Positions 1 to 64,000 of a stretch of DNA of 64,000 nucleotides are shown here, one piece after another. Positions within the stretch are counted from its first letter, which is position 1; each line of letters opens with the position of its first letter. Origin of the DNA: Lentinula raphanica. Taxonomy: Eukaryota; Basidiomycota; Agaricomycetes; Agaricales; Omphalotaceae. The DNA lies in NCBI GenBank assembly GCA_027919835.1, contig JANVFP010000003.1, positions 744,001 to 808,000 of the forward strand, given 5' to 3'. The notes beneath the pieces were generated by a model, which was given only the letters and a program-made list of their open reading frames with translations, searched no databases and had not been told where the DNA came from. A program made the position numbers and the translations under genes.

Positions 1-2398
1 GTGAGAGAACGGCGGTTGTTATCGATATGGTCCAACTTGAACGAGTCCATGACGACCTTGGTAGGGGGTTTGTCGTCGGTCTGGTAGTGATATGTGTCTT
101 TGAACAACTGTGTGATACCCTCGATGGATATCTCTCCTCCTTTTCCTCCTGCTCCTCCTTCCAACGCCTTACGCTGAACGACCTCAAAGAACGCAGCCTG
201 ATACTTCCTCGGAAGCTCCAAACCGAGTTGGTTCGCAATCACACTCGCCACATCTTCTTGGGCCGACGATTTCGAATGGAACCCAACAGACAACTTCAAC
301 TCCGGTAGTTCTCGACCGTCGCTGATCGCACTATTCACAGCACTCAGCACCGCCCTTAACCCACTCCTCGCAATATCCGCATCGACACCGACACCCCACC
401 ATGACTGTCTCGTCGAAGTTGACTTGCGCTCGGTCGCTGAGACGAGCTCGACGTACGACGCTGCCTGGGCATTCTCTCCTTGATCTGCATTGTTTATCGT
501 GTGTTCGGAATATTCCCGGATGGCAAAGTCCAAAGAGAGATAGGTTCGTAAGGCGTCCAGAAGAGCCGAGAGGGGACCGTTGCCCTTGCCACGGATAACG
601 CGGTAGACGCCATCGACAGAGACGGTACCGTCGAATCGGCGTTGGGTGTCGTCTTCTTCGCCTGATTCCTGGTCCGAGCCTGCCTTGGGCTTGGGGTTTT
701 CAGATTCCAGAGAGGATATTCTGAAACTGCGGAGAGAGAGACGACCTTTGTATCCCGAGCCGAAATGATACGTCCGTTTGAAGGCTGAGGTGATATCATC
801 CACCGTCATCTCCCTTGCTTCGCGGTCGGAAACCTCCTGGACGACTTGGTAGAAAGCGACTTGCATCTTTCTCGGAAGATCCAGGTTCAAGTGTTCCTTG
901 AGAAGGTACGCAATACCACCTTTACCCGACTGTGAGTTCACCCGGATCAACGCCTCGTACGTCTGTCCTAGATCCGCAGGGTCAATCGGCAAATAAGGTA
1001 TATCCCACATCATCGGTTCGCCTTTGACCTTACACTCCTCATGCCTCAGCCTCTGAGCCTCGAACCCTTTCTTAATCGCGTCCTGATGGGACCCAGAAAA
1101 CGCGGTATAGACTAGTTCTCCTGCGTACGGATACCGTGCGGGGATGGGTAGGTCGTTGCATGCGGTGACGACATCGATGGTCGTTTGGAGGTCGCTGAAG
1201 TCGAGGTTGGGAGGGATCCCCTGGGTGTAGAGGTTTAGAGCGAGGTTGACGAGGTCGACGTTTCCGGTTCGTTCGCCATTGCCGAAGAAGCAGCCTTCGA
1301 TGCGTTCGCCGCCTGCGAGGGTTCCGAGTTCGGCGGAGGCGATGCCAGTTCCTGTTCACCAAGGACCAGTGTTAGTGTCAGTGGGGATAGTTGGGATAGT
1401 TTGGTATGAAGTATGAGAGGAAGGGAAGGAAGGGAAGGTTTACGGACCTCGATCGTTGTGTGGATGTAGACTGACTATGATCTTCTCTCTTTCAGAGATT
1501 TTGTTGCAGAAATTTTCGATCTGGGGGCTTCCTTTAGCCGGGAATGTATACTATAAGCAACACGCTCGAGTGAGCACGCACCTGATCTGCATAATGATTC
1601 GGCGGTCCAATCTCCACCGTCGATGGTAAATTGAATATAATCCTCTCATCACCCAACCCAGCCTTCCCCCACGCCGCTTTCACCGCTTCGCATACCTCAA
1701 GCGCAAACTCGGGTTCGGTCTGCGTAAACGTCTCTGGGCTATACTCGTACATAAATTTTGTGCCGTATTTCTCTGTGCATTCTTCCGTCAACTGTCGTAC
1801 GAGTTTAGTGTGTTTGATGGCGAGATCGAGGGTTTGTTCTTTGGAGTTTCGGAAGACGACGTTACGGAATGTGGGGGAGGTTGCGTTGTACATATGGATG
1901 ATGGCATGCTTTGCTCCGGCGACGGAGTCGATGGTACGTCGGATGAGATCTTCCCGTGCTGGAGTTAGGACCTAGGGAATGGAATGTTACATGTTACCCA
2001 ACGATGAATAAGTGAGGCATCAAAGTAATGAATTGCTCACCTGAATCCAAACATCATCCGGTATCTCATTCTTCTCAACCAATCCTCGTACAAAAGCGAA
2101 ATCGGTATCACTAGCACTTGGATAGGCGACCTCGATCTGCTTTACGCCGCACTTGACGAGTTCCCGGAAGAACGCTGTCTTTTGTTCGATCGTCATAGGG
2201 TTGACCAGAGCTTGATTGCCATCTCTGAGGTCGGTTGATAGCCATATAGGTGCTTTGGTGAAGGTTTTGGATGGCCATTGGCGATTTGGGAGATGAATGG
2301 GTGTGTACGGCTTGTACTTTTGTGAAGGTTGGGATCTGAGTGGGTTTGTGATGAGTAAAGTCTTCGAGTAAGAGGTGAGATGCTCACAGCATAGGCAT
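1..2398 (-). CDS. LEU4: 2-isopropylmalate synthase (partial, C-terminus beyond left edge)
   Basis: Catalyses acetyl-CoA plus 2-oxoisovalerate to 2-isopropylmalate, the first committed step of leucine synthesis. Reading exons 2398-2388, 2335-2041, 1971-1582, 1520-1448 and 1351-1 gives a continuous LeuA-type protein. Visible motifs are [11 protein letters not shown] near the N-terminus (metal-binding Asp), the HPHNDRG motif carrying a catalytic/metal His pair, and [13 protein letters not shown]. These are followed by the linker and the LeuA-dimer regulatory domain ([21 protein letters not shown], then ASYVEL and [10 protein letters not shown]), which mediates leucine feedback in the family. The start gives [14 protein letters not shown]; the first exon is only 11 nt. 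The reading frame is still open at base 1, so a few C-terminal residues are missing. Two TGACTC-type elements lie upstream (2491, 2693). No frame damage is seen. Confidence 0.95.
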
Positions 2399-2753
2399 GA
2401 TCGAAAGCAAGCAGGTAGTGAAAGTAATCCAAAAAAAATTGAGGAAGAGGAGGAAGTAAAGAAAGAATTTAGTCGCCGGCAATTTTGTTCTGACTCGAAG
2501 CGCTTGTTTATTTATGCAAGTATTGCTCATCCCAATGATAGTACTGCCTCATCGTAAGTACTTACTGAAATTTTTACGCTTCAGATTTTCTAATCTCAAA
2601 CGTGCATACTAGATTCATTCAACTTCACGTCCTCCTCGCGGCCTGGATATTGGTTTGAAAAAACGTAGGTTAGTTTGGACCGATTTCTAACCGAGTCACT
2701 TTGCTTTTTTTCCTCCAGCTTATATTCATGCACGACTGTTCGAATTTGGCTCG
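2399..2753. promoter_or_regulatory. LEU4 upstream region with TGACTC-type elements
   Basis: Non-coding stretch between LEU4 and the 3' end of the next minus-strand gene. It holds TGACTC at 2491-2496 and its complement GAGTCA at 2693-2698, which match the core of Gcn4/Cpc1 general amino-acid-control sites, and a perfect 12-bp palindrome GTAAGTACTTAC at 2554-2565. Regulation of LEU4 by a Gcn4-like factor is inference from the motif and the pathway. Confidence 0.4.
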
Positions 2754-3736
2754 TTACATTACACTACACTGCCATGACCCACTCTCCTTTTCCTCTTCCT
2801 CTGGTAGCACCGGATATTTCGCCCCCTCTACATCTACGACCTTCTTCCACACCACCTTCAAGTCCTTAGTACACCCCTTCTTCTCTCTCGCCGTCACCAA
2901 CCACTTTTCCGTCCTGACCAACTCTGAATCAAATCTTAAATCTATCTTCACCTTGAAATGAACATCGTCCCCAGGCTTCAACTCATAGCTCGGGTACCAC
3001 TGATGCAGTGAGTCCTCGTGCTTTGATTTCCTAGTAAATGCAAACCACGGCACACCCGTATAACGCACAATCTCGAGTACGTCATCAAACTCCTTATGGT
3101 GATCTTCCTCGACACAAGCAGTGGTGATAGCGTCGACCTTGTCCCTTACTGCACGGAGCTTTTCAAACCCAAGGTTATCCCTATCTAGCTCTTTCCCGAG
3201 TTCCTTTCCGGGCAAGGCCCACTTGATGAGCGGATGATATTCAGGACCGTACCCTGGTAGGTGGAAGTCGGCTGGAGGGTCTGGGTAGCTGATCTCGTAA
3301 CCAAGTATGTAACCACTTGGGTGGTTACCAGCAGGCGAAGTGTTACCAGCAGGAGAGGAGTTACTGCCAGGAGGAGTCTGGCCAGCGGGAGGATTGTTAC
3401 CGACAGAAGGATTATTACCAGTGCCACCAGGCGAATTGTGTCCAACGGAAGCGTCATTGCTACTACGAGCCGGACGTTGTTGACGTCCCTTCCTAACAGG
3501 AGTCTATGCATGCCCGGCAATATATGTAAGCCAATCTCTTTCGTTCCTCTTCTTACAAATTCACTCACAGGACGAGCATAAACAATCGGAATTAGCAGAA
3601 CCAGTACCAGTACAAGCACCTGCCAAACCTTCACCCCTTCTCGAAACTTGGTTGAAGCCCTGCTCATCGGTCGATGTCGGAAGAACCAAAACTTGAATAA
3701 AAAATGTGCGCGTGATGTTTCTGACTGAACAGTCAT
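2754..3736 (-). CDS. Membrane-anchored/secreted protein of unknown function
   Basis: Two exons (3736-3569 and 3503-2754) give 305 residues. There is one hydrophobic segment near residues 38-53 (VLVLVLVLLIPIVYA) after a basic stretch, so it is a signal anchor or, if translation starts at the second Met (MSRASTKFREG), a signal peptide. A Gly/Asn/Pro/Ser-rich low-complexity linker with NNPPAGQ/GNTSPAGN-type repeats follows. The last 150 residues are a soluble domain rich in charged and aromatic residues (VPWFAFTRKSKHED, YELKPGDDVHFKVKIDLRF). I do not recognise the domain. The C-terminus ends SWQCSVM. The intron is 65 nt with a GTGAGT donor. The gene lies behind LEU4 on the same strand. Confidence 0.7.
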
Positions 3737-4692
3737 TGTCAGCCGCTGAGAGATCTGTAGAAAAGTCTGCCAGAGAGACGACTCACACTCTTAGAGTTGA
3801 CGGTTTTTGCTTCTTCTTTATGACCAGCAAGAGGAAGAAGACAGTTTTTATTCGAATGGCGTTGACGAGCTGAGAGAAAACTGTTGAAAGTTGGGGGATA
3901 TTTTTCTCACTCCGAATGGTTAGTGATATCTTTTCAATCGACCAGTGCACACACATTGACAAGCCGCCGCCATCACTTGATACGACGGCTCACAGCCTTC
4001 CCCCAAAAAAACCCTCATCTACCATGAACATGTGGACTTCACGAAGGCACATTCGCTAAGCCTGGGTATTTGGCACGGGTCCCGACTTCCTGGCTGTCCC
4101 AAGTGTGGGCTGCTCACTCCGGACTACCTGTACCGTCTCTTGCTCGGATCTGTGTCTAGTACGGTAGAAGGAAACCATCCGCCTTCATTTCAGAAGCATC
4201 AAAGGAATAGCCGGGCTCAGTGACCGCGTATAGGAAGATAGAGGAAGTTTGAAATGGAGTCAGAGTAATTGAGGAAGGTTTCTTCCTTACTCTTCGACAA
4301 TTTGTACAAGTATTGCTTGAATAACTCCAGGGACTCCGCTAAGTACTTAGGGAGAAGTTAGTGTCGATTGTTGTATGTAGGAGTCCGAAATCTCTGACTC
4401 CTCTGCTTCGTAGAATGGTCTGTCTCTGTAGGCTATCCTGACAAGTATCTTACAAGTTGGCTGAAGTCAGGATGACTATGTAGGGACTTCAGTTTGCGCA
4501 TTTCGTTTGATGATTGTATGTATGTCCCGTGTATGTCCTTCAAGTTGTGCTGTCGCTTGCACTGCAGTGCCACGGGCCTCGGCGCCTCGTGGGCGCCTAT
4601 CTGATCCGCAACATGAACTTGAATCTTTTCAATATGTAAGTCTTCGATTCAGGTCCCCTTCCTCTTTCCTTCAAGCCGCTCATCAAGCACCC
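3737..4692. other. Intergenic region, no supported gene
   Basis: About 950 bp between the unknown membrane protein and the DUF6535-type gene. Open frames here are short and unlike known proteins. A 12-bp palindrome CTAAGTACTTAG sits at 4339-4350; its neighbourhood (CAAGTATTGCT about 35 bp before it) resembles the segment at 2515-2565. Part of the region just before 4693 resembles the upstream region of the second DUF6535 copy (28450-28635), so it probably holds the old promoter and leader. Confidence 0.4.
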
Positions 4693-5159
4693 ATGCCCTC
4701 TATAGCGAATCCCAGGAATGAAGATACGAATTCTCAAGTCCTGATGCACGACATGCTCGAAATGATACGCGACATGCGTGGTCTTCTGCGCGAAGGTCAC
4801 AAGGAACACGGAGAAAGCGAGACACTCAAGGCTGCTCCTCTTACTGGCAGTGGACTGCCTAGCCACGAGGATGAACGAGTGACAGAGAAAGACTCCGTCC
4901 AAGTGGCAGAAGAAAATAGACCTGATAGGTCAACAAAGCCCACTATACCTAAGCGCTTCGGCATGAAGAAAGAGCACATTCAACGTACGAATCCCGTAGC
5001 AGGTGAGGTATCGTATTGCTTGCCCGAAATTAGATATCAGCGCTGAACCTCGAGTCCGATTCCGAAAGCAAACTATAATTATTGTCAAAAGTATCCAGAA
5101 GACCGCCAGTATTACGAGCACGATTCAGAAGCACGGGTATGGTGGGTGTATCTTGATGA
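4693..5159 (+). pseudogene. 5' part of DUF6535-type gene, cut by transposon insertion
   Basis: Starts MPSIANPRNEDTNSQVLMHDML and matches the first exon of the intact copy at 28636 nearly residue for residue (QVLMHDM, RPDRSTKPTIPKRFG, KKEHIQRTNP). The first exon is 4693-5007 with a good donor GTATCG; the second begins at 5092 (YPEDRQYYEHD, then ARVWWVYLD). The sequence stops matching the paralogue exactly at 5159, where CACTGCGG of the inserted element begins. The last three bases, TGA, are repeated at 26266-26268. The rest of the gene resumes at 26269. The family is a basidiomycete-restricted membrane protein of unknown role. As it stands this half cannot encode the membrane domain. Confidence 0.9.
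5157..5159. repeat. Left target-site duplication TGA
   Basis: The three bases before the left end of the element are TGA; the same three bases follow the right end at 26266-26268. The uninterrupted paralogue has a single TGA at the equivalent place (in CTTGATGAGGC near 29107-29114). A 3-bp duplication is the CACTA (EnSpm) hallmark. Confidence 0.88.
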
Positions 5160-5630
5160 CACTGCGGAGGGGCCCGTATTTGACCTAGGAGAAACCTGAG
5201 GCGAAACCCTAAGAGAAATAGTAAAAATGGCGTCTGTTTTGCGCTTGGAGAAACTATAAATTTAGCATGAGCAGAATATAATGAGAAACTGATATTTTCC
5301 CCACCTTTATGGAGAGTGAGAAAGAGAAAAAGGTTTCAAATGATTGAGGCTGCCTGAACAGGATGAATCTGACGCGAGATACAGATGCTTTGGCTTGTGG
5401 GAATATCTTCCCAATTCATTCTATTTCTCACAGGATATTTATTATTTATTTCGGCCGAGAAAGGAAATGGGCGCTCAGTGCCCGCTCAGTGCCCGCTCAG
5501 TGCTCGCTCAGTGCCCGCTGAGAGGGCGATGATTAGCCACTCGGTGTACACTCAGAGACGCTGATCGTACATTCTGAGCCCTTGCATCTCACAATCACCT
5601 CCCACCCATCTCCCAGTCATGGGGCAGTGA
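5160..5630 (+). repeat. Left terminal inverted repeat
   Basis: Matches the reverse complement of 26265-25800. The first 17 bases, CACTGCGGAGGGGCCCG, are identical, then about 94% identity by eye with a handful of substitutions, one block of differences near 5286-5294, and one 11-bp unit difference in the subterminal repeat. Similarity fades near 5630, about 180 bp before the stop codon of the first internal gene. Confidence 0.9.
5472..5526 (+). repeat. Subterminal 11-bp tandem repeats (left)
   Basis: Four tandem copies of CGCTCAGTGCC (third copy ends CT) followed by a degenerate fifth copy. The core CAGTG is also the inner end of the terminal CACTG in reverse. Short subterminal repeats of this kind are the binding sites of the accessory TnpA protein in plant CACTA elements; that role here is inference. 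Confidence 0.8.
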
Positions 5631-5810
5631 ATTCTCGTTCATTGAACATAAAATGTTGTCTACATACTGAGTGTAGATTATACGATACATATGATACCTT
5701 GTAATCGACGATCAACTTGCATCTGCAAGTTACACAGACTAATCATGCAACAGGTAAGCTAGCAAAATGAACCAGTCAGAGAACGCCTTTCGGGTAAGAA
5801 TAGAAGCATC

Positions 5811-6893
5811 TTACTGGGGAATCGGCACACTTTGTGGAGAAAACTTGTAATTGCCATCCTGCTCCAATCTTGTGTGGTACTCTGGCCGAAAATACGAAGA
5901 AGGAAGCTCGGGAGGCGGTACGCGCACAGAGCGATCCTCCGTATAGTGTCGTGGGAGGCGCTTCCTCCCTGGTTTTGTGAATACTAACTTCTCTCGATCT
6001 CGCGTTCCATCGACAAAAGCAAAGAGATCCCGAAACTCAGGGTGCCTGAAGTCAATGTCCTTCACAAATCGAACCCGAGGCGCGGCGTTATCATCATTCT
6101 CTTCTTCTGAAGTCCCTTGGATACCTAGATCGTTGATACAAAGCAACAGATCAGACCAGAAGGATACACCATCGGCATCTTGTTGCGCCCTGCAGACACC
6201 AATCATGGTGCTACAGATTTCGAGCCGTCTCTCAAGTTTCTATAAAAAAGGATGAGAGTGCAGTCAAACGATTGAAGCTGATATACTACATACCGTTTTC
6301 ATATCAGCATGAATCTTGCTCTTATGCTTTCTATCATCGTAAAGTGCCCTGGCTTGTTCTGCCCCCCTTTCTGTGCGCCGCTGCTCGATCTCAGCCAATA
6401 TACGATAGATACGCTCTTTGACCAGGGTGGTCCACCATTCAATGTCCGGATAAGTTGGATCCATACGACCTGCTCTTTCGCTGGCTTCCAGAGCCAGGAT
6501 TTTGATCAAGCATCGATTCCAAGCGGCTTTCAGCATCTCCGAAGCAGTCGCGTGAGATGTGTCTAGGGCAGATCCCGCCAACGAAGGACCATTGTGATCA
6601 GGATCTTGTTTGAAAAGAAGTAGCTGTTCGTTTGAGATGGGCTGCTGTGACACTGTCTCAGAGGCGCTGGTGATCCCGAGGACTTCGTGAATCAGTTTGC
6701 GAACAATCCTCTAAAAGAGTAGATGAATATTGTCTCAGCGTGGTGATATATATGAAAGAAACACCTACATTGGCCGACGTCCGCTGCCTCCGTGGCACAG
6801 TCTGAAAAACAATGTAAGAGTGTTGAATGACATTCAGTGTGGGCTTACCTCTTGGGATTGGCCGTCGCTGTCATTGGAATCTGAGTTGGTCAT
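5811..6893 (-). CDS. Left terminal-domain protein of the transposon (paralogue of the right-end gene)
   Basis: Four exons, 6893-6849, 6801-6769, 6710-6294 and 6239-5811, all with lengths divisible by three (phase-0 introns), give 307 residues. After a short Ser/Asp-rich start (MTNSDSNDSDGQSQE) comes a helical region and then a domain shared with the C-terminus of the protein ending at 25765. Shared blocks are LFxxDPxxxGPxL, WNRxLIxxLAxEA, RRLEIC/LRFEVC, a DFRHPxxR motif with VDxTR, and RxPPPxLPxSxFR. Both paralogues point outward and stop close to their terminal repeats. I recall the fold only as a large Agaricomycete-specific family of hypothetical proteins (often with a GMSxDE motif, here in the right copy). 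A role as end-binding accessory factor is a guess from position. Confidence 0.8.
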
Positions 6894-7130
6894 CGCATAC
6901 GAATGGTGGTAGTGCTCGAAGTTGCAAAGAGACCAGAAGTAAACAAGTACACACACTAGTAACTTGTTCTGCTGCTTCGATCACCCGGCGGTGACTGACA
7001 ACTGTTGCAAGAGAACGGGTATGTATAGCCAGCAACATGATTCTTAACATACAACATACAACATTATACAGATCTACGCTATAACAAGAGTCAAAGGAAA
7101 TTTTTCGAATCCAGAGCACACAAGGGTCGA
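6894..7130. other. Short intergenic spacer inside the transposon
   Basis: About 240 bp between two minus-strand genes; it must contain the promoter of the 5811-6893 gene. No distinctive element was recognised. Confidence 0.4.
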
Positions 7131-7722
7131 TCATTCGACAGAGATGGAGGGCGGGAAGTCATCGGCGGTCCTCAGAGTCGGTGCCAGACGGTGTGCGAGT
7201 CTACAAAAATGTCAAGCAATGTTTGTGTGTCATCGGAAGGCAGATACGTACCGTCGAACTGCAATTTTTGCCACCTTTTCTTCGAGTCTACCCCTCATGT
7301 TACGGACATCTACCACCTTGCCGCAGGCGACAACGAGTACGTCTCCTTCCATATCCTCATTCGCCCAGTTGAGAATCGATTGATTGACAGGCAAGTCGTC
7401 GTGTCGCCGGAAGAAGACACGGAACTTATACTTCTTCCTGCGGTGAGTAATCGAAACGATCAGGTCGTGTACTTTAGAATCAATCGTGTCTCCAGTGAGC
7501 TCCTCGTCTGCATCGACATATCTCTGTCCTTTGAGACGAACTGGGTCTTCACGATAGAAAACCGAGATTTTCTCCGATGTCAGACCATCTGCCGGAAACA
7601 TGAGGGCTCGGATAGATTTTTTGATAACCTATGAGCAAAACATTGAGTGAGTGTGCAATCAATTCCATTGTCGGTTGACTTACCGTTTTACTACGAGGAC
7701 AGGGGACTTGATGCTTTCCCAT
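7131..7722 (-). CDS. Small basic protein of the transposon, unknown function
   Basis: Three exons (7722-7684, 7628-7252, 7200-7131) give 161 residues starting MGKHQVPCPRSKT. Features are a basic stretch SITHRRKKYKFRVFFRRHDD in the middle and a hydrophobic strand followed by Gly-Lys and an NMRGR motif (DVLVVACGKVVDVRNMRGR), then a basic helix (KIAVRRLAHRL). No known domain was recognised; length and composition would suit a nucleic-acid-binding accessory protein, but that is inference. It is on the same strand as its two neighbours, 0.24 kb upstream of the terminal-domain gene. Confidence 0.65.
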
Positions 7723-8152
7723 GGCTGATACTTCTTGACAAGAATGCGGGCAACTGCTGGAGTGGGATGTTACAAAGAGAACACGGGCGACTGCTGAAGC
7801 AAGGCGGATTACAAACAGAAGACACGAAGAGGAGCGGACGACTGCTGGACTGTTGCAAAGAGTAGGCGGGCGACAAGAAGAGACAGTGGGCGATGGCTGG
7901 AAAGAACGATATCTCTTGGGCTTTTATATGCTACCATGATGCTCCTCCGAGTCTCCTTTGAACTGACTCTCCTTTGTTGAACAAATATAATCCTTTCTTT
8001 TCTTTCAAACCAAAGGCGGAACGTTGCAGAATGATCTCATTCCTTGAAAGGCCCTTTGTCTTTAAGCATTGATGTAGATACATAGCCCTCGTCGGTGTAA
8101 ACTTGAATCATACATATTTTGTGCTAGGGAGTCAATACACGTGTTAGAGCAA
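7723..8152. repeat. Intergenic region with imperfect tandem repeats (about 7745-7900)
   Basis: Units of roughly 50-57 bp sharing the core GGGCGACTGCTG / GGGCAACTGCTG followed by a TTACAAA or TTGCAAAGAG segment occur about three times upstream of the small basic gene. The repeats are inside the transposon and could be protein-binding sites or slippage products. The remainder to 8152 shows nothing recognisable. Confidence 0.45.
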
Positions 8153-9899
8153 CTAATTAACTACAATTGCATCATTGAGCAGGTTCTTCAACGTTAGATG
8201 GATGTCCGAGATCGCACGACGCCAGTCATCCCCTGTAGGCCCTTCTCTGTCATCTTCGAGTGCCATTCCCCACCATTTGATGCAAGCGACAATGCTGAGC
8301 CACCCGTTTTTCCCGCCAATGTTGAGCGAAGTCGATTTCCTTCCTTTTCCCGACACCTTCTCTAACGAGGAAGACTTGAGGCTGGTCCACCAAACCATGA
8401 ACGATTGACTGAAACGATCCAGCTCCTCCTTCTTGAGATTTGGCTCACTCCCTGCTCTTTCATAGCGACAACCAGCGATCCAACGAGTAAGCTCCTTGGG
8501 GCGATCCTTGGCCGGCAGTCCTTTAGGCGAAGATGACCAGTCCTTGGCACCTTCGAACGCGATGTAATCACGAACCAAAGCAAGATATTGCTCACTCAAG
8601 TCCACGTTGACGTACTTGAAGGCTGCCGGAAACCACGAAGACGCGTTCTTTGAACGTAAAGCATCCTCTGGATAGGCAATCAACTTGGAGGAATTAATAA
8701 TAGATCATGTACGATTCAATAAGCTGGATACCTTGGTTTTAGGACCAGCAACCACTTCCTCGGGTTGAGCCAGAGTGGATCGATCAGGCGCGACCTCCAC
8801 TTTTGAAGTCAAGTAGCTCGCCGCTTGCTCTTCCTGCGAATCAACATGAGAGGATGAGTCTCAATGTGTACAAGACATGAGCCGAGAACACGAACGTGGG
8901 TTTCTGTTATCGCAATGTTCTTCGTATTCTCCAACGTCAAAGGTCGAACGCCTCCAAGATCATTGGGAATGCTCGTGCTACCTTCTGCCGACTCGGATAC
9001 GCCAAATTCGTCTTGCATCGGTAACGCATCCCTGGCCTGGGCAAACGATTGGAAATGAGCACACAGAGAATGTAAGAAACACTAACCTGTTGTGGCCCTT
9101 CGACGTTTAGCATCTCGGGTTGAATTCTCGTGCTACCTTTTGCCGACTCGGATACGCCAAATTCGTCTTGCATCGGTAACGCATTCCTGGCCTAGGCAAA
9201 CGATTGGAAATGAGCACACAGAGAATGTAAGAAACACTAACGTGTTGTGGCCCTTCGACGTTTAGCATCTCAGGTTGTATTTGATTACCGTCAGCGACAC
9301 ATTCACTTTCTCCATGAGACTAAGATAAGGCATGATCAACAAGTGCCGCGCTTCGATTGAGAATGGCTATCCTAACCTTGCTTCCAGACGATGCCACATC
9401 CGTTTTCATGATCTCCTGGGCTTCGCGTAACTGAGCCTCTAATTCTGCAACTCGAGCGAGCAGCATCTCTGCCTTGACCTCTGCCTTGTCTTTGTCTTGT
9501 GTGACCTCCGAAGCCGTACGTTGAAGTGCCTTGAGCTGGACCTGCGATTGCGTGTATTGACGCTGTAGCTTCGCCGCCTTGAGCTCAGCTCCGTTCTTGT
9601 CCTTGAACAACTGTGTTTTGTCATTTTCAAGACTCTGGAGTCGCTGAGATTCGGCATTCTGAATGATGAATCTCTCATCTAAATGAGGTCTTAAGTATGA
9701 AAGAGATGATACTCACCATCAGTTCGTCCATTTCAACTTCAGCATCCTTGAGTTGTTGTTGCATTTCTTCAACTTGTCGAGAGAGTTGAGCTATACGGCG
9801 TCCCTTCTACTTAAGCCTCATCAGAGATTGGACTAAGAGGAGCTGAGCGTTACGTACGGCGACAACAGTGGCTAGACTAGGTGCCCTTCTGAGAGACAT
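8153..9899 (-). CDS. Coiled-coil protein with Trp-rich C-terminal domain (transposon accessory)
   Basis: Eight exons (9899-9858, 9806-9717, 9658-9377, 9319-9242, 9191-9087, 9036-8896, 8833-8732, 8683-8153), every one a multiple of three, give 456 residues. Residues 15-140 form a coiled coil (heptads such as RQVEEMQQQLKDAEVEMDEL, LLARVAELEAQLREAQEIM). Two adjacent exons encode near-identical MQDEFGVSESA(K/E)GST repeats, an exon-intron tandem duplication. The last 170 residues are a compact domain with DYIAFEGAKDW, RPKELTRWI, MVWWTSL and CIKWWGMALE. I recall this pattern as a very abundant Agaricomycete-specific family without known function. The start is close to the divergent transposase gene (412 bp), so the two may share a promoter. 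Confidence 0.8.
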
Positions 9900-10311
9900 G
9901 GTGGAGCAAAAGAAAGAGGTGTTGAGTGGCTAAAAAAACGACGTGAATGCGAATGTGTTGATCCATAGAACAAAGGGAATCATCGGACCTCACTCAAAGT
10001 TAGTGTAATCAAGGTCCGTAGTCCTTCGCAGTTCGTCGTCCCGCATCCCGAGCAGTTCTCATCTCTTGTCTTCATCGTGTGCTCCTGGGTCTTGATGAGT
10101 GTAAGTGCAGTACGACTCGTAGAAGTGCTGGAGCGCGTCTAGATTATCTCAGCCTTCAGGATTATCTCCTTGAGAGATAACAGATTAGATATAGTTCGAT
10201 TAGATTTGAGATAAGTAGTAGATATCGATAAGATTCATTCGGTTGACGATGGTCGACTTGTAACTTGTTCTTGAACGTTGAACTTTCAGTCTCGTTGAAT
10301 GTAACATCAAT
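9900..10311. promoter_or_regulatory. Probable bidirectional promoter between coiled-coil gene and transposase
   Basis: A 412-bp region separates two divergent start codons. It is rich in GATTAG/GAGATA/GATATC words around 10140-10230. No clear TATA box was identified. Shared control of the two genes is inference from the arrangement. Confidence 0.45.
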
Positions 10312-13300
10312 ATGAGTGCATTCTCGAAGCTACTTGCTCGATCTCTGAAAGAGGATGCTCCTCTTCAAATTCCGACATCGCATACTTCAAGCTCTGTTTC
10401 CCATCCGGATCCGAAGTCAGATTCCGTATCCAAGTATCGAAGACTTCTACAGGCTCAAGGTAGTTATTGCGAGGCCATCATTTTTTCGTTTTGTTCATCA
10501 TCTTCTAGCCTCTCCTCCACCCAACTATGACTTGAATGTTATGGCGACTACAATGCTAAATCCGCGCAATGATCTACGCTCTGAGCCTTCTCTCCCTGAT
10601 GATTCTTCGATATTCGATGAGCTCACATCCGCCTTGAGTAAACAAGCTGTTAGTAGAATGAGTATCCCTCTTGTGTTTTGAAGTACTAATTCATGGACAT
10701 CATACTCTTCTTAGATCACAGACAGCATCAACGAATCTCCTCCAGTTGAAGGCGTCGCAGGGTCTCTAGAACAGATACTCAAACCCGATAAAGATGGTTT
10801 CATCCATCCTTTTGGGAATCCCAAGACCACGAATTTCGCTTCGACTAGGGAAATGCTCGATGCATCTCAGCTCAAGAGTAACCTTAACAGCTGTATCACT
10901 CGCTTGGAGCAGCTCAAGGGCCACGAAGATGAGAAGTTCATCCGATCAGAATTGGGAGATGTGGAAGCCATCATCGAGAGCGCCGGGGAAAGATCGCGCC
11001 TATTCCGACGCGACGCAGTCTTGGCCTTGCGGGAGGAGATCGATGTCATTCTTCATACGCTCAGTGAATCTATCATCAGCTGGCGCCATGAATTTCCAGA
11101 CAATTCTCCTCTCAAAATTGATAACAGTCAGTCGTTTCTCATCTTGATCTTTATCTACATTCTCAAGGTTGGCCATAGAGAAAGCATTCATCGATCCAGC
11201 CGCCAAGCGACACACTCCAACATTACTTGCCTATTGCCTAGCCCTCACCAACCGCGTTTTCGAAGGAGCTGCTAAACGTGGTAGCTCTTTTATGCTCAAG
11301 GCTTTAAAGATCTTTGGCTACTCGCTTACTCTGCTCAACGAAGGACCAAACCTAGAACAGCAGAGAGCGCTAGCGGACATCCCGGAAACAATCGATACCG
11401 TAGAAGATCACTTCAACTTGAATATAGTCAGTATTCCCTACGCTGTTTGTCCCACTTGCAGCTGTACCTTCGAACCCTCATACCCAAACAACTCGACCAC
11501 GCCTCACTATCCTGATCTCTGTAACTTTCGTGCGGCTTCAGAGTCCGAGCCTTGTGGAACCTCACTCCTCAAATACAACCGACCCATCAAAACCTTTCAC
11601 TACTATCCATTTTCTGATTGGTTTGGTCGCTTTCTTGCGCTTCCCGGCATTCAGGAGATTGGTGAAACTTTTTGTGAGGAGGTTACACAGAATTTACACC
11701 CACCCGCAGACAAACGAGACGCGCGAGACGGGACTCTCATTCGACAACTCCAATCCGCTGATGGATCATCCTTTATTGCAGATCGCGGCAACGAGGGGCG
11801 GTGGCTTTTCGTCCTGCACGCTGATTCATTCAACGTGGAAGGGAATCGGATTCGGGGTCGCTCCAGTTCTACCGGGGTCATGGCCATGAAATGTCTGAAT
11901 CTTCCTATTTCCATGCGCAACGACCCAGCTTATGTGTATGTTCCGGGTTTAATACAAGGTCCTAATGAACCGAACGCCAAAGAGGCTGCTCATCGCCACT
12001 TCCTCCGACCTTTAATCACAGAATTGGAAACTGCGTACAATTGAGGTTTTGCTCTATATCAAACTCATAGATCATTCAGTCTTGGGGAAGCCGCACCGCC
12101 ATATCAACAAGTGTTCCGCGCGATCCTAGTAGCAGTTCTCATGGATCTCAAGGCTGCACGTCCCTGGTGTGGTCTTTTGGATGTCACCTCTCATATCTTT
12201 TGCTTTGTATGTTGCTGTTGGCACAAAGCACACCTCTGTCGAACAGATTTTGAAAACTGGAAGCCCGTCGATGATGAATTCCTTAGAAAGGGTTCCGAAC
12301 TTTGGAGGGATGTTAAGACCACAGATGAACGTAAGTCCATCGAATCACTGTACGGGACTCGGTACTCCGAATTCTGGCGTCTACCCTATTGGAAGCCATC
12401 TCGTATGGTGGCCGTCGAACCCATGCATACAATCTTCCTCATTCTCGAGCAGCGATTCTTTCGTGATGCACTTGGCCTTGATGATCCCCAGAGCAAAAGA
12501 GGTCTGATGAAAAAAACGAAGGGCGCATCAATGATCGCTTTCCATTATGACTTCACACCCCCGCCGCATCTCTCTTTGATCAATTCCGCATCAGACGATA
12601 TAGATGCAAGAGACGCTACTGATCACCTTGCTTGCGTTGAATGGAATCATCTCCAACCGGAACTTCAAGAATATCGACATCAACGCATTTTGCATCTGAA
12701 AAGGATCATTGTTGACGATGATCGGGCAATCGAGGATACTCAATTAATCCACGACGAGCTTTCTGGCAGTGCGGGCGACATCATTGGAAAGAAGGATCGT
12801 TTGATCGCATGGCTTAAGGGGCGGAAATGGGTCGCATTAGCATTTGTGTGCAATGACCTTCATGTTTTCTCACTCCGAGATTCTTCAAAAAACATCGACA
12901 CACAGTCCGCAGTTGCATTAAGGGACATCACCAAGAAGGATATGGCGTTGCTGCTGGTTGAATGGGTATGTGACCTTTTGCTGCACACATCATACAATCG
13001 CTAACACGGAAAATCTAGCGCCTCGAATTGATACACGATCAAGGCATTTTTGATTGGCCATTCTTCACACCCCGTAATATCCCTCCTCCAAATGTCCCCT
13101 GGGCTTCCAGTTCTCATCCTCTGTCAATCACTCGCGGTCCTTCCCGTATCTGTATATTCACACCGGAAGAACGTCTGCTCAACATGGACAATCTTGTCAA
13201 GATATTCAGTCGTCATTCTGCGTACGGTGTTGGACACATTCATCGGACACTTCAGCAACCCCTGATCGACAACGAACAGGGTCTGCGAACTCTCCAACAA

Positions 13301-14787
13301 GCTCTCAACCGTAGAACCGAAGCGGCATTGAAATTTGTCTGCATTGATGTTGGATGTCTACCTGGAGGAAGAATTACCAAACAGGACTTAATCGATGAAT
13401 TGATTGCATGGGTGAGTCTTATACGCTGATCGTAATCATCAACTTGACTCAATCAGCTACAGCGGAAGACCAAACCACTGGAAGCAAAGGAATTCATTCA
13501 TATAGACTCAGTGAAGCTCCTTGAAAGAGTCCAAGAAGTTGTGCGCCAGGTCATCACACCCGCGTGGTCATCTAGACCCCCGCCAGATATCGGCTTACCA
13601 AAAGCAGGTACCCTGAAGGCTGACCATTGGCGAACTCTATTCACAATTCACCTTCCTCTTGCCTTATTGAGTTTGTGGAAAGAAGAATCGCCTTTAGCTG
13701 CTGCTGATGCCGCACAGATGACCTCTGTCCTCGAGACCGGGATGGCTTTGAGTTGTGCTTCTATTGTCATGATCAAGAATACTCTGACACTTCAACGTCG
13801 GGATCTATTTCGGAATTTACTCCGTCGCCATGTTCTTGGTTTACAGCAAAACTTTCCTGGCTTTATTTTGCCCACTCACCACCTGGCGTTTCATTTATAC
13901 GACTTCATGGACTTGCTGAGCGTTGTCCGGGAGTTTTGGAATTTCGCGTTCGAAGGCTTCATTGGGAAAATCCAGAGAACACCCACGAACCATGTCATCG
14001 GTGAGTCGATCTGCTCTGTGTTCCAACTCTGCACCAGTGGTTGATCCAGTTTTATAGGCCAGTACGAATATACTATCTTACATGCACATGCTACAGGCGC
14101 CTCTTTCCGACAATGGCTTTTGCGACCCGATTGCCCTCCTCTGTTGAAGTACTGCCGAATCCTCCTTGACAAAGCCTATGGTTACGTCAAACGCGTAGAT
14201 CCTACCGCTAACAACAATGACGAAGCCAACGAAGATGCAGAGGTCAACGTTGAAACGGTGCGAGATCAACCGACTTCGGAGTTACGTCGCCACGTTCTGC
14301 GTACTTCCCCACCAAGCGAACTTGTGCGGACCGTCGGAACATATGATATCGAGTGTTTTTCTCGGATATCTGCTCCTCGAGGTGACTACACAATTGCAAC
14401 AAATAAAACTGCATCCGGCGGCAATAGCTTCGTGTGCTACAGACCCTCGAGTTCAAGCGCTAACGAAGAATGGTGTGCGGGCCAAATTCAACACATCTTC
14501 AAACGCAGCGGCGCTATGTTCGCAGCTATCAAACGGAGCAAGGTCGCAGTGCTCGATTCTCCCGACCCTTTTGCCGCATTTTGGAAAGAAGGATTTGAAT
14601 CAAAACTCGTCTCTCCTGCTTTCTCAAAGAAGCTCGATATTGTTAGCATCGAGCGTATCATTGGGCACTCGGCAAGGTGGAACATCTCATCGGAGCTTAC
14701 TGTTGTATTGAATTTAAGCCGGGTACGTGACAATATTCAAGTTTTTTGGTTCTTTATGCTCAATAGTATTTGTTTGTGAAGGATTGA
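10312..14787 (+). CDS. CACTA-type (Tnp2-like) transposase with one in-frame TGA
   Basis: Eight exons: 10312-10459, 10509-10648, 10715-11126, 11179-12965, 13019-13411, 13457-14000, 14058-14722, 14767-14787; about 1,370 codons. Family features: a zinc-ribbon-like region CPTCSCTF...CGTSLLK; FIADRGNEGRWLFVLHADSFN; YVPGLIQGPNEPNAKEAAHRHFLRPL; a Cys/His cluster in DVTSHIFCFVCCCWHKAHLCRTDFENW; then GTRYSEFWRLPYWKPSR and a PMHTIFL block; these are typical of fungal Tnp2-like CACTA transposases. The C-terminal part has the LKADHWRTLFTIHLPLAL block. A TGA at 12042-12044 interrupts the conserved stretch after RPLITELETAYN; relatives would have Arg, so CGA to TGA is likely. The alternative is a 36-nt intron 12035-12070 (GTACAA...CATAG), in frame but very short. 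Confidence 0.88.
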
Positions 14788-15079
14788 GGCAATGTGAATG
14801 ATGAAGCCGCATCTACACTTTGTATGATAGATAGTCCATTTCTCATGATAGAGTTCACATAACAAATCAATTCGTTGAAGAACAAGTACATTGGCCTAAG
14901 ATAATACTAAAGTAAGATGAAGTTGGTACTGTCGCTCAGGATTGGTTCCCTAGCCTCTTCACTAGAGATCAACCACGCTATGAGAGGATGTTTCGGGAGT
15001 AAACGCTGTAACTTCAAGAGTTGAGACATGAGAACTGTCCGATGAAATTTTGAATACCAAATCTTACCATAGCACTTTC
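14788..15079. other. Convergent 3' spacer inside the transposon
   Basis: About 290 bp between the ends of the transposase and the WD40 gene, which converge. Nothing recognisable beyond presumed 3' untranslated sequence. Confidence 0.4.
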
Positions 15080-16505
15080 TCAAGCGACCCGAGAGAACCG
15101 GTATAGTTCAAAGAGTAAGAGTCCAATAATGAAGCAGTTTCTGATGCGATAGAAAAGAGACCATAACGTAGTGCGAGAGAGTTGGAAGCCAATCAATATT
15201 TGATCTGTCGAAGTAGTCTTCGTTGTAGGGACAGGATCGGTTTTGGGCCTAGCATTGAAATTCCACTTGCGTGCCTTGCGATAGAGTATTACATCGCATG
15301 GCCGTTGAGAAGCGGACCCTGCGATAGCTAACAAGTAATACTTGTCTGTAGTATAAGCCTGTACAACGATTGAGAAAACAAAAATATTTTACATGAGAAA
15401 ACAGCACTCACTGTAACTTGTTGAACTAAACCTCCTCGAGGATAATCCAGAATCTGCACCTTTTTCCCAGTGGCTCGGTCATATAGCAGAGCATAGCCGC
15501 GATCAGTCCCACCAGCGAGCTTATTTCCGTCCTCGACAAACACAGCGCGTTTGGGAAAGAGAACCGTCGGTGGTTTCCCCTCAAAGGTACGAACATGAGC
15601 GAGGTCGTTCAAGCTGAATAGATTGAAATTATCTCCAGTCCAAGCCACAAAGCTTTCTGTATCGGGATCGAGACAAACAGAACCCCTAGTAGATCATGAG
15701 TAAAGTAAGTCATTGTGGTGATACTGACATACATGACATCTGGGCCATAATTCCTCTGAGATATTACGTCGCCCGTCGAGGAATTAAGCTGGATTCTGAC
15801 TGAATTGTGAGAACTCGAAATATGGAAGCCAAAGCGGAATGGACGAACATTGTCCCCCCTGTCATAGCAAATACAAGAAGATGCTTGCGAGAGAATAGAA
15901 CAGCTCGCGGAACAATGCTATCTGCTAGGGATACAGAGAAAATCTGACTAAATTCACCGGAGTCAGAGAGCGACCACACATTGACGCGCCCGTCGATAGT
16001 AGCAAAAACTATCCGTCCACTTCGTCCATTGTGAACCCTTGTTTCGCGCACTTCCAACGAGGATATTTGCTTGTTGACGTTCTCAGTACGGGCTCTGGCG
16101 ACTGGGAGGAATTCCTGACACGACAAAATGTATGAGAACTATGAAGAACAAAGAGAAGATAGAGCTCACCAATTGTTGATCCTTGCAACCCCAGACTAGA
16201 ACGTCACCACGCATCGAACCTAGCAGAAGGATATGTTGTTGATCTTTTTCGAAAAACAGCCAGCACGATGCAGAGAAGGCATATTTTGGATCTCGCGACG
16301 CGAACGGAAATGCGGGCAACCTAACTAAGGCAGACGTCGAGACTTCCCAAACATGAACACCGGTGTAACCTGACATCAAAAGATACATGAAGAGAGGTGC
16401 ATCGATTGAGTGGAAATTATTCACCGGTGGCGGCAATGAACTTCCCATCGACAGAGTAACATAGTGATAGTATCGCATCACCATGGCCTCGTAGTGTGGC
16501 GGCAT
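15080..16505 (-). CDS. WD40-like protein with hydrophobic C-terminal tail (transposon accessory)
   Basis: Five exons, 16505-16170, 16114-15849, 15795-15733, 15685-15412 and 15358-15080, give 405 residues. Beta-propeller-like repeats can be read: MSGYTGVHVWEVSTSALVRL, LLLGSMRGDVLVWGCKD, SGRIVFATIDGRVNVWSLSD, ESFVAWTGDNFNLFSLND, LAGGTDRGYALLYDRATGKK. The last 35 residues contain a hydrophobic segment (FIIGLLLFELYRF) that could be a tail anchor. Splice phases are mixed, unlike the coiled-coil genes of the same element. I recall similar WD40 proteins as multi-copy families in agaric genomes; their link to transposons is not something I can cite. Function unknown. Confidence 0.8.
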
Positions 16506-16801
16506 GCTGATATGAGATTGCGGAACCCATAGGGAATCACGAACGACAGGGATAGTAGAGGCACGAGATGGTGTTCACAGTCCGAGAGAGAAAGGAAGCA
16601 AGAAATCGACCGAGTTCCAGAGAACAAAGCAAGGAGGAGCATGTTGATTAGCCGATGCCATTGCCAAAACAAGCAAAGATAAGCCGGTGAGCTGATTACG
16701 TGGTCGTGTGAGCGCCGGCGCTCCTCAAGCTCAACGATCCACTTTCACCTGCTCCGAATTCAAACACACAACCTCACCGAATGCCATGTGTCGGCTGACT
16801 T
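16506..16801. promoter_or_regulatory. Divergent spacer between WD40 and Ser/Asp-rich genes
   Basis: About 300 bp between divergent starts. It should carry both promoters; no specific motif was recognised. Confidence 0.35.
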
Positions 16802-18256
16802 ATGTGCTGGTGGACAACTAGAGCATTGAGAGAACGAGATGAACACAACGAAGTACTGCTCAAAAAGGTTCGTCTTCTATCCAAATCTCTTTGTGCCTTT
16901 GACCAACGCCCATAAGCTCCGCCTTTGAATCCTCAACACATAACATTCTTTGAACAGGTCTTTATGATGAAGACAATGGATGCGAGCGATACACTCATAG
17001 AAAAGGCCGCAAATTCCAAGAACCGCCTCCCATTCTCACCCACGAACTACCACTATGAAAGCAAACCACCCATCTCACCTCGAACACCCGGTCTGTGTCG
17101 ATCATACTCCTCTCTCAAACTCGATGCCGCTGTTGAACTCCATCGATCATGAGTATCTACATCCAGCCGTTGGTCCTCATCGAACGCCACGCTCGACCCG
17201 TCGTACATCTCCCTACGGCTCTCCTGTCCACTCTCCTCCGTCCACTCCTTCCGAACGCCTCAGTCCTTCCCCCCGTACGCAAGGGTCAGACTCTGACAGG
17301 AGCTATGTGCCTCCCTCTGCACGTTATACTGTCCGTGCCGGCAGAGTTCTTGCATATGATAGCGACGATGATCTCCCAGTTCAATCTCCTGGTCACAGGA
17401 GCGTTCACACCAACTCTCCTCTCCAGCATCAAGCCAAATCTAGTACCGGCATTCCACCAACACTTCCTTCCCTTGCTCGCCATGCCATCACTCATACCAC
17501 TCGAATCAATCCAGCCTCAGCGTCTTCTCCTCGTACTCATCCTGTCTATGCATACGACAGCGATGATTCTCAGCGGCGATCAAAACAGACTGTTTCTTTC
17601 GCTCCTGCCAATATTCCCGGCAAGGGAGTCAGTCTTGGAGGGGGAAGCAGCTCTGCTCAGGCAGCTACCAGCCATTACACATCGACGCAGAATGCAACCC
17701 TCGAACCAAAGAAGAAGATCCCTCTTTTTTTGGATTCCGATTCTGACGACGACGACGACGACAAGATTCCTAAGCCTTTAGGTGAAGCTGGTAGGCCTGG
17801 TCGCGGTGGCTATAACTTACGTGACGCTTTGAACTGGCCGGAGGAACGGTATGGCAAAGTAAAAGTGCGTTCATTGCATTGATTTCGCCCCGATTTTCGG
17901 CTGATATGATATACGTGTAGAGGTACATCAACGGTATTGTTCAAGACAAACTGGAGTGCACGTTACCTTATACTGAGCAGCCCCTGCTGGCTTTGAAACA
18001 AGTGCGGGATCTGGTATGTGGATGCTGCTTCGCTCCTTTGACAAACTTGGACTGAACTGATGAAACTCAGGCGACTGCCAAATATCCTTTCCTCACTCAA
18101 TACCGTGACAATTGGCCTATTGATGACTTCATTCGATCTCAGCTGAAATACCGTAAAGCTGCCCTTCAGAAGGAGGCCGTAGAGACCGAGCTTGCTGATA
18201 TTAGAAATCGGGCGACGAAGAGTGGCAAACGCTCGGGAAGAAAGGGCGAGGCGTAG
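16802..18256 (+). CDS. Ser/Pro/Asp-rich protein with conserved C-terminal helical domain (transposon accessory)
   Basis: Five exons read as 16802-16867, 16958-17090, 17167-17864, 17921-18013 and 18071-18256. The N-terminal two thirds are low complexity, with two YDSDD acidic boxes (VLAYDSDDDLPVQ, YAYDSDDSQRR), SP/TP clusters and a DSDSDDDDDDK run. The last 100 residues are ordered: YNLRDALNWPEERYGKVKRY, then YINGIVQDKLECTLPYTEQPL, YPFLTQYRDNWPIDDFI and a basic helical tail (KRSGRKGEA). The second intron (76 nt, GTCTGT donor) is needed to connect the two frames; the first exon and its Met are the least certain part. No known domain. The ordered tail with NYNLR and a DNWP motif looks like an agaric-specific family. 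Confidence 0.7.
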
Positions 18257-18916
18257 ACGTAGATGTTATAATATTTTGATTTCGTCTATATATTACACGC
18301 TTCCAGCAATCCCAATGCGAACTCAACGTACCGATACTGTTACCGCTTGAGCCTTGGCAAGCTTGGACATCTACAGTGAACCCATCATCGTTCAAAATTC
18401 CTTCCTATGTACAGGCCTGATCTGAATTCGATTAAGCGCCCATTTACCGTAATTGCCGGGAGTCTCATCACATGGCTTTTCAACTGCTTTTCAATTTGCC
18501 TTCAACCACCATCGCAGGTGAACCCGTTCACGACGTCCTAGCGGCGTAGAGCATGCCTCCAGTGACGTACTCACTCTGCTCTTACTCTCTATCGCCTCAA
18601 TTGTCCAATAAGTTCGATGGCTCTCTAATCCAATCGAATACAGCTAGGTAAGTGTTTTTTCTCCTCCCTCTCAGATTCATCAATGATTTATCCAGGCGTT
18701 AACCATCACCGTGCTTGAAGTATGCAGACCCGACCCTGGGGCAGCAGAATCGGGCACGATGATGCGTTTTTGTTTGTTTCAGCAGATCTATTAGGCTTTC
18801 GCCCTCTCTTTAGCCACCATAACCTCCGGCCATCCCTCTTCGCGTCAAACTCTACCCAACTACATCCTCTTTCGCGTCAAACTCTACCCAACTACATCCT
18901 CTCATCGTTCTTTCAA
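18257..18916. other. Spacer inside the transposon with a 31-bp direct repeat
   Basis: Between the Ser/Asp-rich gene and the next coding segment. Two adjacent near-identical copies of TTCGCGTCAAACTCTACCCA plus about 11 further bases lie at about 18839-18902. An open frame begins at 18722 and runs through these repeats, but the first convincing coding start is the Met at 18917. Confidence 0.4.
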
Positions 18917-19764
18917 ATGCTCAGAAGAAATTCCCGGCCCACTCAGCCCTCGCAGCCAACAGATGCCCAGCCCCTCCTTAGGCGAGGCTCTGCTGGCTCC
19001 TCACTATTTCCCGGCGCGTTTCAAGGCTTTTGCTACATTGAAAGGTCGAGTGCCCACTCCCTCTACCACAACCTTGAAAGCTTGGAAGACCTTCCGCTAC
19101 GTGCTGCAACAGAGGAACACCCGGTCTCTGTAACCTCCATTTTCTTCACCCCTCTAGCTGATCAGATTCCTAATGGCTTCTTAGGACCGTCGTGTAAGCT
19201 GTACGCTGCCTTGATGCCTCAATCACAAAATCCCGGCTCAGAAGGAGGGAGCGACAATGGAAGGAATACTGTAGGTATCATCTCATTTCTTTTGCTCAGC
19301 TTTTCTGATGGCGACTATCTTCAGAATGAGCGTCAGTTTCTCGTTGTTCTTTGCTCGGTCACGAACGTGACAATTTCTACGACTAGAATATTGGCCCTAC
19401 CAATCACCTGGATTCGTGGTAGCTACAGAATAGGACACTCGGGCGCAATCATACCGAATTGTACTTCTTCACGACTCCCACTTTCACGCGTTGTATCAAT
19501 CTCGTTTCTGCTAATACACTTGCCTCAGCGGCGCATAATTCTCGAGAAAGCGTTCTTTTGGCGCCAAACGAAAAACAAAAAGAGGGCGAAGAGCGGGCGA
19601 ACAAGATTTACTATGAAATATCGGCGGAACACGTTCATCGCGCCTGGTTCATGTGCTCGTGGCATCGCTTAATATATTACACGCGCTTAAATTCCTTTGT
19701 GCCAGCCACCATTTCCTTGGTCCTAACTCTGACTGAGTGCCACTCATCAAACTCTCATCACTCT
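18917..19764 (+). CDS. Probable N-terminal extension of, or separate gene before, the giant coiled-coil gene
   Basis: Segments 18917-19270, 19325-19342 and 19429 onward can be joined by phase-0 introns and run in frame into the Met at 19765. The product starts MLRRNSRPTQPSQPTDAQPL and includes FFTPLADQIPNGFLGPSCKL and TLGRNHTELYFFTTPTFTRC, then a charged helix and HVHRAWFMCSWHRL. The middle intron donor (GTTGTT) is weak. No domain recognised. Either the giant protein really begins here, or this is a separate small gene whose stop has been lost or whose last intron I missed. Confidence 0.4.
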
Positions 19765-22700
19765 ATGAGTGAACCGTCCAGGAAGCGGAAGGCAGGAGTT
19801 TTCTCCGCCAATTTCAGTTCCAGCAGCAGTCTGGGCTCTGAAGAGGCGGATGATGACGACGCCTACATGAGTGCTGAGGATGAAGGTGAAAAGGTGATTG
19901 TTTTATTTCGAATGTTGTCTGTTTTCTGGTCACCGATGATTGACTGCACAGACTCCTCGCTTGAGGTCACGGTCACCCGAAATCGACACTCGACATACAA
20001 AGGTCAAGGTTCACAATGTCTTTGGTAATGAAGAACGTGGCAAGCTCGAAGCTCGTTGCGTAGAACTTGAGGCCAGCATCAACGAACACAAACGGACAAT
20101 TGCTCTTCTGAACAAACTTAAAGAGCAGGATCCTACTCAGCTGGAGGACGAAGCATCTGATGTATGTTGTACTCCCTACATATTCTTGATTATGATGCTC
20201 ATGTTTGCAAAAGATCGAAGCGGAACTAGAGTTGGTGAAGAAGTCCAATGAAGCTCTCTTGAAAACCAATGCCGTCTTCAATGTAGAGCGACGTGAACTT
20301 CATGTAAGTGTGTTGCAATTAAAGTGAATGAATAAAGCTCACCGTACGCAGTCCAAGATTTCTTCTCTCCAAGCTCAGTTGTCCGATCAGGGAAGTTTGA
20401 GTGACAAAAGCTCAAAGGTGAGCTTATTTTGTCTTCTGAGATGGGACGATGACAAGAACTCTCAACAGGAAGAGGGGGAGAAACTCGCTGACTTGACGGT
20501 AATCCAGTGCCGCTTTCACGTTGCGTCGGGTCAACTGAGGTCCGAATCAGAGTCAGATTGAATGTTTGAAGAATGAGCAGAATCTCATGCGTCAAGAATT
20601 AGAGTCGCAGATTAGTGGCTTGCAATCGGAAAAGAACCAACTTACAGTGAGTCGGATGTGTTCACTAGTCTCCCTCTCATCTTATACAATTACAGGCCAC
20701 GATGGATGAACTCCATCGGCAACGAGCTGCTGATCAGGTTGGTCCGCAGCGGTCATCGATTGTTGACCGTTCTCTGATTCATGGATACGGCTATGCTCAG
20801 GAAGAACTGGGCCGGCTTCGAGACGTAAAAAAACCACAGAAAACGGGATTCAAGAACAACAAGGATGAACCTCAAGAATCAAAGACCGAATTCCAAAAGA
20901 AAGCTCTTGCTCTTCTTCAGGCAGAGACAGATTCGAGGCGCCATTCGGTAAGTTCATAGTTCTTGCTTGAAGTTGGATCCACTCAATATCATGGCATGGT
21001 CTAGGATGAAAACAAGTCGCTTCGTAAAGCCAACGCTTCACTGAGAGCTGAAAAGGAAGAACTCACCAAAGATAAACTGAATCTCGAGAGGGAAAGGCGT
21101 CGTCTTGAAACCACTGTAGAGGTATGTGAAACTCATTCACCATACCCAATGTGGCTGAATTTGTTCAGGAACAACGCACCAAAAAAGTCAGTCTCAGTGT
21201 CAAGCACGATGAAGTCCTAGAGAAGATGAGGTGCCGATTGCGAGAATTGAACGTAGGTCACATTTGTCATTATTCAGACAATAACACTCATAGGGTGACT
21301 ACAGGGAGAGAAAGATTTACTGTCCACACAATTACAACAAGTACAGAAGAACCTAGGTGAACTCAAACAAGTAGAGGTTGGTCAATCGACTGTGTTTCGA
21401 GGCCAAGTCTCGCTTAACCTTGTACAACAGGAGAAGCACGTCGAGGAAGCAGCTACTGCCAAGGCAAGTGGATCGCCGCAAAAGATATTGTTGTCGTTCT
21501 CAAATGCACAACATAGGCCACGGTGTCGGAGCTGTACAACCAGTTGCACTCTCTGACCACCGATAACGAAAAGCTAGTGTTGGAGCGTGACTCTCTAGAG
21601 ACCAAGGGAAAGGAGTTGCAAAATATGCACGACGAGTTAGATGCTGAGTGTGCGCACCTTCGCACGGAATTACAAGAGATGAATCAAATGAATGTAAGGA
21701 CTGCTTTGACTGCTTGGATGTTTCTCTGAACCTTCCCACTAGAACGACATGGAAACCACCAATGAACAATATAGCAAGTCTCAAGAACGAATCGCGCAGC
21801 TACTTGAGCAACGCGCTTCTTTGCGAGCAGAGCTAGAAACCACCAACAAACGATATGACAAGTCTCAAGAACAACTTGTACAGCAAAAAGAGCAATACGC
21901 GTCTTTGCAAGCAGAGCTAGAAACCACCAACGAACAATATGACAAATCTCAAGAAGAACTTGCACAGCAAACCGCGCGATACTCCTCTTCGCAAGCAGAG
22001 CTAGCAAATTCAATTGCGCGCCACGAAGAGCTTGAGAAACAGATTGTTGGATTGACAACTGAGCGAGATGGGTTCAAAGATGACGTTTCGAGAAAGGATC
22101 GGGCATATGAAAAACTCAAGGTTCAATCCTCTAAACTAACTGCAGAAAGGTTGATCTCACTAGCTCATTGCAGGAAGAAATGGCACAGTTGACTTCCCAG
22201 CATGAATCGGAGCTGAGTCAACGTGATCAGACCTCCCACACTCAGCTCGATTCTCTCAAAGCCCAGTTGGCCGATAAGGAAAAAGAGTACAAGACTTTGA
22301 AGGTAAGATGGAATTCTCAGAGAGGGCGCAAGCATGCTGATGTTCTTCCCAGGATGAAAATGGAACGTTGCGGGAAAAAAGAGACTCGCTTGAGACAGAA
22401 CATAATTCGCTCAGCAAAGAATGTACTCGCCTCAAAGCGAAATTAGAAAGTGGGAAGATTGAAGGACAAGAAGAGCTCAAGAATCATAACGCCAAACTAT
22501 CTGCTGAGCTCGAGAAACTTACCGATCAATTGGCGACAAAGGATCGAAGAGTCGACAAGCTTGAGGTTGGGATCTACAAACTCACCGCGAAATGGGCCAA
22601 TCTCACTTCCTTTGTAGAATGACATTAATGCTCTCAAAACTGAACATAACACCAAACTGAACGAACAACGTCTGAAGATGCAAACTACCATCAACACTCT

Positions 22701-25700
22701 AGAAGATCGGTTGGAGGATAAGCAGAAAGACTATGATGAGATAATGGTAAGGATGACAGCATTGTAGAATCATCGGGTGCTGACACGCTTTCGAGGCCAA
22801 AAAACAGGAGTACTTGAAAGCAGGAGTCCTCTTTAGAGATGAACGTGACTCACTCCTCCAGACTAAAGCCAATCTCGAAGGGGAAATACAAACGTTGAAA
22901 ATACAAGTGTCAACAGCCAATGTAAGTGATCATTTGTTTCATTGCCTGGTCCTGCGTGAATGAAATTTCATACACAGAACAACATGCAAGCTTTGAATGG
23001 AGAGATTTCGGGACTGAAGAGCCAAAGAGATGTATGTCTTCTCTATCATTGCCCGGGACGTTGTCTGATTGCCCAATCACAGTCTCTTCAAACTCGGGAC
23101 AGTCAACTCAGTAATCAATTGAAGAAACGCGAGAACGAATTGAAGGAACGCGACAACGAATTGAAGGAACGCGACAACGAATTGAAGGAACGCAAGAACG
23201 AATTGAAGGAATGCGAGAACAAATTGAAGGAACGCGAGAACGAATTGAAGGAACAAGGGAATGAACTGAAAGTCAGTTCACTCGTTCTCAGACGCTCTCA
23301 TATAGCTAATTGTTTCCTGTTTAGCATGAGAGGGAAGCACATGCAAAACTCAAGGTGAACGAACTATCCAACTGCTTTAACCCTCATTGTATCAACGTTT
23401 TCCAGAGTGAAGAAGGTCCAAGCCAGTCTGAACGCAAGAAACGCCTTGATAAGTATAAGGTATGCTCGCGCTGATTGGGTATGCCTTTGCGCTGACTAGC
23501 CTGCTTTATAGGCCAAGGTAGAGGCATTGCGAACGGAACTGCGGGTTGCCAACGAAGGAAAAGAAGACTTCGATATCAGATTGAAGCTGGCTGAAAATCG
23601 TCAAAATATGGATCAGGAAACCATTAACACGTACCTAAAGACTATTGAGTCATTGAGGGTGAGTCCTAATCGAGCACCGTCTGTATGTTTACTGACCAAT
23701 TCCAGGGTCAACAAAGGATTTCCATGGGGGATATTGCCCGGTTGCAGCAAGAGATTGAAGCATTGAAGGTATCTAACATCTCTCATGGTATAACCCTACC
23801 ATCTAATACATCTGATGATAGGCTCAAGGATCCACTACGCCACAATCTACGTACATGGGGACAAGCATCACACCGACAACGGGAAACCCTTCTGTTAATT
23901 TTTTGACTACTAGAGGCTTGGGTGCGACATTGAGCCGAGCGCCTGTCGCCGCTGAACTAGAATTCGCACTAAAACATCGAAAAATGTATGAACTTGGGAT
24001 ACCTATTGTGAGTCCATTGATGTTGTCACTCAGAAGCGCACTCACCGCATCTTAGTCTCCAGCAAAGACCCCTCCGGCAACTCCGTCCAACAAGAATCCT
24101 CGCAAGCCATGGGATAATGACTCTGCTTCAAAATATGTAAGTACATTGACTGCTCTATGTATAAAGATGTCGTCCTGATTACGGTGTTAGGCAAAGAAGG
24201 CGCGACAGAGAGCTTCCAGTCACTCCAGTTTCTCCAGTGATGATGATGATGATGCGCAATCTGAACGAGATGACGATAGATCCAGGAGAAGGTCGAAAGA
24301 GGATAAGAAGGTGAGTTCCGGTAAAGTTAATCGACATGGATTTTCAGGTACTGATTTGTATCTTCAGCGTAAATCGTCCAAAGCCAGGGGAAAAGAACGA
24401 GCACGAACGCCTTCCTCCCCATCGTCCTCTTCTTCGTCTTCGTCTTCATCTTCGTCCTCTTCATCGTCGTCGTCATCCTCCTCTGACTCTGAAGATGAGG
24501 AGGATGACAGTTCAGACAGTAGTGACAGCGAGTCTTCTGATATCGAAGACAATGACTCCAGTGTGAGACGTAAATGGGCGAAATTGGCCACACATCGTAG
24601 TTACACTGCTGGACAGGTCCGAAGGAACATAAACGTATGCATCCCTTCTTATCTTTTATCACAACTAACACATGCTTTGGATTAGAAACTGGCCAGGGAC
24701 CTCATTCGCGTGGCTCTACGGACCAAGTGGAACTACGAGGCATTTGCTCGTGATGGAGTCTCACAAGAACGCCTTGACCTCTTCATGGCCGATCCAAAAC
24801 GGCATGGTCCCAAACTCCGCAACACTCGGTTGGATAAAACAGGCCATGACACGAAGACGATTCTCGATACGCCATGGAATCGAGCGTTGATACACCTACT
24901 AGCAGAGGAAGCTAAGAAGGTTGTCAGGAATTGTCAGGATGGTCGCTTTGGTCCGAAGGAGAAGGAGAAGAAGAAGAAGAAGAAGAAGAAGAAGAAGGAG
25001 GAGATACGTTGGGCAACGCTCTTCCGACAAAGGCTTTCGAAAATCGTGCGGGACGAGCTTAAATCACGGCCATTGGATGATCAGGAAACTCTCGAGCAGC
25101 GCATTCAACGTATATCCGATGCTCACCTATTGAAAAAGCAGAAGAGCAAGTATAACACGATCCGTCACGTTGTGCGTTGTCATTTGGACATAGTATTGGC
25201 TGCTCATACTGATTACACCTTCGTCTAGAAATATCGTCTCCGATTTGAGGTTTGTTCTATCATGGTCAAAGCCTCTCGGCAACGAAAGGATAGCAACGCA
25301 TTGAAGTTCTGGACGTATGGGCTGAACTGCCTTCACAAACTCAAGCACGAGGGTATGTCCGACGAAGAAGACGCGACCGTCACTCATATTGCTAATGGTG
25401 TCGAAACTCGGGAACAAGTTAGACACGTTCTGGCACCGGATTTCCGACATCCTGTTCTCAGACCGTATTTGGAACTTGTTGACCAGACTCGTGGGCTAGA
25501 AGCAATGATATTCAAGCAAACAGGTAGAGCCCGAATGCGCAGAATCCGTGTCGACAAGATCTCCCACCGGCCGCCACCTAAACGGCTTCCAGCATCTTTC
25601 TTTCGGGATGGATTTCTTGACAGTTTGATGGAACATGAGAAGGACGACCTTCGTATCAGTAAACGTGACTTTGTTCTCTATTCCTTCCCGGGCTATGATC

Positions 25701-25765
25701 CTCATCAGCCTCAGAGTCAACCTGTATCTAGCGGTCAGGCTGGACCCAGTAGTAGCGCCATGTAA
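19765..25765 (+). CDS. Giant coiled-coil protein with right terminal domain (transposon accessory, 29 exons)
   Basis: Joining 29 exons from Met 19765 gives about 1,508 residues. After MSEPSRKRK and an acidic SEEADDDD segment, residues about 45-1000 are almost uninterrupted coiled coil. This includes three 28-residue repeats starting (M)ETTNEQY in exon 21743-22120 and seven exact-length heptads of type ERDNELK at 23125-23271. Then come acidic/Ser runs (poly-Ser around 24420-24485) and a Lys run near 24968-25002. The C-terminal 340 residues (exons 24686-25171 and 25229-25765) are the domain shared with the protein at 5811-6893: LFMADPKRHGPKL, WNRALIHLLAEEA, HEGMSDEED, DFRHPVLRPYLELVDQTR, RPPPKRLPASFFRDGF. 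Every exon length is a multiple of three, and one intron uses a GC donor (21464). The stop lies about 30 bp before the right inverted repeat. Function unknown; by position it could be the TnpA-like partner of the transposase. Confidence 0.85.
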
Positions 25766-25799
25766 ATGTACCATTACCCTCATCGTTTGACTATGTCTT

Positions 25800-26265
25800 G
25801 TCCAATCAACTGCGTATGAGTGGGAGATGTGTGGGAAGTGATTGTGAGATGAGAGGGCTCGGAAAGGACGATTAACGTCACTGAGTGTGCACCGAGTGGC
25901 TGAACATCGCCCTCTGAGCGGGCACTGAGCGAGCACTGAGCGGGCACTGAGCGCCCATTTCCTTTCTCGGCCGAAATAAATAATAAATAGCGTGTGAGAA
26001 ATAAAATGAATTGGGAAGATATTCCCACAAGCCAAAGCATCTGTATCTCGCGTCAGATTCATCCTGTTCGGGCAGCCTCAATCATTTGAAACCTCTTTCT
26101 CTTTCTCACTCTCCATAAAGGTGGGGAAAACTTTAAATTCTCATTATGTTCTACTCATGCCAAATTTTTAGTTTCTCCAAGCACAAAACAGCGGCGATTT
26201 TTACTATTTCTCTTTGGGTTTCGCTTCAGGTTTCTCCTAGGTCAAATACGGGCCCCTCCGCAGTG
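25800..26265 (-). repeat. Right terminal inverted repeat
   Basis: Reverse complement of 5160-5630. It ends in CCGCAGTG followed by the TGA duplication. It differs from the left repeat by about 6% substitutions by eye and lacks one 11-bp subterminal unit. Confidence 0.9.
25910..25953 (-). repeat. Subterminal 11-bp tandem repeats (right)
   Basis: Three tandem units GGCACTGAGCG / AGCACTGAGCG plus a degenerate CCCTCTGAGCG, the inverted counterpart of the left array at 5472-5526, which has one more full unit. Confidence 0.8.
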
Positions 26266-26268
26266 TGA
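26266..26268. repeat. Right target-site duplication TGA
   Basis: TGA directly after the terminal CAGTG, identical to the TGA at 5157-5159. Confidence 0.88.
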
Positions 26269-27865
26269 GGCGACCGCATTCGACAATGATATGATTGATG
26301 AACTGGGAGATAGCCTCGATATTCTCTTGGTATTCGTAAGTCAATTAGTTTTTGCTCACAGAATTTCAACACTTCTCACTGCCGATTGGATCTAGGCTGG
26401 TCTCTTTTCAGCCGTTGTCACGACTTTTGTAACACAGACTTCGCAAGCCCTATCAATAAACTACGCATCACTCTCCGCGTCTTACCTGGGCGAGATCTCC
26501 ATCATTCTCCGTGCCAGTGGAAACAGTTCTTCTATCTCACAGATCCCTCTTACCGACACGACTTTCTCTCCTAACGCTGGAGATATATGGGTGAACGGGT
26601 TATGGTTTACAAGTCTCACCATTGCATTATCTGTCGCGCTGTTTGCCGTCCTAGCCAAACAATGGCTGCGCCAATATATGTCGATTGTCACCGGTACACC
26701 ACGGGAACGTACGTTCATCCGTCAGTTTCGGTTCGATGGTCTCAAAGCATGGAGAGTTCAAGCAATTATAGGCATCCTCCCTGTCATCTTGCATCTTTCA
26801 CTCGTGCTCTTCCTCATCGGTCTAGTTGTCTTCCTCGTTCCTTTGAATGTTGCAATCGCGTCTGTGACTGGTGTTATCACAGTCAGCATTGTCCTGCTCT
26901 ACCTAGCTGCCAGTGTTCTTCCTCTCTGTGTTGTTCAATGCCCCTACAGGACCACATTCTCCGACCTGCTTTACTATATCTCTCAGCTGCCTCGCGTGGC
27001 CTATCAGCGGTTCCAACTTCCATGGCACCTCAGATGGCTTCCTGAAGGTCATTCTGGGCACTTCACTGTACTCAAGGATGTTGAGCGCTGTGCAGCTTGT
27101 CGCATCAAAGGAGACCATGAGGAGTTGATACTCAAAGCACTCTGGTGGCTCGGAGAGTATACGTCAAACGTTTCTGCAAAGGAGATCCTGCTCTGTAGCC
27201 TTGGAGCGTTCACCCCTAGGATGTCGAACAAACTATGTACTCCTGAAGCGTTGCGGGTTTTGTATGGGTGTGAGACTTATTCTGACCTTGTTGACCATGT
27301 CCTGTGCAACATAGAAGCTCCTTGGGAGCTAGTGTTCCGCTCGATGATCCATCTATCTGGTTCGATGCTCAAGTTCATGGAGGCCGAACGGTGGAAGGAA
27401 AAGATCCTTGGGAGTCTCTTGACCTCTTCGGATATCCATACAGCTCTAGCCTTTTGTGCTTCAGATGCCCCGATTGATTTTGTGCCCATTGGTCTTCATG
27501 CATGTGACGGAACCCTCAGACCATCTGAAGGTCTATCCTGGCTAGTGGATAACTACTTGAAGGCCGATACTCCAACTCCTTTATACTTACCACCACTGGT
27601 ATGGATGGGACTATTCAAAGCATCTTCTAATGTGAAGTTCAGAAAGGTGTTTGCTGAAAATTTCCCGAACTCCTTACAGTCGCAAATTTCTTGCCCGATC
27701 CTCTGTCCCGTGCCTATAGAACTTCTCATTGAACTGGCCGAGGAGGGGAACAATGTTCCTACTGCCAATATGGCAGGTGCTCGTGGATCAGACGAACCTT
27801 TGAATGATTCATCAACGAGAAAGGAATCGAGCTCGGGTATGAAGATTGAAGTCAGGATGGAATAA
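26269..27865 (+). pseudogene. 3' part of the interrupted DUF6535-type gene (membrane domain)
   Basis: Continues the reading frame broken at 5159: the rest of exon 2 (26269-26335, ending GDSLDILLVF) and exon 3 (26396-27865). It encodes the family's membrane region: a first hydrophobic segment AGLFSAVVTTFV, then FTSLTIALSVALFAVLAKQW with the LAKQWLRQY motif, and a hydrophobic pair IIGILPVILHLSLVLFLIGL / VFLVPLNVAIASVTGV, followed by a long soluble tail. Relative to the copy at 28636 the frame stops 30 codons early because a CAA codon is TAA (27863-27865). Without its start and first exon it is very unlikely to make the normal protein, although a truncated product from inside is possible. Confidence 0.88.
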
Positions 27866-28635
27866 CCTTGAGCGCGGCGATGAGCCATGGCACTCTTATA
27901 TGCGGATACTGTCCGACAGGCTCAGAATTCAGACACAAAACCTGGATGGACATCACTATTCCAAGCTTACCTGACCCCTTGCCTCAAGGTCACTGCGCAT
28001 CTTGGAGTAGCTTGGAGTCTTGAGTCTGGGACCTGAGAAGCCTGATCGAGATTAACACAAGGAGAAGATGCAGGAGTAGCTGGATATCAACGGGGCCATC
28101 GAAACGTCACTGGCAATGAAAGACTCGCTTTCTGCTTGATTAGAATCTACGAGCAAGAAGTTTATGATATGAGGCTTGAGCGAACCGACACGGTGAGAGT
28201 CAGCGTTCACGCGCACGGAGGCTATCACATCTATCTTGTCCTCCCGACTGAGGCAGTCCTACGTAGCGACCAACTGTATTCACAGTAACGCACAAGCCGC
28301 ACATTTCAATCTGTGACTAGTATTTGTACTCTTTTTCTCTCAGGCTGATGTGCTGCTGGGCTGTGTTATATTGCAGCTACTATCTTTCCTGGTCTCTTGA
28401 TGATTCGAGCCACGTCCCTTTCTCAAAGTTCCTCGTCTTAAGTATTGTGAGTTCAACTTTCAATTTCTCAATGGTCTCGACTTCTTGTAAGTTGTAACTT
28501 GTGCTGTCGCATGTGGCTGCCCATCGAATATGAACTTGAATACATTACCCGATGTAACCAAGAAGTAACCATCTTTTCAACTCTCCAGTGAGTCTTTAGT
28601 CTCTTTCCTCCTCTTTCCTTGTTCATTTTGTAACC
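27866..28635. other. Spacer between the two DUF6535-type copies
   Basis: About 770 bp without a gene. Its first part resembles the 3' flank of the second copy (CAACTGTATTCACA and ACGCACAAGCC blocks also near 30895-30930), and its last part resembles the 5' flank of the first copy, as expected for a tandem duplication. Confidence 0.6.
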
Positions 28636-30794
28636 ATGTTCTCCACAGCGAATCCTGGAGATGACAACACAAATTTTCCGAATTCTCAAGTCCTGATGCA
28701 TGACATGTTTGAACTCATGCGCGATATACGTGATAGTCTACGCGAAAATCACAAGAAACACGAGGAAACCGAGGCGTGTAAGGCTGCTCCTCTTACTACT
28801 GAACAGCCTGGCCACGAGCATGAACGAGAAGTGACAGAGCAAGGCGGCCAAGTAGCAGAAGAAGGAGACAGACCTGATAGGTCAACAAAGCCCACTATAC
28901 CTAAGCGCTTTGGCATAAAGAAGGAGCACATTCAACGTACGAATCCCATAGCTGGTGAGGTTCCATATTGCTTGCTCGAACGTGGATATCAGCGCTGAAC
29001 CTCGCGCTGGATTCCTGAAGCAAACTATGATTATCGTCAGAAGTATCCAGAAGACCGCCAGTATTACGAGCACGATCCAGAAGCACGGGTATGGTGGGTG
29101 TATCTTGATGAGGCAACCGCGTTTGACAATGATATGATTGGTGAATTGGGAGATAGCCTCGATATTCTCTTAGTGTTCGTACGTCAATTGGTTCTTGCTC
29201 ACGACCATCCATTCTCACTGCCGATTGGATTTAGGCTGGTCTCTTTTCAGCCGTTGTCACGACTTTTGTAGCACAGACTTCGCAAGCGCTATCAATAGAT
29301 TACCCATCACTCTCCGCGTCTTACCTGGGCGAAATTTCGACCATTCTCCGTGCCAGTGGAAACAGTTCTTCCATCTCACAGATCCCTCTTACCGACACGA
29401 CTTTCTCTCCTAATGCTGGGGATATATGGGTGAACGGGTTATGGTTTACAAGTCTCACCATTGCATTATCCGTCGCACTGTTTGCCGTCCTAGCCAAACA
29501 ATGGTTGCGTCAATACATGTCGATTGTCACCGGTACACCACGGGAACGTACGTTCATCCGTCAGTTTCGGTTTGATGGTCTCAAAGCATGGAAAGTCCAA
29601 GCAATCATAGGCATCCTCCCTGTCCTCTTACATCTTTCACTCGTGCTCTTCCTCATCGGTCTAGTTGTCTTCCTTGTCCCCTTGAACATTGCAATTGCAT
29701 ATGTGACCGGTGTTATTACAGCCAGCATCGTCATACTCTACCTAGCTGCCAGTGTTCTTCCTCTCTGTGTTGTTCAATGCCCCTACAGGACCACATTCTC
29801 CGACCTACTTTACTATATCTCTCAGCTTCCTCGCGTGGCCTATCAGCGATTTCGACTGCCATGGCACCTCAGATGGCATCCTGAAAGCCGTACTGGACAC
29901 TTCAACGTACTCAAGGATGTCGAGCGCCGTGCGGCTTGTCACATCGAAGAAGACCATCAGGATCTGATACTCAATGCACTTTGGTGGCTTGGAGAGTCTA
30001 CGTCAAACGTCTCCGCAAAGGAGATCCTACTCTGTAGCCTGGGAGCGTTCACTCCTAGGATGTCAAACAAACTATGTACTCCTGAAGCATTGCGGGTCTT
30101 GTATGGATGTGAGGCTTATTCTGATCTTGTTGGCCATGTCCTGCGCAACTTGGGAGCTCCATTGGAGGCAGTGTTCCGCTCGATGATTCATTTATCTGGT
30201 TCAATGCTGAAGTTCATGGAGGCCGGCCAATGGAAGAAAAAGATCCTCGGGAGTCTTTTGACCTCTTCCGATATTAATCTAGCTTTAGCCTTCTGCGCTT
30301 CAGATGCCCCGATTGATTTTGAGCCCTTTGATATCTACGAAGGAATCCTCAGACCATCCGAAGGTCTATCCTGGCTGGTGGATAACTACAAGGCTGGCAC
30401 TCCCATTTCTGTATATGTACCACCACTAGTATGGATGGGACTGTTCAAGGCCTCTTCTAACAGAAGATTCAGAAAAGCGTTTTCTGAATATTTCCCGAAC
30501 TCCTTGGAATCGGAAGTTTCTCGCCCAATCGCTTGTCCTGTACCTGTAGAACTTCTTATCAAACTGTCCGAGGAGGGTAATGATGCTTCTACTGCCAATA
30601 TAGGTGGAGCTCATAGATCAGACGAACCTTTGAATCATTCGTCGGTGGGAAAGGAAACGGGCGTGGGTATGAGGGTAGAAGTCAGGATGGAACAACCTTG
30701 GGAGCGGCGATGGCACTCTTTTACGCGGAGACTGTCCGACAGGCCCAGAATTCAAACACAAAACCTGGATAATTACAACCCCAAACATACCTGA
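28636..30794 (+). CDS. DUF6535-type membrane protein (intact tandem copy)
   Basis: Three exons, 28636-28959, 29041-29178 and 29235-30794, all phase 0, give about 673 residues. The N-terminal 110 residues are polar. The block YPEDRQYYEHDPEARVWWVY then DNDMIGELGDSLDILLVF leads into the membrane domain (AGLFSAVVTTFVAQTSQ; WFTSLTIALSVALFAVLAKQ; two further hydrophobic pairs near residues 255-320). The soluble tail includes NALWWLGESTSNVSAKEILL. The first donor is GTTCCA where the other copy has GTATCG, so splicing there may be weaker. Family recognised from memory as DUF6535, restricted to basidiomycetes, role unknown. It provides the undisturbed version of the transposon target. Confidence 0.85.
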
Positions 30795-31027
30795 CCCCTT
30801 GTCCCAAGGTCTGGAATCTGAGCAATCGATGCGCTGAGACTCTTTGGCCTTCATGGAGGATATGACATCTCGACTGAGGCAGTTCCGTATACCAGCCAAC
30901 TGTATTCACAATTACGCACAAGCCTTACAGCTTACAGTTCCATCTGTTTCAGTTCATTACCTGCGGACCCAAGCTGCAGTCCTGTTCATAATATAATTAA
31001 GTGCACTGATACAATGAACGTCTATCA

Positions 31028-32202
31028 CTAGAGCTTTGCAGGGATATCAAAAGCATGAGGCTCTATCTCGGTGAATATATCAAAATTCCGATGCAGAGTA
31101 ATAGCAGTAGTTATCTGTATCATCTCATAGTAAGACCTCAAACCGAGAGCTCAGATAATATGAAACTTACTCCGCCCTTCCCCATCTTGACTACAGCCCG
31201 ATGTAGGCGTCCAGGGGAACCCCCTCTGGTTTCATCGCCTTCATAAGTCAGCACAGTAAATGGGGATCCTTCAGGCTGGATCAGCCGCCGAGGATTGAGA
31301 GTCATACGACCGAATGGGCCTGAAGACAACCTCTGCACGGCCACACGTTCTTCGAATGTGGTGGTATGATTGCGGAGGATATTTGAAAGAGTGTACAAAA
31401 TGTAGAACTGGGGAGGCATGAAGGTGATCTTTTGCGCATTGAACTCTGCCAGAGCATCCTCTGGACGAACGAATCGGGCAGTGATGACCTCTTGGCCTCC
31501 GTCTTTGAAAACAGGATGAGCGATCCGCTGCGAACTCAGATAGCTTGAACGTACCGGGCTTGGGTAGACGTTCCTGCTTACTCCCAGCCATGAACCCAGA
31601 AGCAGAGGTTCCGGGTAGGAAAGTCACGTAGAACTGAGTGTAAAACCGCCTGTGACCGTTAATCAGGACAATATTACAGATAACCATAGAAACACCAACT
31701 CTACCTCGGTGCTTCTTTGGGTGTAATCCAAGTAGTGAAAGGTAGTAATGAATCAGTGTCTGCAGTCAAATGATTTCCTTTCATAAACTGCTCAAACGTC
31801 GTTTTTTGACCATGCACTTCGAATCTTGCTTCATCGAGCACTTGGTCTGAAGGGATTCGGGCCAGGTTGTCTGAAGGACGAGCGATCAACAATCCAGATT
31901 CTTCGAATGCTTCACGTATTGCGGTTATTCTCAGCGAAGAATCTTGTTTCTTGTCAAGATTGCCACCTGGAAATACCTGTGTATGAAGATATTTTGTCAG
32001 TGTGTTGCTAATATGTACGGACACTGGACAGAGAACGAGAACGCACTGTTACTCCAGCAAAACTCCGGGCTTGTGGATTACGCTGGACCATCAGGACTTC
32101 ATTTCTTTCGTTGATGATTACCAGACTAGCTGAAGGGCGTGGTATTGGGGGAGCAGATGCTTGATTCGAGGTTCTGCTCGCTACCGTAGACATCCTTTGC
32201 AT
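31028..32202 (-). CDS. Nudix hydrolase, NUDT19-like, probably peroxisomal
   Basis: Exons 32202-32047, 31976-31705, 31649-31555, 31502-31171 and 31114-31028 give 313 residues. PRPSASLVIINERNEVLMVQ begins the Nudix fold; the Nudix helix reads PGGNLDKKQD...REAFEESGLL with the expanded spacing typical of NUDT19-type coenzyme A diphosphatases. Later family blocks are RFYTQFYVTFLP, GGQEVITARFVRPEDAL and ITFMPPQFYILYTL. The final exon ends in Ala-Lys-Leu, a PTS1-type peroxisomal signal, which fits CoA/acyl-CoA turnover in peroxisomes. If the last intron (31115-31170) were retained, the protein would end earlier and lack this signal. A longer start at 32295 (MDLLISCRIPLRRRLF) is also possible. Confidence 0.88.
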
Positions 32203-32737
32203 TCGAAAGCAACTGTGGGTTTTCAAAGACGAGACAAAAGTGAGTGAAAAGAGTCGTCTGCGGAGGGGAATTCGGCAAGATATGAGCAGGTCCATGGTTT
32301 TTGAAAATCAGCTGCTTAAAAGGCCGGTCGGGTTAACTATAGATAATAGTGGGTCCACTGCAAACGCGGTTTGTTCATCATGGGAAAAGAGAAAGAATGA
32401 GTGGTTGACCCGCTTGGAAAGTTGATATCCCGCTGAGGCAGTCACTGACACAAGTTAGGAGCGTAAACGGATTGGCGGGAAGATACCCGATTCTCCATTT
32501 TGTCAGCACCAGGTAAGCGCACAAAGAGTATACATATATCAGCAAGATTATTATAGTACAACTATGCATTATAGACATGACCTATATTACAGAACGCGGA
32601 TATCATCGCCAAAAGCATCTATGTACATACTTCAAGAGGTCCAATGGACTCAGATCAGAGCGTGGGGGTATGACTCCGAGTCAACTTTACGACCGATGTA
32701 AGAGGAGCAAACAAAGTCCTATGTAGGTCCGTTCCGT
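32203..32737. other. Intergenic region, no supported gene
   Basis: About 535 bp between the Nudix gene start and the UBLCP1 stop, both on the minus strand. It should hold the Nudix promoter. Nothing else recognisable. Confidence 0.4.
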
Positions 32738-34591
32738 TTATGTTCGAGGTAGACTCTTTACCACCGTCTTCCAGTTCTAAAGTGAAAGGGATCCCCGAAA
32801 TTACAGTCGATACCGAAATCCGGGAACGAAGTAACTCACTGCATGAGAAAGGACTCGGAGATCGTTCAGAGGTGCGATATGAACCATATATCGTGCGAGT
32901 TTGTCGAGTTCTCGATCTGCTTGGGCTTCTTCGGTGTGAGCGTTTTTGAACGCGTGTATCTTCAAACCGCATTGAGGGTTGAGCGCAAAGTTGCGGCCCT
33001 AGAACGCACGGATCAGCGCCAGTGAGGTGGATACACAGAGGCTACGAACCAGATCATCGACGTGGATCGTATTAGACGCGTTACTGTGGAAAATCACAAA
33101 TCAGTATATGACGGATCATGACGTTGCAAGTTACTTACAACTGAGGGAAATGGTTCCAGATTATCTGAAGAGCTTTCACGTAGTGTTGCCATGATTTTCC
33201 ATTCCGGTCGGTGAACACAGTGAACATGGACGTCTTGTCGAGGACTGGGGCGGAGACACGTAAAGATCAGAACCGCGGCAGTGAACGAGGTCAAACATAG
33301 GTCTCATCACCGAATGATATCTTGACGTTGAGATACATGAGGTTCGAACAGCGTCTACTGTGTGACAACATGTCTAGAGTCTTACCTGATAGTTACGATT
33401 GGCACCTATCATGCCAAGCTCGACGAGTTTTGTTTCTAGCCATATCCAGCTTGTTTGGGACCTGGGCAGTTGGAAGGATGCACGAGATGAGCAGTCATTT
33501 CACGAAAACTCTGAGGACGCGCACCATATGCAGACTATAAGAAATACGTGTATCATTGGGAAGGAGAGTTGAAGCATTCGGACGTACTATCATAATATGG
33601 ATATATCCTCTCTAGGAATTCGTGTAATCCTGGACGCGCGCATTCCGCAGGTGGCAAGCTTCCAGAGGTCAAAGGTTTCGTGTCTAGGATAGCTAAAAGC
33701 AAACGTATTCAGCAACTGCATGTACGAGGATAAGAAACACCAACGCACTATAATCTATATCCAATACCAGCAATTTCTTTCCTTCTCGCAAAGGATGTAT
33801 GACATTGACGTTCAATTTATCGGTCATCTCCTTCACTTTTCGGATGTTCCTCTGATCATTGTTGTATTTCTTGAACGCGTTCGGGTCTTTACTAAAGTCG
33901 ACATCAAGGTCGTTGACGACATCCGGGAGGGTTTCCAGTTCTGTTGAAAGTGAAATTGTGAGCGACGGTGTCAGCGGATGAGACCTGAAAGTTGATACGG
34001 ACGCGATGGATCTTTGATCTCGTCGCCCTCAGGAGTCCCCAATAGCGTGAATTTCTTTCCGGTTGTGAGGTGGAGGTCAGAGCTGGCGACGAAAGTGAGT
34101 CTCGACAAAGTCGGATAGGAGTATAGATATCTGATAGACGCACATTCTCCCTTGATCCGGAGGTAGCTTTCCTTTCACCAGTCCCAAAATCTTTTGCCGT
34201 TCTGGTGGAACCCTGGTTAACTCGTGCAATGATGTCTTCAGATCAAAGACTCTAAAAGATGAGTAACAACCACTGAATGAGCGACAGAGAACAACAACAG
34301 GTGTACGAAGGTCAAACCGGTCAGAATCAGCGATGTCCAACGAGAATGATTTGCCGGCCCAGGTAAACTGTAGCGTTACCCAGCGTTCAGGGGATTGGGT
34401 GAGTTGGTCAAACTCGGTCTGGCCGTCGACAGTTGATTATGAGATTCTCCGGATAATATAGCGTAGAACGAGTGGCTCACGGTGCTTTTGGTCACTTGTG
34501 CCTCGGTGGCTATTGAGGCGGACTCGTCCTTGGCTTCGTGAATTGGGTCATCGTCGCGCATAGCAGTCGATGGATGGAGTGTGACTTCCAT
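32738..34591 (-). CDS. UBLCP1: Ubiquitin-like domain CTD phosphatase
   Basis: A nuclear phosphatase of the FCP/SCP type that in animals acts on proteasomes. About a dozen small exons were joined. An N-terminal ubiquitin-like domain (VTLQFTWAGKSFSLDIADSD, VPPERQKILGLVKGKLP) is followed by the HAD-type phosphatase core with the signature LLVLDIDYT (DxDxT, catalytic Asp), a Pro/Ala-rich ECARPGLHEFLERIYPYYD, IWSQTSWIWLETKL and DDLGRNFALNPQCGL. The C-terminus reads TEEAQADRELDKLARYMVHI. Recovering the strand after GANRNYQ needs a 10-nt exon (ATATCATTCG, near 33318-33327), giving ISFVLDKTSMF. The start MEVTLHPSTAM precedes an acidic leader. Confidence 0.88.
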
Positions 34592-34892
34592 GAGTCTGCC
34601 AAACGAAGAAGCACAGTGTAAAGGTGGAAGTTGGGATCCAAGCTGCTTTAGGCGTCTAAACGCGCGCGCGGATACGTAAAATAAACGCAGGTTGCCTCCG
34701 CGTAAGGAGTCAGCCTCTATCTCTCTTCCTGGTCCTTATACACGCTCATCTCATTACATATAAGCATCATTGAACAGAATGTAGTGTGATGTGTATTTCA
34801 CGTTCGCGTTCAAGTTGTTTGTTATCGCGTAGTACAATTTCGCAATCAATTATTTACTACAGCAGGATACAATCATGTTGGATGGCAGATCA
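34592..34892. other. Short intergenic spacer
   Basis: About 300 bp between UBLCP1 start and CSN8 stop; contains CGCGCGCGG near 34662 and presumably the UBLCP1 promoter. Confidence 0.4.
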
Positions 34893-36008
34893 CTACATCT
34901 CAAGCTGAGACACACTTTGGGCAACGAATTGCAAGTTACCAAGTGAAGAGGCGACTATAAGTAGATCGAGTGTAAACAATTCAGCAACACATAAACCACA
35001 TCAGTGAGCGAGAAGTATTTACCAGGAGCAATAATTAGAGATGGTTGGATCGTCGATGCAGGCTTCAGAATCTGTGTAGACGTATCATACTCCCATCCCT
35101 GGCGAGAAGCGACTGATGAAGTTCCGAGTTAGTACTGAGTGGGGGTGGATGATTCCTTGTGATCGTGCTAACTCACCAGGCAAAAGCTCGTTTGCACTCA
35201 GACCAAAGTACATTTCGGCGAGCGCAAGTGGCAAAGAAGTATAAGCTCTCGAAAGCAACAAGAATGTTCGGTCTCTGAAAGAAGCTATAGCTTCGTGAGT
35301 CAAATGCTTTATCTGTACTGAAATCCTTGAACCCACAAAGAAATGAGTCGATCATTATAGAGATCACTTGAGCGAGTTCAGGTTGTTGAAAATCAGGTTG
35401 CGATATCACATTCAGCAACGTATTTGCTTTGCTGAATATCTGCTCATAAGCCCCAGTAGAGTATGCTGTGGTAAGAGCTCTAAGGTTCCTCATCAAGGGG
35501 TTCATCCTGATCTCTAATGGTATACGTTCGACGACAAGTTTTGCAATGCGGCTAGAAAGAAACCCTTGTTCGAATAGGACGACAAGGAATGAGACTCGAA
35601 GACACTCACATATCATTCTGTATGAGATATGCTAGTATCAGAGGCACGATCACATATAATCGGGACATTCCACGATCGTTGACGGCCTTCGATGTAACCT
35701 TCAGCCACTGCCAATGTACAAGCGAGGAGTGAGCGTACGTTGATCTCTGTGATCTCTGCTACATGTATCAGCTCGAGCCATTGCTTTTGTGAGGCGAGTT
35801 CAGCTATTTTGGGTAAAATGAGCTGGTAAGAGTCCTGTTGTTGAACTGATTGCGGTGGCGGAGGAGGTTGGATACTGGAACTCGCTTCTGAAGGTTGATC
35901 AGAGCTTTCTACGAAAGGCGAAGTGGGAGCTGCAGCATCGCTCATTCTTGCCTCGTCTTGGATTTCAACATCAGTTGTTGGAGGTGGTGTTGGAGGCCCA
36001 TTGGCCAT
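34893..36008 (-). CDS. COP9 signalosome subunit 8-like (CSN8/PSMD8 domain) protein
   Basis: Six exons: 36008-35739, 35698-35610, 35551-35337, 35290-35177, 35098-35033 and 34954-34893. After a Pro/Ser-rich leader (TPPPTTDVEIQDE, IQPPPPPQSVQQQD) the helical repeat domain begins: LILPKIAELASQKQWLELIH, then RLYVIVPLILAYLIQNDIRI, a long helical stretch, and the winged-helix part FRDRTFLLLSRAYTSLPLAL with YFGLSANELLPGWEYD. The end reads LGNLQFVAQSVSQLEM, typical of CSN8. In the COP9 complex this subunit helps assemble the deneddylase that recycles cullin ligases. The start lies 110 bp from the divergent NECAP start. PSMD8 is the nearest alternative; the short length and C-terminus favour CSN8. Confidence 0.75.
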
Positions 36009-36117
36009 CGTGGTCTATGATGGTCCAGTCAAGTTTGCCACTACCAACAAGCGCCCACTCTTCTCAAGTTCTGGATGCCCGGAGCCAGCCGGACCGATAA
36101 CTTTCAGCCGTGCTACG

Positions 36118-37034
36118 ATGAACCTCGGCGGTGAAGACGACATCGAATCTGTGCTTCACATCGCGCGGGAGGTGTCAGGTATGCTCAACGCAGCGGTAGC
36201 TCATCTATAGCTTAGAAATACTGAATCCACAGTGTTCAAGATCCCACCGCTCAAAGCAAATGAAGGCCATCGCGCTGGTGAATGGGGCGATCTAGCTCAA
36301 CCATTGTGGAAAGGTCGATTGAGAATAATCGAGAAGCACTCTGGTGTACAGATTCTGTTTGAGGATGGCACAACAGGTGCGCGGTGTCTTTTGAAATCGG
36401 TTATGATGTTTGCCACATGATTTGTAGGGGAATGTACGTCGAACAAAATCATATAATTTCTTGAAGACTTGGGCTCATCAGCGGGCAGTATTTGCCAAAG
36501 CCGACTATGATCCAGCCGCACCATGCGTTGAAGCGGTACTCGATTCTTCCCGGTACTTCGTTGTACGAATCGAAGACAGCGGGAGGAAAGCGTATATCGG
36601 AATGGGTTTCATTGAGCGCACCGATAGCTTTGATTTCAGTAAGCGATGCTGCCAGTCGATCACTCAATGATGGATTGACCTTGTTTCAGGTGTAGCTCTA
36701 CAGGATTACACAAAGTACGCCCAGGATTCGATTGATGATCACTTTCTCTCATTCTAACAATCTGCCTAGACGTTGGCGCGCAGGCCAGAACTCATCCGAA
36801 ACTGTTGAAGGCGAAGATAAACCATCTCCACACATCCCTGCTGGACCAAAGAAGGACTTCAGCTTGAAGGAAGGCCAAACATTCTCAATCAATATCCCAG
36901 GGAAGAAGAAAATAGCGACTGAAACGTCGACGGATCTCCTCGGTGCTAGCGGCACGTCTTCAACCTCTGGAGCATCAGGGGGCGGTGTCCCTCTCCTACC
37001 TCCTCCTCCCGGCGGTGGTGCACGGAAAAGGTGA
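36118..37034 (+). CDS. NECAP-like adaptin-ear-binding coat-associated protein
   Basis: Six exons: 36118-36178, 36233-36376, 36428-36433, 36489-36638, 36690-36714 and 36770-37034, 216 residues. The PH-like NECAP domain is complete: [68 protein letters not shown]. The tail has [19 protein letters not shown] and a poly-Pro segment. NECAPs act in clathrin-mediated endocytosis through AP-2. The third exon is only 6 nt (GGGAAT); with it the protein reads TTGELFAKADYD, matching the family's TGELFA strand, while skipping it gives [10 protein letters not shown] in frame. Confidence 0.9.
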
Positions 37035-38295
37035 TCATCGCAATTCCAAGGCATATCCGAAGGTAGGTTCGTCAACGTTACTATAAGATGACATTCGGGC
37101 ACTAACCTGTGCAAAGCAGATGTTTGTATGCTCATGTAACTCCATATTACAGTAATACGAGCTCCTTGTTCTCGCAACTTCGTGTATCACGGTCTGTGTT
37201 GTTCAGTTTGGCTCGAATCTCCTATATGTGAACACGGACTACGTGCGGTCGATCAAACCAAGTGAAGGCCATCTCCTTCACCGCATAGACTCTTGGTTCA
37301 TTTTACCTACCACGGCCTTACTTTTTTCAGAACCAGACATGCTCTCGTTTCGAGCCTAGTTCGGGCAATGTACGGTTGATTGCTTCCAAGACATTGCCAT
37401 CACACTCGAGTTTTGTGTTAGATTGGCTTAGTACTGCATGGTTCGTCTTTCTGGCTTCATACCGTTGAAGATTGGTACTCGACATGTCAAAATAGAGATC
37501 TGCAGCTCTTTGAGTGCGTTCCTGTGATCCTGGAACGGTAACTATTCTTCGGGGTCGCAACAACCTATCGCCATATCTCCGGCAGTATCCAAAAGTTTAC
37601 TCTAGTGCTGCCTCTGCAACTTTGACACTGAACAAGGCTCTATACATCCCGTAAAAGCAAAGTCAAATGTTCCTCGTAATCTCGCAATACTCAACTTCTG
37701 TTGCACGTTCGGCCAATATAGCCAATATGATCAAGAAAACTCGGTGACTGCTTGAACACTTTTTGTATATCGTAGCTGAACCTTGCTTTATCCTCGATTT
37801 ATCCGACGGTACCAGTAACCACTCTACCTGAATTCCTGTCATGCTGTCGAAGCGGAACTGATCTACATTTTTGGGTAACATTGTCGTCAATTGGCTGTAT
37901 ATCCGACGATATACCGTTTATGGGCCCTTGGGTTCTGCCACTGTGTTCGTACAAGACTACTAGGTGCCTCATACAGTCTTTACTGGGGTAAGGTTCTGTA
38001 ACGTTACAGTTTACTTGTCTCAAATTCTGTTCATGAACTTACCCTAAATTTGCAGCAACTGCTGGCCTCGGATGTTTGTTTCTGACGATGAGCTTGTGAC
38101 CTGGCTATACGAATTGTGCATCCATTCACCTGCGCATCCCGACGTCTTTCCGCATGTCCCTCGGTTCATTGCCGGATGTTTTCGTTGTGGACACATATGA
38201 CTAGGTTACGCGTGGCAAGCTAGGGTATAAAATCCAGTGAAGCAGCCTCAGAGCCTCAGGAGATTGTTCCCCAAAACACATTCCGGTTCACCAAC
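37035..38295. other. Intergenic region; TATA box of the cellobiohydrolase gene
   Basis: About 1.26 kb. Open frames on either strand are short and unlike known proteins. A clear TATAAAA lies at 38225-38231, 65-70 bp before the GH6 start codon, and is its likely core promoter. No recognisable repeat was seen. Confidence 0.55.
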
Positions 38296-40401
38296 ATGAA
38301 GATCACTTCAACTGGCTTACTCGCTCTCAGTTCTCTTCTCCCCCTCGCGCTCGGTCAATCCCAGGTCAGCATTGCACTCTTTTCATTTTGTCTCATCAGC
38401 ATCGCTAATATTGAAGTGTACAGCTCTATGGTCAATGCGGTGGTATTGGCTGGAGTAAGTTCTTGCTATTCCCTTCAAGAAGCAATTTATCATGACTTTG
38501 CCATTGCAGGCGGAGCGACTACTTGTGTTTCTGGCGCCACATGTACTGTCGTCAATGCTTACTATTCTCAGTGTCTGTGCGTCACGTTCGACATTTGACC
38601 GGATGCTGTCCAAGTTGCTCATTGTTTACCCTCTCCAGTCCTGGCTCAGCTTCGTCGTCAACTCCACCGCCAACATCCACGAGTTCCACAGGGACAGGAA
38701 CCACCACCTCTTCTGCTCCGGGAAGCACAGGAACCACCACGCCAGTTGCGGGTAACCCCTTCGAAGGATACGAGGTCTGTCGATCCAGCACTCGTGTGAA
38801 CTCCGTTAGAAGCTCTAATTTCGACCTCGGTCATACAATAGATTTACCTGAGTCCTTACTACGCCAACGAAGTCGCCAACGCTGTCACGCAAATCAGTGA
38901 CCCGACCACAGCCGCTGCTGCAGCCACAGTCGCGAACATCCCTACCTTCATCTGGCTGGATCAAGTTGCCAAAGTACCAAGTTTGGGCACATATCTCGCG
39001 GATGCAAGCTCCAAGCAGCAGTCCGAGGGAAAGAACTACCTAGTCCAGATTGTGGTGTACGATCTGCCCGACCGTGATTGTGCCGCCTTGGCCTCCAATG
39101 GAGAGTTCAGCATTGCTGACAATGGCGAGGCTGACTACCACAACTACATTGACCAGATTGTGGCACAGATCAAACGTGTGTATCTCAAATTCGTACGGAG
39201 ATTAAAGAGACCTGACTTGAGATTATAAATAGAATACCCCGATGTTCGAGTCGTTGCTGTCATTGAACCAGATTCTTTGGCCAATCTCGTCACCAACCTC
39301 AGTGTACCCAAATGCGCGAACGCACAGACTACTTACTTGGTATGTCGTCAAACATCGTTGCTACTAGTTGGTAATCTGAGAAAAATCAGGAATGTGTCAC
39401 ATACGCCATGCAACAACTTTCGGCTGTTGGTGTCATCATGTATCTCGACGCTGGTCATGCCGGATGGTTGGGCTGGCCCGCAAACTTGTCACCGGCCGCT
39501 CAGCTCTTCACTTCCTTGTACTCTAACGCTGGTTCACCTTCTGGTGTTCGTGGTCTTGCTACAAACGTGGCCAACTATAACGCTCTCGTGTAAGTATTTT
39601 CTGTCAATGAATGTTGAGTGGGTACTGAAAATAGATATATGATCAGTGCCACCACACCTGACCCCATCACCCAGGGTGACCCTAACTATGATGAAATGCT
39701 TTACATTGAGGTGCTTCTTACCTGTTACAGTATTTCTGAGTCGGCCACTGACAGAGATTATAGGCTTTGGCACCGATGCTCGGCTCTGGCTTCCCTGCTC
39801 ATTTCATCGTTGATCAAGGTCGTTCAGGTGTTCAGGATATCAGACAGCAGTGGGGTGAGTGCCCTTTTAGATTTCTACGGTGTTACTGGGCTTTACTAAA
39901 AGACTCGTGCTCCCAGGTGACTGGTACGAATTTTTCATTCCTCGTTTTGCCTTGAGCGTTCAAACATTGATTCTGTTCCTTCTAAGGTGCAATGTCCTCG
40001 GTGCTGGTTTCGGAACTCGCCCTACCACAAACACTGGGTCATCGTTGATCGATTCTATCGTCTGGGTCAAACCTGGAGGTGAATGCGATGGAACTTCAAA
40101 CACATCTTCACCGCGATATGATGCCCACTGTGGTCTCCCGTAAGTATAATCCTCTTTGATCCTCTATCTTGTTCTGACAAAGACATGATGATACGTAGTG
40201 ATGCCACGCCAAATGCCCCAGAGGTACATGTTATGTTCCCTTCACTGTCCACACGACTGACGTTTTTCCCACTTACCCCAAGGCCGGAACATGGTTCCAG
40301 GTAAGCACGATCTGGTTATGGAATTATGCTTCTCAGAATATTGATTCCCTCACTAGGCGTACTTTGAGACTTTGGTGGAAAAGGCCAATCCTCCTCTCTA
40401 A
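38296..40401 (+). CDS. Cellobiohydrolase II, glycoside hydrolase family 6 with CBM1
   Basis: Fourteen exons give about 448 residues. A signal peptide (LLALSSLLPLALGQ) is followed by a fungal-type cellulose-binding module (LYGQCGGIGW, then CVSGATC and YYSQCL), a Ser/Thr/Pro linker, and the GH6 catalytic domain: YLSPYYANEVANAV, YDLPDRDCAALASNGE (catalytic acid region), VIEPDSLANLVTN (second essential Asp), MYLDAGHAGWLGWPAN, FIVDQGRSGVQ, and WVKPGGECDGTS near the end. Secreted exo-enzyme releasing cellobiose from the non-reducing ends of cellulose. One exon is 7 nt (about 39917-39923) and completes the Gly-Asp-Trp-Cys-Asn strand. All motifs are intact, so it is likely functional. Confidence 0.95.
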
Positions 40402-40800
40402 AAGTCTCGATGGGAGTGTGTTATGGTCGATAGCATCTAATACGGTTTACTCTAGTCGTCGTGATCATGTACATATCGTTTCGATTTCCTGGATATACAT
40501 ACGAGGTTTCCAGTCAGATACCCATTGCAGATACCAGTTGACAATCTACCTCTGAAAAGTAAGTAATGTGTCCGGGGGGGCCCAACGTAAGCAGGAAACA
40601 GGCTGAAGTCAGAATCACTTGAAGTCTCTTCGAGTTCATTGCGAGAACACGATTTCGGCCGAGTTCGGCTAATTCGGGTCAGCACTTCTGACAAAGCGGG
40701 GTGACGAAAAGGTCACGCCAGGTCACGTCTGATTACTCTTTCTTGTCTAAGTTCCTGGAGTCCCGACAATTCCGTACATTTCTCTTTCCTTCTCTCACTT
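40402..40800. other. Intergenic region, no supported gene
   Basis: About 400 bp between the GH6 stop and the NFS1 start. Holds the NFS1 promoter; nothing specific recognised. Confidence 0.4.
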
Positions 40801-42786
40801 ATGCTTTCAAGAATTTCACGTTCCGCCTCACGGCAAGCCTCTTCTTCAAGAACCAAGAAATTTGTCTGTGCACCTGCCAGCCGTAGAGGCATTGTGCAGC
40901 CTTCAGGAGCAGAGCGAGCTAGTGTAGTGGATTTACCGGCAACATATAAAGATGAAAGTCATTTCACACCAAGATCTGGTGCGTGAATTCATCTATTTTC
41001 GTATTCCATGGATGCTCAGAGTTATTGAACATGTAGATATGCTCGGCTTCAGGCTTGAGATGCCTCAGAATGAAGGATCATTGAAAGAAAAAACTCGACC
41101 TATCTATCTTGACATGCAGGTAACTTATTCATCATTGTAGGCAGTAAACGTTTTCGAACGATTTCCAGGCTACAACACCCGTGGACCCTCGAGTATTGGA
41201 CGCCATGCTGCCGTATCTCACTGACCAATACGGGAACCCTCACAGTCGGACTCATGCGTATGGTTGGGAAGCAGAGCAAGCGGTCGAGGATGCACGCAAG
41301 GTGTGTTGTGTCCATGAGATCTGAAACTCATGCACTGAGCCACTGTGTAGCACGTAGCAGATCTCATTGGCGCTGATCCGAAAGACATCGTATTTACTTC
41401 TGGTGCTACGGAGACGAACAATATGGCCATCAAGGGTGTCGCCCGCTTCCACCAAGAAAAGAAAAAGCATATCATAACGACACAAACAGTTAGTCATCGT
41501 ATCCTTGCGATTACCGCATCAATCTGACTGGTATCTAGGAGCACAAATGTGTGCTAGATTCGTGTCGGAAGCTGGGAGAAGAAGGCTTCGATATCACATA
41601 TCTTCCGGTGCAAAAGAATGGGGTGGTTTCCTTGGATGAATTAGAGGCAGCCATTCGCCCAGATACATCACTGGTTTCTATCATGACGGTCAACAACGAG
41701 ACTGGTGTCATTCAGCCTATCAAGGAGATCGGTGCTCTTCTTCGCAAGCATCGTGGTATCTATTTCCACACAGATGCAGCGCAGGCTGTAGGGAAGATAC
41801 CAGTCGATGTCAACGACATGAACGTTGACCTGTTGAGTATCTCTGGTCACAAATTATATGGGCCGAAGGGCGTCGGAGCAGCTTATGTTAGACGGCGACC
41901 TCGCGTGAGACTGGAGCCGATTCTTAATGGAGGTGGCCAGGAAAGAGGGTTGAGGAGCGGAACGCTTCCTACTGCGCTGGCTGTTGGACTAGGCGAAGCT
42001 GCTCGTATTGCAAAAAAGGAAATGGCTGTGAGTGTTCTTTTCTTTTCGGTCCCAATGAAGAAAATGCACGCCTACAATATGCAATAAGCGACTCGGGTGA
42101 TGTTTTGCGTCAGCCCGGGAGTGATTTTCGTGCAGGGGTACTGACAATCTTTCTCCTACTTATGGGTTTCGATGAAACAATGCTCATGGTTCCACAGAGG
42201 GATAGTATACATGTCAACATACTCTCCAAAAGACTCATCGATGGAATTAACTCTCAAGTCGAACACGTGGTACGAAATGGAGACGTGAATGGTTATCCTG
42301 GTTGTGTCAATCTCAGCTTTTCATATGTGGAAGGAGAAAGTCTTCTCATGGCGTTGAAGGTTCGTCTTTGAGAAGATCTGTTTTTGTCTCTATTGACGCC
42401 AATCTAGGATATTGCACTTTCATCCGGTAGCGCTTGTACATCGGCTTCCCTTGAACCATCATATGTACTTCGCGCTCTTGGTGAGACTCATCAGCTCTCT
42501 ATACTCTATACGATTAGCTGATTGCCACCTTCTAGGTGCTGCTGAGGATATGGCACATTCCTCTCTGAGATTTGGGATAGGTCGGTTCACGACTGAGGCT
42601 GAAGTTGACTTTGTCGTACAACATATCGTGAATACTGTGCATCGGTTGCGTGAGATGAGGTGAGTGTCCTTTTTCTCGAAACAAGCTGGACACCATTTTG
42701 ACCTACTTTTCCACAGCCCGTTGTGGGAGATGGTTCAAGAAGGGATTGATATAAACTCGATTGATTGGTCTCAGTCTCAACATTAA
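40801..42786 (+). CDS. NFS1: Mitochondrial cysteine desulfurase
   Basis: Nine exons: 40801-40978, 41076-41119, 41169-41300, 41351-41488, 41539-42027, 42198-42359, 42408-42480, 42536-42659 and 42717-42786; 469 residues. The N-terminus [20 protein letters not shown] is a typical mitochondrial presequence. Family blocks: [32 protein letters not shown], the PLP-site region [12 protein letters not shown] and [12 protein letters not shown] (Schiff-base Lys), [12 protein letters not shown], and the loop Cys in [14 protein letters not shown]. Supplies sulfur for Fe-S cluster assembly and tRNA thiolation. The intron at 42028-42197 is unusually long for this window (170 nt) and could hide a small exon. 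Confidence 0.95.
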
Positions 42787-43044
42787 AGTTTCCTTTGACT
42801 TGTGTATAGTGTTCATACCCTCATTGATGTTTTATCAACGGTGAAAACCGTTGAAACCTGCCTGGCTATAGTATTGCTACATAAAATGTACATTATAGTC
42901 TATTCGAATCGACCTTGTTTGCATACCGAAGTACAGTCCTGACCGGGTCCTGACTAATTAAAAGTCTGAGAAAGTTCACACTCCGATTGTTGGTCAAAAC
43001 TGAACCAAACACTGCGTATTTTTTCAACCGCCACCAACATCATC

Positions 43045-44623
43045 ATGACAAGACGTCTCTACGTTGGCAGTAAGATGCTTTTCCCTGTTCGTTGGGCTGT
43101 TCTCATCTTTGAACTCACTTAGGACTCCCTACTGAGGCTCGCTCTGAAGATGTTTCAAAATTGTTCGAAGGCTATGGTCGTATTGTCGACTGCCGAGTTA
43201 TGACAGGTAAGAGTTTTCGAGCTTGACTTAACAAACGGTGCTCAGCCAATCTGTTTCAAGGCTTCGGTTTCGTAGAATTCGAGAGCAGCAAGGTAAGAAA
43301 GCTGTTTTGTGGAATGATAACTTGCCGTGCTAAAAATTTTCAGGATGCCGAGGACGCTGTTCAGCAGTTCAACGGGAAAGCTTTCATGGGTGCCAAGTAG
43401 GCCTTCTCACAACAGTTTGACATCTTCCGTGGCAGTTTCTCATTCAACCTAACTAGTATCGTCGTCGAATTCGCCAAGGAGAGCCGTCCTCGAAGAGACC
43501 CGTATGAAGATCGGCATGGGTAATGATGGTTATACCCGCATTTGTAATCCTATCTAACGCCCACTCTTTTTCCTCCAGTGCTGCTGTGCGCGCTCGCCGA
43601 CCTCCTGGTATCCGAATCATAGTTTCTGGTATCTCTCGTGACACTAGCTGGCAGGTATGGACTTTCTCGGTTTCGTGACGCGCCTGGGTTCCCTGGTTCT
43701 CCCCCTCCTCGTTTGGTCATTGGTCCTTCCTGGTTCGGGTCCCTTCGTGTTATTCCTTCCGTTTTCCTTGGGGCATATTGGGGCATATTGGGGCATATTG
43801 GGGCAAAAAGGATCCTTGACTTGGGTTACTACTCTATCGTTCACACGGGACGTTATTGGGGAGGATAACTCTTATCCGGCCAGGCCGAAATTTCTCCGAT
43901 TTTACACACACCCGTCATGGTTCGATGGCCCTAACGTGTCGTTCGTATCCGCTGCTAGGACTTGAAAGATTTTGGTCGGGATGCCGGGAATGTCTCTTTC
44001 GCTGACATTGACCGTGACGTTCCAGGACAAGGGTGCGTTTTCCTTCTCGTTCAGTCTTTTGTTCAAGTATTCATAAGCCAATTTCAGAATTCTCGAATAC
44101 TTGTCCAGGGAAGATGCCGATCGCGCAGTCAAAGAATTAGACGGCAGAGACTTGCGCGGTCGTGCTGTTCGAGTCGATCTGGATGAATCTGTATGTTAAT
44201 TTTGCTGTCGTCATTTGCTGTATATCTTCTCACTCATGAACAACCTAGCGTTCTGGACCTGACAATTACAGGCGCGATGACAGACGAGACGATCGCTACA
44301 GAGACGACAGATACAGAGACGATCGTTACCGGGATGACCGCTACAGAGACGATCGTTACCGTGAGGACAAGTACCGTCGTGACCGCTCAAGGTCTCCACC
44401 CAGGAGAGACTATGATGATCGTCGCAGAAGAGACGATGAGCGGAAGCCTTCAGGGTACGATGATTATAGGCGCGGGGGTGTTGATGATTATCGAAGACCT
44501 GACTCCCATTCTTCTTCTTATTATGATCGTCGTAGGGAGGAACCTGAACGACGAAGGGACCGGCGCGAAGACAAGGACGACCGCTTTGACGACAGGTCAA
44601 GGCACAATGGAGATTATCGATGA
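43045..44623 (+). CDS. SR-type RNA-binding splicing factor
   Basis: Nine exons (43045-43069, 43133-43206, 43246-43292, 43344-43396, 43457-43519, 43579-43654, 43959-44032, 44088-44190, 44249-44623). First RRM: RRLYVGRLPTEARSEDV with RNP2, then GFGFVEFESSKDAEDAV with RNP1. The second RRM starts RIIVSGISRDTSWQDLKDFG, containing the SWQDLKD heptapeptide diagnostic of SRSF1/Npl3-type pseudo-RRMs. The C-terminus is an RS/RD-rich tail with repeated RYRDD units and RSRSPPRRDYDDRRRRDD. Nuclear pre-mRNA splicing and export factor by family. The sixth intron (43655-43958) is long and carries a short tandem repeat. Confidence 0.92.
43770..43805 (+). repeat. 10-bp tandem repeat in an SR-factor intron
   Basis: Three consecutive copies of GGGGCATATT followed by a partial GGGGCAAAAA, inside the intron 43655-43958. 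Confidence 0.8.
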
Positions 44624-44923
44624 AAGCAAAAAAGATAGGTCAGCAATGCCCTGGCCCAATCAGCCCTCTCTGTTCTCGCGATCTCTGTGATATTGCTATG
44701 CGGACCACTGTATAGTATCTCCTCTTTCGAAAAGTCTGTGTGGTTCTAGTCTTTGCATTGGATGTTTTGGAGCCGTTTGGTCGTCCAGCGTAGGATTGAG
44801 GCAGCTTGCTCGTGATGAAAAAGGGAGGGTGTGCGGTAAGGTCATTGAATGGCATTATGCTTTCTCCTTGTATACGGATACTTTAGCAATCGTCTATCTT
44901 GTTGAGCTCAATAGATTCTCGTT
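44624..44923. other. Convergent 3' spacer
   Basis: 300 bp between the ends of the SR-factor and TBCE genes. Presumed 3' untranslated regions; nothing else seen. Confidence 0.4.
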
Positions 44924-47025
44924 TCATTGTAGTGTAACACAACAAAATATCTGTGAACCCGACTCGATGCCTAGCCAAGCCAAGTCCTGAGACATGTCAG
45001 TCATTTCAGCCCAGCTATCGTCGTTCATCTTGAGCCACAGAGAACATCTAGAGGATCTGTCGATGCTCAGAGTCTTACGAAGTTTGAGATCAAAGATCCT
45101 GAGGGTCATGGTAGGCAGTACCCGCACTGTGACTGGATCTTTCCATTCGTCTTTTTCGGAAGGAGCACAAGCAGAAAGCTTTTGAACTTGAACTTCTAGA
45201 TGGAGAATGAGTTGCTAAAAGTCATGAGAAGAAAAAATATAGTATTATTTTTACCGATCAGTTTACTTCTAAGGCGATCCTGATGTGTCACAGAGGGGGA
45301 GATGGAAGGACCTGTTCCGTGTTCTTCGAGGCAATTTGTGTCGATAATGGGTGTACTAGGGAGTTGTTTCAAAAAGACTCACTGTCTAACAATTCTTTCA
45401 AGCGCGGATGCTCCCGCATTATCCCGGTCATGGACGAATTTGCCTCATCTAAACCGAGTCGCTGGGATATATACGAGAGATAGAGCAGTTCGCTATCGGT
45501 ACGTTCTTTCGTGGAAACCTGTACGATTTCATCATATCAGATAAAAGCTGTTGTTCCTGACCACTGAAGCCTGAGTGAGTCACGTACCGCGGTCGAATCT
45601 AAGATAGTCAAGGTAGGGATGCGAGCGATGATGAATGGCCTGCTGTATCGTATGTCTTCTCCGCCTTTGGATGCAGGCGGTTCAAGATGGTTCAGAAAAA
45701 AAGGAACCGGTGGGTCACAACTTTTTTGTAGGTATTCAGAAAATCGCAAGCTCACTTTCTACTAAGGGGTTTCCGATTATGGCTAGTGATGTCAAAGACG
45801 GAGACCATTTGGTTAGAGCATCCAAGTCATTCCAGCGCTTGATCCCATTAGAGCTAAGTGATATATGCTTGAGTTCTTTTAGCACGAACGAGTCGTCTGT
45901 TGGAAGAGGAATAGAGTCGATTTCGTTCGAGGTCACGATGAGCCGCTCTAATCTTAGACAGAGGTAGTACCAGCACATAAAGGGATTGATATCAGGTACG
46001 TACTGTTTGTATGCGCTAACAGATTGACATATGTGTGTCCAGATTTTGCATTGATTGCCTTCGAGATTGATACTGCGTATAGATGAGTGCGTATTAGGGG
46101 TATCCTCATTGCGTAGCTGGCAAAGTCGATTACTGCCTAGTTCTACCGATATAAGCTTTGGCATAAAGGAAGTGACTTGTTGCATCTGGCGCCATCCAAT
46201 TAGAGTCCCGTTCAGTTGTAGTTCAGTTAGGTTTTGGAATGAACTGGTCATTCTGACTGAATCTAGCGCGTCCTCAGCAAAGCGATTACGACTAGCAAAG
46301 AAATGATTTGAGCGGCTGTATCCATACGAGTCAAACTGTGGGGGCACAAACTTCAAGGCCAGCCTTTGTAACACCGGAAGTTCAACAGCTATATCTGCAA
46401 CTACGTTCCACGTAGAAAACAGATTTGCTGATAGATCCAACCCACGAATATCTGCGCGTTCATTATGAGGTCCGTGCTACGCTCAGTGGGCGCATCAGCT
46501 TACTAGGACACGTCTCACGGATGGATCCTGATTCATCGACTCTCGATACACATTCGTTCTCGAGGCTCACTTCGCGTAGACGCCCTAAGTTCGCAAATTT
46601 GTTTCTGATTTTATCGAGATTGACGGCCTCGACCTCAATAGCACCATTTGAGGAGCCCAATGTCACTTTTTCCATAGAAGCAGAGCCATGAAAGTCTTCA
46701 ATGTATTTTGCTTTGAGTGCTTGCAGGAAAGAGATACCACGTAGGACTTGGTTGGATGGTCGAATGAAGGATCCGGCATTTGGTATTCTATGTGATTGAT
46801 TTGGTTTGAGAATGACATTATCCGTATCTCTTTCACGAATAGCTCTCACCTACAGGAAAAGTATCGCTTACCATCCTTGACACCGTCGTGCTTGCCTCGG
46901 CAAGGATCGTCCCATTCGATTCCGAGCCAGAGGCCTGAGGTGTTCTCAACGTTTCCAGCGAATCTAACAGTGCCCAAATGACCGGAATAGCTGATGCGAT
47001 CGCCAACCAGTGGCACGGAATTCAT
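44924..47025 (-). CDS. TBCE: Tubulin-folding cofactor E
   Basis: Needed for alpha/beta-tubulin heterodimer assembly. An N-terminal CAP-Gly domain (VGDRISYSGHLGTVRFAG, then GLWLGIEWDDPCRGKHDG) precedes leucine-rich repeats (VELPVLQRLALKF, FQNLTELQLNGTLIGWRQM, KLISVELGSNRLCQL, LERLIVTSNEIDSIP, ELKHISLSSNGIKRW, SLTSLAIIGNPLVES) and the LRR cap IARIPTLTILDSTAVSTKERTDSELL. A C-terminal ubiquitin-like part follows (VRVLPTMTLRIFDLKL ending LGIESGSQIFCCVTLQ). The Met at 47025 (MNSVPLVGD) is the first in frame. The reading frame is complete when about seven introns are removed. The start is only 95 bp from the divergent HIBCH start. Confidence 0.9.
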
Positions 47026-47119
47026 TATCGTGATGGTCAAGAAAAGAGGTGGGAAAATTGAAGAGAGCGCTCGAATTCTCGGCTTGATTTTTGACCGCGG
47101 AATCCCGTTTGCATTTCAA

Positions 47120-48991
47120 ATGCGTCTACCAATATTCGCAAAAAGAGGCATGCCTTCAAGTGCTACTCGAAGAACTTGGGCTATTACCCGTCATATAATG
47201 ACCAACCCAGCCACCAGCGAGCAGGTCAGCCTTTCCACTGACGCGTACAAGCGGCTTGCTCATTAACATTTGTGTTTGTTCAGCCTCTAGTCTTGTATGA
47301 ATCGCAGCTTTCAGTCCGGACCTTCAAATTGAACCGTCCCGCAAAACTCAACTCCTTGAACGAGTCAATGATAGCTTCACTGCAGTCAAAGATTGAGGTC
47401 GGGCTCGCATTCATGGATGAAACACGGTTATTGATGTTAACACTGTATTAGTTTTGGAGGAATTCAGAGTTATGCAGTGTAATATGGGGAACTGGCGAAG
47501 GTAGAGCGTTCTGTGCTGGTGGAGACGTTCAAAGTGAGCAGCGCCTGGTCCTTCCAGTTTACATAGATACTCACACACCTGTCAGCCGTCGTCGAGGACG
47601 CTTCAAAACCAGAAACGAGAAATAGAGCCGTCGGTTTCTTCAACAAAGAGTAATTGCGAAACCTCACTGTGGTAATCGACTGAATGGTGCTGATCCTTAT
47701 CCTCTTAGGTTTGCCTTGGATTATCTCTTGTCCACATTGGATAAGCCTTACATCGCTATCATGGATGGGATCACTAGTTAGTGACTTTGTGTTAGCCGTT
47801 GTTTGAGTTGTCTGACCTCCGACTCTCAGTGGGTGGCGGTGTTGGACTCTCAGCTCCTGCTGCTTTTCGGATAGCCACTGAAAATACACTGTTTGCAATG
47901 CCAGAAACAAAAATCGGTTACTGTCCTGATGTTGGTGCTAGCCACTATCTCTCGAGACTTGATGGTGAACTGGGCACCTACTTGGCATTAACTGGGGATA
48001 GCTTATCGGGAAGAGCGGTGTTGTCAGTGATCGTATTCTGTGTTCCAGCCAATACCGAAACTGATTCTCATTTTTCCAGTGAACATGGCCTGGCAACACA
48101 CTTCGTTCCATCGCGGAGGGTTCCGATTTTGCTCGAAAGCATCTCAGCTCTTGAAACCCCAACCTTTGATCAGGTGAATGACCTGATTGAAGAGCATTGT
48201 TCCGAGCCGGAGCAACCCGATACACTCGTCTCGAAGCTAATTGGACCTGTGCGTGCTGCCTTGGATTTTTCATTCCGTCACGACAACGTAGAGGGCATTG
48301 TTCGAGATTTGACCGCCCTGTGCGAACATGGAGACTCTTCAATCAGCACTTGGGCATCAACGACACTGCAATCCCTGAACCTCAGGAGTCCTACTAGTTT
48401 GAAGGTTGCCTTGCGTGCTATTCGACGTGGTAAAACCCAATCAGTTCTACAGGCTCTGCAGATGGAATACCGAATCGCTGCAACACTATGCGTGAGTTCG
48501 TTCTTCACAAATTCTGGACGAGTTTTTGAGAATTTCTCCAGAATGGTGCAAGTCCTGATTTCGAAACCGGTGTCAACTTCGTTCTGGCGCAAAAGATCAA
48601 ACAAGGACGACCTAATTGGTCACCAGCGACCTTAGAGGAAGTGACTAACGAGATTGTGGACAGGTTTTTCAACGAAAAATCGCCTTATTTGGAATCAATG
48701 CCTGAATTCAAATATCCCTTCGCTCCAGGAGAGTCTCGCGATTATACAGAATATGCTCTACCAACTGAGACCGCCATCCGAGACATGGTCACTGGCGAGC
48801 ACCCGCAAGGAGGCGATACTGGTATCACTCTCGACGAACTTTTATCCTCGTTTGAGAATATCACAGACTCAAAGCTAGGAGTACGAGAAAAGATACGAGA
48901 GGTCGTTGCTCGCAGATGTGAATTGGTCGATAACGCTGACGGAAATCGCGTATGGTTGAAGTGGATCCATAATTTACAATTGCCACAGTGA
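47120..48991 (+). CDS. 3-hydroxyisobutyryl-CoA hydrolase, mitochondrial
   Basis: Valine-catabolism enzyme of the crotonase fold (HIBCH/EHD3 type). The N-terminus MRLPIFAKRGMPSSATRRTW is a mitochondrial presequence. Blocks: LVLYESQLSVRTFKLNRPAK, LNESMIASL, GRAFCAGGDV (oxyanion hole), FALDYLLSTLDKPYIAIMDG followed by MGGGVGLSA, FAMPETKIGYCPDVGASHYL (catalytic Glu and Asp), LALTGDSLSGRAV, HGLATHFVPS, and the C-terminal ECH extension with GRPNWSPATLEEV. About eight exons; the stop is at 48989-48991. All signature residues are present. Confidence 0.92.
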
Positions 48992-50199
48992 ACGAGAGGG
49001 AAGCCACTATCTATGTTTTGTCATCATACTATTTTCCGACTGCACTCATAATCATACACTTACAAATCCAATAACAAGGACTGGGACCTACTCGTCGCAA
49101 AAATCTGCCTCAATACGAACGTCAAGGGATGCGTCAGCAACATTTATGTCATCTATGAAGCTTGCTCTCAACATGAAATCCCTCTTAATTCGGAGGCAAT
49201 ATGATCTCGAGGATGCTTGAACGTAGCGATGACTCTACGATGACTCCGGATGAGTCAAGAACGAAGAATGCCATACGACGATCCTCGCAGCAGGTACAAG
49301 ACGCCCGGCCTTTAAACTAACATTTGCTTCCAAGGGTCCGACGAGGATGGATCGTTTAAGACGTTCTCGTCTCGGAACGCAAGCAAGAATACTTATACAT
49401 ATATCCTTTGAATCCGGGCAACATAGACCAAATTTCGGTTGGCCTTGAGGCTGTGACGATGAGTTTGCGGAAGGGCAACCCAACTTATCCCGCAAATAGT
49501 CAACATAGGCCAGATATCGGAGGACAGCCTCGAGAAGGGGTCCGCGATAGTTCGACTGTTGCTTGACCGTTGACGGGTCAAAGAGAACTGGTCAGCTTCA
49601 GATATCCGATCATCCGAGTCTGCTTCGGTTGTCGGTCGAGTGCTACATACGAGGGTTATCGCTAACTCCCCTAGGCCCTGGGTTTCCTCTTATCCTTTCA
49701 AGGCTCTGACTGGGATTCTCGGACATGATTCGACTCCAAGTCATCGATATACGTGTTGGAAACAATATTCAAATTTCGCCTGGATAACTTGTATGACAAG
49801 AGCACAATCAAGACGTGTCATGACAAAACCGAGGGTATAGCGATGCTATGTAGAGGTAAGACTCAAACAGAACAGCCATTCTATTCAACTGAGATATGAT
49901 TGAAGACCGACTGATTGTCTACAACCTGAGGCGTCATCGTGTATCTCGGTCTTCGCGATGAAATGAACTGAACTCAGTTCGAGGTTTGAGTTGTAGGGCC
50001 AGAAAAATCGTAACAACGGTCAACAGTGACCTCTTAGGAACTGGAGCATATCGGCAGTGCGATGGTTCGTTTCATACGAATCCACCACAGAGCTACAACG
50101 GTGTGTGAGTTTGGGAAGACAACCTATAAAAGCTGCCAATTGGAAGCAACAACAGTTTTCATTCTTCAAATAACCTACATTCCTCCACACTCGATCTAA
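48992..50199. other. Intergenic region, no supported gene
   Basis: About 1.2 kb between HIBCH and the dioxygenase gene. Several short open frames exist on both strands, none resembling a known protein. The last 150 bp should include the promoter of the next gene. Confidence 0.4.
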
Positions 50200-51690
50200 A
50201 TGAACTTCACACAACTACTTCCTTCTCCAAGCGACATTCAGTGCGCACTAGTGTCCACCTTGAGTACTTATCTCAGCAGGAGAAAAGTATCGAACACGAT
50301 AATCAGACCCCAGGAAGATTTCGATATCGACCCTATAACAGGATTCCTTCCCCCGGAAGCTCTGCCCCGTCTTCCTGCAGAGTACCAGATATGGGAAGAT
50401 GCATTGTCAGAAGCTCCAGAAGTCTTGCGGTTGAGCAATGACATGTCCGATGCTGCCCTGGCATTGCGAGAAGAAGGGGAGACATGGAGAATGGAGATCA
50501 GATCGGTAAGGGATCCAAATTACAACCAGGAACTAGTTGTTGAGCATTTTTGAAAACAGCGGCCGACTTTGGAAGTGAATTTGTTAAAAGACAATCCCCG
50601 CCTTCTCCAGCGAGCGCACGTCGTGCTCACATGGCTTGTTCAATATTATGTCCACTCGCTTCCGTCTCCTCATCCGCCAACACCCAAGAGGATACCCGCA
50701 TCATTGGCTGTTCCCCTTGTCAATGTGTCCCGAATGTTGGGCATCGCACCGATACTTACGTTTGCCGACACCATCACCTGGAATTGGGAGCTAATACGCC
50801 CTGACCAGCCGGCCACTATAGACAACATGAAACTCGCACACAACTTCTCTGGTACCGACGACGAACGCCATTTCTACCAAGTCCAGGCGGCTGTCGAGTT
50901 ACATGGTACTCAAGTGCTACGAATCATTGATGATTTCTATCGAATTCCGAACCTCGATGACTTGACTTCTGTCTTCAAGGTGGTCAAGGATTTGACCCGC
51001 CTGACCGCTGTGATTGAAGAAATCAGTGAGCTAATCCAGTCAATGAGGAGTGCCTGTGATCCCCATGTGTTTTATTGGGATATTCGCCCATGGGAGGGAG
51101 GCAGCGATTCCAAAGGCCCCTCACATCCTGGATGGATCTACGAGGGCGTCGATCCTTCAGCGCCGGAACTCCAGTATCTTAGCGGTCCCTCTGGTGGACA
51201 GAGCGTAGTCATGCATGCCCTCGACCTCTTCCTCGACATCGATCACAAACTCCAAACGAGACGTCACCCAGGACCAAGTGCAGAAAACAAGAGAGCTGAT
51301 CGCGGGTTCATGGAACGTATGCGGCGGTACATGCTCGGAAAACATCGCGCATATCTGGAGCAAATCGAAAATTCACCACGGTCGATTCGGGAATTGGCAC
51401 AGCATACTGCTGTTCTTAGAGAGCCATACAACAATGCGGTGAAGGCTTTGAAGAGTTTACGCACTCTCCATATGCGTATTGCCTGTTTGTATGTGATCAA
51501 TATGTCAAAGACAGCGAATCCGCGATCTGTCTGTCCGGTGGCTGTTATGATGGAGCGTCAGGCGAACACTATGGAAGCAAGGGGTCGAGATGAGAAACGG
51601 GATCCGATTCGTGGTACCGGCGGAACCGACCTGGTCACTCTGTTGAAGGCTGGTAGAGATGCAACAGCCAGAGCGGTATTGGAGAAATAG
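50200..51690 (+). CDS. Indoleamine 2,3-dioxygenase-like haem protein
   Basis: Two exons (50200-50505 and 50560-51690) give 478 residues. Opens with DIDPITGFLPPEALPRLPAE, the usual start of the fungal IDO fold; then a helical region with SLAVPLVNVSRMLGIAPILT and DTITWNWEL, NFSGTDDERHFYQVQAAVEL, RPWEGG and GWIYEGVD. The proximal haem-ligand region is SGPSGGQSVVMHALDLFLDI followed by DHK, and RYMLGKHRAYLEQIE follows. The family opens the indole ring of tryptophan to N-formylkynurenine, feeding NAD synthesis. Fungal genomes usually hold several IDO paralogues with different substrate affinity; which one this is cannot be told by reading. Confidence 0.88.
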
Positions 51691-52163
51691 ATTCGAATAC
51701 TGGGGGGGAGGGGGCACAGGGCTTGATATCGAAATCGGAAAGGGCATATAGAGCTTTGTGGTCATCAGAAAAGAGGGATTGAATCCCTCGTTATCCGGAG
51801 TAAGTGCCATGATATGGCTGTAATAACTGTAATGATCAGATAGACGTTCGCAAATGGCTGTTATTTATATTAACTTATCATTATTATCTGCAGGAGCTTC
51901 GATGTTCAATGTTATTTATGTAATGCTTTCAAGTAATAGCAGTAGTAGTATTAGTGTAGTATTTGCACCACTTACAATCAGTAATTCAATCAGCAATCCC
52001 GCAGTGGTATTTGAGCCTTGAGGAGTGTTGAGAGTGAGTTCGGCTACTCCGGCAGACTGCCGCTTCGGCTCAAGCGCGACAATGAGTCATGACTCATTGT
52101 CACACTGTGACTTCAAACAAAACGCGCTTGGTCACAAGCTGAGACGTTTTACTCCAAACCACG
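51691..52163. promoter_or_regulatory. RPA1 upstream region
   Basis: About 470 bp with AT-rich runs near 51830-51990 and a perfect 24-bp palindrome at 52078-52101, which is listed separately. The start codon of RPA1 follows at 52164. Confidence 0.45.
52078..52101. promoter_or_regulatory. 24-bp perfect palindrome with two overlapping AP-1/Gcn4-type sites
   Basis: The half-site GACAATGAGTCA is followed directly by its exact reverse complement. This places TGAGTCA and TGACTCA head to head, 63 bp upstream of the RPA1 start codon. TGA(G/C)TCA is the bZIP consensus for Gcn4/AP-1 factors. Confidence 0.6.
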
Positions 52164-54497
52164 ATGAGCTTCCAACTCGACACGGGCATTTGCCAACGAA
52201 TCAACAGCGCTACTCCCAATGAGGATGAACTCTTTGGTCATTCTCATACCCTTCAAGTGCTCTCCTTGAAAAAAGTTGGTAAACAACAGGAGAATACGAA
52301 TCTTCCCTCTGATCGTTACCGTATCGTCTTGTCGGACGGCGCGCATTTCCTACAAGCCATGTTGGCGACTCAGCTCAATGATATGGTAGTAGAAGAACAT
52401 CTCAAGAGATACACCGTAGTATGTGTAGAGAGGCTGTCTTGTAACTATGTGCAAGAAAAGCGGTGAGCGACGCGTTTCTTCAACTGTAGTCAAGTCACTT
52501 ATTCACTTATTGTAACGCAGTCTCATCATTATCATGGCCTTACGAATCCTTGGACAAGAGGACAAGAAGATAGGAGAACCAGTTCCTATCGATACAAATA
52601 CAACTCATTCGGAGGCTCCGACTCCTGCGCCCGAAAAGCCTCTTCGACAGCCTACTGCTCAATCCACTTCCAACAGCAATGCTTCAACGCCATCTGCCAG
52701 TCGTCCTCCCCAGAGGGGCAACTGGCATCCTATCGAGGGTCTTAGTCCTTATCAGAACAATTGGACAATCAAAGCAAGAGTAACGCAAAAGTCAGAACTC
52801 AAATCGTATTCAAACGCACGCGGGGAAGGCAAGGTATTCAACGTGACTTTTATGGATGAAACGGGTGAAATCAGAGCCACCGCGTTCAACGCTATCGCCG
52901 ATAACCTTTACCCCAAATTGGAGGAAGGGAAGGTTTACTACGTCTCTAAAGGGAAAGTCAACCTCGCGAAGAAAAAATTCTCCAATGTTCAGAATGATTT
53001 CGAGATCACTCTAGAGGCTAAATCCGAGATTGAAGAGGTATGATTTGCCTATATGTAACACTTCCTTATCTGAGCATATCTATTCCAGTGTCTGGAAACA
53101 TCGAATCTTCCTATGATCAAGTATAGCTTTGTAACTTTGCAGGAGCTGCAAGATTTGCCCAAGGACTCTACTTGTGGTATGTACGCCTAATCGTACAGGT
53201 ATTTACTGGCCTCATTGCCTAGCAGATGTGATTGGCATCCTGAAGGATTACGGAGATGTTTCTGAGATTACTTCTCGAGCCACTAGTCGCACTGTCAGCA
53301 TTTCAAATCATCTCGAATGCTCATGTGATTATCTAACTCCAACCTCTTCTTTGCAGATGAAGAAGAGAGAATTGACACTGGTCGATAAGTCAGGGTTCTC
53401 AGTGAGGTTGACCCTCTGGGGCAACCAAGCCGAAAATTTCAGCCCTGATGAACAAAACCCTGTAATCGCTTTCAAGGGTGTCAAAGTCGGCGATTATGGA
53501 GGTCAGTGTCCTGTTTCGTCAACAGTAAATGACTTGAGCTGAATGTTCTTTCCTCCTCCAGGACGCTCCCTTGGAATGGTAGCAAGTGCGACCATGACCC
53601 AAAATCCCGATATCCCCGAATCGCATGCTCTCCGAGGCTGGTACGACTCCGCCGGCAGTGAATCCACCTTCCAATCCCACAGTAACGCCAACGGATCGTT
53701 CACTGGCTCAGGTGGAGCCGGGTTCAATCGCGCAGAGCTCAAACCCCTGCTCGAGATGAAGCTCGAAGCGAACCGGATCCCCGACTCGGACGAGAAACCG
53801 GTGTATTTCTCTACGAGGGCGACGGTGATGCATATTCGGAGCGAGAATATTGCGTATCCCGCGTGCGAGACCTGTAACAAGAAGGTCGTTGAGGAGGGGG
53901 GCTCTTGGAGATGTGACAAGTGTGATAAGGTGTTGAGTGGGCCTACGTACAGGTAAACCAGCGTTTTGTCCTACTCTCTTCTTCTCCAAGTGTTGAATTC
54001 CCTTTTTCCAGATATATCATGTCCTTCGCGGTTTCCGATCACACCGGTCAATCCTGGTTCCAAGGGTTCAACGACGTTGGTGATACGCTCTTTGGGAAAT
54101 CCGCGAACGAGATCACAGAGATCAAGGTACTTAAATTGAGGGTTCAATTGGACGTACGAGTTGTGCGACTGATTGTAATTTTTTTTCTTCAGGACAGTGA
54201 CGATGCACAGTACAATCTCATTCTGGCCAAAGCCTGCTGCAAGTCTTACAACTTTCTGCTTCGCGCGAAACGCGATTCTTATAATGTTCGTCTGACGTTT
54301 ATCCTATCTTCTTGACCTTGACTCACGATGTCCATCGACCCTTCGACATTTAGGACAACAACCGTATCAGGTACGGGGTCTCTCGCATCCTTCCGTTGAA
54401 CTACAAGGAAGAATGCGAAGCCCTGCTCAACCTGATGGACACCCCTTGGGGTCAACAGGAGTTGAAGACGGAGTCGAACGACATGATGGTGTTCTAA
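52164..54497 (+). CDS. RFA1: Replication protein A large subunit (RPA70)
   Basis: Single-stranded DNA-binding protein for replication, repair and recombination. The N-terminal OB domain ([20 protein letters not shown]), a Ser/Thr/Pro linker, DNA-binding domain A ([20 protein letters not shown] and [18 protein letters not shown]), domain B ([52 protein letters not shown]), and domain C with its zinc ribbon CETCNKK...CDKC followed by [20 protein letters not shown]. The end reads [11 protein letters not shown]...MMVF. About nine exons; the stop is at 54495-54497. Length near 600 residues matches fungal RPA1. Confidence 0.93.
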
Positions 54498-55221
54498 ATG
54501 AAAAACGAATCTTGGGCTGTATGAAAATCGCGCTTTTATTCTACTACTGATTCTTGTACCATAGTCACTTCACGTAGTGCGCCTGCTTATATTCTGTACT
54601 ATACATACTTCTTGGTGAAACCTACAAATTCGGGGTTGCGAACTTTGGATACATTCCACGCAAGTCGCAAATGGGCCATGGCTGTCATGATTCAATGGAA
54701 AGCACGAGTAATCATTGAATCATGAATGAGACTCCAGCGAATGAGGGAATGTATCATTGTATGTTTCTGGGCACGAAAACAAAACGAAAACAACTATGTA
54801 CAGTGTACACTAACTGCGTACTCTGTGTACGGAGTGCAAATTATCAGTCATGTATTGAGAGGAGCACTCAGGAGTCAGCACATCATCGATACTATAGTGG
54901 GTAGACTAAGTAATCAGCAAAACCCACTCAGCAATTTTGATACATGCCCGTGGGAATGACTGTACTCATCGATTCTTGAAAAATTCTTCCATCTTCTTGG
55001 ATCTCTTGCTCAAATTTTGAGTATTCTCCTGCCTTTGGCAACACGATATCTGCTGGCCAGAGACTTGTGTCACCCCATCGTTGTACGTATTTTCGCTGTT
55101 TGAAAAAACGGGCACAAAGATCTAACTTTGACACGACTTAGGCCCTAGTGGTCCTCCTTTTGACAATCAACTCTTTCGAGTTCTTTCAAAATCATAGTAA
55201 CAATCGAGTCTTGGGTCGACG
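54498..55221. other. Intergenic region, no supported gene
   Basis: About 720 bp between RPA1 and the secreted protein gene. Nothing recognisable apart from presumed promoter sequence before 55222. Confidence 0.4.
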
Positions 55222-56737
55222 ATGCCAATTCGAACTTTGCTATCCGTCTATGTTCTGGCTACTGCGCTCCTCGGTTCTTTCGCTGTTGGTCGTCCTATGC
55301 CAAGTACCCCCTCTTCCCAACTCCAAAGTTTCCCTGGATCTCATAACCAGATCGCGCGCAGGGAAGATAGTGGGTTGATCTAACTACGTCTCGTTTTGTG
55401 AGAGGCTGATAAAGCTCTACCAGGTCCAGACTATCATCCTCACTTGCAACGCCGACAACAGTTCTCCGAGCCTGAGCTCCTACAGATCGGTCGTGTAGGA
55501 CCGGATGGTCAATATCTTCTCCGAAGCGAACCATATGCTACTCCTGGTCCCACAGGCCTTCTTGTTGGAACGGAATTCTTCGATCTCCCATCATCGAAAT
55601 TCATGACAACCAACTTTCCTGTCCCAGATCCCAGCCAGTACTCGCGATATTTCCAGTCCTTGGAGGTCACCGTGGAGTTTGGCTCAGATGAGGTCAAAAC
55701 CAAGGCTTTTGCATCCTTGAGAGATCTGAGCTATCTCAGAAAAGAATGCAAGCGACCGAATGGGTTTGTAAATGATCTTGACTACATCGATTGCGCTCTG
55801 GTTATCATGGAGCCGTATGTCGTGGGTCAGGATAAGGACCGTATATTGGACAAAATTTGGGGAAAGTACAAAGATAACGCTAGTGAGTCTCTTACTATAT
55901 ATATACAAAGGGCAGCAGGATTAACCTGCGCAGTATCATCCTCTCAGTCCGCTTCTGCTGCTCCTCCTGCTCCTCCAAGTGTTGCTGCTCCTGCTCCTGC
56001 TCCCGGTTCTGTTGCTCCTCAGATGGTGCAACCCGCGCCTGTTCTTGCTGCTCCCGTTCAGATTGTGCAACCGGCTTGTGGTAGGTTTGGATAAAACTAG
56101 ATTCTAGTCTGTAAATGCTGATCCAACCATATCAGACTCTGAGTCTCATCCTTCAAACACTCGAACCAGTTATTTGAGGTTTGGTCGTATAAAACCGTCA
56201 ACAAATTGTTGGAGAACCGCAGCATCCTCACATCGGCATGATGATATATATGTCTTCATGATAGACGACCACTGTTTTGATTATCCATCGATCGCCAAAC
56301 CGGCGGACACAGCAGAGAAGCCCCCCCTTCAACTTCGCACCAAGTTACAAAGCGGTTCATCAGAGTCGATGAAGTTCAACCTCCTTTATTACACAACCCT
56401 CAAAACACGCGTGTACCTAGATGAACACTCAAGGAAAGAGGTCTTCGGAACACTCGGAGATCTTGAACAACTCAGGGTCGCATGCGGTAGGACGAGGAAG
56501 ATTGAAGGTAGTTTTGACTATGCTGATTGCGCTGTGAACTACGTTGGGAAGTCGGAGTACGTCATGGATCCAGACTGGTCCGATTGGAAAGAGGTTTGGG
56601 ATGGTATCAAAGCCAAACGGAAGGAGGACATCAAAGCTAAAGCGGCTAAAAACGCGGATAAAAGGGCTAGGGTTGCTCAGGCCGCTGGAGGTAAAGCTGC
56701 TGAAGCCAGGCCAAGTAAGCGTAGGAAGACTCAATGA
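55222..56737 (+). CDS. Secreted protein with two copies of an unknown ~75-residue domain
   Basis: Starts MPIRTLLSVYVLATALLGSF, a signal peptide ending near VGRP. After joining a 60-nt intron (from 55369) the mature part has a dibasic HLQRRQQF and then a first domain: VTVEFGSDEVKTKAFASLRD, LSYLRKECKRP, DYIDCALVIMEPYV. A Pro/Ala/Val-rich linker (PPAPPSVAAPAPAPG) follows, then a second related domain: FNLLYYTTLKTRVYLDEHSR, LEQLRVACGRTRKI, DYADCAVNYVGKSEYV. The tail is Lys/Ala-rich and ends RPSKRRKTQ. The shared pattern is F(G)-SLRDL...LR-C-R...DY-DCA, with one Cys pair each. The exon from 56146 runs in one frame across what could instead be two adjacent genes. I do not recognise the family. Confidence 0.65.
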
Positions 56738-57879
56738 TCTCAATGGATTCAACGTGAGTGACTTATCATGGACACTCCTGGAGCTCCCCCGCGCGTAGTA
56801 GGATTATCATTGACATGCCTTTGCAGTGAAGAACATAGTGTAGTTAACTTATCTTCATAGATGCTTCGTTTATGAACAAATTTCACTTTTTGCTTTGTGA
56901 CAGGGGACGAAAGATCAGTCGGCCCACTGGTAATCGTCATAGCTCGAATCTGCGTTGGCTATCCCTCACGAGTCACCCGCTTCGGGTTCGTTTCCAAAAT
57001 GGATGGATTGAAAAAGAACGACTCGAGTCGGTCGCCCGGAATCTTCAGTGGTGACCGTATCTGACACGTCCTACATTTCAACATCAACGGTGTTATTGAA
57101 CATTGTTGCCGGGACCACTGTACGTGTACAGTAGGATATCAACGAGAACAAGTTGGTTCAGCTCGATACCTGAGGCAGGGAACCTGAAACGCAGGTTGTA
57201 CTCTGTTGTACTAGGTTGTACTGGTAGTGTTGAAGCCTGTGCAAGCAGAGCCGAAGCTCCCGACGGAAGGAGACGGAAGGAGAGTACTAGATGAGGATAG
57301 AGCACCGCGATAACAGCACAGAGGGTCTTGACGAGCGTAGATTGAGGAGCTTGTATGGCAAGTTTGGGAGGTGTTCAGTTCTTCTGAAGCATGCCCCTGA
57401 GACTGTAGTGTGCAAAATCTGAAGTCGAGCTCGGTGCTGGCTTGCTCGTGGGGTCGAATTGGTCAGATTGACGCCTATTGACGCTGGAGTTCGAATGAAA
57501 AAAGAAGTTGAATTTGTACAAATATCAATCAACAAACACAACACGTCTTTTGCATGTGACTCTGCGGCATCTTCGGCACGTGTGAATCTTCCGGTGCTGC
57601 CGGACATCACAGCACCAAAATGGTAATTTGGTTTTAGAGAGATATGTGCGAGGGTTCAAACAAGCAGAGGATACGCGAGGGTGCAAAAGAAAATTAACCT
57701 ATGGTTATCTATGACATTTGAAACAATGTTTGAAATTATTGAACTGGAGGATAAAATTTGAATCCATCCTGTGCTTCATTTTGCTGCCTCAAACACCACA
57801 CATCTGAAGGTCTGGGTGTGTAGATGGCAATGATCCACGCGCAACACTGCGCAACATCAGCTCTCATCAGCCAAGTAAC
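56738..57879. other. Intergenic region, no supported gene
   Basis: About 1.1 kb before the presumed LTR. A short direct repeat (GTTGTACTCTGTTGTACTAG and GTTGTACTGG) lies near 57196-57224 and a doubled GACGGAAGGA near 57260-57281. No gene supported. Confidence 0.4.
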
Positions 57880-58024
57880 TGTAGCGGTCGTGAACGAACC
57901 GCGAGCATTTCCTTATCTCAAACGTATGACAAATCCTTCATATCTTATCTATGCCCTATGTTCCATGCCCTATGCCGAATCTCTCATATATTTCTCATTA
58001 TGGATACCTTATGCTCTCGTACAG

Positions 58025-58033
58025 TATATAAGG
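58025..58033 (+). promoter_or_regulatory. Putative LTR TATA box
   Basis: TATATAAGG about 285 bp before the first gag Met, followed by a pyrimidine-rich leader. Confidence 0.5.
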
Positions 58034-58309
58034 TGACGCTCCTGTATTCGTTACCTTAGGTTCTCTCGAAATCTACCCCAGTTTACAACGGTTATTGCCT
58101 GAGCACCTACTTTGTCCCCCATCTCTCGTGTCGTGTTACCGTGATCCCACGCTAGCGCTACATATTTTTAACCCTCAACAACTGCTTTCTACTCTCTAAA
58201 AAACCCTCTCGACATCGTCCCCTACGGCAACCTCCTCGTCTGATCAACGCGGACCCCGATTTGGACAACCAAAATCTCGACAAATTTATCTTCTCATCTC
58301 TCACAACAA

Positions 58310-58455
58310 TGTCTACCGAAACTATCCAAAACCCTCGATACAACCTTCGACGTCCCGGTCAGTCTCAGCGACAGGGGACTTCTGTCAGTGCTGCCAGTGT
58401 TAGTAATGAAACACAGGCTCAGCATCGTCCTACCTTGTATAACGAGGCCGCTTGA
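58310..58455 (+). other. Short leader reading frame ending in TGA, in frame with gag
   Basis: Begins MSTETIQNPRYNLRRPGQSQ and ends with TGA at 58453-58455. The same frame then continues open from 58456 to the end of the window. It is either a nonsense mutation in the first codons of gag, a short upstream frame, or a site of readthrough. Confidence 0.5.
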
Positions 58456-58464
58456 AGCGGAAGG

Positions 58465-61400
58465 ATGACCCCGAAAGGGGATGGCAATACTCCATTGGAT
58501 GGAGAAAGTGTTGTTGGCAGTCCAAAGGACGAACAACACGAGTCAGTTGAGCCTGATGATAATATGCTCACTGACGATGATGAAAACCCGAATCAATGGG
58601 TTCAGGTTGGCACTCGTCGTAGAGCCACCAGTTTGGACAGTAGTCAATTGAATAAAAAGTCATTGAAATCTGTCAAAGTTTATAAGCATGCGAAATCTGG
58701 GCACAGTGCGAAGAAAGCACCCGTACCCATCACTATGGCTCAAGGAGCAGCCATTCGAGAAGCCGAAAAAGGGCTCTCTCAAGCTCAGAAAAAGATGATT
58801 GCTAAACGGATGAAAATCGTTGAGCAAACTCCTGCTCGGGACAATGCTGAGAATAGTACTGAGTCTGAGATCTCCAATGGAGAAGGACCCTCTGCCATTG
58901 ACAAAGGGAAAGGCGCGGACCCAGAGAATTGGGGCGCTGCTGATCTTTCTGATGTTGATGTGAATCAACAGCGAGAAGCCCTGGATAACTTCAGGGAAAT
59001 CCATAAGGCTCAAGAACAGCCTGTGAAACAGAAAACAGTCAATACTGTTCCGTCGGAAAAGCCTAAGAAAAAATCCAAGCATCGCGCTGGATCTGAAGCA
59101 CTTACCGACTTAGTGGAACATCATATTAGAGACATCGTTGAGCAACGCCCAAGGCAAAAAGCTCCAGCGAGTAAGAAACCGCAACCAGATATTGATAGGA
59201 TTGTACGGCCTAGCCAAATGTTGCCCCCTACCAATCATCTGTCTAAACTGCTAGCCCCGAGCAAGCACAAGAAACATGCTAAGAGCCATCAGAAGGGTCA
59301 GGGCAATCCTGGGGGACCATCTGATCCTTCGAGTCCCTCTAGCTCAGATTCGAGTTCTTCTTCGGATAGCAGTTCTTCTTCGTCATCCGATGAGGATGAA
59401 AATGACTTGGATAAGGACCACCGAAAGCATCATAAGAAACGGAAGTCTCACAAGAGACGGAAAATGTTGCTGAAGCCAGATCCACCATCAGAGGCCTACG
59501 ATGGTTCAGTTGATGTCAGGGCATTCATTAAATTTGTTACTGAAGGTACCGCCTACGTTCGTGATGGTCGTGTACCCAAGAACCGCCGTGTTCTGAAATT
59601 GTCGAAATACCTAAAGGGTAAGGCATATCAGTTCTACTTGACGACGGTCGCGGATTCTCCATTTGATTGGAGATTGAAGCAATTTTTTACGGAACTGTAC
59701 AATTATTGTTTTCCTTTGACTTACCGTTTGGATCAGCGACGAAAACTGAAACGTTGCTTCCAGAATGATAAGCCAGTTAGGGAACATCTTGCTGAATTGA
59801 ATGATCTATTCAATACAATTGGTCTCATGGATGAGCGAGAAAAAGCTCACAAGTTGTGGTCCAGTCTCAATAAGAAGATCCAGAAGGGTCTCTGGAGAGA
59901 AAAACTCAACCCAGAGTTATCCAGCTACGATGAGATTGCAAGCACAGCTGAACTCATTGAGATTATTGAGAATGTTGATCCTGGTGATGAGCCTAAGAAA
60001 CCAAAGAATGGCAAGTCCGAAAAACCCACCAATACCTCTAATGGGAAAAACGGTGCTTATTCAGGGCAGTCCTCTTCTGGGAAAGGCAAGAAAAATCAGG
60101 ATAACTCCAATGCAAAGAATGACAATTCTACGCACTCGAAAGGGAAATCTGGTTACAAAAACCAGAAGAATAAACCCCAGTCCCAGCGCCGAGATCTCAC
60201 CGACAAAGAAAAAGATGAGTATCGTGCTGCAGGGAAATGCTTCCGATGTGGCGGTCAAGGACACATGGCCCGCCAATGTCCCGAAGGAAAATCTGTACCT
60301 TCTACATCCTCAAATGGCCCACCTGGAATGGCCAGTAACCATATTAGCATTGATTCGGAACATCTCCGAAATCTTGCTGAGACCACGGAAGAGTTGACCG
60401 AGTTAGGTATTGGGATGATGAATCTCGATCTAAACAAGTCCAGCGAGGATGTGGATTCATGGACTGAAGTATCATACCATGATTCAGAAAGCTCCAGTCA
60501 TGACTCAATGCCAGATTTGGAACCTATTAGTGACTCTGAGTCGGAGCACGATAGTGATCACATGAGTCTCGAACCCTCGAGCAATGATAGTCTCGAGTAC
60601 TTACCTCCGAAATCCAAGAATGGTCACCGAGGACCTTGGATGTACAAGTCACTCAATCACCCGAATCATGGGTATGCATCGCAGGAACTCCCGCAATGTA
60701 TTGGTGACATGTTAGCTCAACGAGCAATGTACCTGCTCGATATTGCGGCACCTTATCCAACTGACTTGGTGCACAGAAAAGATAATATTGGTCGATTCTA
60801 TGTGTATCCGATTAGTGATACTCAATACTGTATCAGTGATTCAGATTATTTTGATTCACCGTATCAGGATATGGATGAAATCGAGTGGGTCTATGTACAA
60901 CGAGCCCAACTCGAGGACCCCAGATTTGCACTCCCGCATTGGTATGCTGTCGAACGTGCTAAGAAAATGCATGTCAGGATCAATTCCAATAAGCTCAAGG
61001 TGTATACATTCTATCAAATGCACTCTACTTACATTGAGGGCATTGAAACTTGGCTGTCCAATGGACAAACCAGTTCCGGAAAAACAGTCGAGGATGTGCT
61101 AAGTGACCAAAGGATCACTCGGTTTGCAGTTAGATGCTATGATTCTGACAATTATCAGATTCATGATTTCGTACATGAATTCAAGATGCTCTTACCTCAA
61201 AAGTACATGCGAAATTCTCACTTTGACCTCACTCGATGGTATCAAAAACAGCTTGTTCATAGATACCGAGGGATCCGAGAAGTCTCGGATAGGTGTGTCG
61301 AAGACTCGGAATGCATTTTCGGATGTCTCTTTGATCCTATCGAGAACATCAGCACTCGAAATTCCTATGATCAGATTGAAATCAATGGTGTACAAGTCCC

Positions 61401-64000
61401 TCGAGGGACTTATCCTGCTATTCAACGGAATGCCGCAATGACGAAGGACTTTTCGCGTCGGATTCCCAAACCATTGGTTGTAGTGGTGAAATTGAATGGT
61501 CATCCGGCTCGAGCACTGATTGACACAGGCTCATTAGGTGATTTCGTATCATCTACATTTGCTGATCAGCTTGGATTTCAAAAGATGGAGTTAACGAAAC
61601 CGTTACCTTTGCAGCTTGCTGTCCAAGGGTCTCGATCGAAGATTAATTGGGGCGTGAAGACCCAATTCCAATATCAGGGTATTTCCGAGCAACGCTACTT
61701 CGATGTAGCAAATCTATCGAGTTATGATATCATACTCGGTACCCCATTCCTGTTTCAACACAAGGTCATGGTCGGTTTCAATGATGCGAAGGTGATCATT
61801 GGAAGCACCGAATCCTTACCAATTCAAGGCGAGAATGTTGCGAAACTCTCTTCTCGTGCTATGGATCTCTATCAGGACCGATTGGAATCTGTACGAAAAG
61901 AATTAGTTGAGTACGCTAAACCTTTGTGCAGAGCGATGGCGGAAACTGACTTACCGCCTCTCAGAGCTATCAACCATACAATCCCATTGATCGACGAGTC
62001 AAAAATCTTGCCTTGGCGTCCATCCAAATGTCCCGAAAAGTTTCGGAGCCAATGGGCGGAGAAACGGGATGCCTATCTGAAATCGGGTAGGTGGAAGATG
62101 ACTAGTTCGGGAAACACTGTACCAATGATGTTGATTCCCAAACCAGGAAGTTTGAAGATGCGCGTCGTGGTGGATCTTCGAGCGCGGAATGCAAACACGA
62201 AGAAATTATCTTCACCGATGCCGGATATCGAAGGCATCAAACGACGAGTCGCTCGTGCAAAGTACCGGTCGATTATCGATGGAAAGGATGCGTACGAACA
62301 GATACGGATTGTACCTGAACACGTACCTCGTTCGGCGGTCACCACTCCTGATGGGAATATGGTGAGTCTTGTTATTCAACAAGGCGATTGCAATGCGCCT
62401 GCAACTTACCAAGCTCTGATGAATTATCTCTTCTCAGAGTATATTGGGAGATTTATGGATGTTTACCTCGATGACATAGTAATCTATTCAGAATCTCTGG
62501 AGGATCATGTTAAACATGTTAAATTGATCATTGACATTCTCAAGCGAGAAAAGCTTTACCTTAGTGAGGAAAAACTGAACTTCCTGCCAAAGGAGTTCAA
62601 GGTACTCGGATGTATCATTGACGATAAGGGTATCCGGATGGATCCCCACAAAGTCGACGCCATCATTCGATGGCCAACGCCTACTAACCGCGACCTTCTT
62701 CGTGGTTTCTTGGGATCGGTAGGATATCTTGCCGATGATATTGGTCTTGTCCGGATTCCTATGGGACATCTAAGCGCCATTACCGGGGATACAGTACCTT
62801 TTCGTTGGACTCATGTTGAGCAACGAGCCTTTGAAAATGTGAAAGAACTCACCAGTGGGGCTCGGGATCACCACCGAGTCCCTCTCGATTATTCTGAAGG
62901 TGCGCCTCCAGTATGGATGATTACCGATGGTTGTGCCACGGGGATCGGTGGCGCGGTCTGCCAAGGTCCATCGTGGAAGGATGCAAAGGCGGCAGCTTTC
63001 TATTCCGCGAAGTTGAATCCTGCACAGCAGAATTACCCGGTCCATGAGATCGAGATGCTGGCAGGTGTCGAAACGATGCTTCGTCATCGTGACATCCTCC
63101 AGGGAGTTGAGTTCACCTGGATCACAGACCATAAGGGTCTTGAGCATCTTCTCAAGCAGAAGGACTTGTCAGGACGACAAGCTCGATGGCTCGAGAAGAT
63201 CTCAGAATTCAACTATAAGATTGAATACGTACCGGGTGTTGACAACATACTCGCGGATGCGCTCTCGCGAATCTATTCAAATGATAAGCCTGGTACTGTT
63301 CGTGCAAGGAGTGAATACACGTACCACGATGTCATCGATAACGATGTTTTGCTCTCGCACAACATCTCAATGCCTTTACTTGTTGATATTGAGGCATCTT
63401 TTGCTTCTCCTGAGTTATTTGCGATGTCCACTCGTAATGAAGGGAAGCGAGTCGAAACCAGCCACGAGTTTGCTAAACGGATGGTTGGAAAACGTTTCGT
63501 GTTGCACGGTCCTCGTGAACAACGAAAGGAGGGCGGGAGTACCCATCCGGATCCTGCTAAAACTTCAAATCAGATTGAACCCAGTAGCGTTCAGCCTGAA
63601 CCTACTGATACCGCCGCTAATCCAGCTGTAGAGGTGCCGGAGGTGTCAACGGACACCTCACTGCTTACTGCATTGGCAGCAAGCCAGTCAAAACTCGATC
63701 TTGAAACCCTGCTAAAAGATCAGTATGGAAATGATAAAATGTTCAAAGAGATTGTTGACAAACCAAAGGAATACCGAAACTTCGAGGTATCTGATGGTTT
63801 GGTATACCTTGTGCAGCACGACCGAAAGGTTCTCTGCATACCAAAACTCACAGTCAATGGACGGAACATTCGAGAATGCATCATTGATGAAGCACACTCA
63901 CTTTTAGCTCACCTTGGTCCTAAGAAGACAATCAATTACCTTCGAGACTATGTGTGGTGGAAAGACTTGATATCGGATGTCAAAGTTTATTGTGATTCAT
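58465..64000 (+). CDS. Fused gag-pol polyprotein of the Ty3/gypsy element (partial at right edge)
   Basis: One uninterrupted frame of over 5.5 kb with no gag/pol frameshift. Gag: charged N-terminus, Ser-rich acidic run (near 59330-59410), a capsid-like region (AYDGSVDVRAFIKFV, LSKYLKGKAYQFYL, PVREHLAELNDLFN), and a CCHC zinc knuckle CFRCGGQGHMARQC at 60238-60279. A 1.2-kb Ser/Asp-rich and aromatic insert follows. Pol: aspartic protease ALIDTGSLGDFVSS (61511-61552), reverse transcriptase with MRVVVDLRARN and the catalytic YLDD at 62464-62475, RNase H with WMITDGCATGIGGAV and ITDHKGLEHLL, ending DALSRI. The start of the integrase zinc domain (DEAHSLLAHLG...) is followed by the window edge. All catalytic motifs visible are intact. 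Confidence 0.92.
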   Translation, partial: MTPKGDGNTPLDGESVVGSPKDEQHESVEPDDNMLTDDDENPNQWVQVGTRRRATSLDSSQLNKKSLKSVKVYKHAKSGHSAKKAPVPITMAQGAAIREAEKGLSQAQKKMIAKRMKIVEQTPARDNAENSTESEISNGEGPSAIDKGKGADPENWGAADLSDVDVNQQREALDNFREIHKAQEQPVKQKTVNTVPSEKPKKKSKHRAGSEALTDLVEHHIRDIVEQRPRQKAPASKKPQPDIDRIVRPSQMLPPTNHLSKLLAPSKHKKHAKSHQKGQGNPGGPSDPSSPSSSDSSSSSDSSSSSSSDEDENDLDKDHRKHHKKRKSHKRRKMLLKPDPPSEAYDGSVDVRAFIKFVTEGTAYVRDGRVPKNRRVLKLSKYLKGKAYQFYLTTVADSPFDWRLKQFFTELYNYCFPLTYRLDQRRKLKRCFQNDKPVREHLAELNDLFNTIGLMDEREKAHKLWSSLNKKIQKGLWREKLNPELSSYDEIASTAELIEIIENVDPGDEPKKPKNGKSEKPTNTSNGKNGAYSGQSSSGKGKKNQDNSNAKNDNSTHSKGKSGYKNQKNKPQSQRRDLTDKEKDEYRAAGKCFRCGGQGHMARQCPEGKSVPSTSSNGPPGMASNHISIDSEHLRNLAETTEELTELGIGMMNLDLNKSSEDVDSWTEVSYHDSESSSHDSMPDLEPISDSESEHDSDHMSLEPSSNDSLEYLPPKSKNGHRGPWMYKSLNHPNHGYASQELPQCIGDMLAQRAMYLLDIAAPYPTDLVHRKDNIGRFYVYPISDTQYCISDSDYFDSPYQDMDEIEWVYVQRAQLEDPRFALPHWYAVERAKKMHVRINSNKLKVYTFYQMHSTYIEGIETWLSNGQTSSGKTVEDVLSDQRITRFAVRCYDSDNYQIHDFVHEFKMLLPQKYMRNSHFDLTRWYQKQLVHRYRGIREVSDRCVEDSECIFGCLFDPIENISTRNSYDQIEINGVQVPRGTYPAIQRNAAMTKDFSRRIPKPLVVVVKLNGHPARALIDTGSLGDFVSSTFADQLGFQKMELTKPLPLQLAVQGSRSKINWGVKTQFQYQGISEQRYFDVANLSSYDIILGTPFLFQHKVMVGFNDAKVIIGSTESLPIQGENVAKLSSRAMDLYQDRLESVRKELVEYAKPLCRAMAETDLPPLRAINHTIPLIDESKILPWRPSKCPEKFRSQWAEKRDAYLKSGRWKMTSSGNTVPMMLIPKPGSLKMRVVVDLRARNANTKKLSSPMPDIEGIKRRVARAKYRSIIDGKDAYEQIRIVPEHVPRSAVTTPDGNMVSLVIQQGDCNAPATYQALMNYLFSEYIGRFMDVYLDDIVIYSESLEDHVKHVKLIIDILKREKLYLSEEKLNFLPKEFKVLGCIIDDKGIRMDPHKVDAIIRWPTPTNRDLLRGFLGSVGYLADDIGLVRIPMGHLSAITGDTVPFRWTHVEQRAFENVKELTSGARDHHRVPLDYSEGAPPVWMITDGCATGIGGAVCQGPSWKDAKAAAFYSAKLNPAQQNYPVHEIEMLAGVETMLRHRDILQGVEFTWITDHKGLEHLLKQKDLSGRQARWLEKISEFNYKIEYVPGVDNILADALSRIYSNDKPGTVRARSEYTYHDVIDNDVLLSHNISMPLLVDIEASFASPELFAMSTRNEGKRVETSHEFAKRMVGKRFVLHGPREQRKEGGSTHPDPAKTSNQIEPSSVQPEPTDTAANPAVEVPEVSTDTSLLTALAASQSKLDLETLLKDQYGNDKMFKEIVDKPKEYRNFEVSDGLVYLVQHDRKVLCIPKLTVNGRNIRECIIDEAHSLLAHLGPKKTINYLRDYVWWKDLISDVKVYCDS

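Follow-up and report, generated by a model that had tools for sequence, protein, structure and literature searches.

A probable giant multi-gene CACTA/EnSpm transposon in the mushroom Lentinula raphanica

A textbook CACTA transposon requires two proteins, a transposase plus a helper that binds DNA. Giant CACTA/EnSpm elements with several genes are in themselves already known from red algae, as two sources relate: those of Chondrus crispus measure 16-20 kb and hold 4-5 ORFs instead of 1-2 (Kojima et al. 2013, cited in PMC6431247), and red-algal EnSpm elements with multiple accessory genes are mentioned in PMC12477816. These giants share with the locus described here the CACTA superfamily, large size and multi-gene content, and differ in their algal host and in having 4-5 ORFs against about seven mushroom genes, a comparison of descriptions rather than of gene content. 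The 20.5-kb soybean CACTA element Tgmt*, as described in PMC2613891, is alike in size, in-gene insertion and subterminal repeats, but there a single large gene encodes both tnp2 and TNP1-type domains, with no separate gene set. In fungal TET-bearing EnSpm/Plavaka elements the extra gene is a TET/JBP dioxygenase, and the available sections of PMC12730594 describe no gene set like the present one; Pfam scans of 20 ORF pieces of our element, which also missed the transposase, found no TET/JBP dioxygenase. The same sections give Plavaka termini as TGT..ACA or CATCA..TGATG and target-site duplications of 7-8 bp for KDZ (Kyakuja-Dileera-Zisupton) elements (PMC12730594). Plavaka was ruled out since the termini of our elements differ, and KDZ by 3-bp duplications in six of six long elements. 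Our literature search, which ran outside subscription journals and Repbase, turned up no account of a giant CACTA element with multiple genes in any mushroom, and the portions of the Marasmius oreades literature available describe none.

The Starship giant transposons of Pezizomycotina are also large multi-gene fungal transposons; they carry a tyrosine-recombinase captain (DUF3435), are not known to have long CACTA-type inverted repeats and belong to a phylum other than the mushroom's. No DUF3435 captain was matched in the Pfam scans of the 20 ORF pieces, a kind of scan that may overlook fragments of spliced genes. Here we describe, from the shiitake relative L. raphanica, what is very probably a giant CACTA/EnSpm DNA transposon with many genes.

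Insertion into a DUF6535 gene

The window, which is the whole 64-kb stretch of DNA analysed, holds an element of 21,106 bp (5160-26265) between TGA at 5157-5159 and TGA at 26266-26268:

4465..5159, + strand: DUF6535-type host gene, 5′ part, cut by the element (start approximate)
5157..5159, no strand: left target-site duplication, TGA
5160..5620, + strand: left terminal inverted repeat (CACTGCGGAGGGGCCCG...), about 461 bp
25816..26265, - strand: right terminal inverted repeat
26266..26268, no strand: right target-site duplication, TGA
26266..27865, + strand: DUF6535-type host gene, 3′ part
28600..30794, + strand: DUF6535 paralogue, uninterrupted, with the empty site (single TGA, 29109-29111)

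The left flank (4878-5159) matches the paralogue at 28830-29111 (87%) and the right flank (26266-26359) at 29109-29202 (89%), and the two matches overlap by exactly three bases, 29109-29111, which read TGA. Pfam assigned PF20153 (DUF6535) to both the host gene (E 5.6e-46) and the paralogue (E 1.1e-47). Positions 5160-26265 are a single insertion event with a 3-bp duplication in a DUF6535 gene, the past insertion being shown by an empty site known from a paralogue within the same window. A reading of the sequence alone had proposed a 21.1-kb unit with defined ends in a DUF6535-type gene, which the TGA pair, the inverted ends and PF20153 in host and paralogue bear out, and an insertion rather than a rearrangement, with which the single TGA shared by the paralogue's matches to both flanks agrees. 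It had also described the empty site with one TGA; the site stands, but the paralogue lies about 2.8 kb past the right end and not 1.5 kb.

Inverted arms were found at 5159-5520/25905-26266 (93% identity) and further inward at 5483-5620/25816-25953 (89%). By gapped blastn the ends are 461 bp long and 90% identical, close to the inverted repeats of about 465 bp that had been read at both ends. An 11-bp subterminal tandem repeat, GCTCAGTG, is present in four units at the left end (~5473-5513) and in three at the right.

A second copy and the genes of the element

The search that the sequence-only reading had suggested, for a further copy with the same ends, gene set and a 3-bp duplication, yielded one on contig C19 (C19:165443-187281, 21.8 kb, target-site duplication TCT). 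In this copy B the same ends enclose the same genes with their order unchanged, so the outcome named beforehand as a refutation, ends that never bracket this gene set elsewhere, did not occur. Its colinear blocks are 64-86% identical to the window copy, and about 1.7 kb of extra sequence separates its two conserved G1 exons. Gene models were built from these two copies, with approximate exon borders:

5811..6955, - strand: G1, paralogous to the G7 C-terminal part; exons 5811-6239 and 6264-6710 conserved, 5′ exons only approximately placed
7131..8083, - strand: G2; conserved exon 7233-7628, ends approximate
8153..9899, - strand: G3 (with G4); N-terminal coiled-coil-like part 9320-9899, conserved C-terminal domain 8153-8704, predicted all-helical
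10312..14776, + strand: G5, putative Tnp2-type (CACTA) transposase, several exons
15080..16574, - strand: Ax, beta-propeller-like, ends approximate
17055..18256, + strand: G6; N-terminal part low-complexity (by eye), C-terminal part conserved
19765..25765, + strand: G7, very long, coiled-coil-like, with a Ser/Asp/Glu-rich stretch; inner exons approximate

The models, together with conservation in other elements, agree with the initial count of at least seven genes between the ends. G3 and G4 are probably a single gene, because the homologue P0100 unites both parts in one protein. G1 was found by a G7 query, and the C-terminal domain of G7 (24686-25765) is conserved and paralogous to G1. Ax gave a weak match, below cut-off, to the RSE1/DDB1 propeller; a 49-residue match is all that remains of it in copy B, and related places occur on C11, C17, C24, C28, C22, C53, C57 and others. 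The companion genes gave no confident Pfam match, with no match for G2 in the Pfam scan, and a structure search with the G3 domain listed 75 matches at E 10 or better and none at 0.001. Companion-gene structure models were weak, that of the G7 C-terminal domain being poor (mean pLDDT 55). Rfam at gathering scores returned nothing in the 64-kb window. Mushroom proteins of these kinds are annotated as 'hypothetical' and even as 'serine threonine protein kinase'.

The transposase ORFs gave no match in direct Pfam scans. Precomputed annotation places PF02992 (Transposase_21) in 28 of the 86 transposase homologues listed; among three long homologues scanned, P0007 (2.3e-5) and P0012 (5e-4) matched Transposase_21 below the curated cut-off and P0002 gave no match. 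Columns for D, D, CxxC and MH are invariant across 23 aligned transposase proteins, and a C-terminal H(3)H...E segment was read by eye within 13448-14041 of the window copy; H(3)H and E, likewise by eye, are also present in long homologues and missing in copy B. The features of a CACTA/EnSpm transposase (Tnp2-type DDE, CxxC, H(3-4)H) are indicated here by homology and motifs only, and the protein appears, from its distant homologues and motifs, to be a remote Tnp2 relative. The window copy carries an in-frame TGA at 12042-12044, and in copy B a 2.65-kb foldback lies at the place of the lost transposase C-terminus. With both transposase genes broken, neither copy looks autonomous today, and that in the window is probably no longer self-sufficient.

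Related elements and association of the genes

Four further elements are bracketed by ends of their own:

C28:550958-572834: related element, target-site duplication CTA
C11:592269-614754: related element, target-site duplication CTA
C24:20958-43508: related element, target-site duplication TGA
C17:277843-307924: related element, target-site duplication TTA

They measure 21.9-30.1 kb, have CACTA or CACCG termini, inverted repeats and 3-bp target-site duplications, and hold the gene kinds of the window element in a different order. C17 also contains a nested inverted-repeat element of about 4 kb. Each of the six bracketed elements retains every gene kind, though copy B has no more than a remnant of Ax. 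Three features by which CACTA/EnSpm elements are recognised were found: matching 3-bp duplications in all six long elements examined; CACTA/CACTG or, more broadly, CAC..GTG termini in inverted repeats (CACTG in the window copy and copy B, CACTACGCC in C11, C17 and C24, CACCGCG in C28); and subterminal short repeats, which besides the window copy occur at the ends of copy B and the left end of C17 as other 8-mers present three times.

Short relatives were also seen. The one on C2 is flanked by TGA and that on C15 by TGT if its right end is set at the outer CAGTG; the flanks of the C9 relative (ATA/TTA) do not match. On C9, a 6.9-kb pair of ends of the window-element type is accompanied by a 130-bp direct repeat (97.7%), and from its ends alone the pair resembles a small element interrupted by a further insertion. 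Some elements, about 545 bp long, share terminal and subterminal stretches only and are probably mobilised in trans.

At 11 of 39 transposase-like places, G3, G1/7, G2 and G6 all lie within 20 kb in shuffled order; none of 2000 random placements produced such a place. The 11 loci fall into four sequence groups of near relatives, some possibly being duplicate contigs: C3 (the contig of the window) with C19; C11, C17, C24 and C28; C22, C53 and C57; and C54 with C59. One or more of five partner kinds occurred within 20 kb at 24 of the 26 places with at least 42% identity and at one of the 13 with 35% or less. A transposase match lies within 25 kb of 12/15 matches for G2, 23/37 for G3, 30/44 for G1/7, 19/31 for G6 and 17/24 for Ax, and is absent from that range for 14/37 (G3), 14/44 (G1/7), 12/31 (G6) and 7/24 (Ax).

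The colinear copy and the four related bracketed elements support the proposal, made from the sequence, of a fungal giant CACTA moving as one unit; it needs correcting in that multi-gene giants are already in print from red algae and in the autonomy of the window copy and copy B.

Selection and the nature of the gene set

Between the window copy and copy B, dN/dS by NG86 was 0.03-0.25 in 15 of 15 conserved coding segments (0.22 and 0.25 in the conserved G1 exons), a set that samples little of the G7 coiled coil and nothing of Ax and in which per-segment values with dS above about 1.5 are saturated. YN00 gave values for nine of the 15 (0.09-0.35). In the transposase dS is 1.6-2.7, above the 0.7-2.0 of most other segments. 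Purifying selection has acted between the copies on the companion-gene parts that are conserved. Gene distances correlate (Mantel r 0.94 over 11 loci, 0.98 and 0.90 over 8 loci), and G3 and G7, the two companion genes tested, diverge in step with the transposase.

We propose a mushroom giant-CACTA lineage whose fixed set of about seven proteins, mostly orphan, would be an obligate transposition machine, so that size would reflect machinery and not cargo, a reading we hold to be evenly poised. Within the giant-CACTA explanation itself, the transposase would cut both ends and paste the 21-kb unit entire. Of the paralogues G1 and G7, either or both may bind the subterminal tandem repeats and aid pairing of the far-apart ends (the TNPA role); the G7 and G3 coiled coils may form a scaffold, and Ax, G2 and G6 might serve assembly, regulation or host interaction. 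An obligate machine would accord with a gene set that outlasts order shuffling and terminal-sequence change and co-evolves with the transposase.

A real contender, which we place just short of evenly poised, is that the transposase and a subset of the genes form the machine, the rest (e.g. Ax and G6) being accessory and acting against silencing or in host interaction like TET/JBP genes, which several kinds of fungal transposon (EnSpm, Plavaka and KDZ) carry (PMC12730594). It would fit the places with three of the five partner kinds within 20 kb (C10, C36, C25, C54:113270) and the transposase-like places C54:4884 and C59, near which Ax has no match, but all kinds persist in the six bracketed elements, if only as an Ax remnant in copy B. 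Far less credible is an ordinary CACTA transposon whose passengers are unrelated, captured host genes, much as in Pack-type elements. The gene number and size, beyond the usual two-gene element, and companion genes with no known transposition domain in Pfam scans would suit such cargo; against it stand the recurrence of the same gene kinds in shuffled order around 11 of 39 transposase-like places, the purifying selection on their conserved parts, G3 and G7 distances that track those of the transposase, and the location of more than half of each gene's matches within 25 kb of a transposase match. Within-genome controls reject host-gene cargo for the set as a whole, not gene by gene. Smaller elements piled by chance between two related solo ends are extremely improbable: relatives do hold nested elements (the copy B foldback, the inverted-repeat element in C17), but copy B has the same genes, order and ends at another site and other elements hold the same gene kinds between different ends, and we judge this reading already refuted because the second copy is colinear.

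In this probable giant CACTA of L. raphanica, the genes seem to move and evolve together as a unit, because further copies of the same kind exist elsewhere in the genome. The results suggest that a set of unnamed mushroom proteins are transposon genes, an origin that, if true, bears on the gene annotation of cultivated mushrooms. With about seven genes staying together in one family despite long divergence, the question why some DNA transposons grow giant becomes directly testable: a large element may need proteins that join ends 20 kb apart, an escape from silencing, or something else.

Insertion of copy A and a second copy in the genome

The window spans C3:744001-808000. Copy A, the giant CACTA element at window 5160-26265, is bounded by inverted repeats that start with CACTGCGGAGGGGCCCG, flanked on either side by TGA and 90% identical over 461 bp (93% over an ungapped 362 bp). 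The gene that it splits belongs to the DUF6535 family, and a DUF6535 paralogue at window 28.6-30.8 kb carries the matching sequence unbroken. Since the half-matches of the split gene overlap in this paralogue by exactly three bases, TGA, copy A arrived by insertion, with 3 bp of its target duplicated; the single-TGA empty site of the paralogue bears out the sequence-only reading, which had placed the insertion in a DUF6535-type gene with duplication of TGA. The two DUF6535 genes stand in tandem at window 26266-30794, with matched blocks 78-94% alike, and the transposon breaks the first. At window 58456-64000 a 1848-aa open frame, which runs past the window edge, resembles by eye a Gypsy-type polyprotein with zinc knuckle, protease, reverse transcriptase and RNase H.

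The same reading had proposed a giant CACTA moving as one unit, to be checked by searching the genome with both ends of A. This whole-genome DNA search (49.06 Mb, 75 contigs) returned a second, colinear copy, copy B, with ends at C19:165443 and C19:187281 (21,839 bp) and a different target-site duplication (TSD), TCT on either side. Colinear blocks of 64-86% DNA identity run across the length of the two copies. A search with the 23 end bases, allowing up to three mismatches, gave 19 matches in the genome, compared with 0 for the reversed pattern: both ends of A and of B, end pairs at C1, C2, C15 and C9, and seven single ends. The pairs at C1, C2 and C15 are each spaced about 545 bp apart and the C9 pair (C9:644858-651773) 6.9 kb. 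Among the short relatives read (C2, C15, C9 and a single end at C19), the C2 and C15 elements resemble A and B, with 68-88% identity, solely in their first ~40-100 bp and in 41-127 bp of subterminal sequence. The C2 element has TGA on both flanks and a last base that deviates from the consensus; the C15 element has the TSD TGT, provided that its right end is set at the outer CAGTG. Comparison of the bases flanking the C9 pair revealed no exact TSD match. A second insertion, marked by direct repeats of 130 bp, seems to have split the C9 element, which has A-type ends.

Giant EnSpm elements of up to 15.2 kb are described from Ectocarpus and multi-accessory EnSpm from red algae (PMC12477816), a 20.5-kb CACTA with a single large gene from soybean (PMC2613891), and from fungi both CACTA-like sequences (PMC1636069) and EnSpm with 3-bp TSDs (PMC12730594). 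No giant multi-gene CACTA in mushrooms was found in the literature searched.

Gene content of the element

Gene models from the two copies gave the left-to-right order G1 (-), G2 (-), G3 with the coiled-coil G4 (-), transposase (+), G6 (+) and G7 (+), with Ax (-), known as conserved from other elements, between the transposase and G6. G1 is paralogous to the C-terminal part of G7, and one lies near each element end. The main reading frames of A are kept in B with exceptions at G1, where about 1.7 kb of extra sequence separates two conserved exons, and at the transposase C-terminus and Ax. There, B has instead a 2.65-kb foldback (C19 ~174325-176976; a near-perfect palindrome, arms 95% complementary, 34% GC) and lacks both the C-terminal end of the transposase and the greater part of Ax.

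At least 86 transposase homologues were recovered from the best 7998 candidates scored, and 28 of the 86 listed carry Transposase_21 (PF02992) in precomputed annotation; hosts named among them include Dendrothele, Lentinula, Gymnopus, Schizophyllum, Antrodiella and Moniliophthora. Two aspartates, a CxxC and an MH are invariant in 23 aligned transposase proteins, and we infer that these residues are catalytic. An H(3)H and a final glutamate are named as marks of this transposase clade (PMC12730594); both are readable in A (within 13448-14041) and in long homologues, and B is without that part. In A, an in-frame TGA at 12042-12044, through which B reads, is possibly a sequencing error, being seen in one assembly. 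As they stand, neither A nor B seems able to make a full transposase. Elsewhere in the genome, related transposase frames are free of stops across the queried stretch.

None of 20 ORF pieces reached the cut-off in a Pfam scan; below it, Ax matched a beta-propeller (E 7.7e-4) and G7 generic coiled coils. P0089, a homologue of the G1/G7 domain, is annotated as PF26792.1 in precomputed data, so that G1 and G7 may be members of an already catalogued domain; a direct Pfam scan of P0089 did not return PF26792.1. The G3 domain was predicted to be all-helical (mean pLDDT 73), and a structure search of this model against solved structures gave no match; the G7 model was of poor quality. Homologues of the companion genes were scarce among 5.8 billion proteins: we found at least six homologues of the G1/G7 domain (one being copy B itself, two from Stygiomarasmius scandens) and at least nine of G3 (eight named, all Lentinula), both counts being lower bounds through the word and length limits of the protein search. 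The transposase homologue P0057 (79% identity across 27% of the B query) and the G3 homologue P0093 (83% identity to the window G3), both of Lentinula raphanica record EV361DRAFT, share a listed contig size of 9337, suggesting that another strain of this species holds one more diverged copy.

A wider family with other ends and gene order

Protein searches of the genome located at least 39 transposase-like places, 37 for G3, 44 for G1/G7, 15 for G2, 31 for G6 (from the first of two exon queries) and 24 for Ax, all lower bounds. At 11 of the 39 transposase places listed, G3, G1/G7, G2 and G6 all lie within 20 kb, and Ax is also present at nine of these loci; no such cluster arose in any of 2000 random placements along a single line as long as the genome. 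As an inner control, at least one partner accompanied 24 of the 26 transposase places with identity of 42% or more (two being pieces of one C25 gene) and 1 of the 13 with 35% or less. Within 25 kb of a transposase lie 12/15 G2, 23/37 G3, 30/44 G1/G7, 19/31 G6 and 17/24 Ax places. The 11 loci form four groups; those on C22, C53 and C57 are 98-99% alike and those on C54 and C59 99%, and duplicate or allelic contigs may thus be among them. Near-identical stretches on C24, C46 and C58 likewise point to recent copying or to duplicate/allelic contigs; the left end of C24, with its flank, reappears on C46 and C58, both of which stop ~340 bp into it.

A DNA search with the C17 left flank revealed inverted pairs around C11, C17, C24 and C28. 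Ends were set where two inverted copies start agreeing, and 100-bp end pieces were read. Together with A (C3) and B (C19), the ends of 6 of the 11 loci were examined (C3, C19, C11, C17, C24, C28), the others being C22, C53, C57, C54 and C59.

Elements with the second gene arrangement
C17:277843-307924, 30.1 kb, ends CACTACGCC, TSD TTA
C24:20958-43508, 22.6 kb, ends CACTACGCC, TSD TGA
C11:592269-614754, 22.5 kb, ends CACTACGCC, TSD CTA
C28:550958-572834, 21.9 kb, ends CACCGCGCC, TSD CTA

Their gene order, G7 (-), G1 (+), G2 (-), G3 (+), transposase (+), G6 (-), Ax (+), differs from that of A and B, while the head-to-head Ax-G6 pair is retained in both arrangements. The same set with another order and other ends indicates that the genes stay together through changes in their order and orientation and in the terminal sequence, as read from these loci.

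The C17 element contains an inverted-repeat element of another family (~4 kb, C17 ~301987-306024). The ~100-bp ends of that family recur as facing pairs, several 10.8-10.9 kb apart (C2:88968-99798, C48:82444-93269, C20:192862-203721), and distant G3-like matches at C2:96448 and C48:85442 fall inside two of them.

Selection, co-evolution and a possible mechanism

Between A and B, NG86 dN/dS was 0.03-0.25 in all 15 conserved coding segments, drawn from G1, G2, G3, G4, the transposase, G6 and G7 outside most of its coiled coil; of Ax, outside this comparison, B keeps merely a 49-residue match. YN00 gave 0.09-0.35 for the nine segments for which values were obtained. These low ratios indicate that the companion genes remained functional over much of the period that followed the split of A and B. 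The transposase (window 10312-14776) has a dS of 1.6-2.7, above most companion segments; saturation, biased codon use or an exchange of sequence among elements could account for this.

Mantel tests on the transposase, G3 and the G7 C-terminal domain revealed that their pairwise identities correlate strongly among loci: transposase-G3, r 0.94 (11 loci, p 0.0001), or 0.91 without C53 and C59 (9 loci, p 0.0005); transposase-G7, r 0.98 (8 loci, p 0.0018); and G3-G7, r 0.90 (8 loci, p 0.0011), the p values assuming exchangeable loci and hence leaning on group structure.

In the mechanism that we propose, the transposase would cut and paste the whole unit, aided by helper proteins that would bind subterminal tandem repeats. 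GCTCAGTG occurs four and three times subterminally at the ends of A, and other 8-mers are repeated in B and C17. Judging from anatomy, our guess is that G1 and G7 are the best candidates for such a putative repeat-binding helper, because they are paralogous and kept alongside the transposase.
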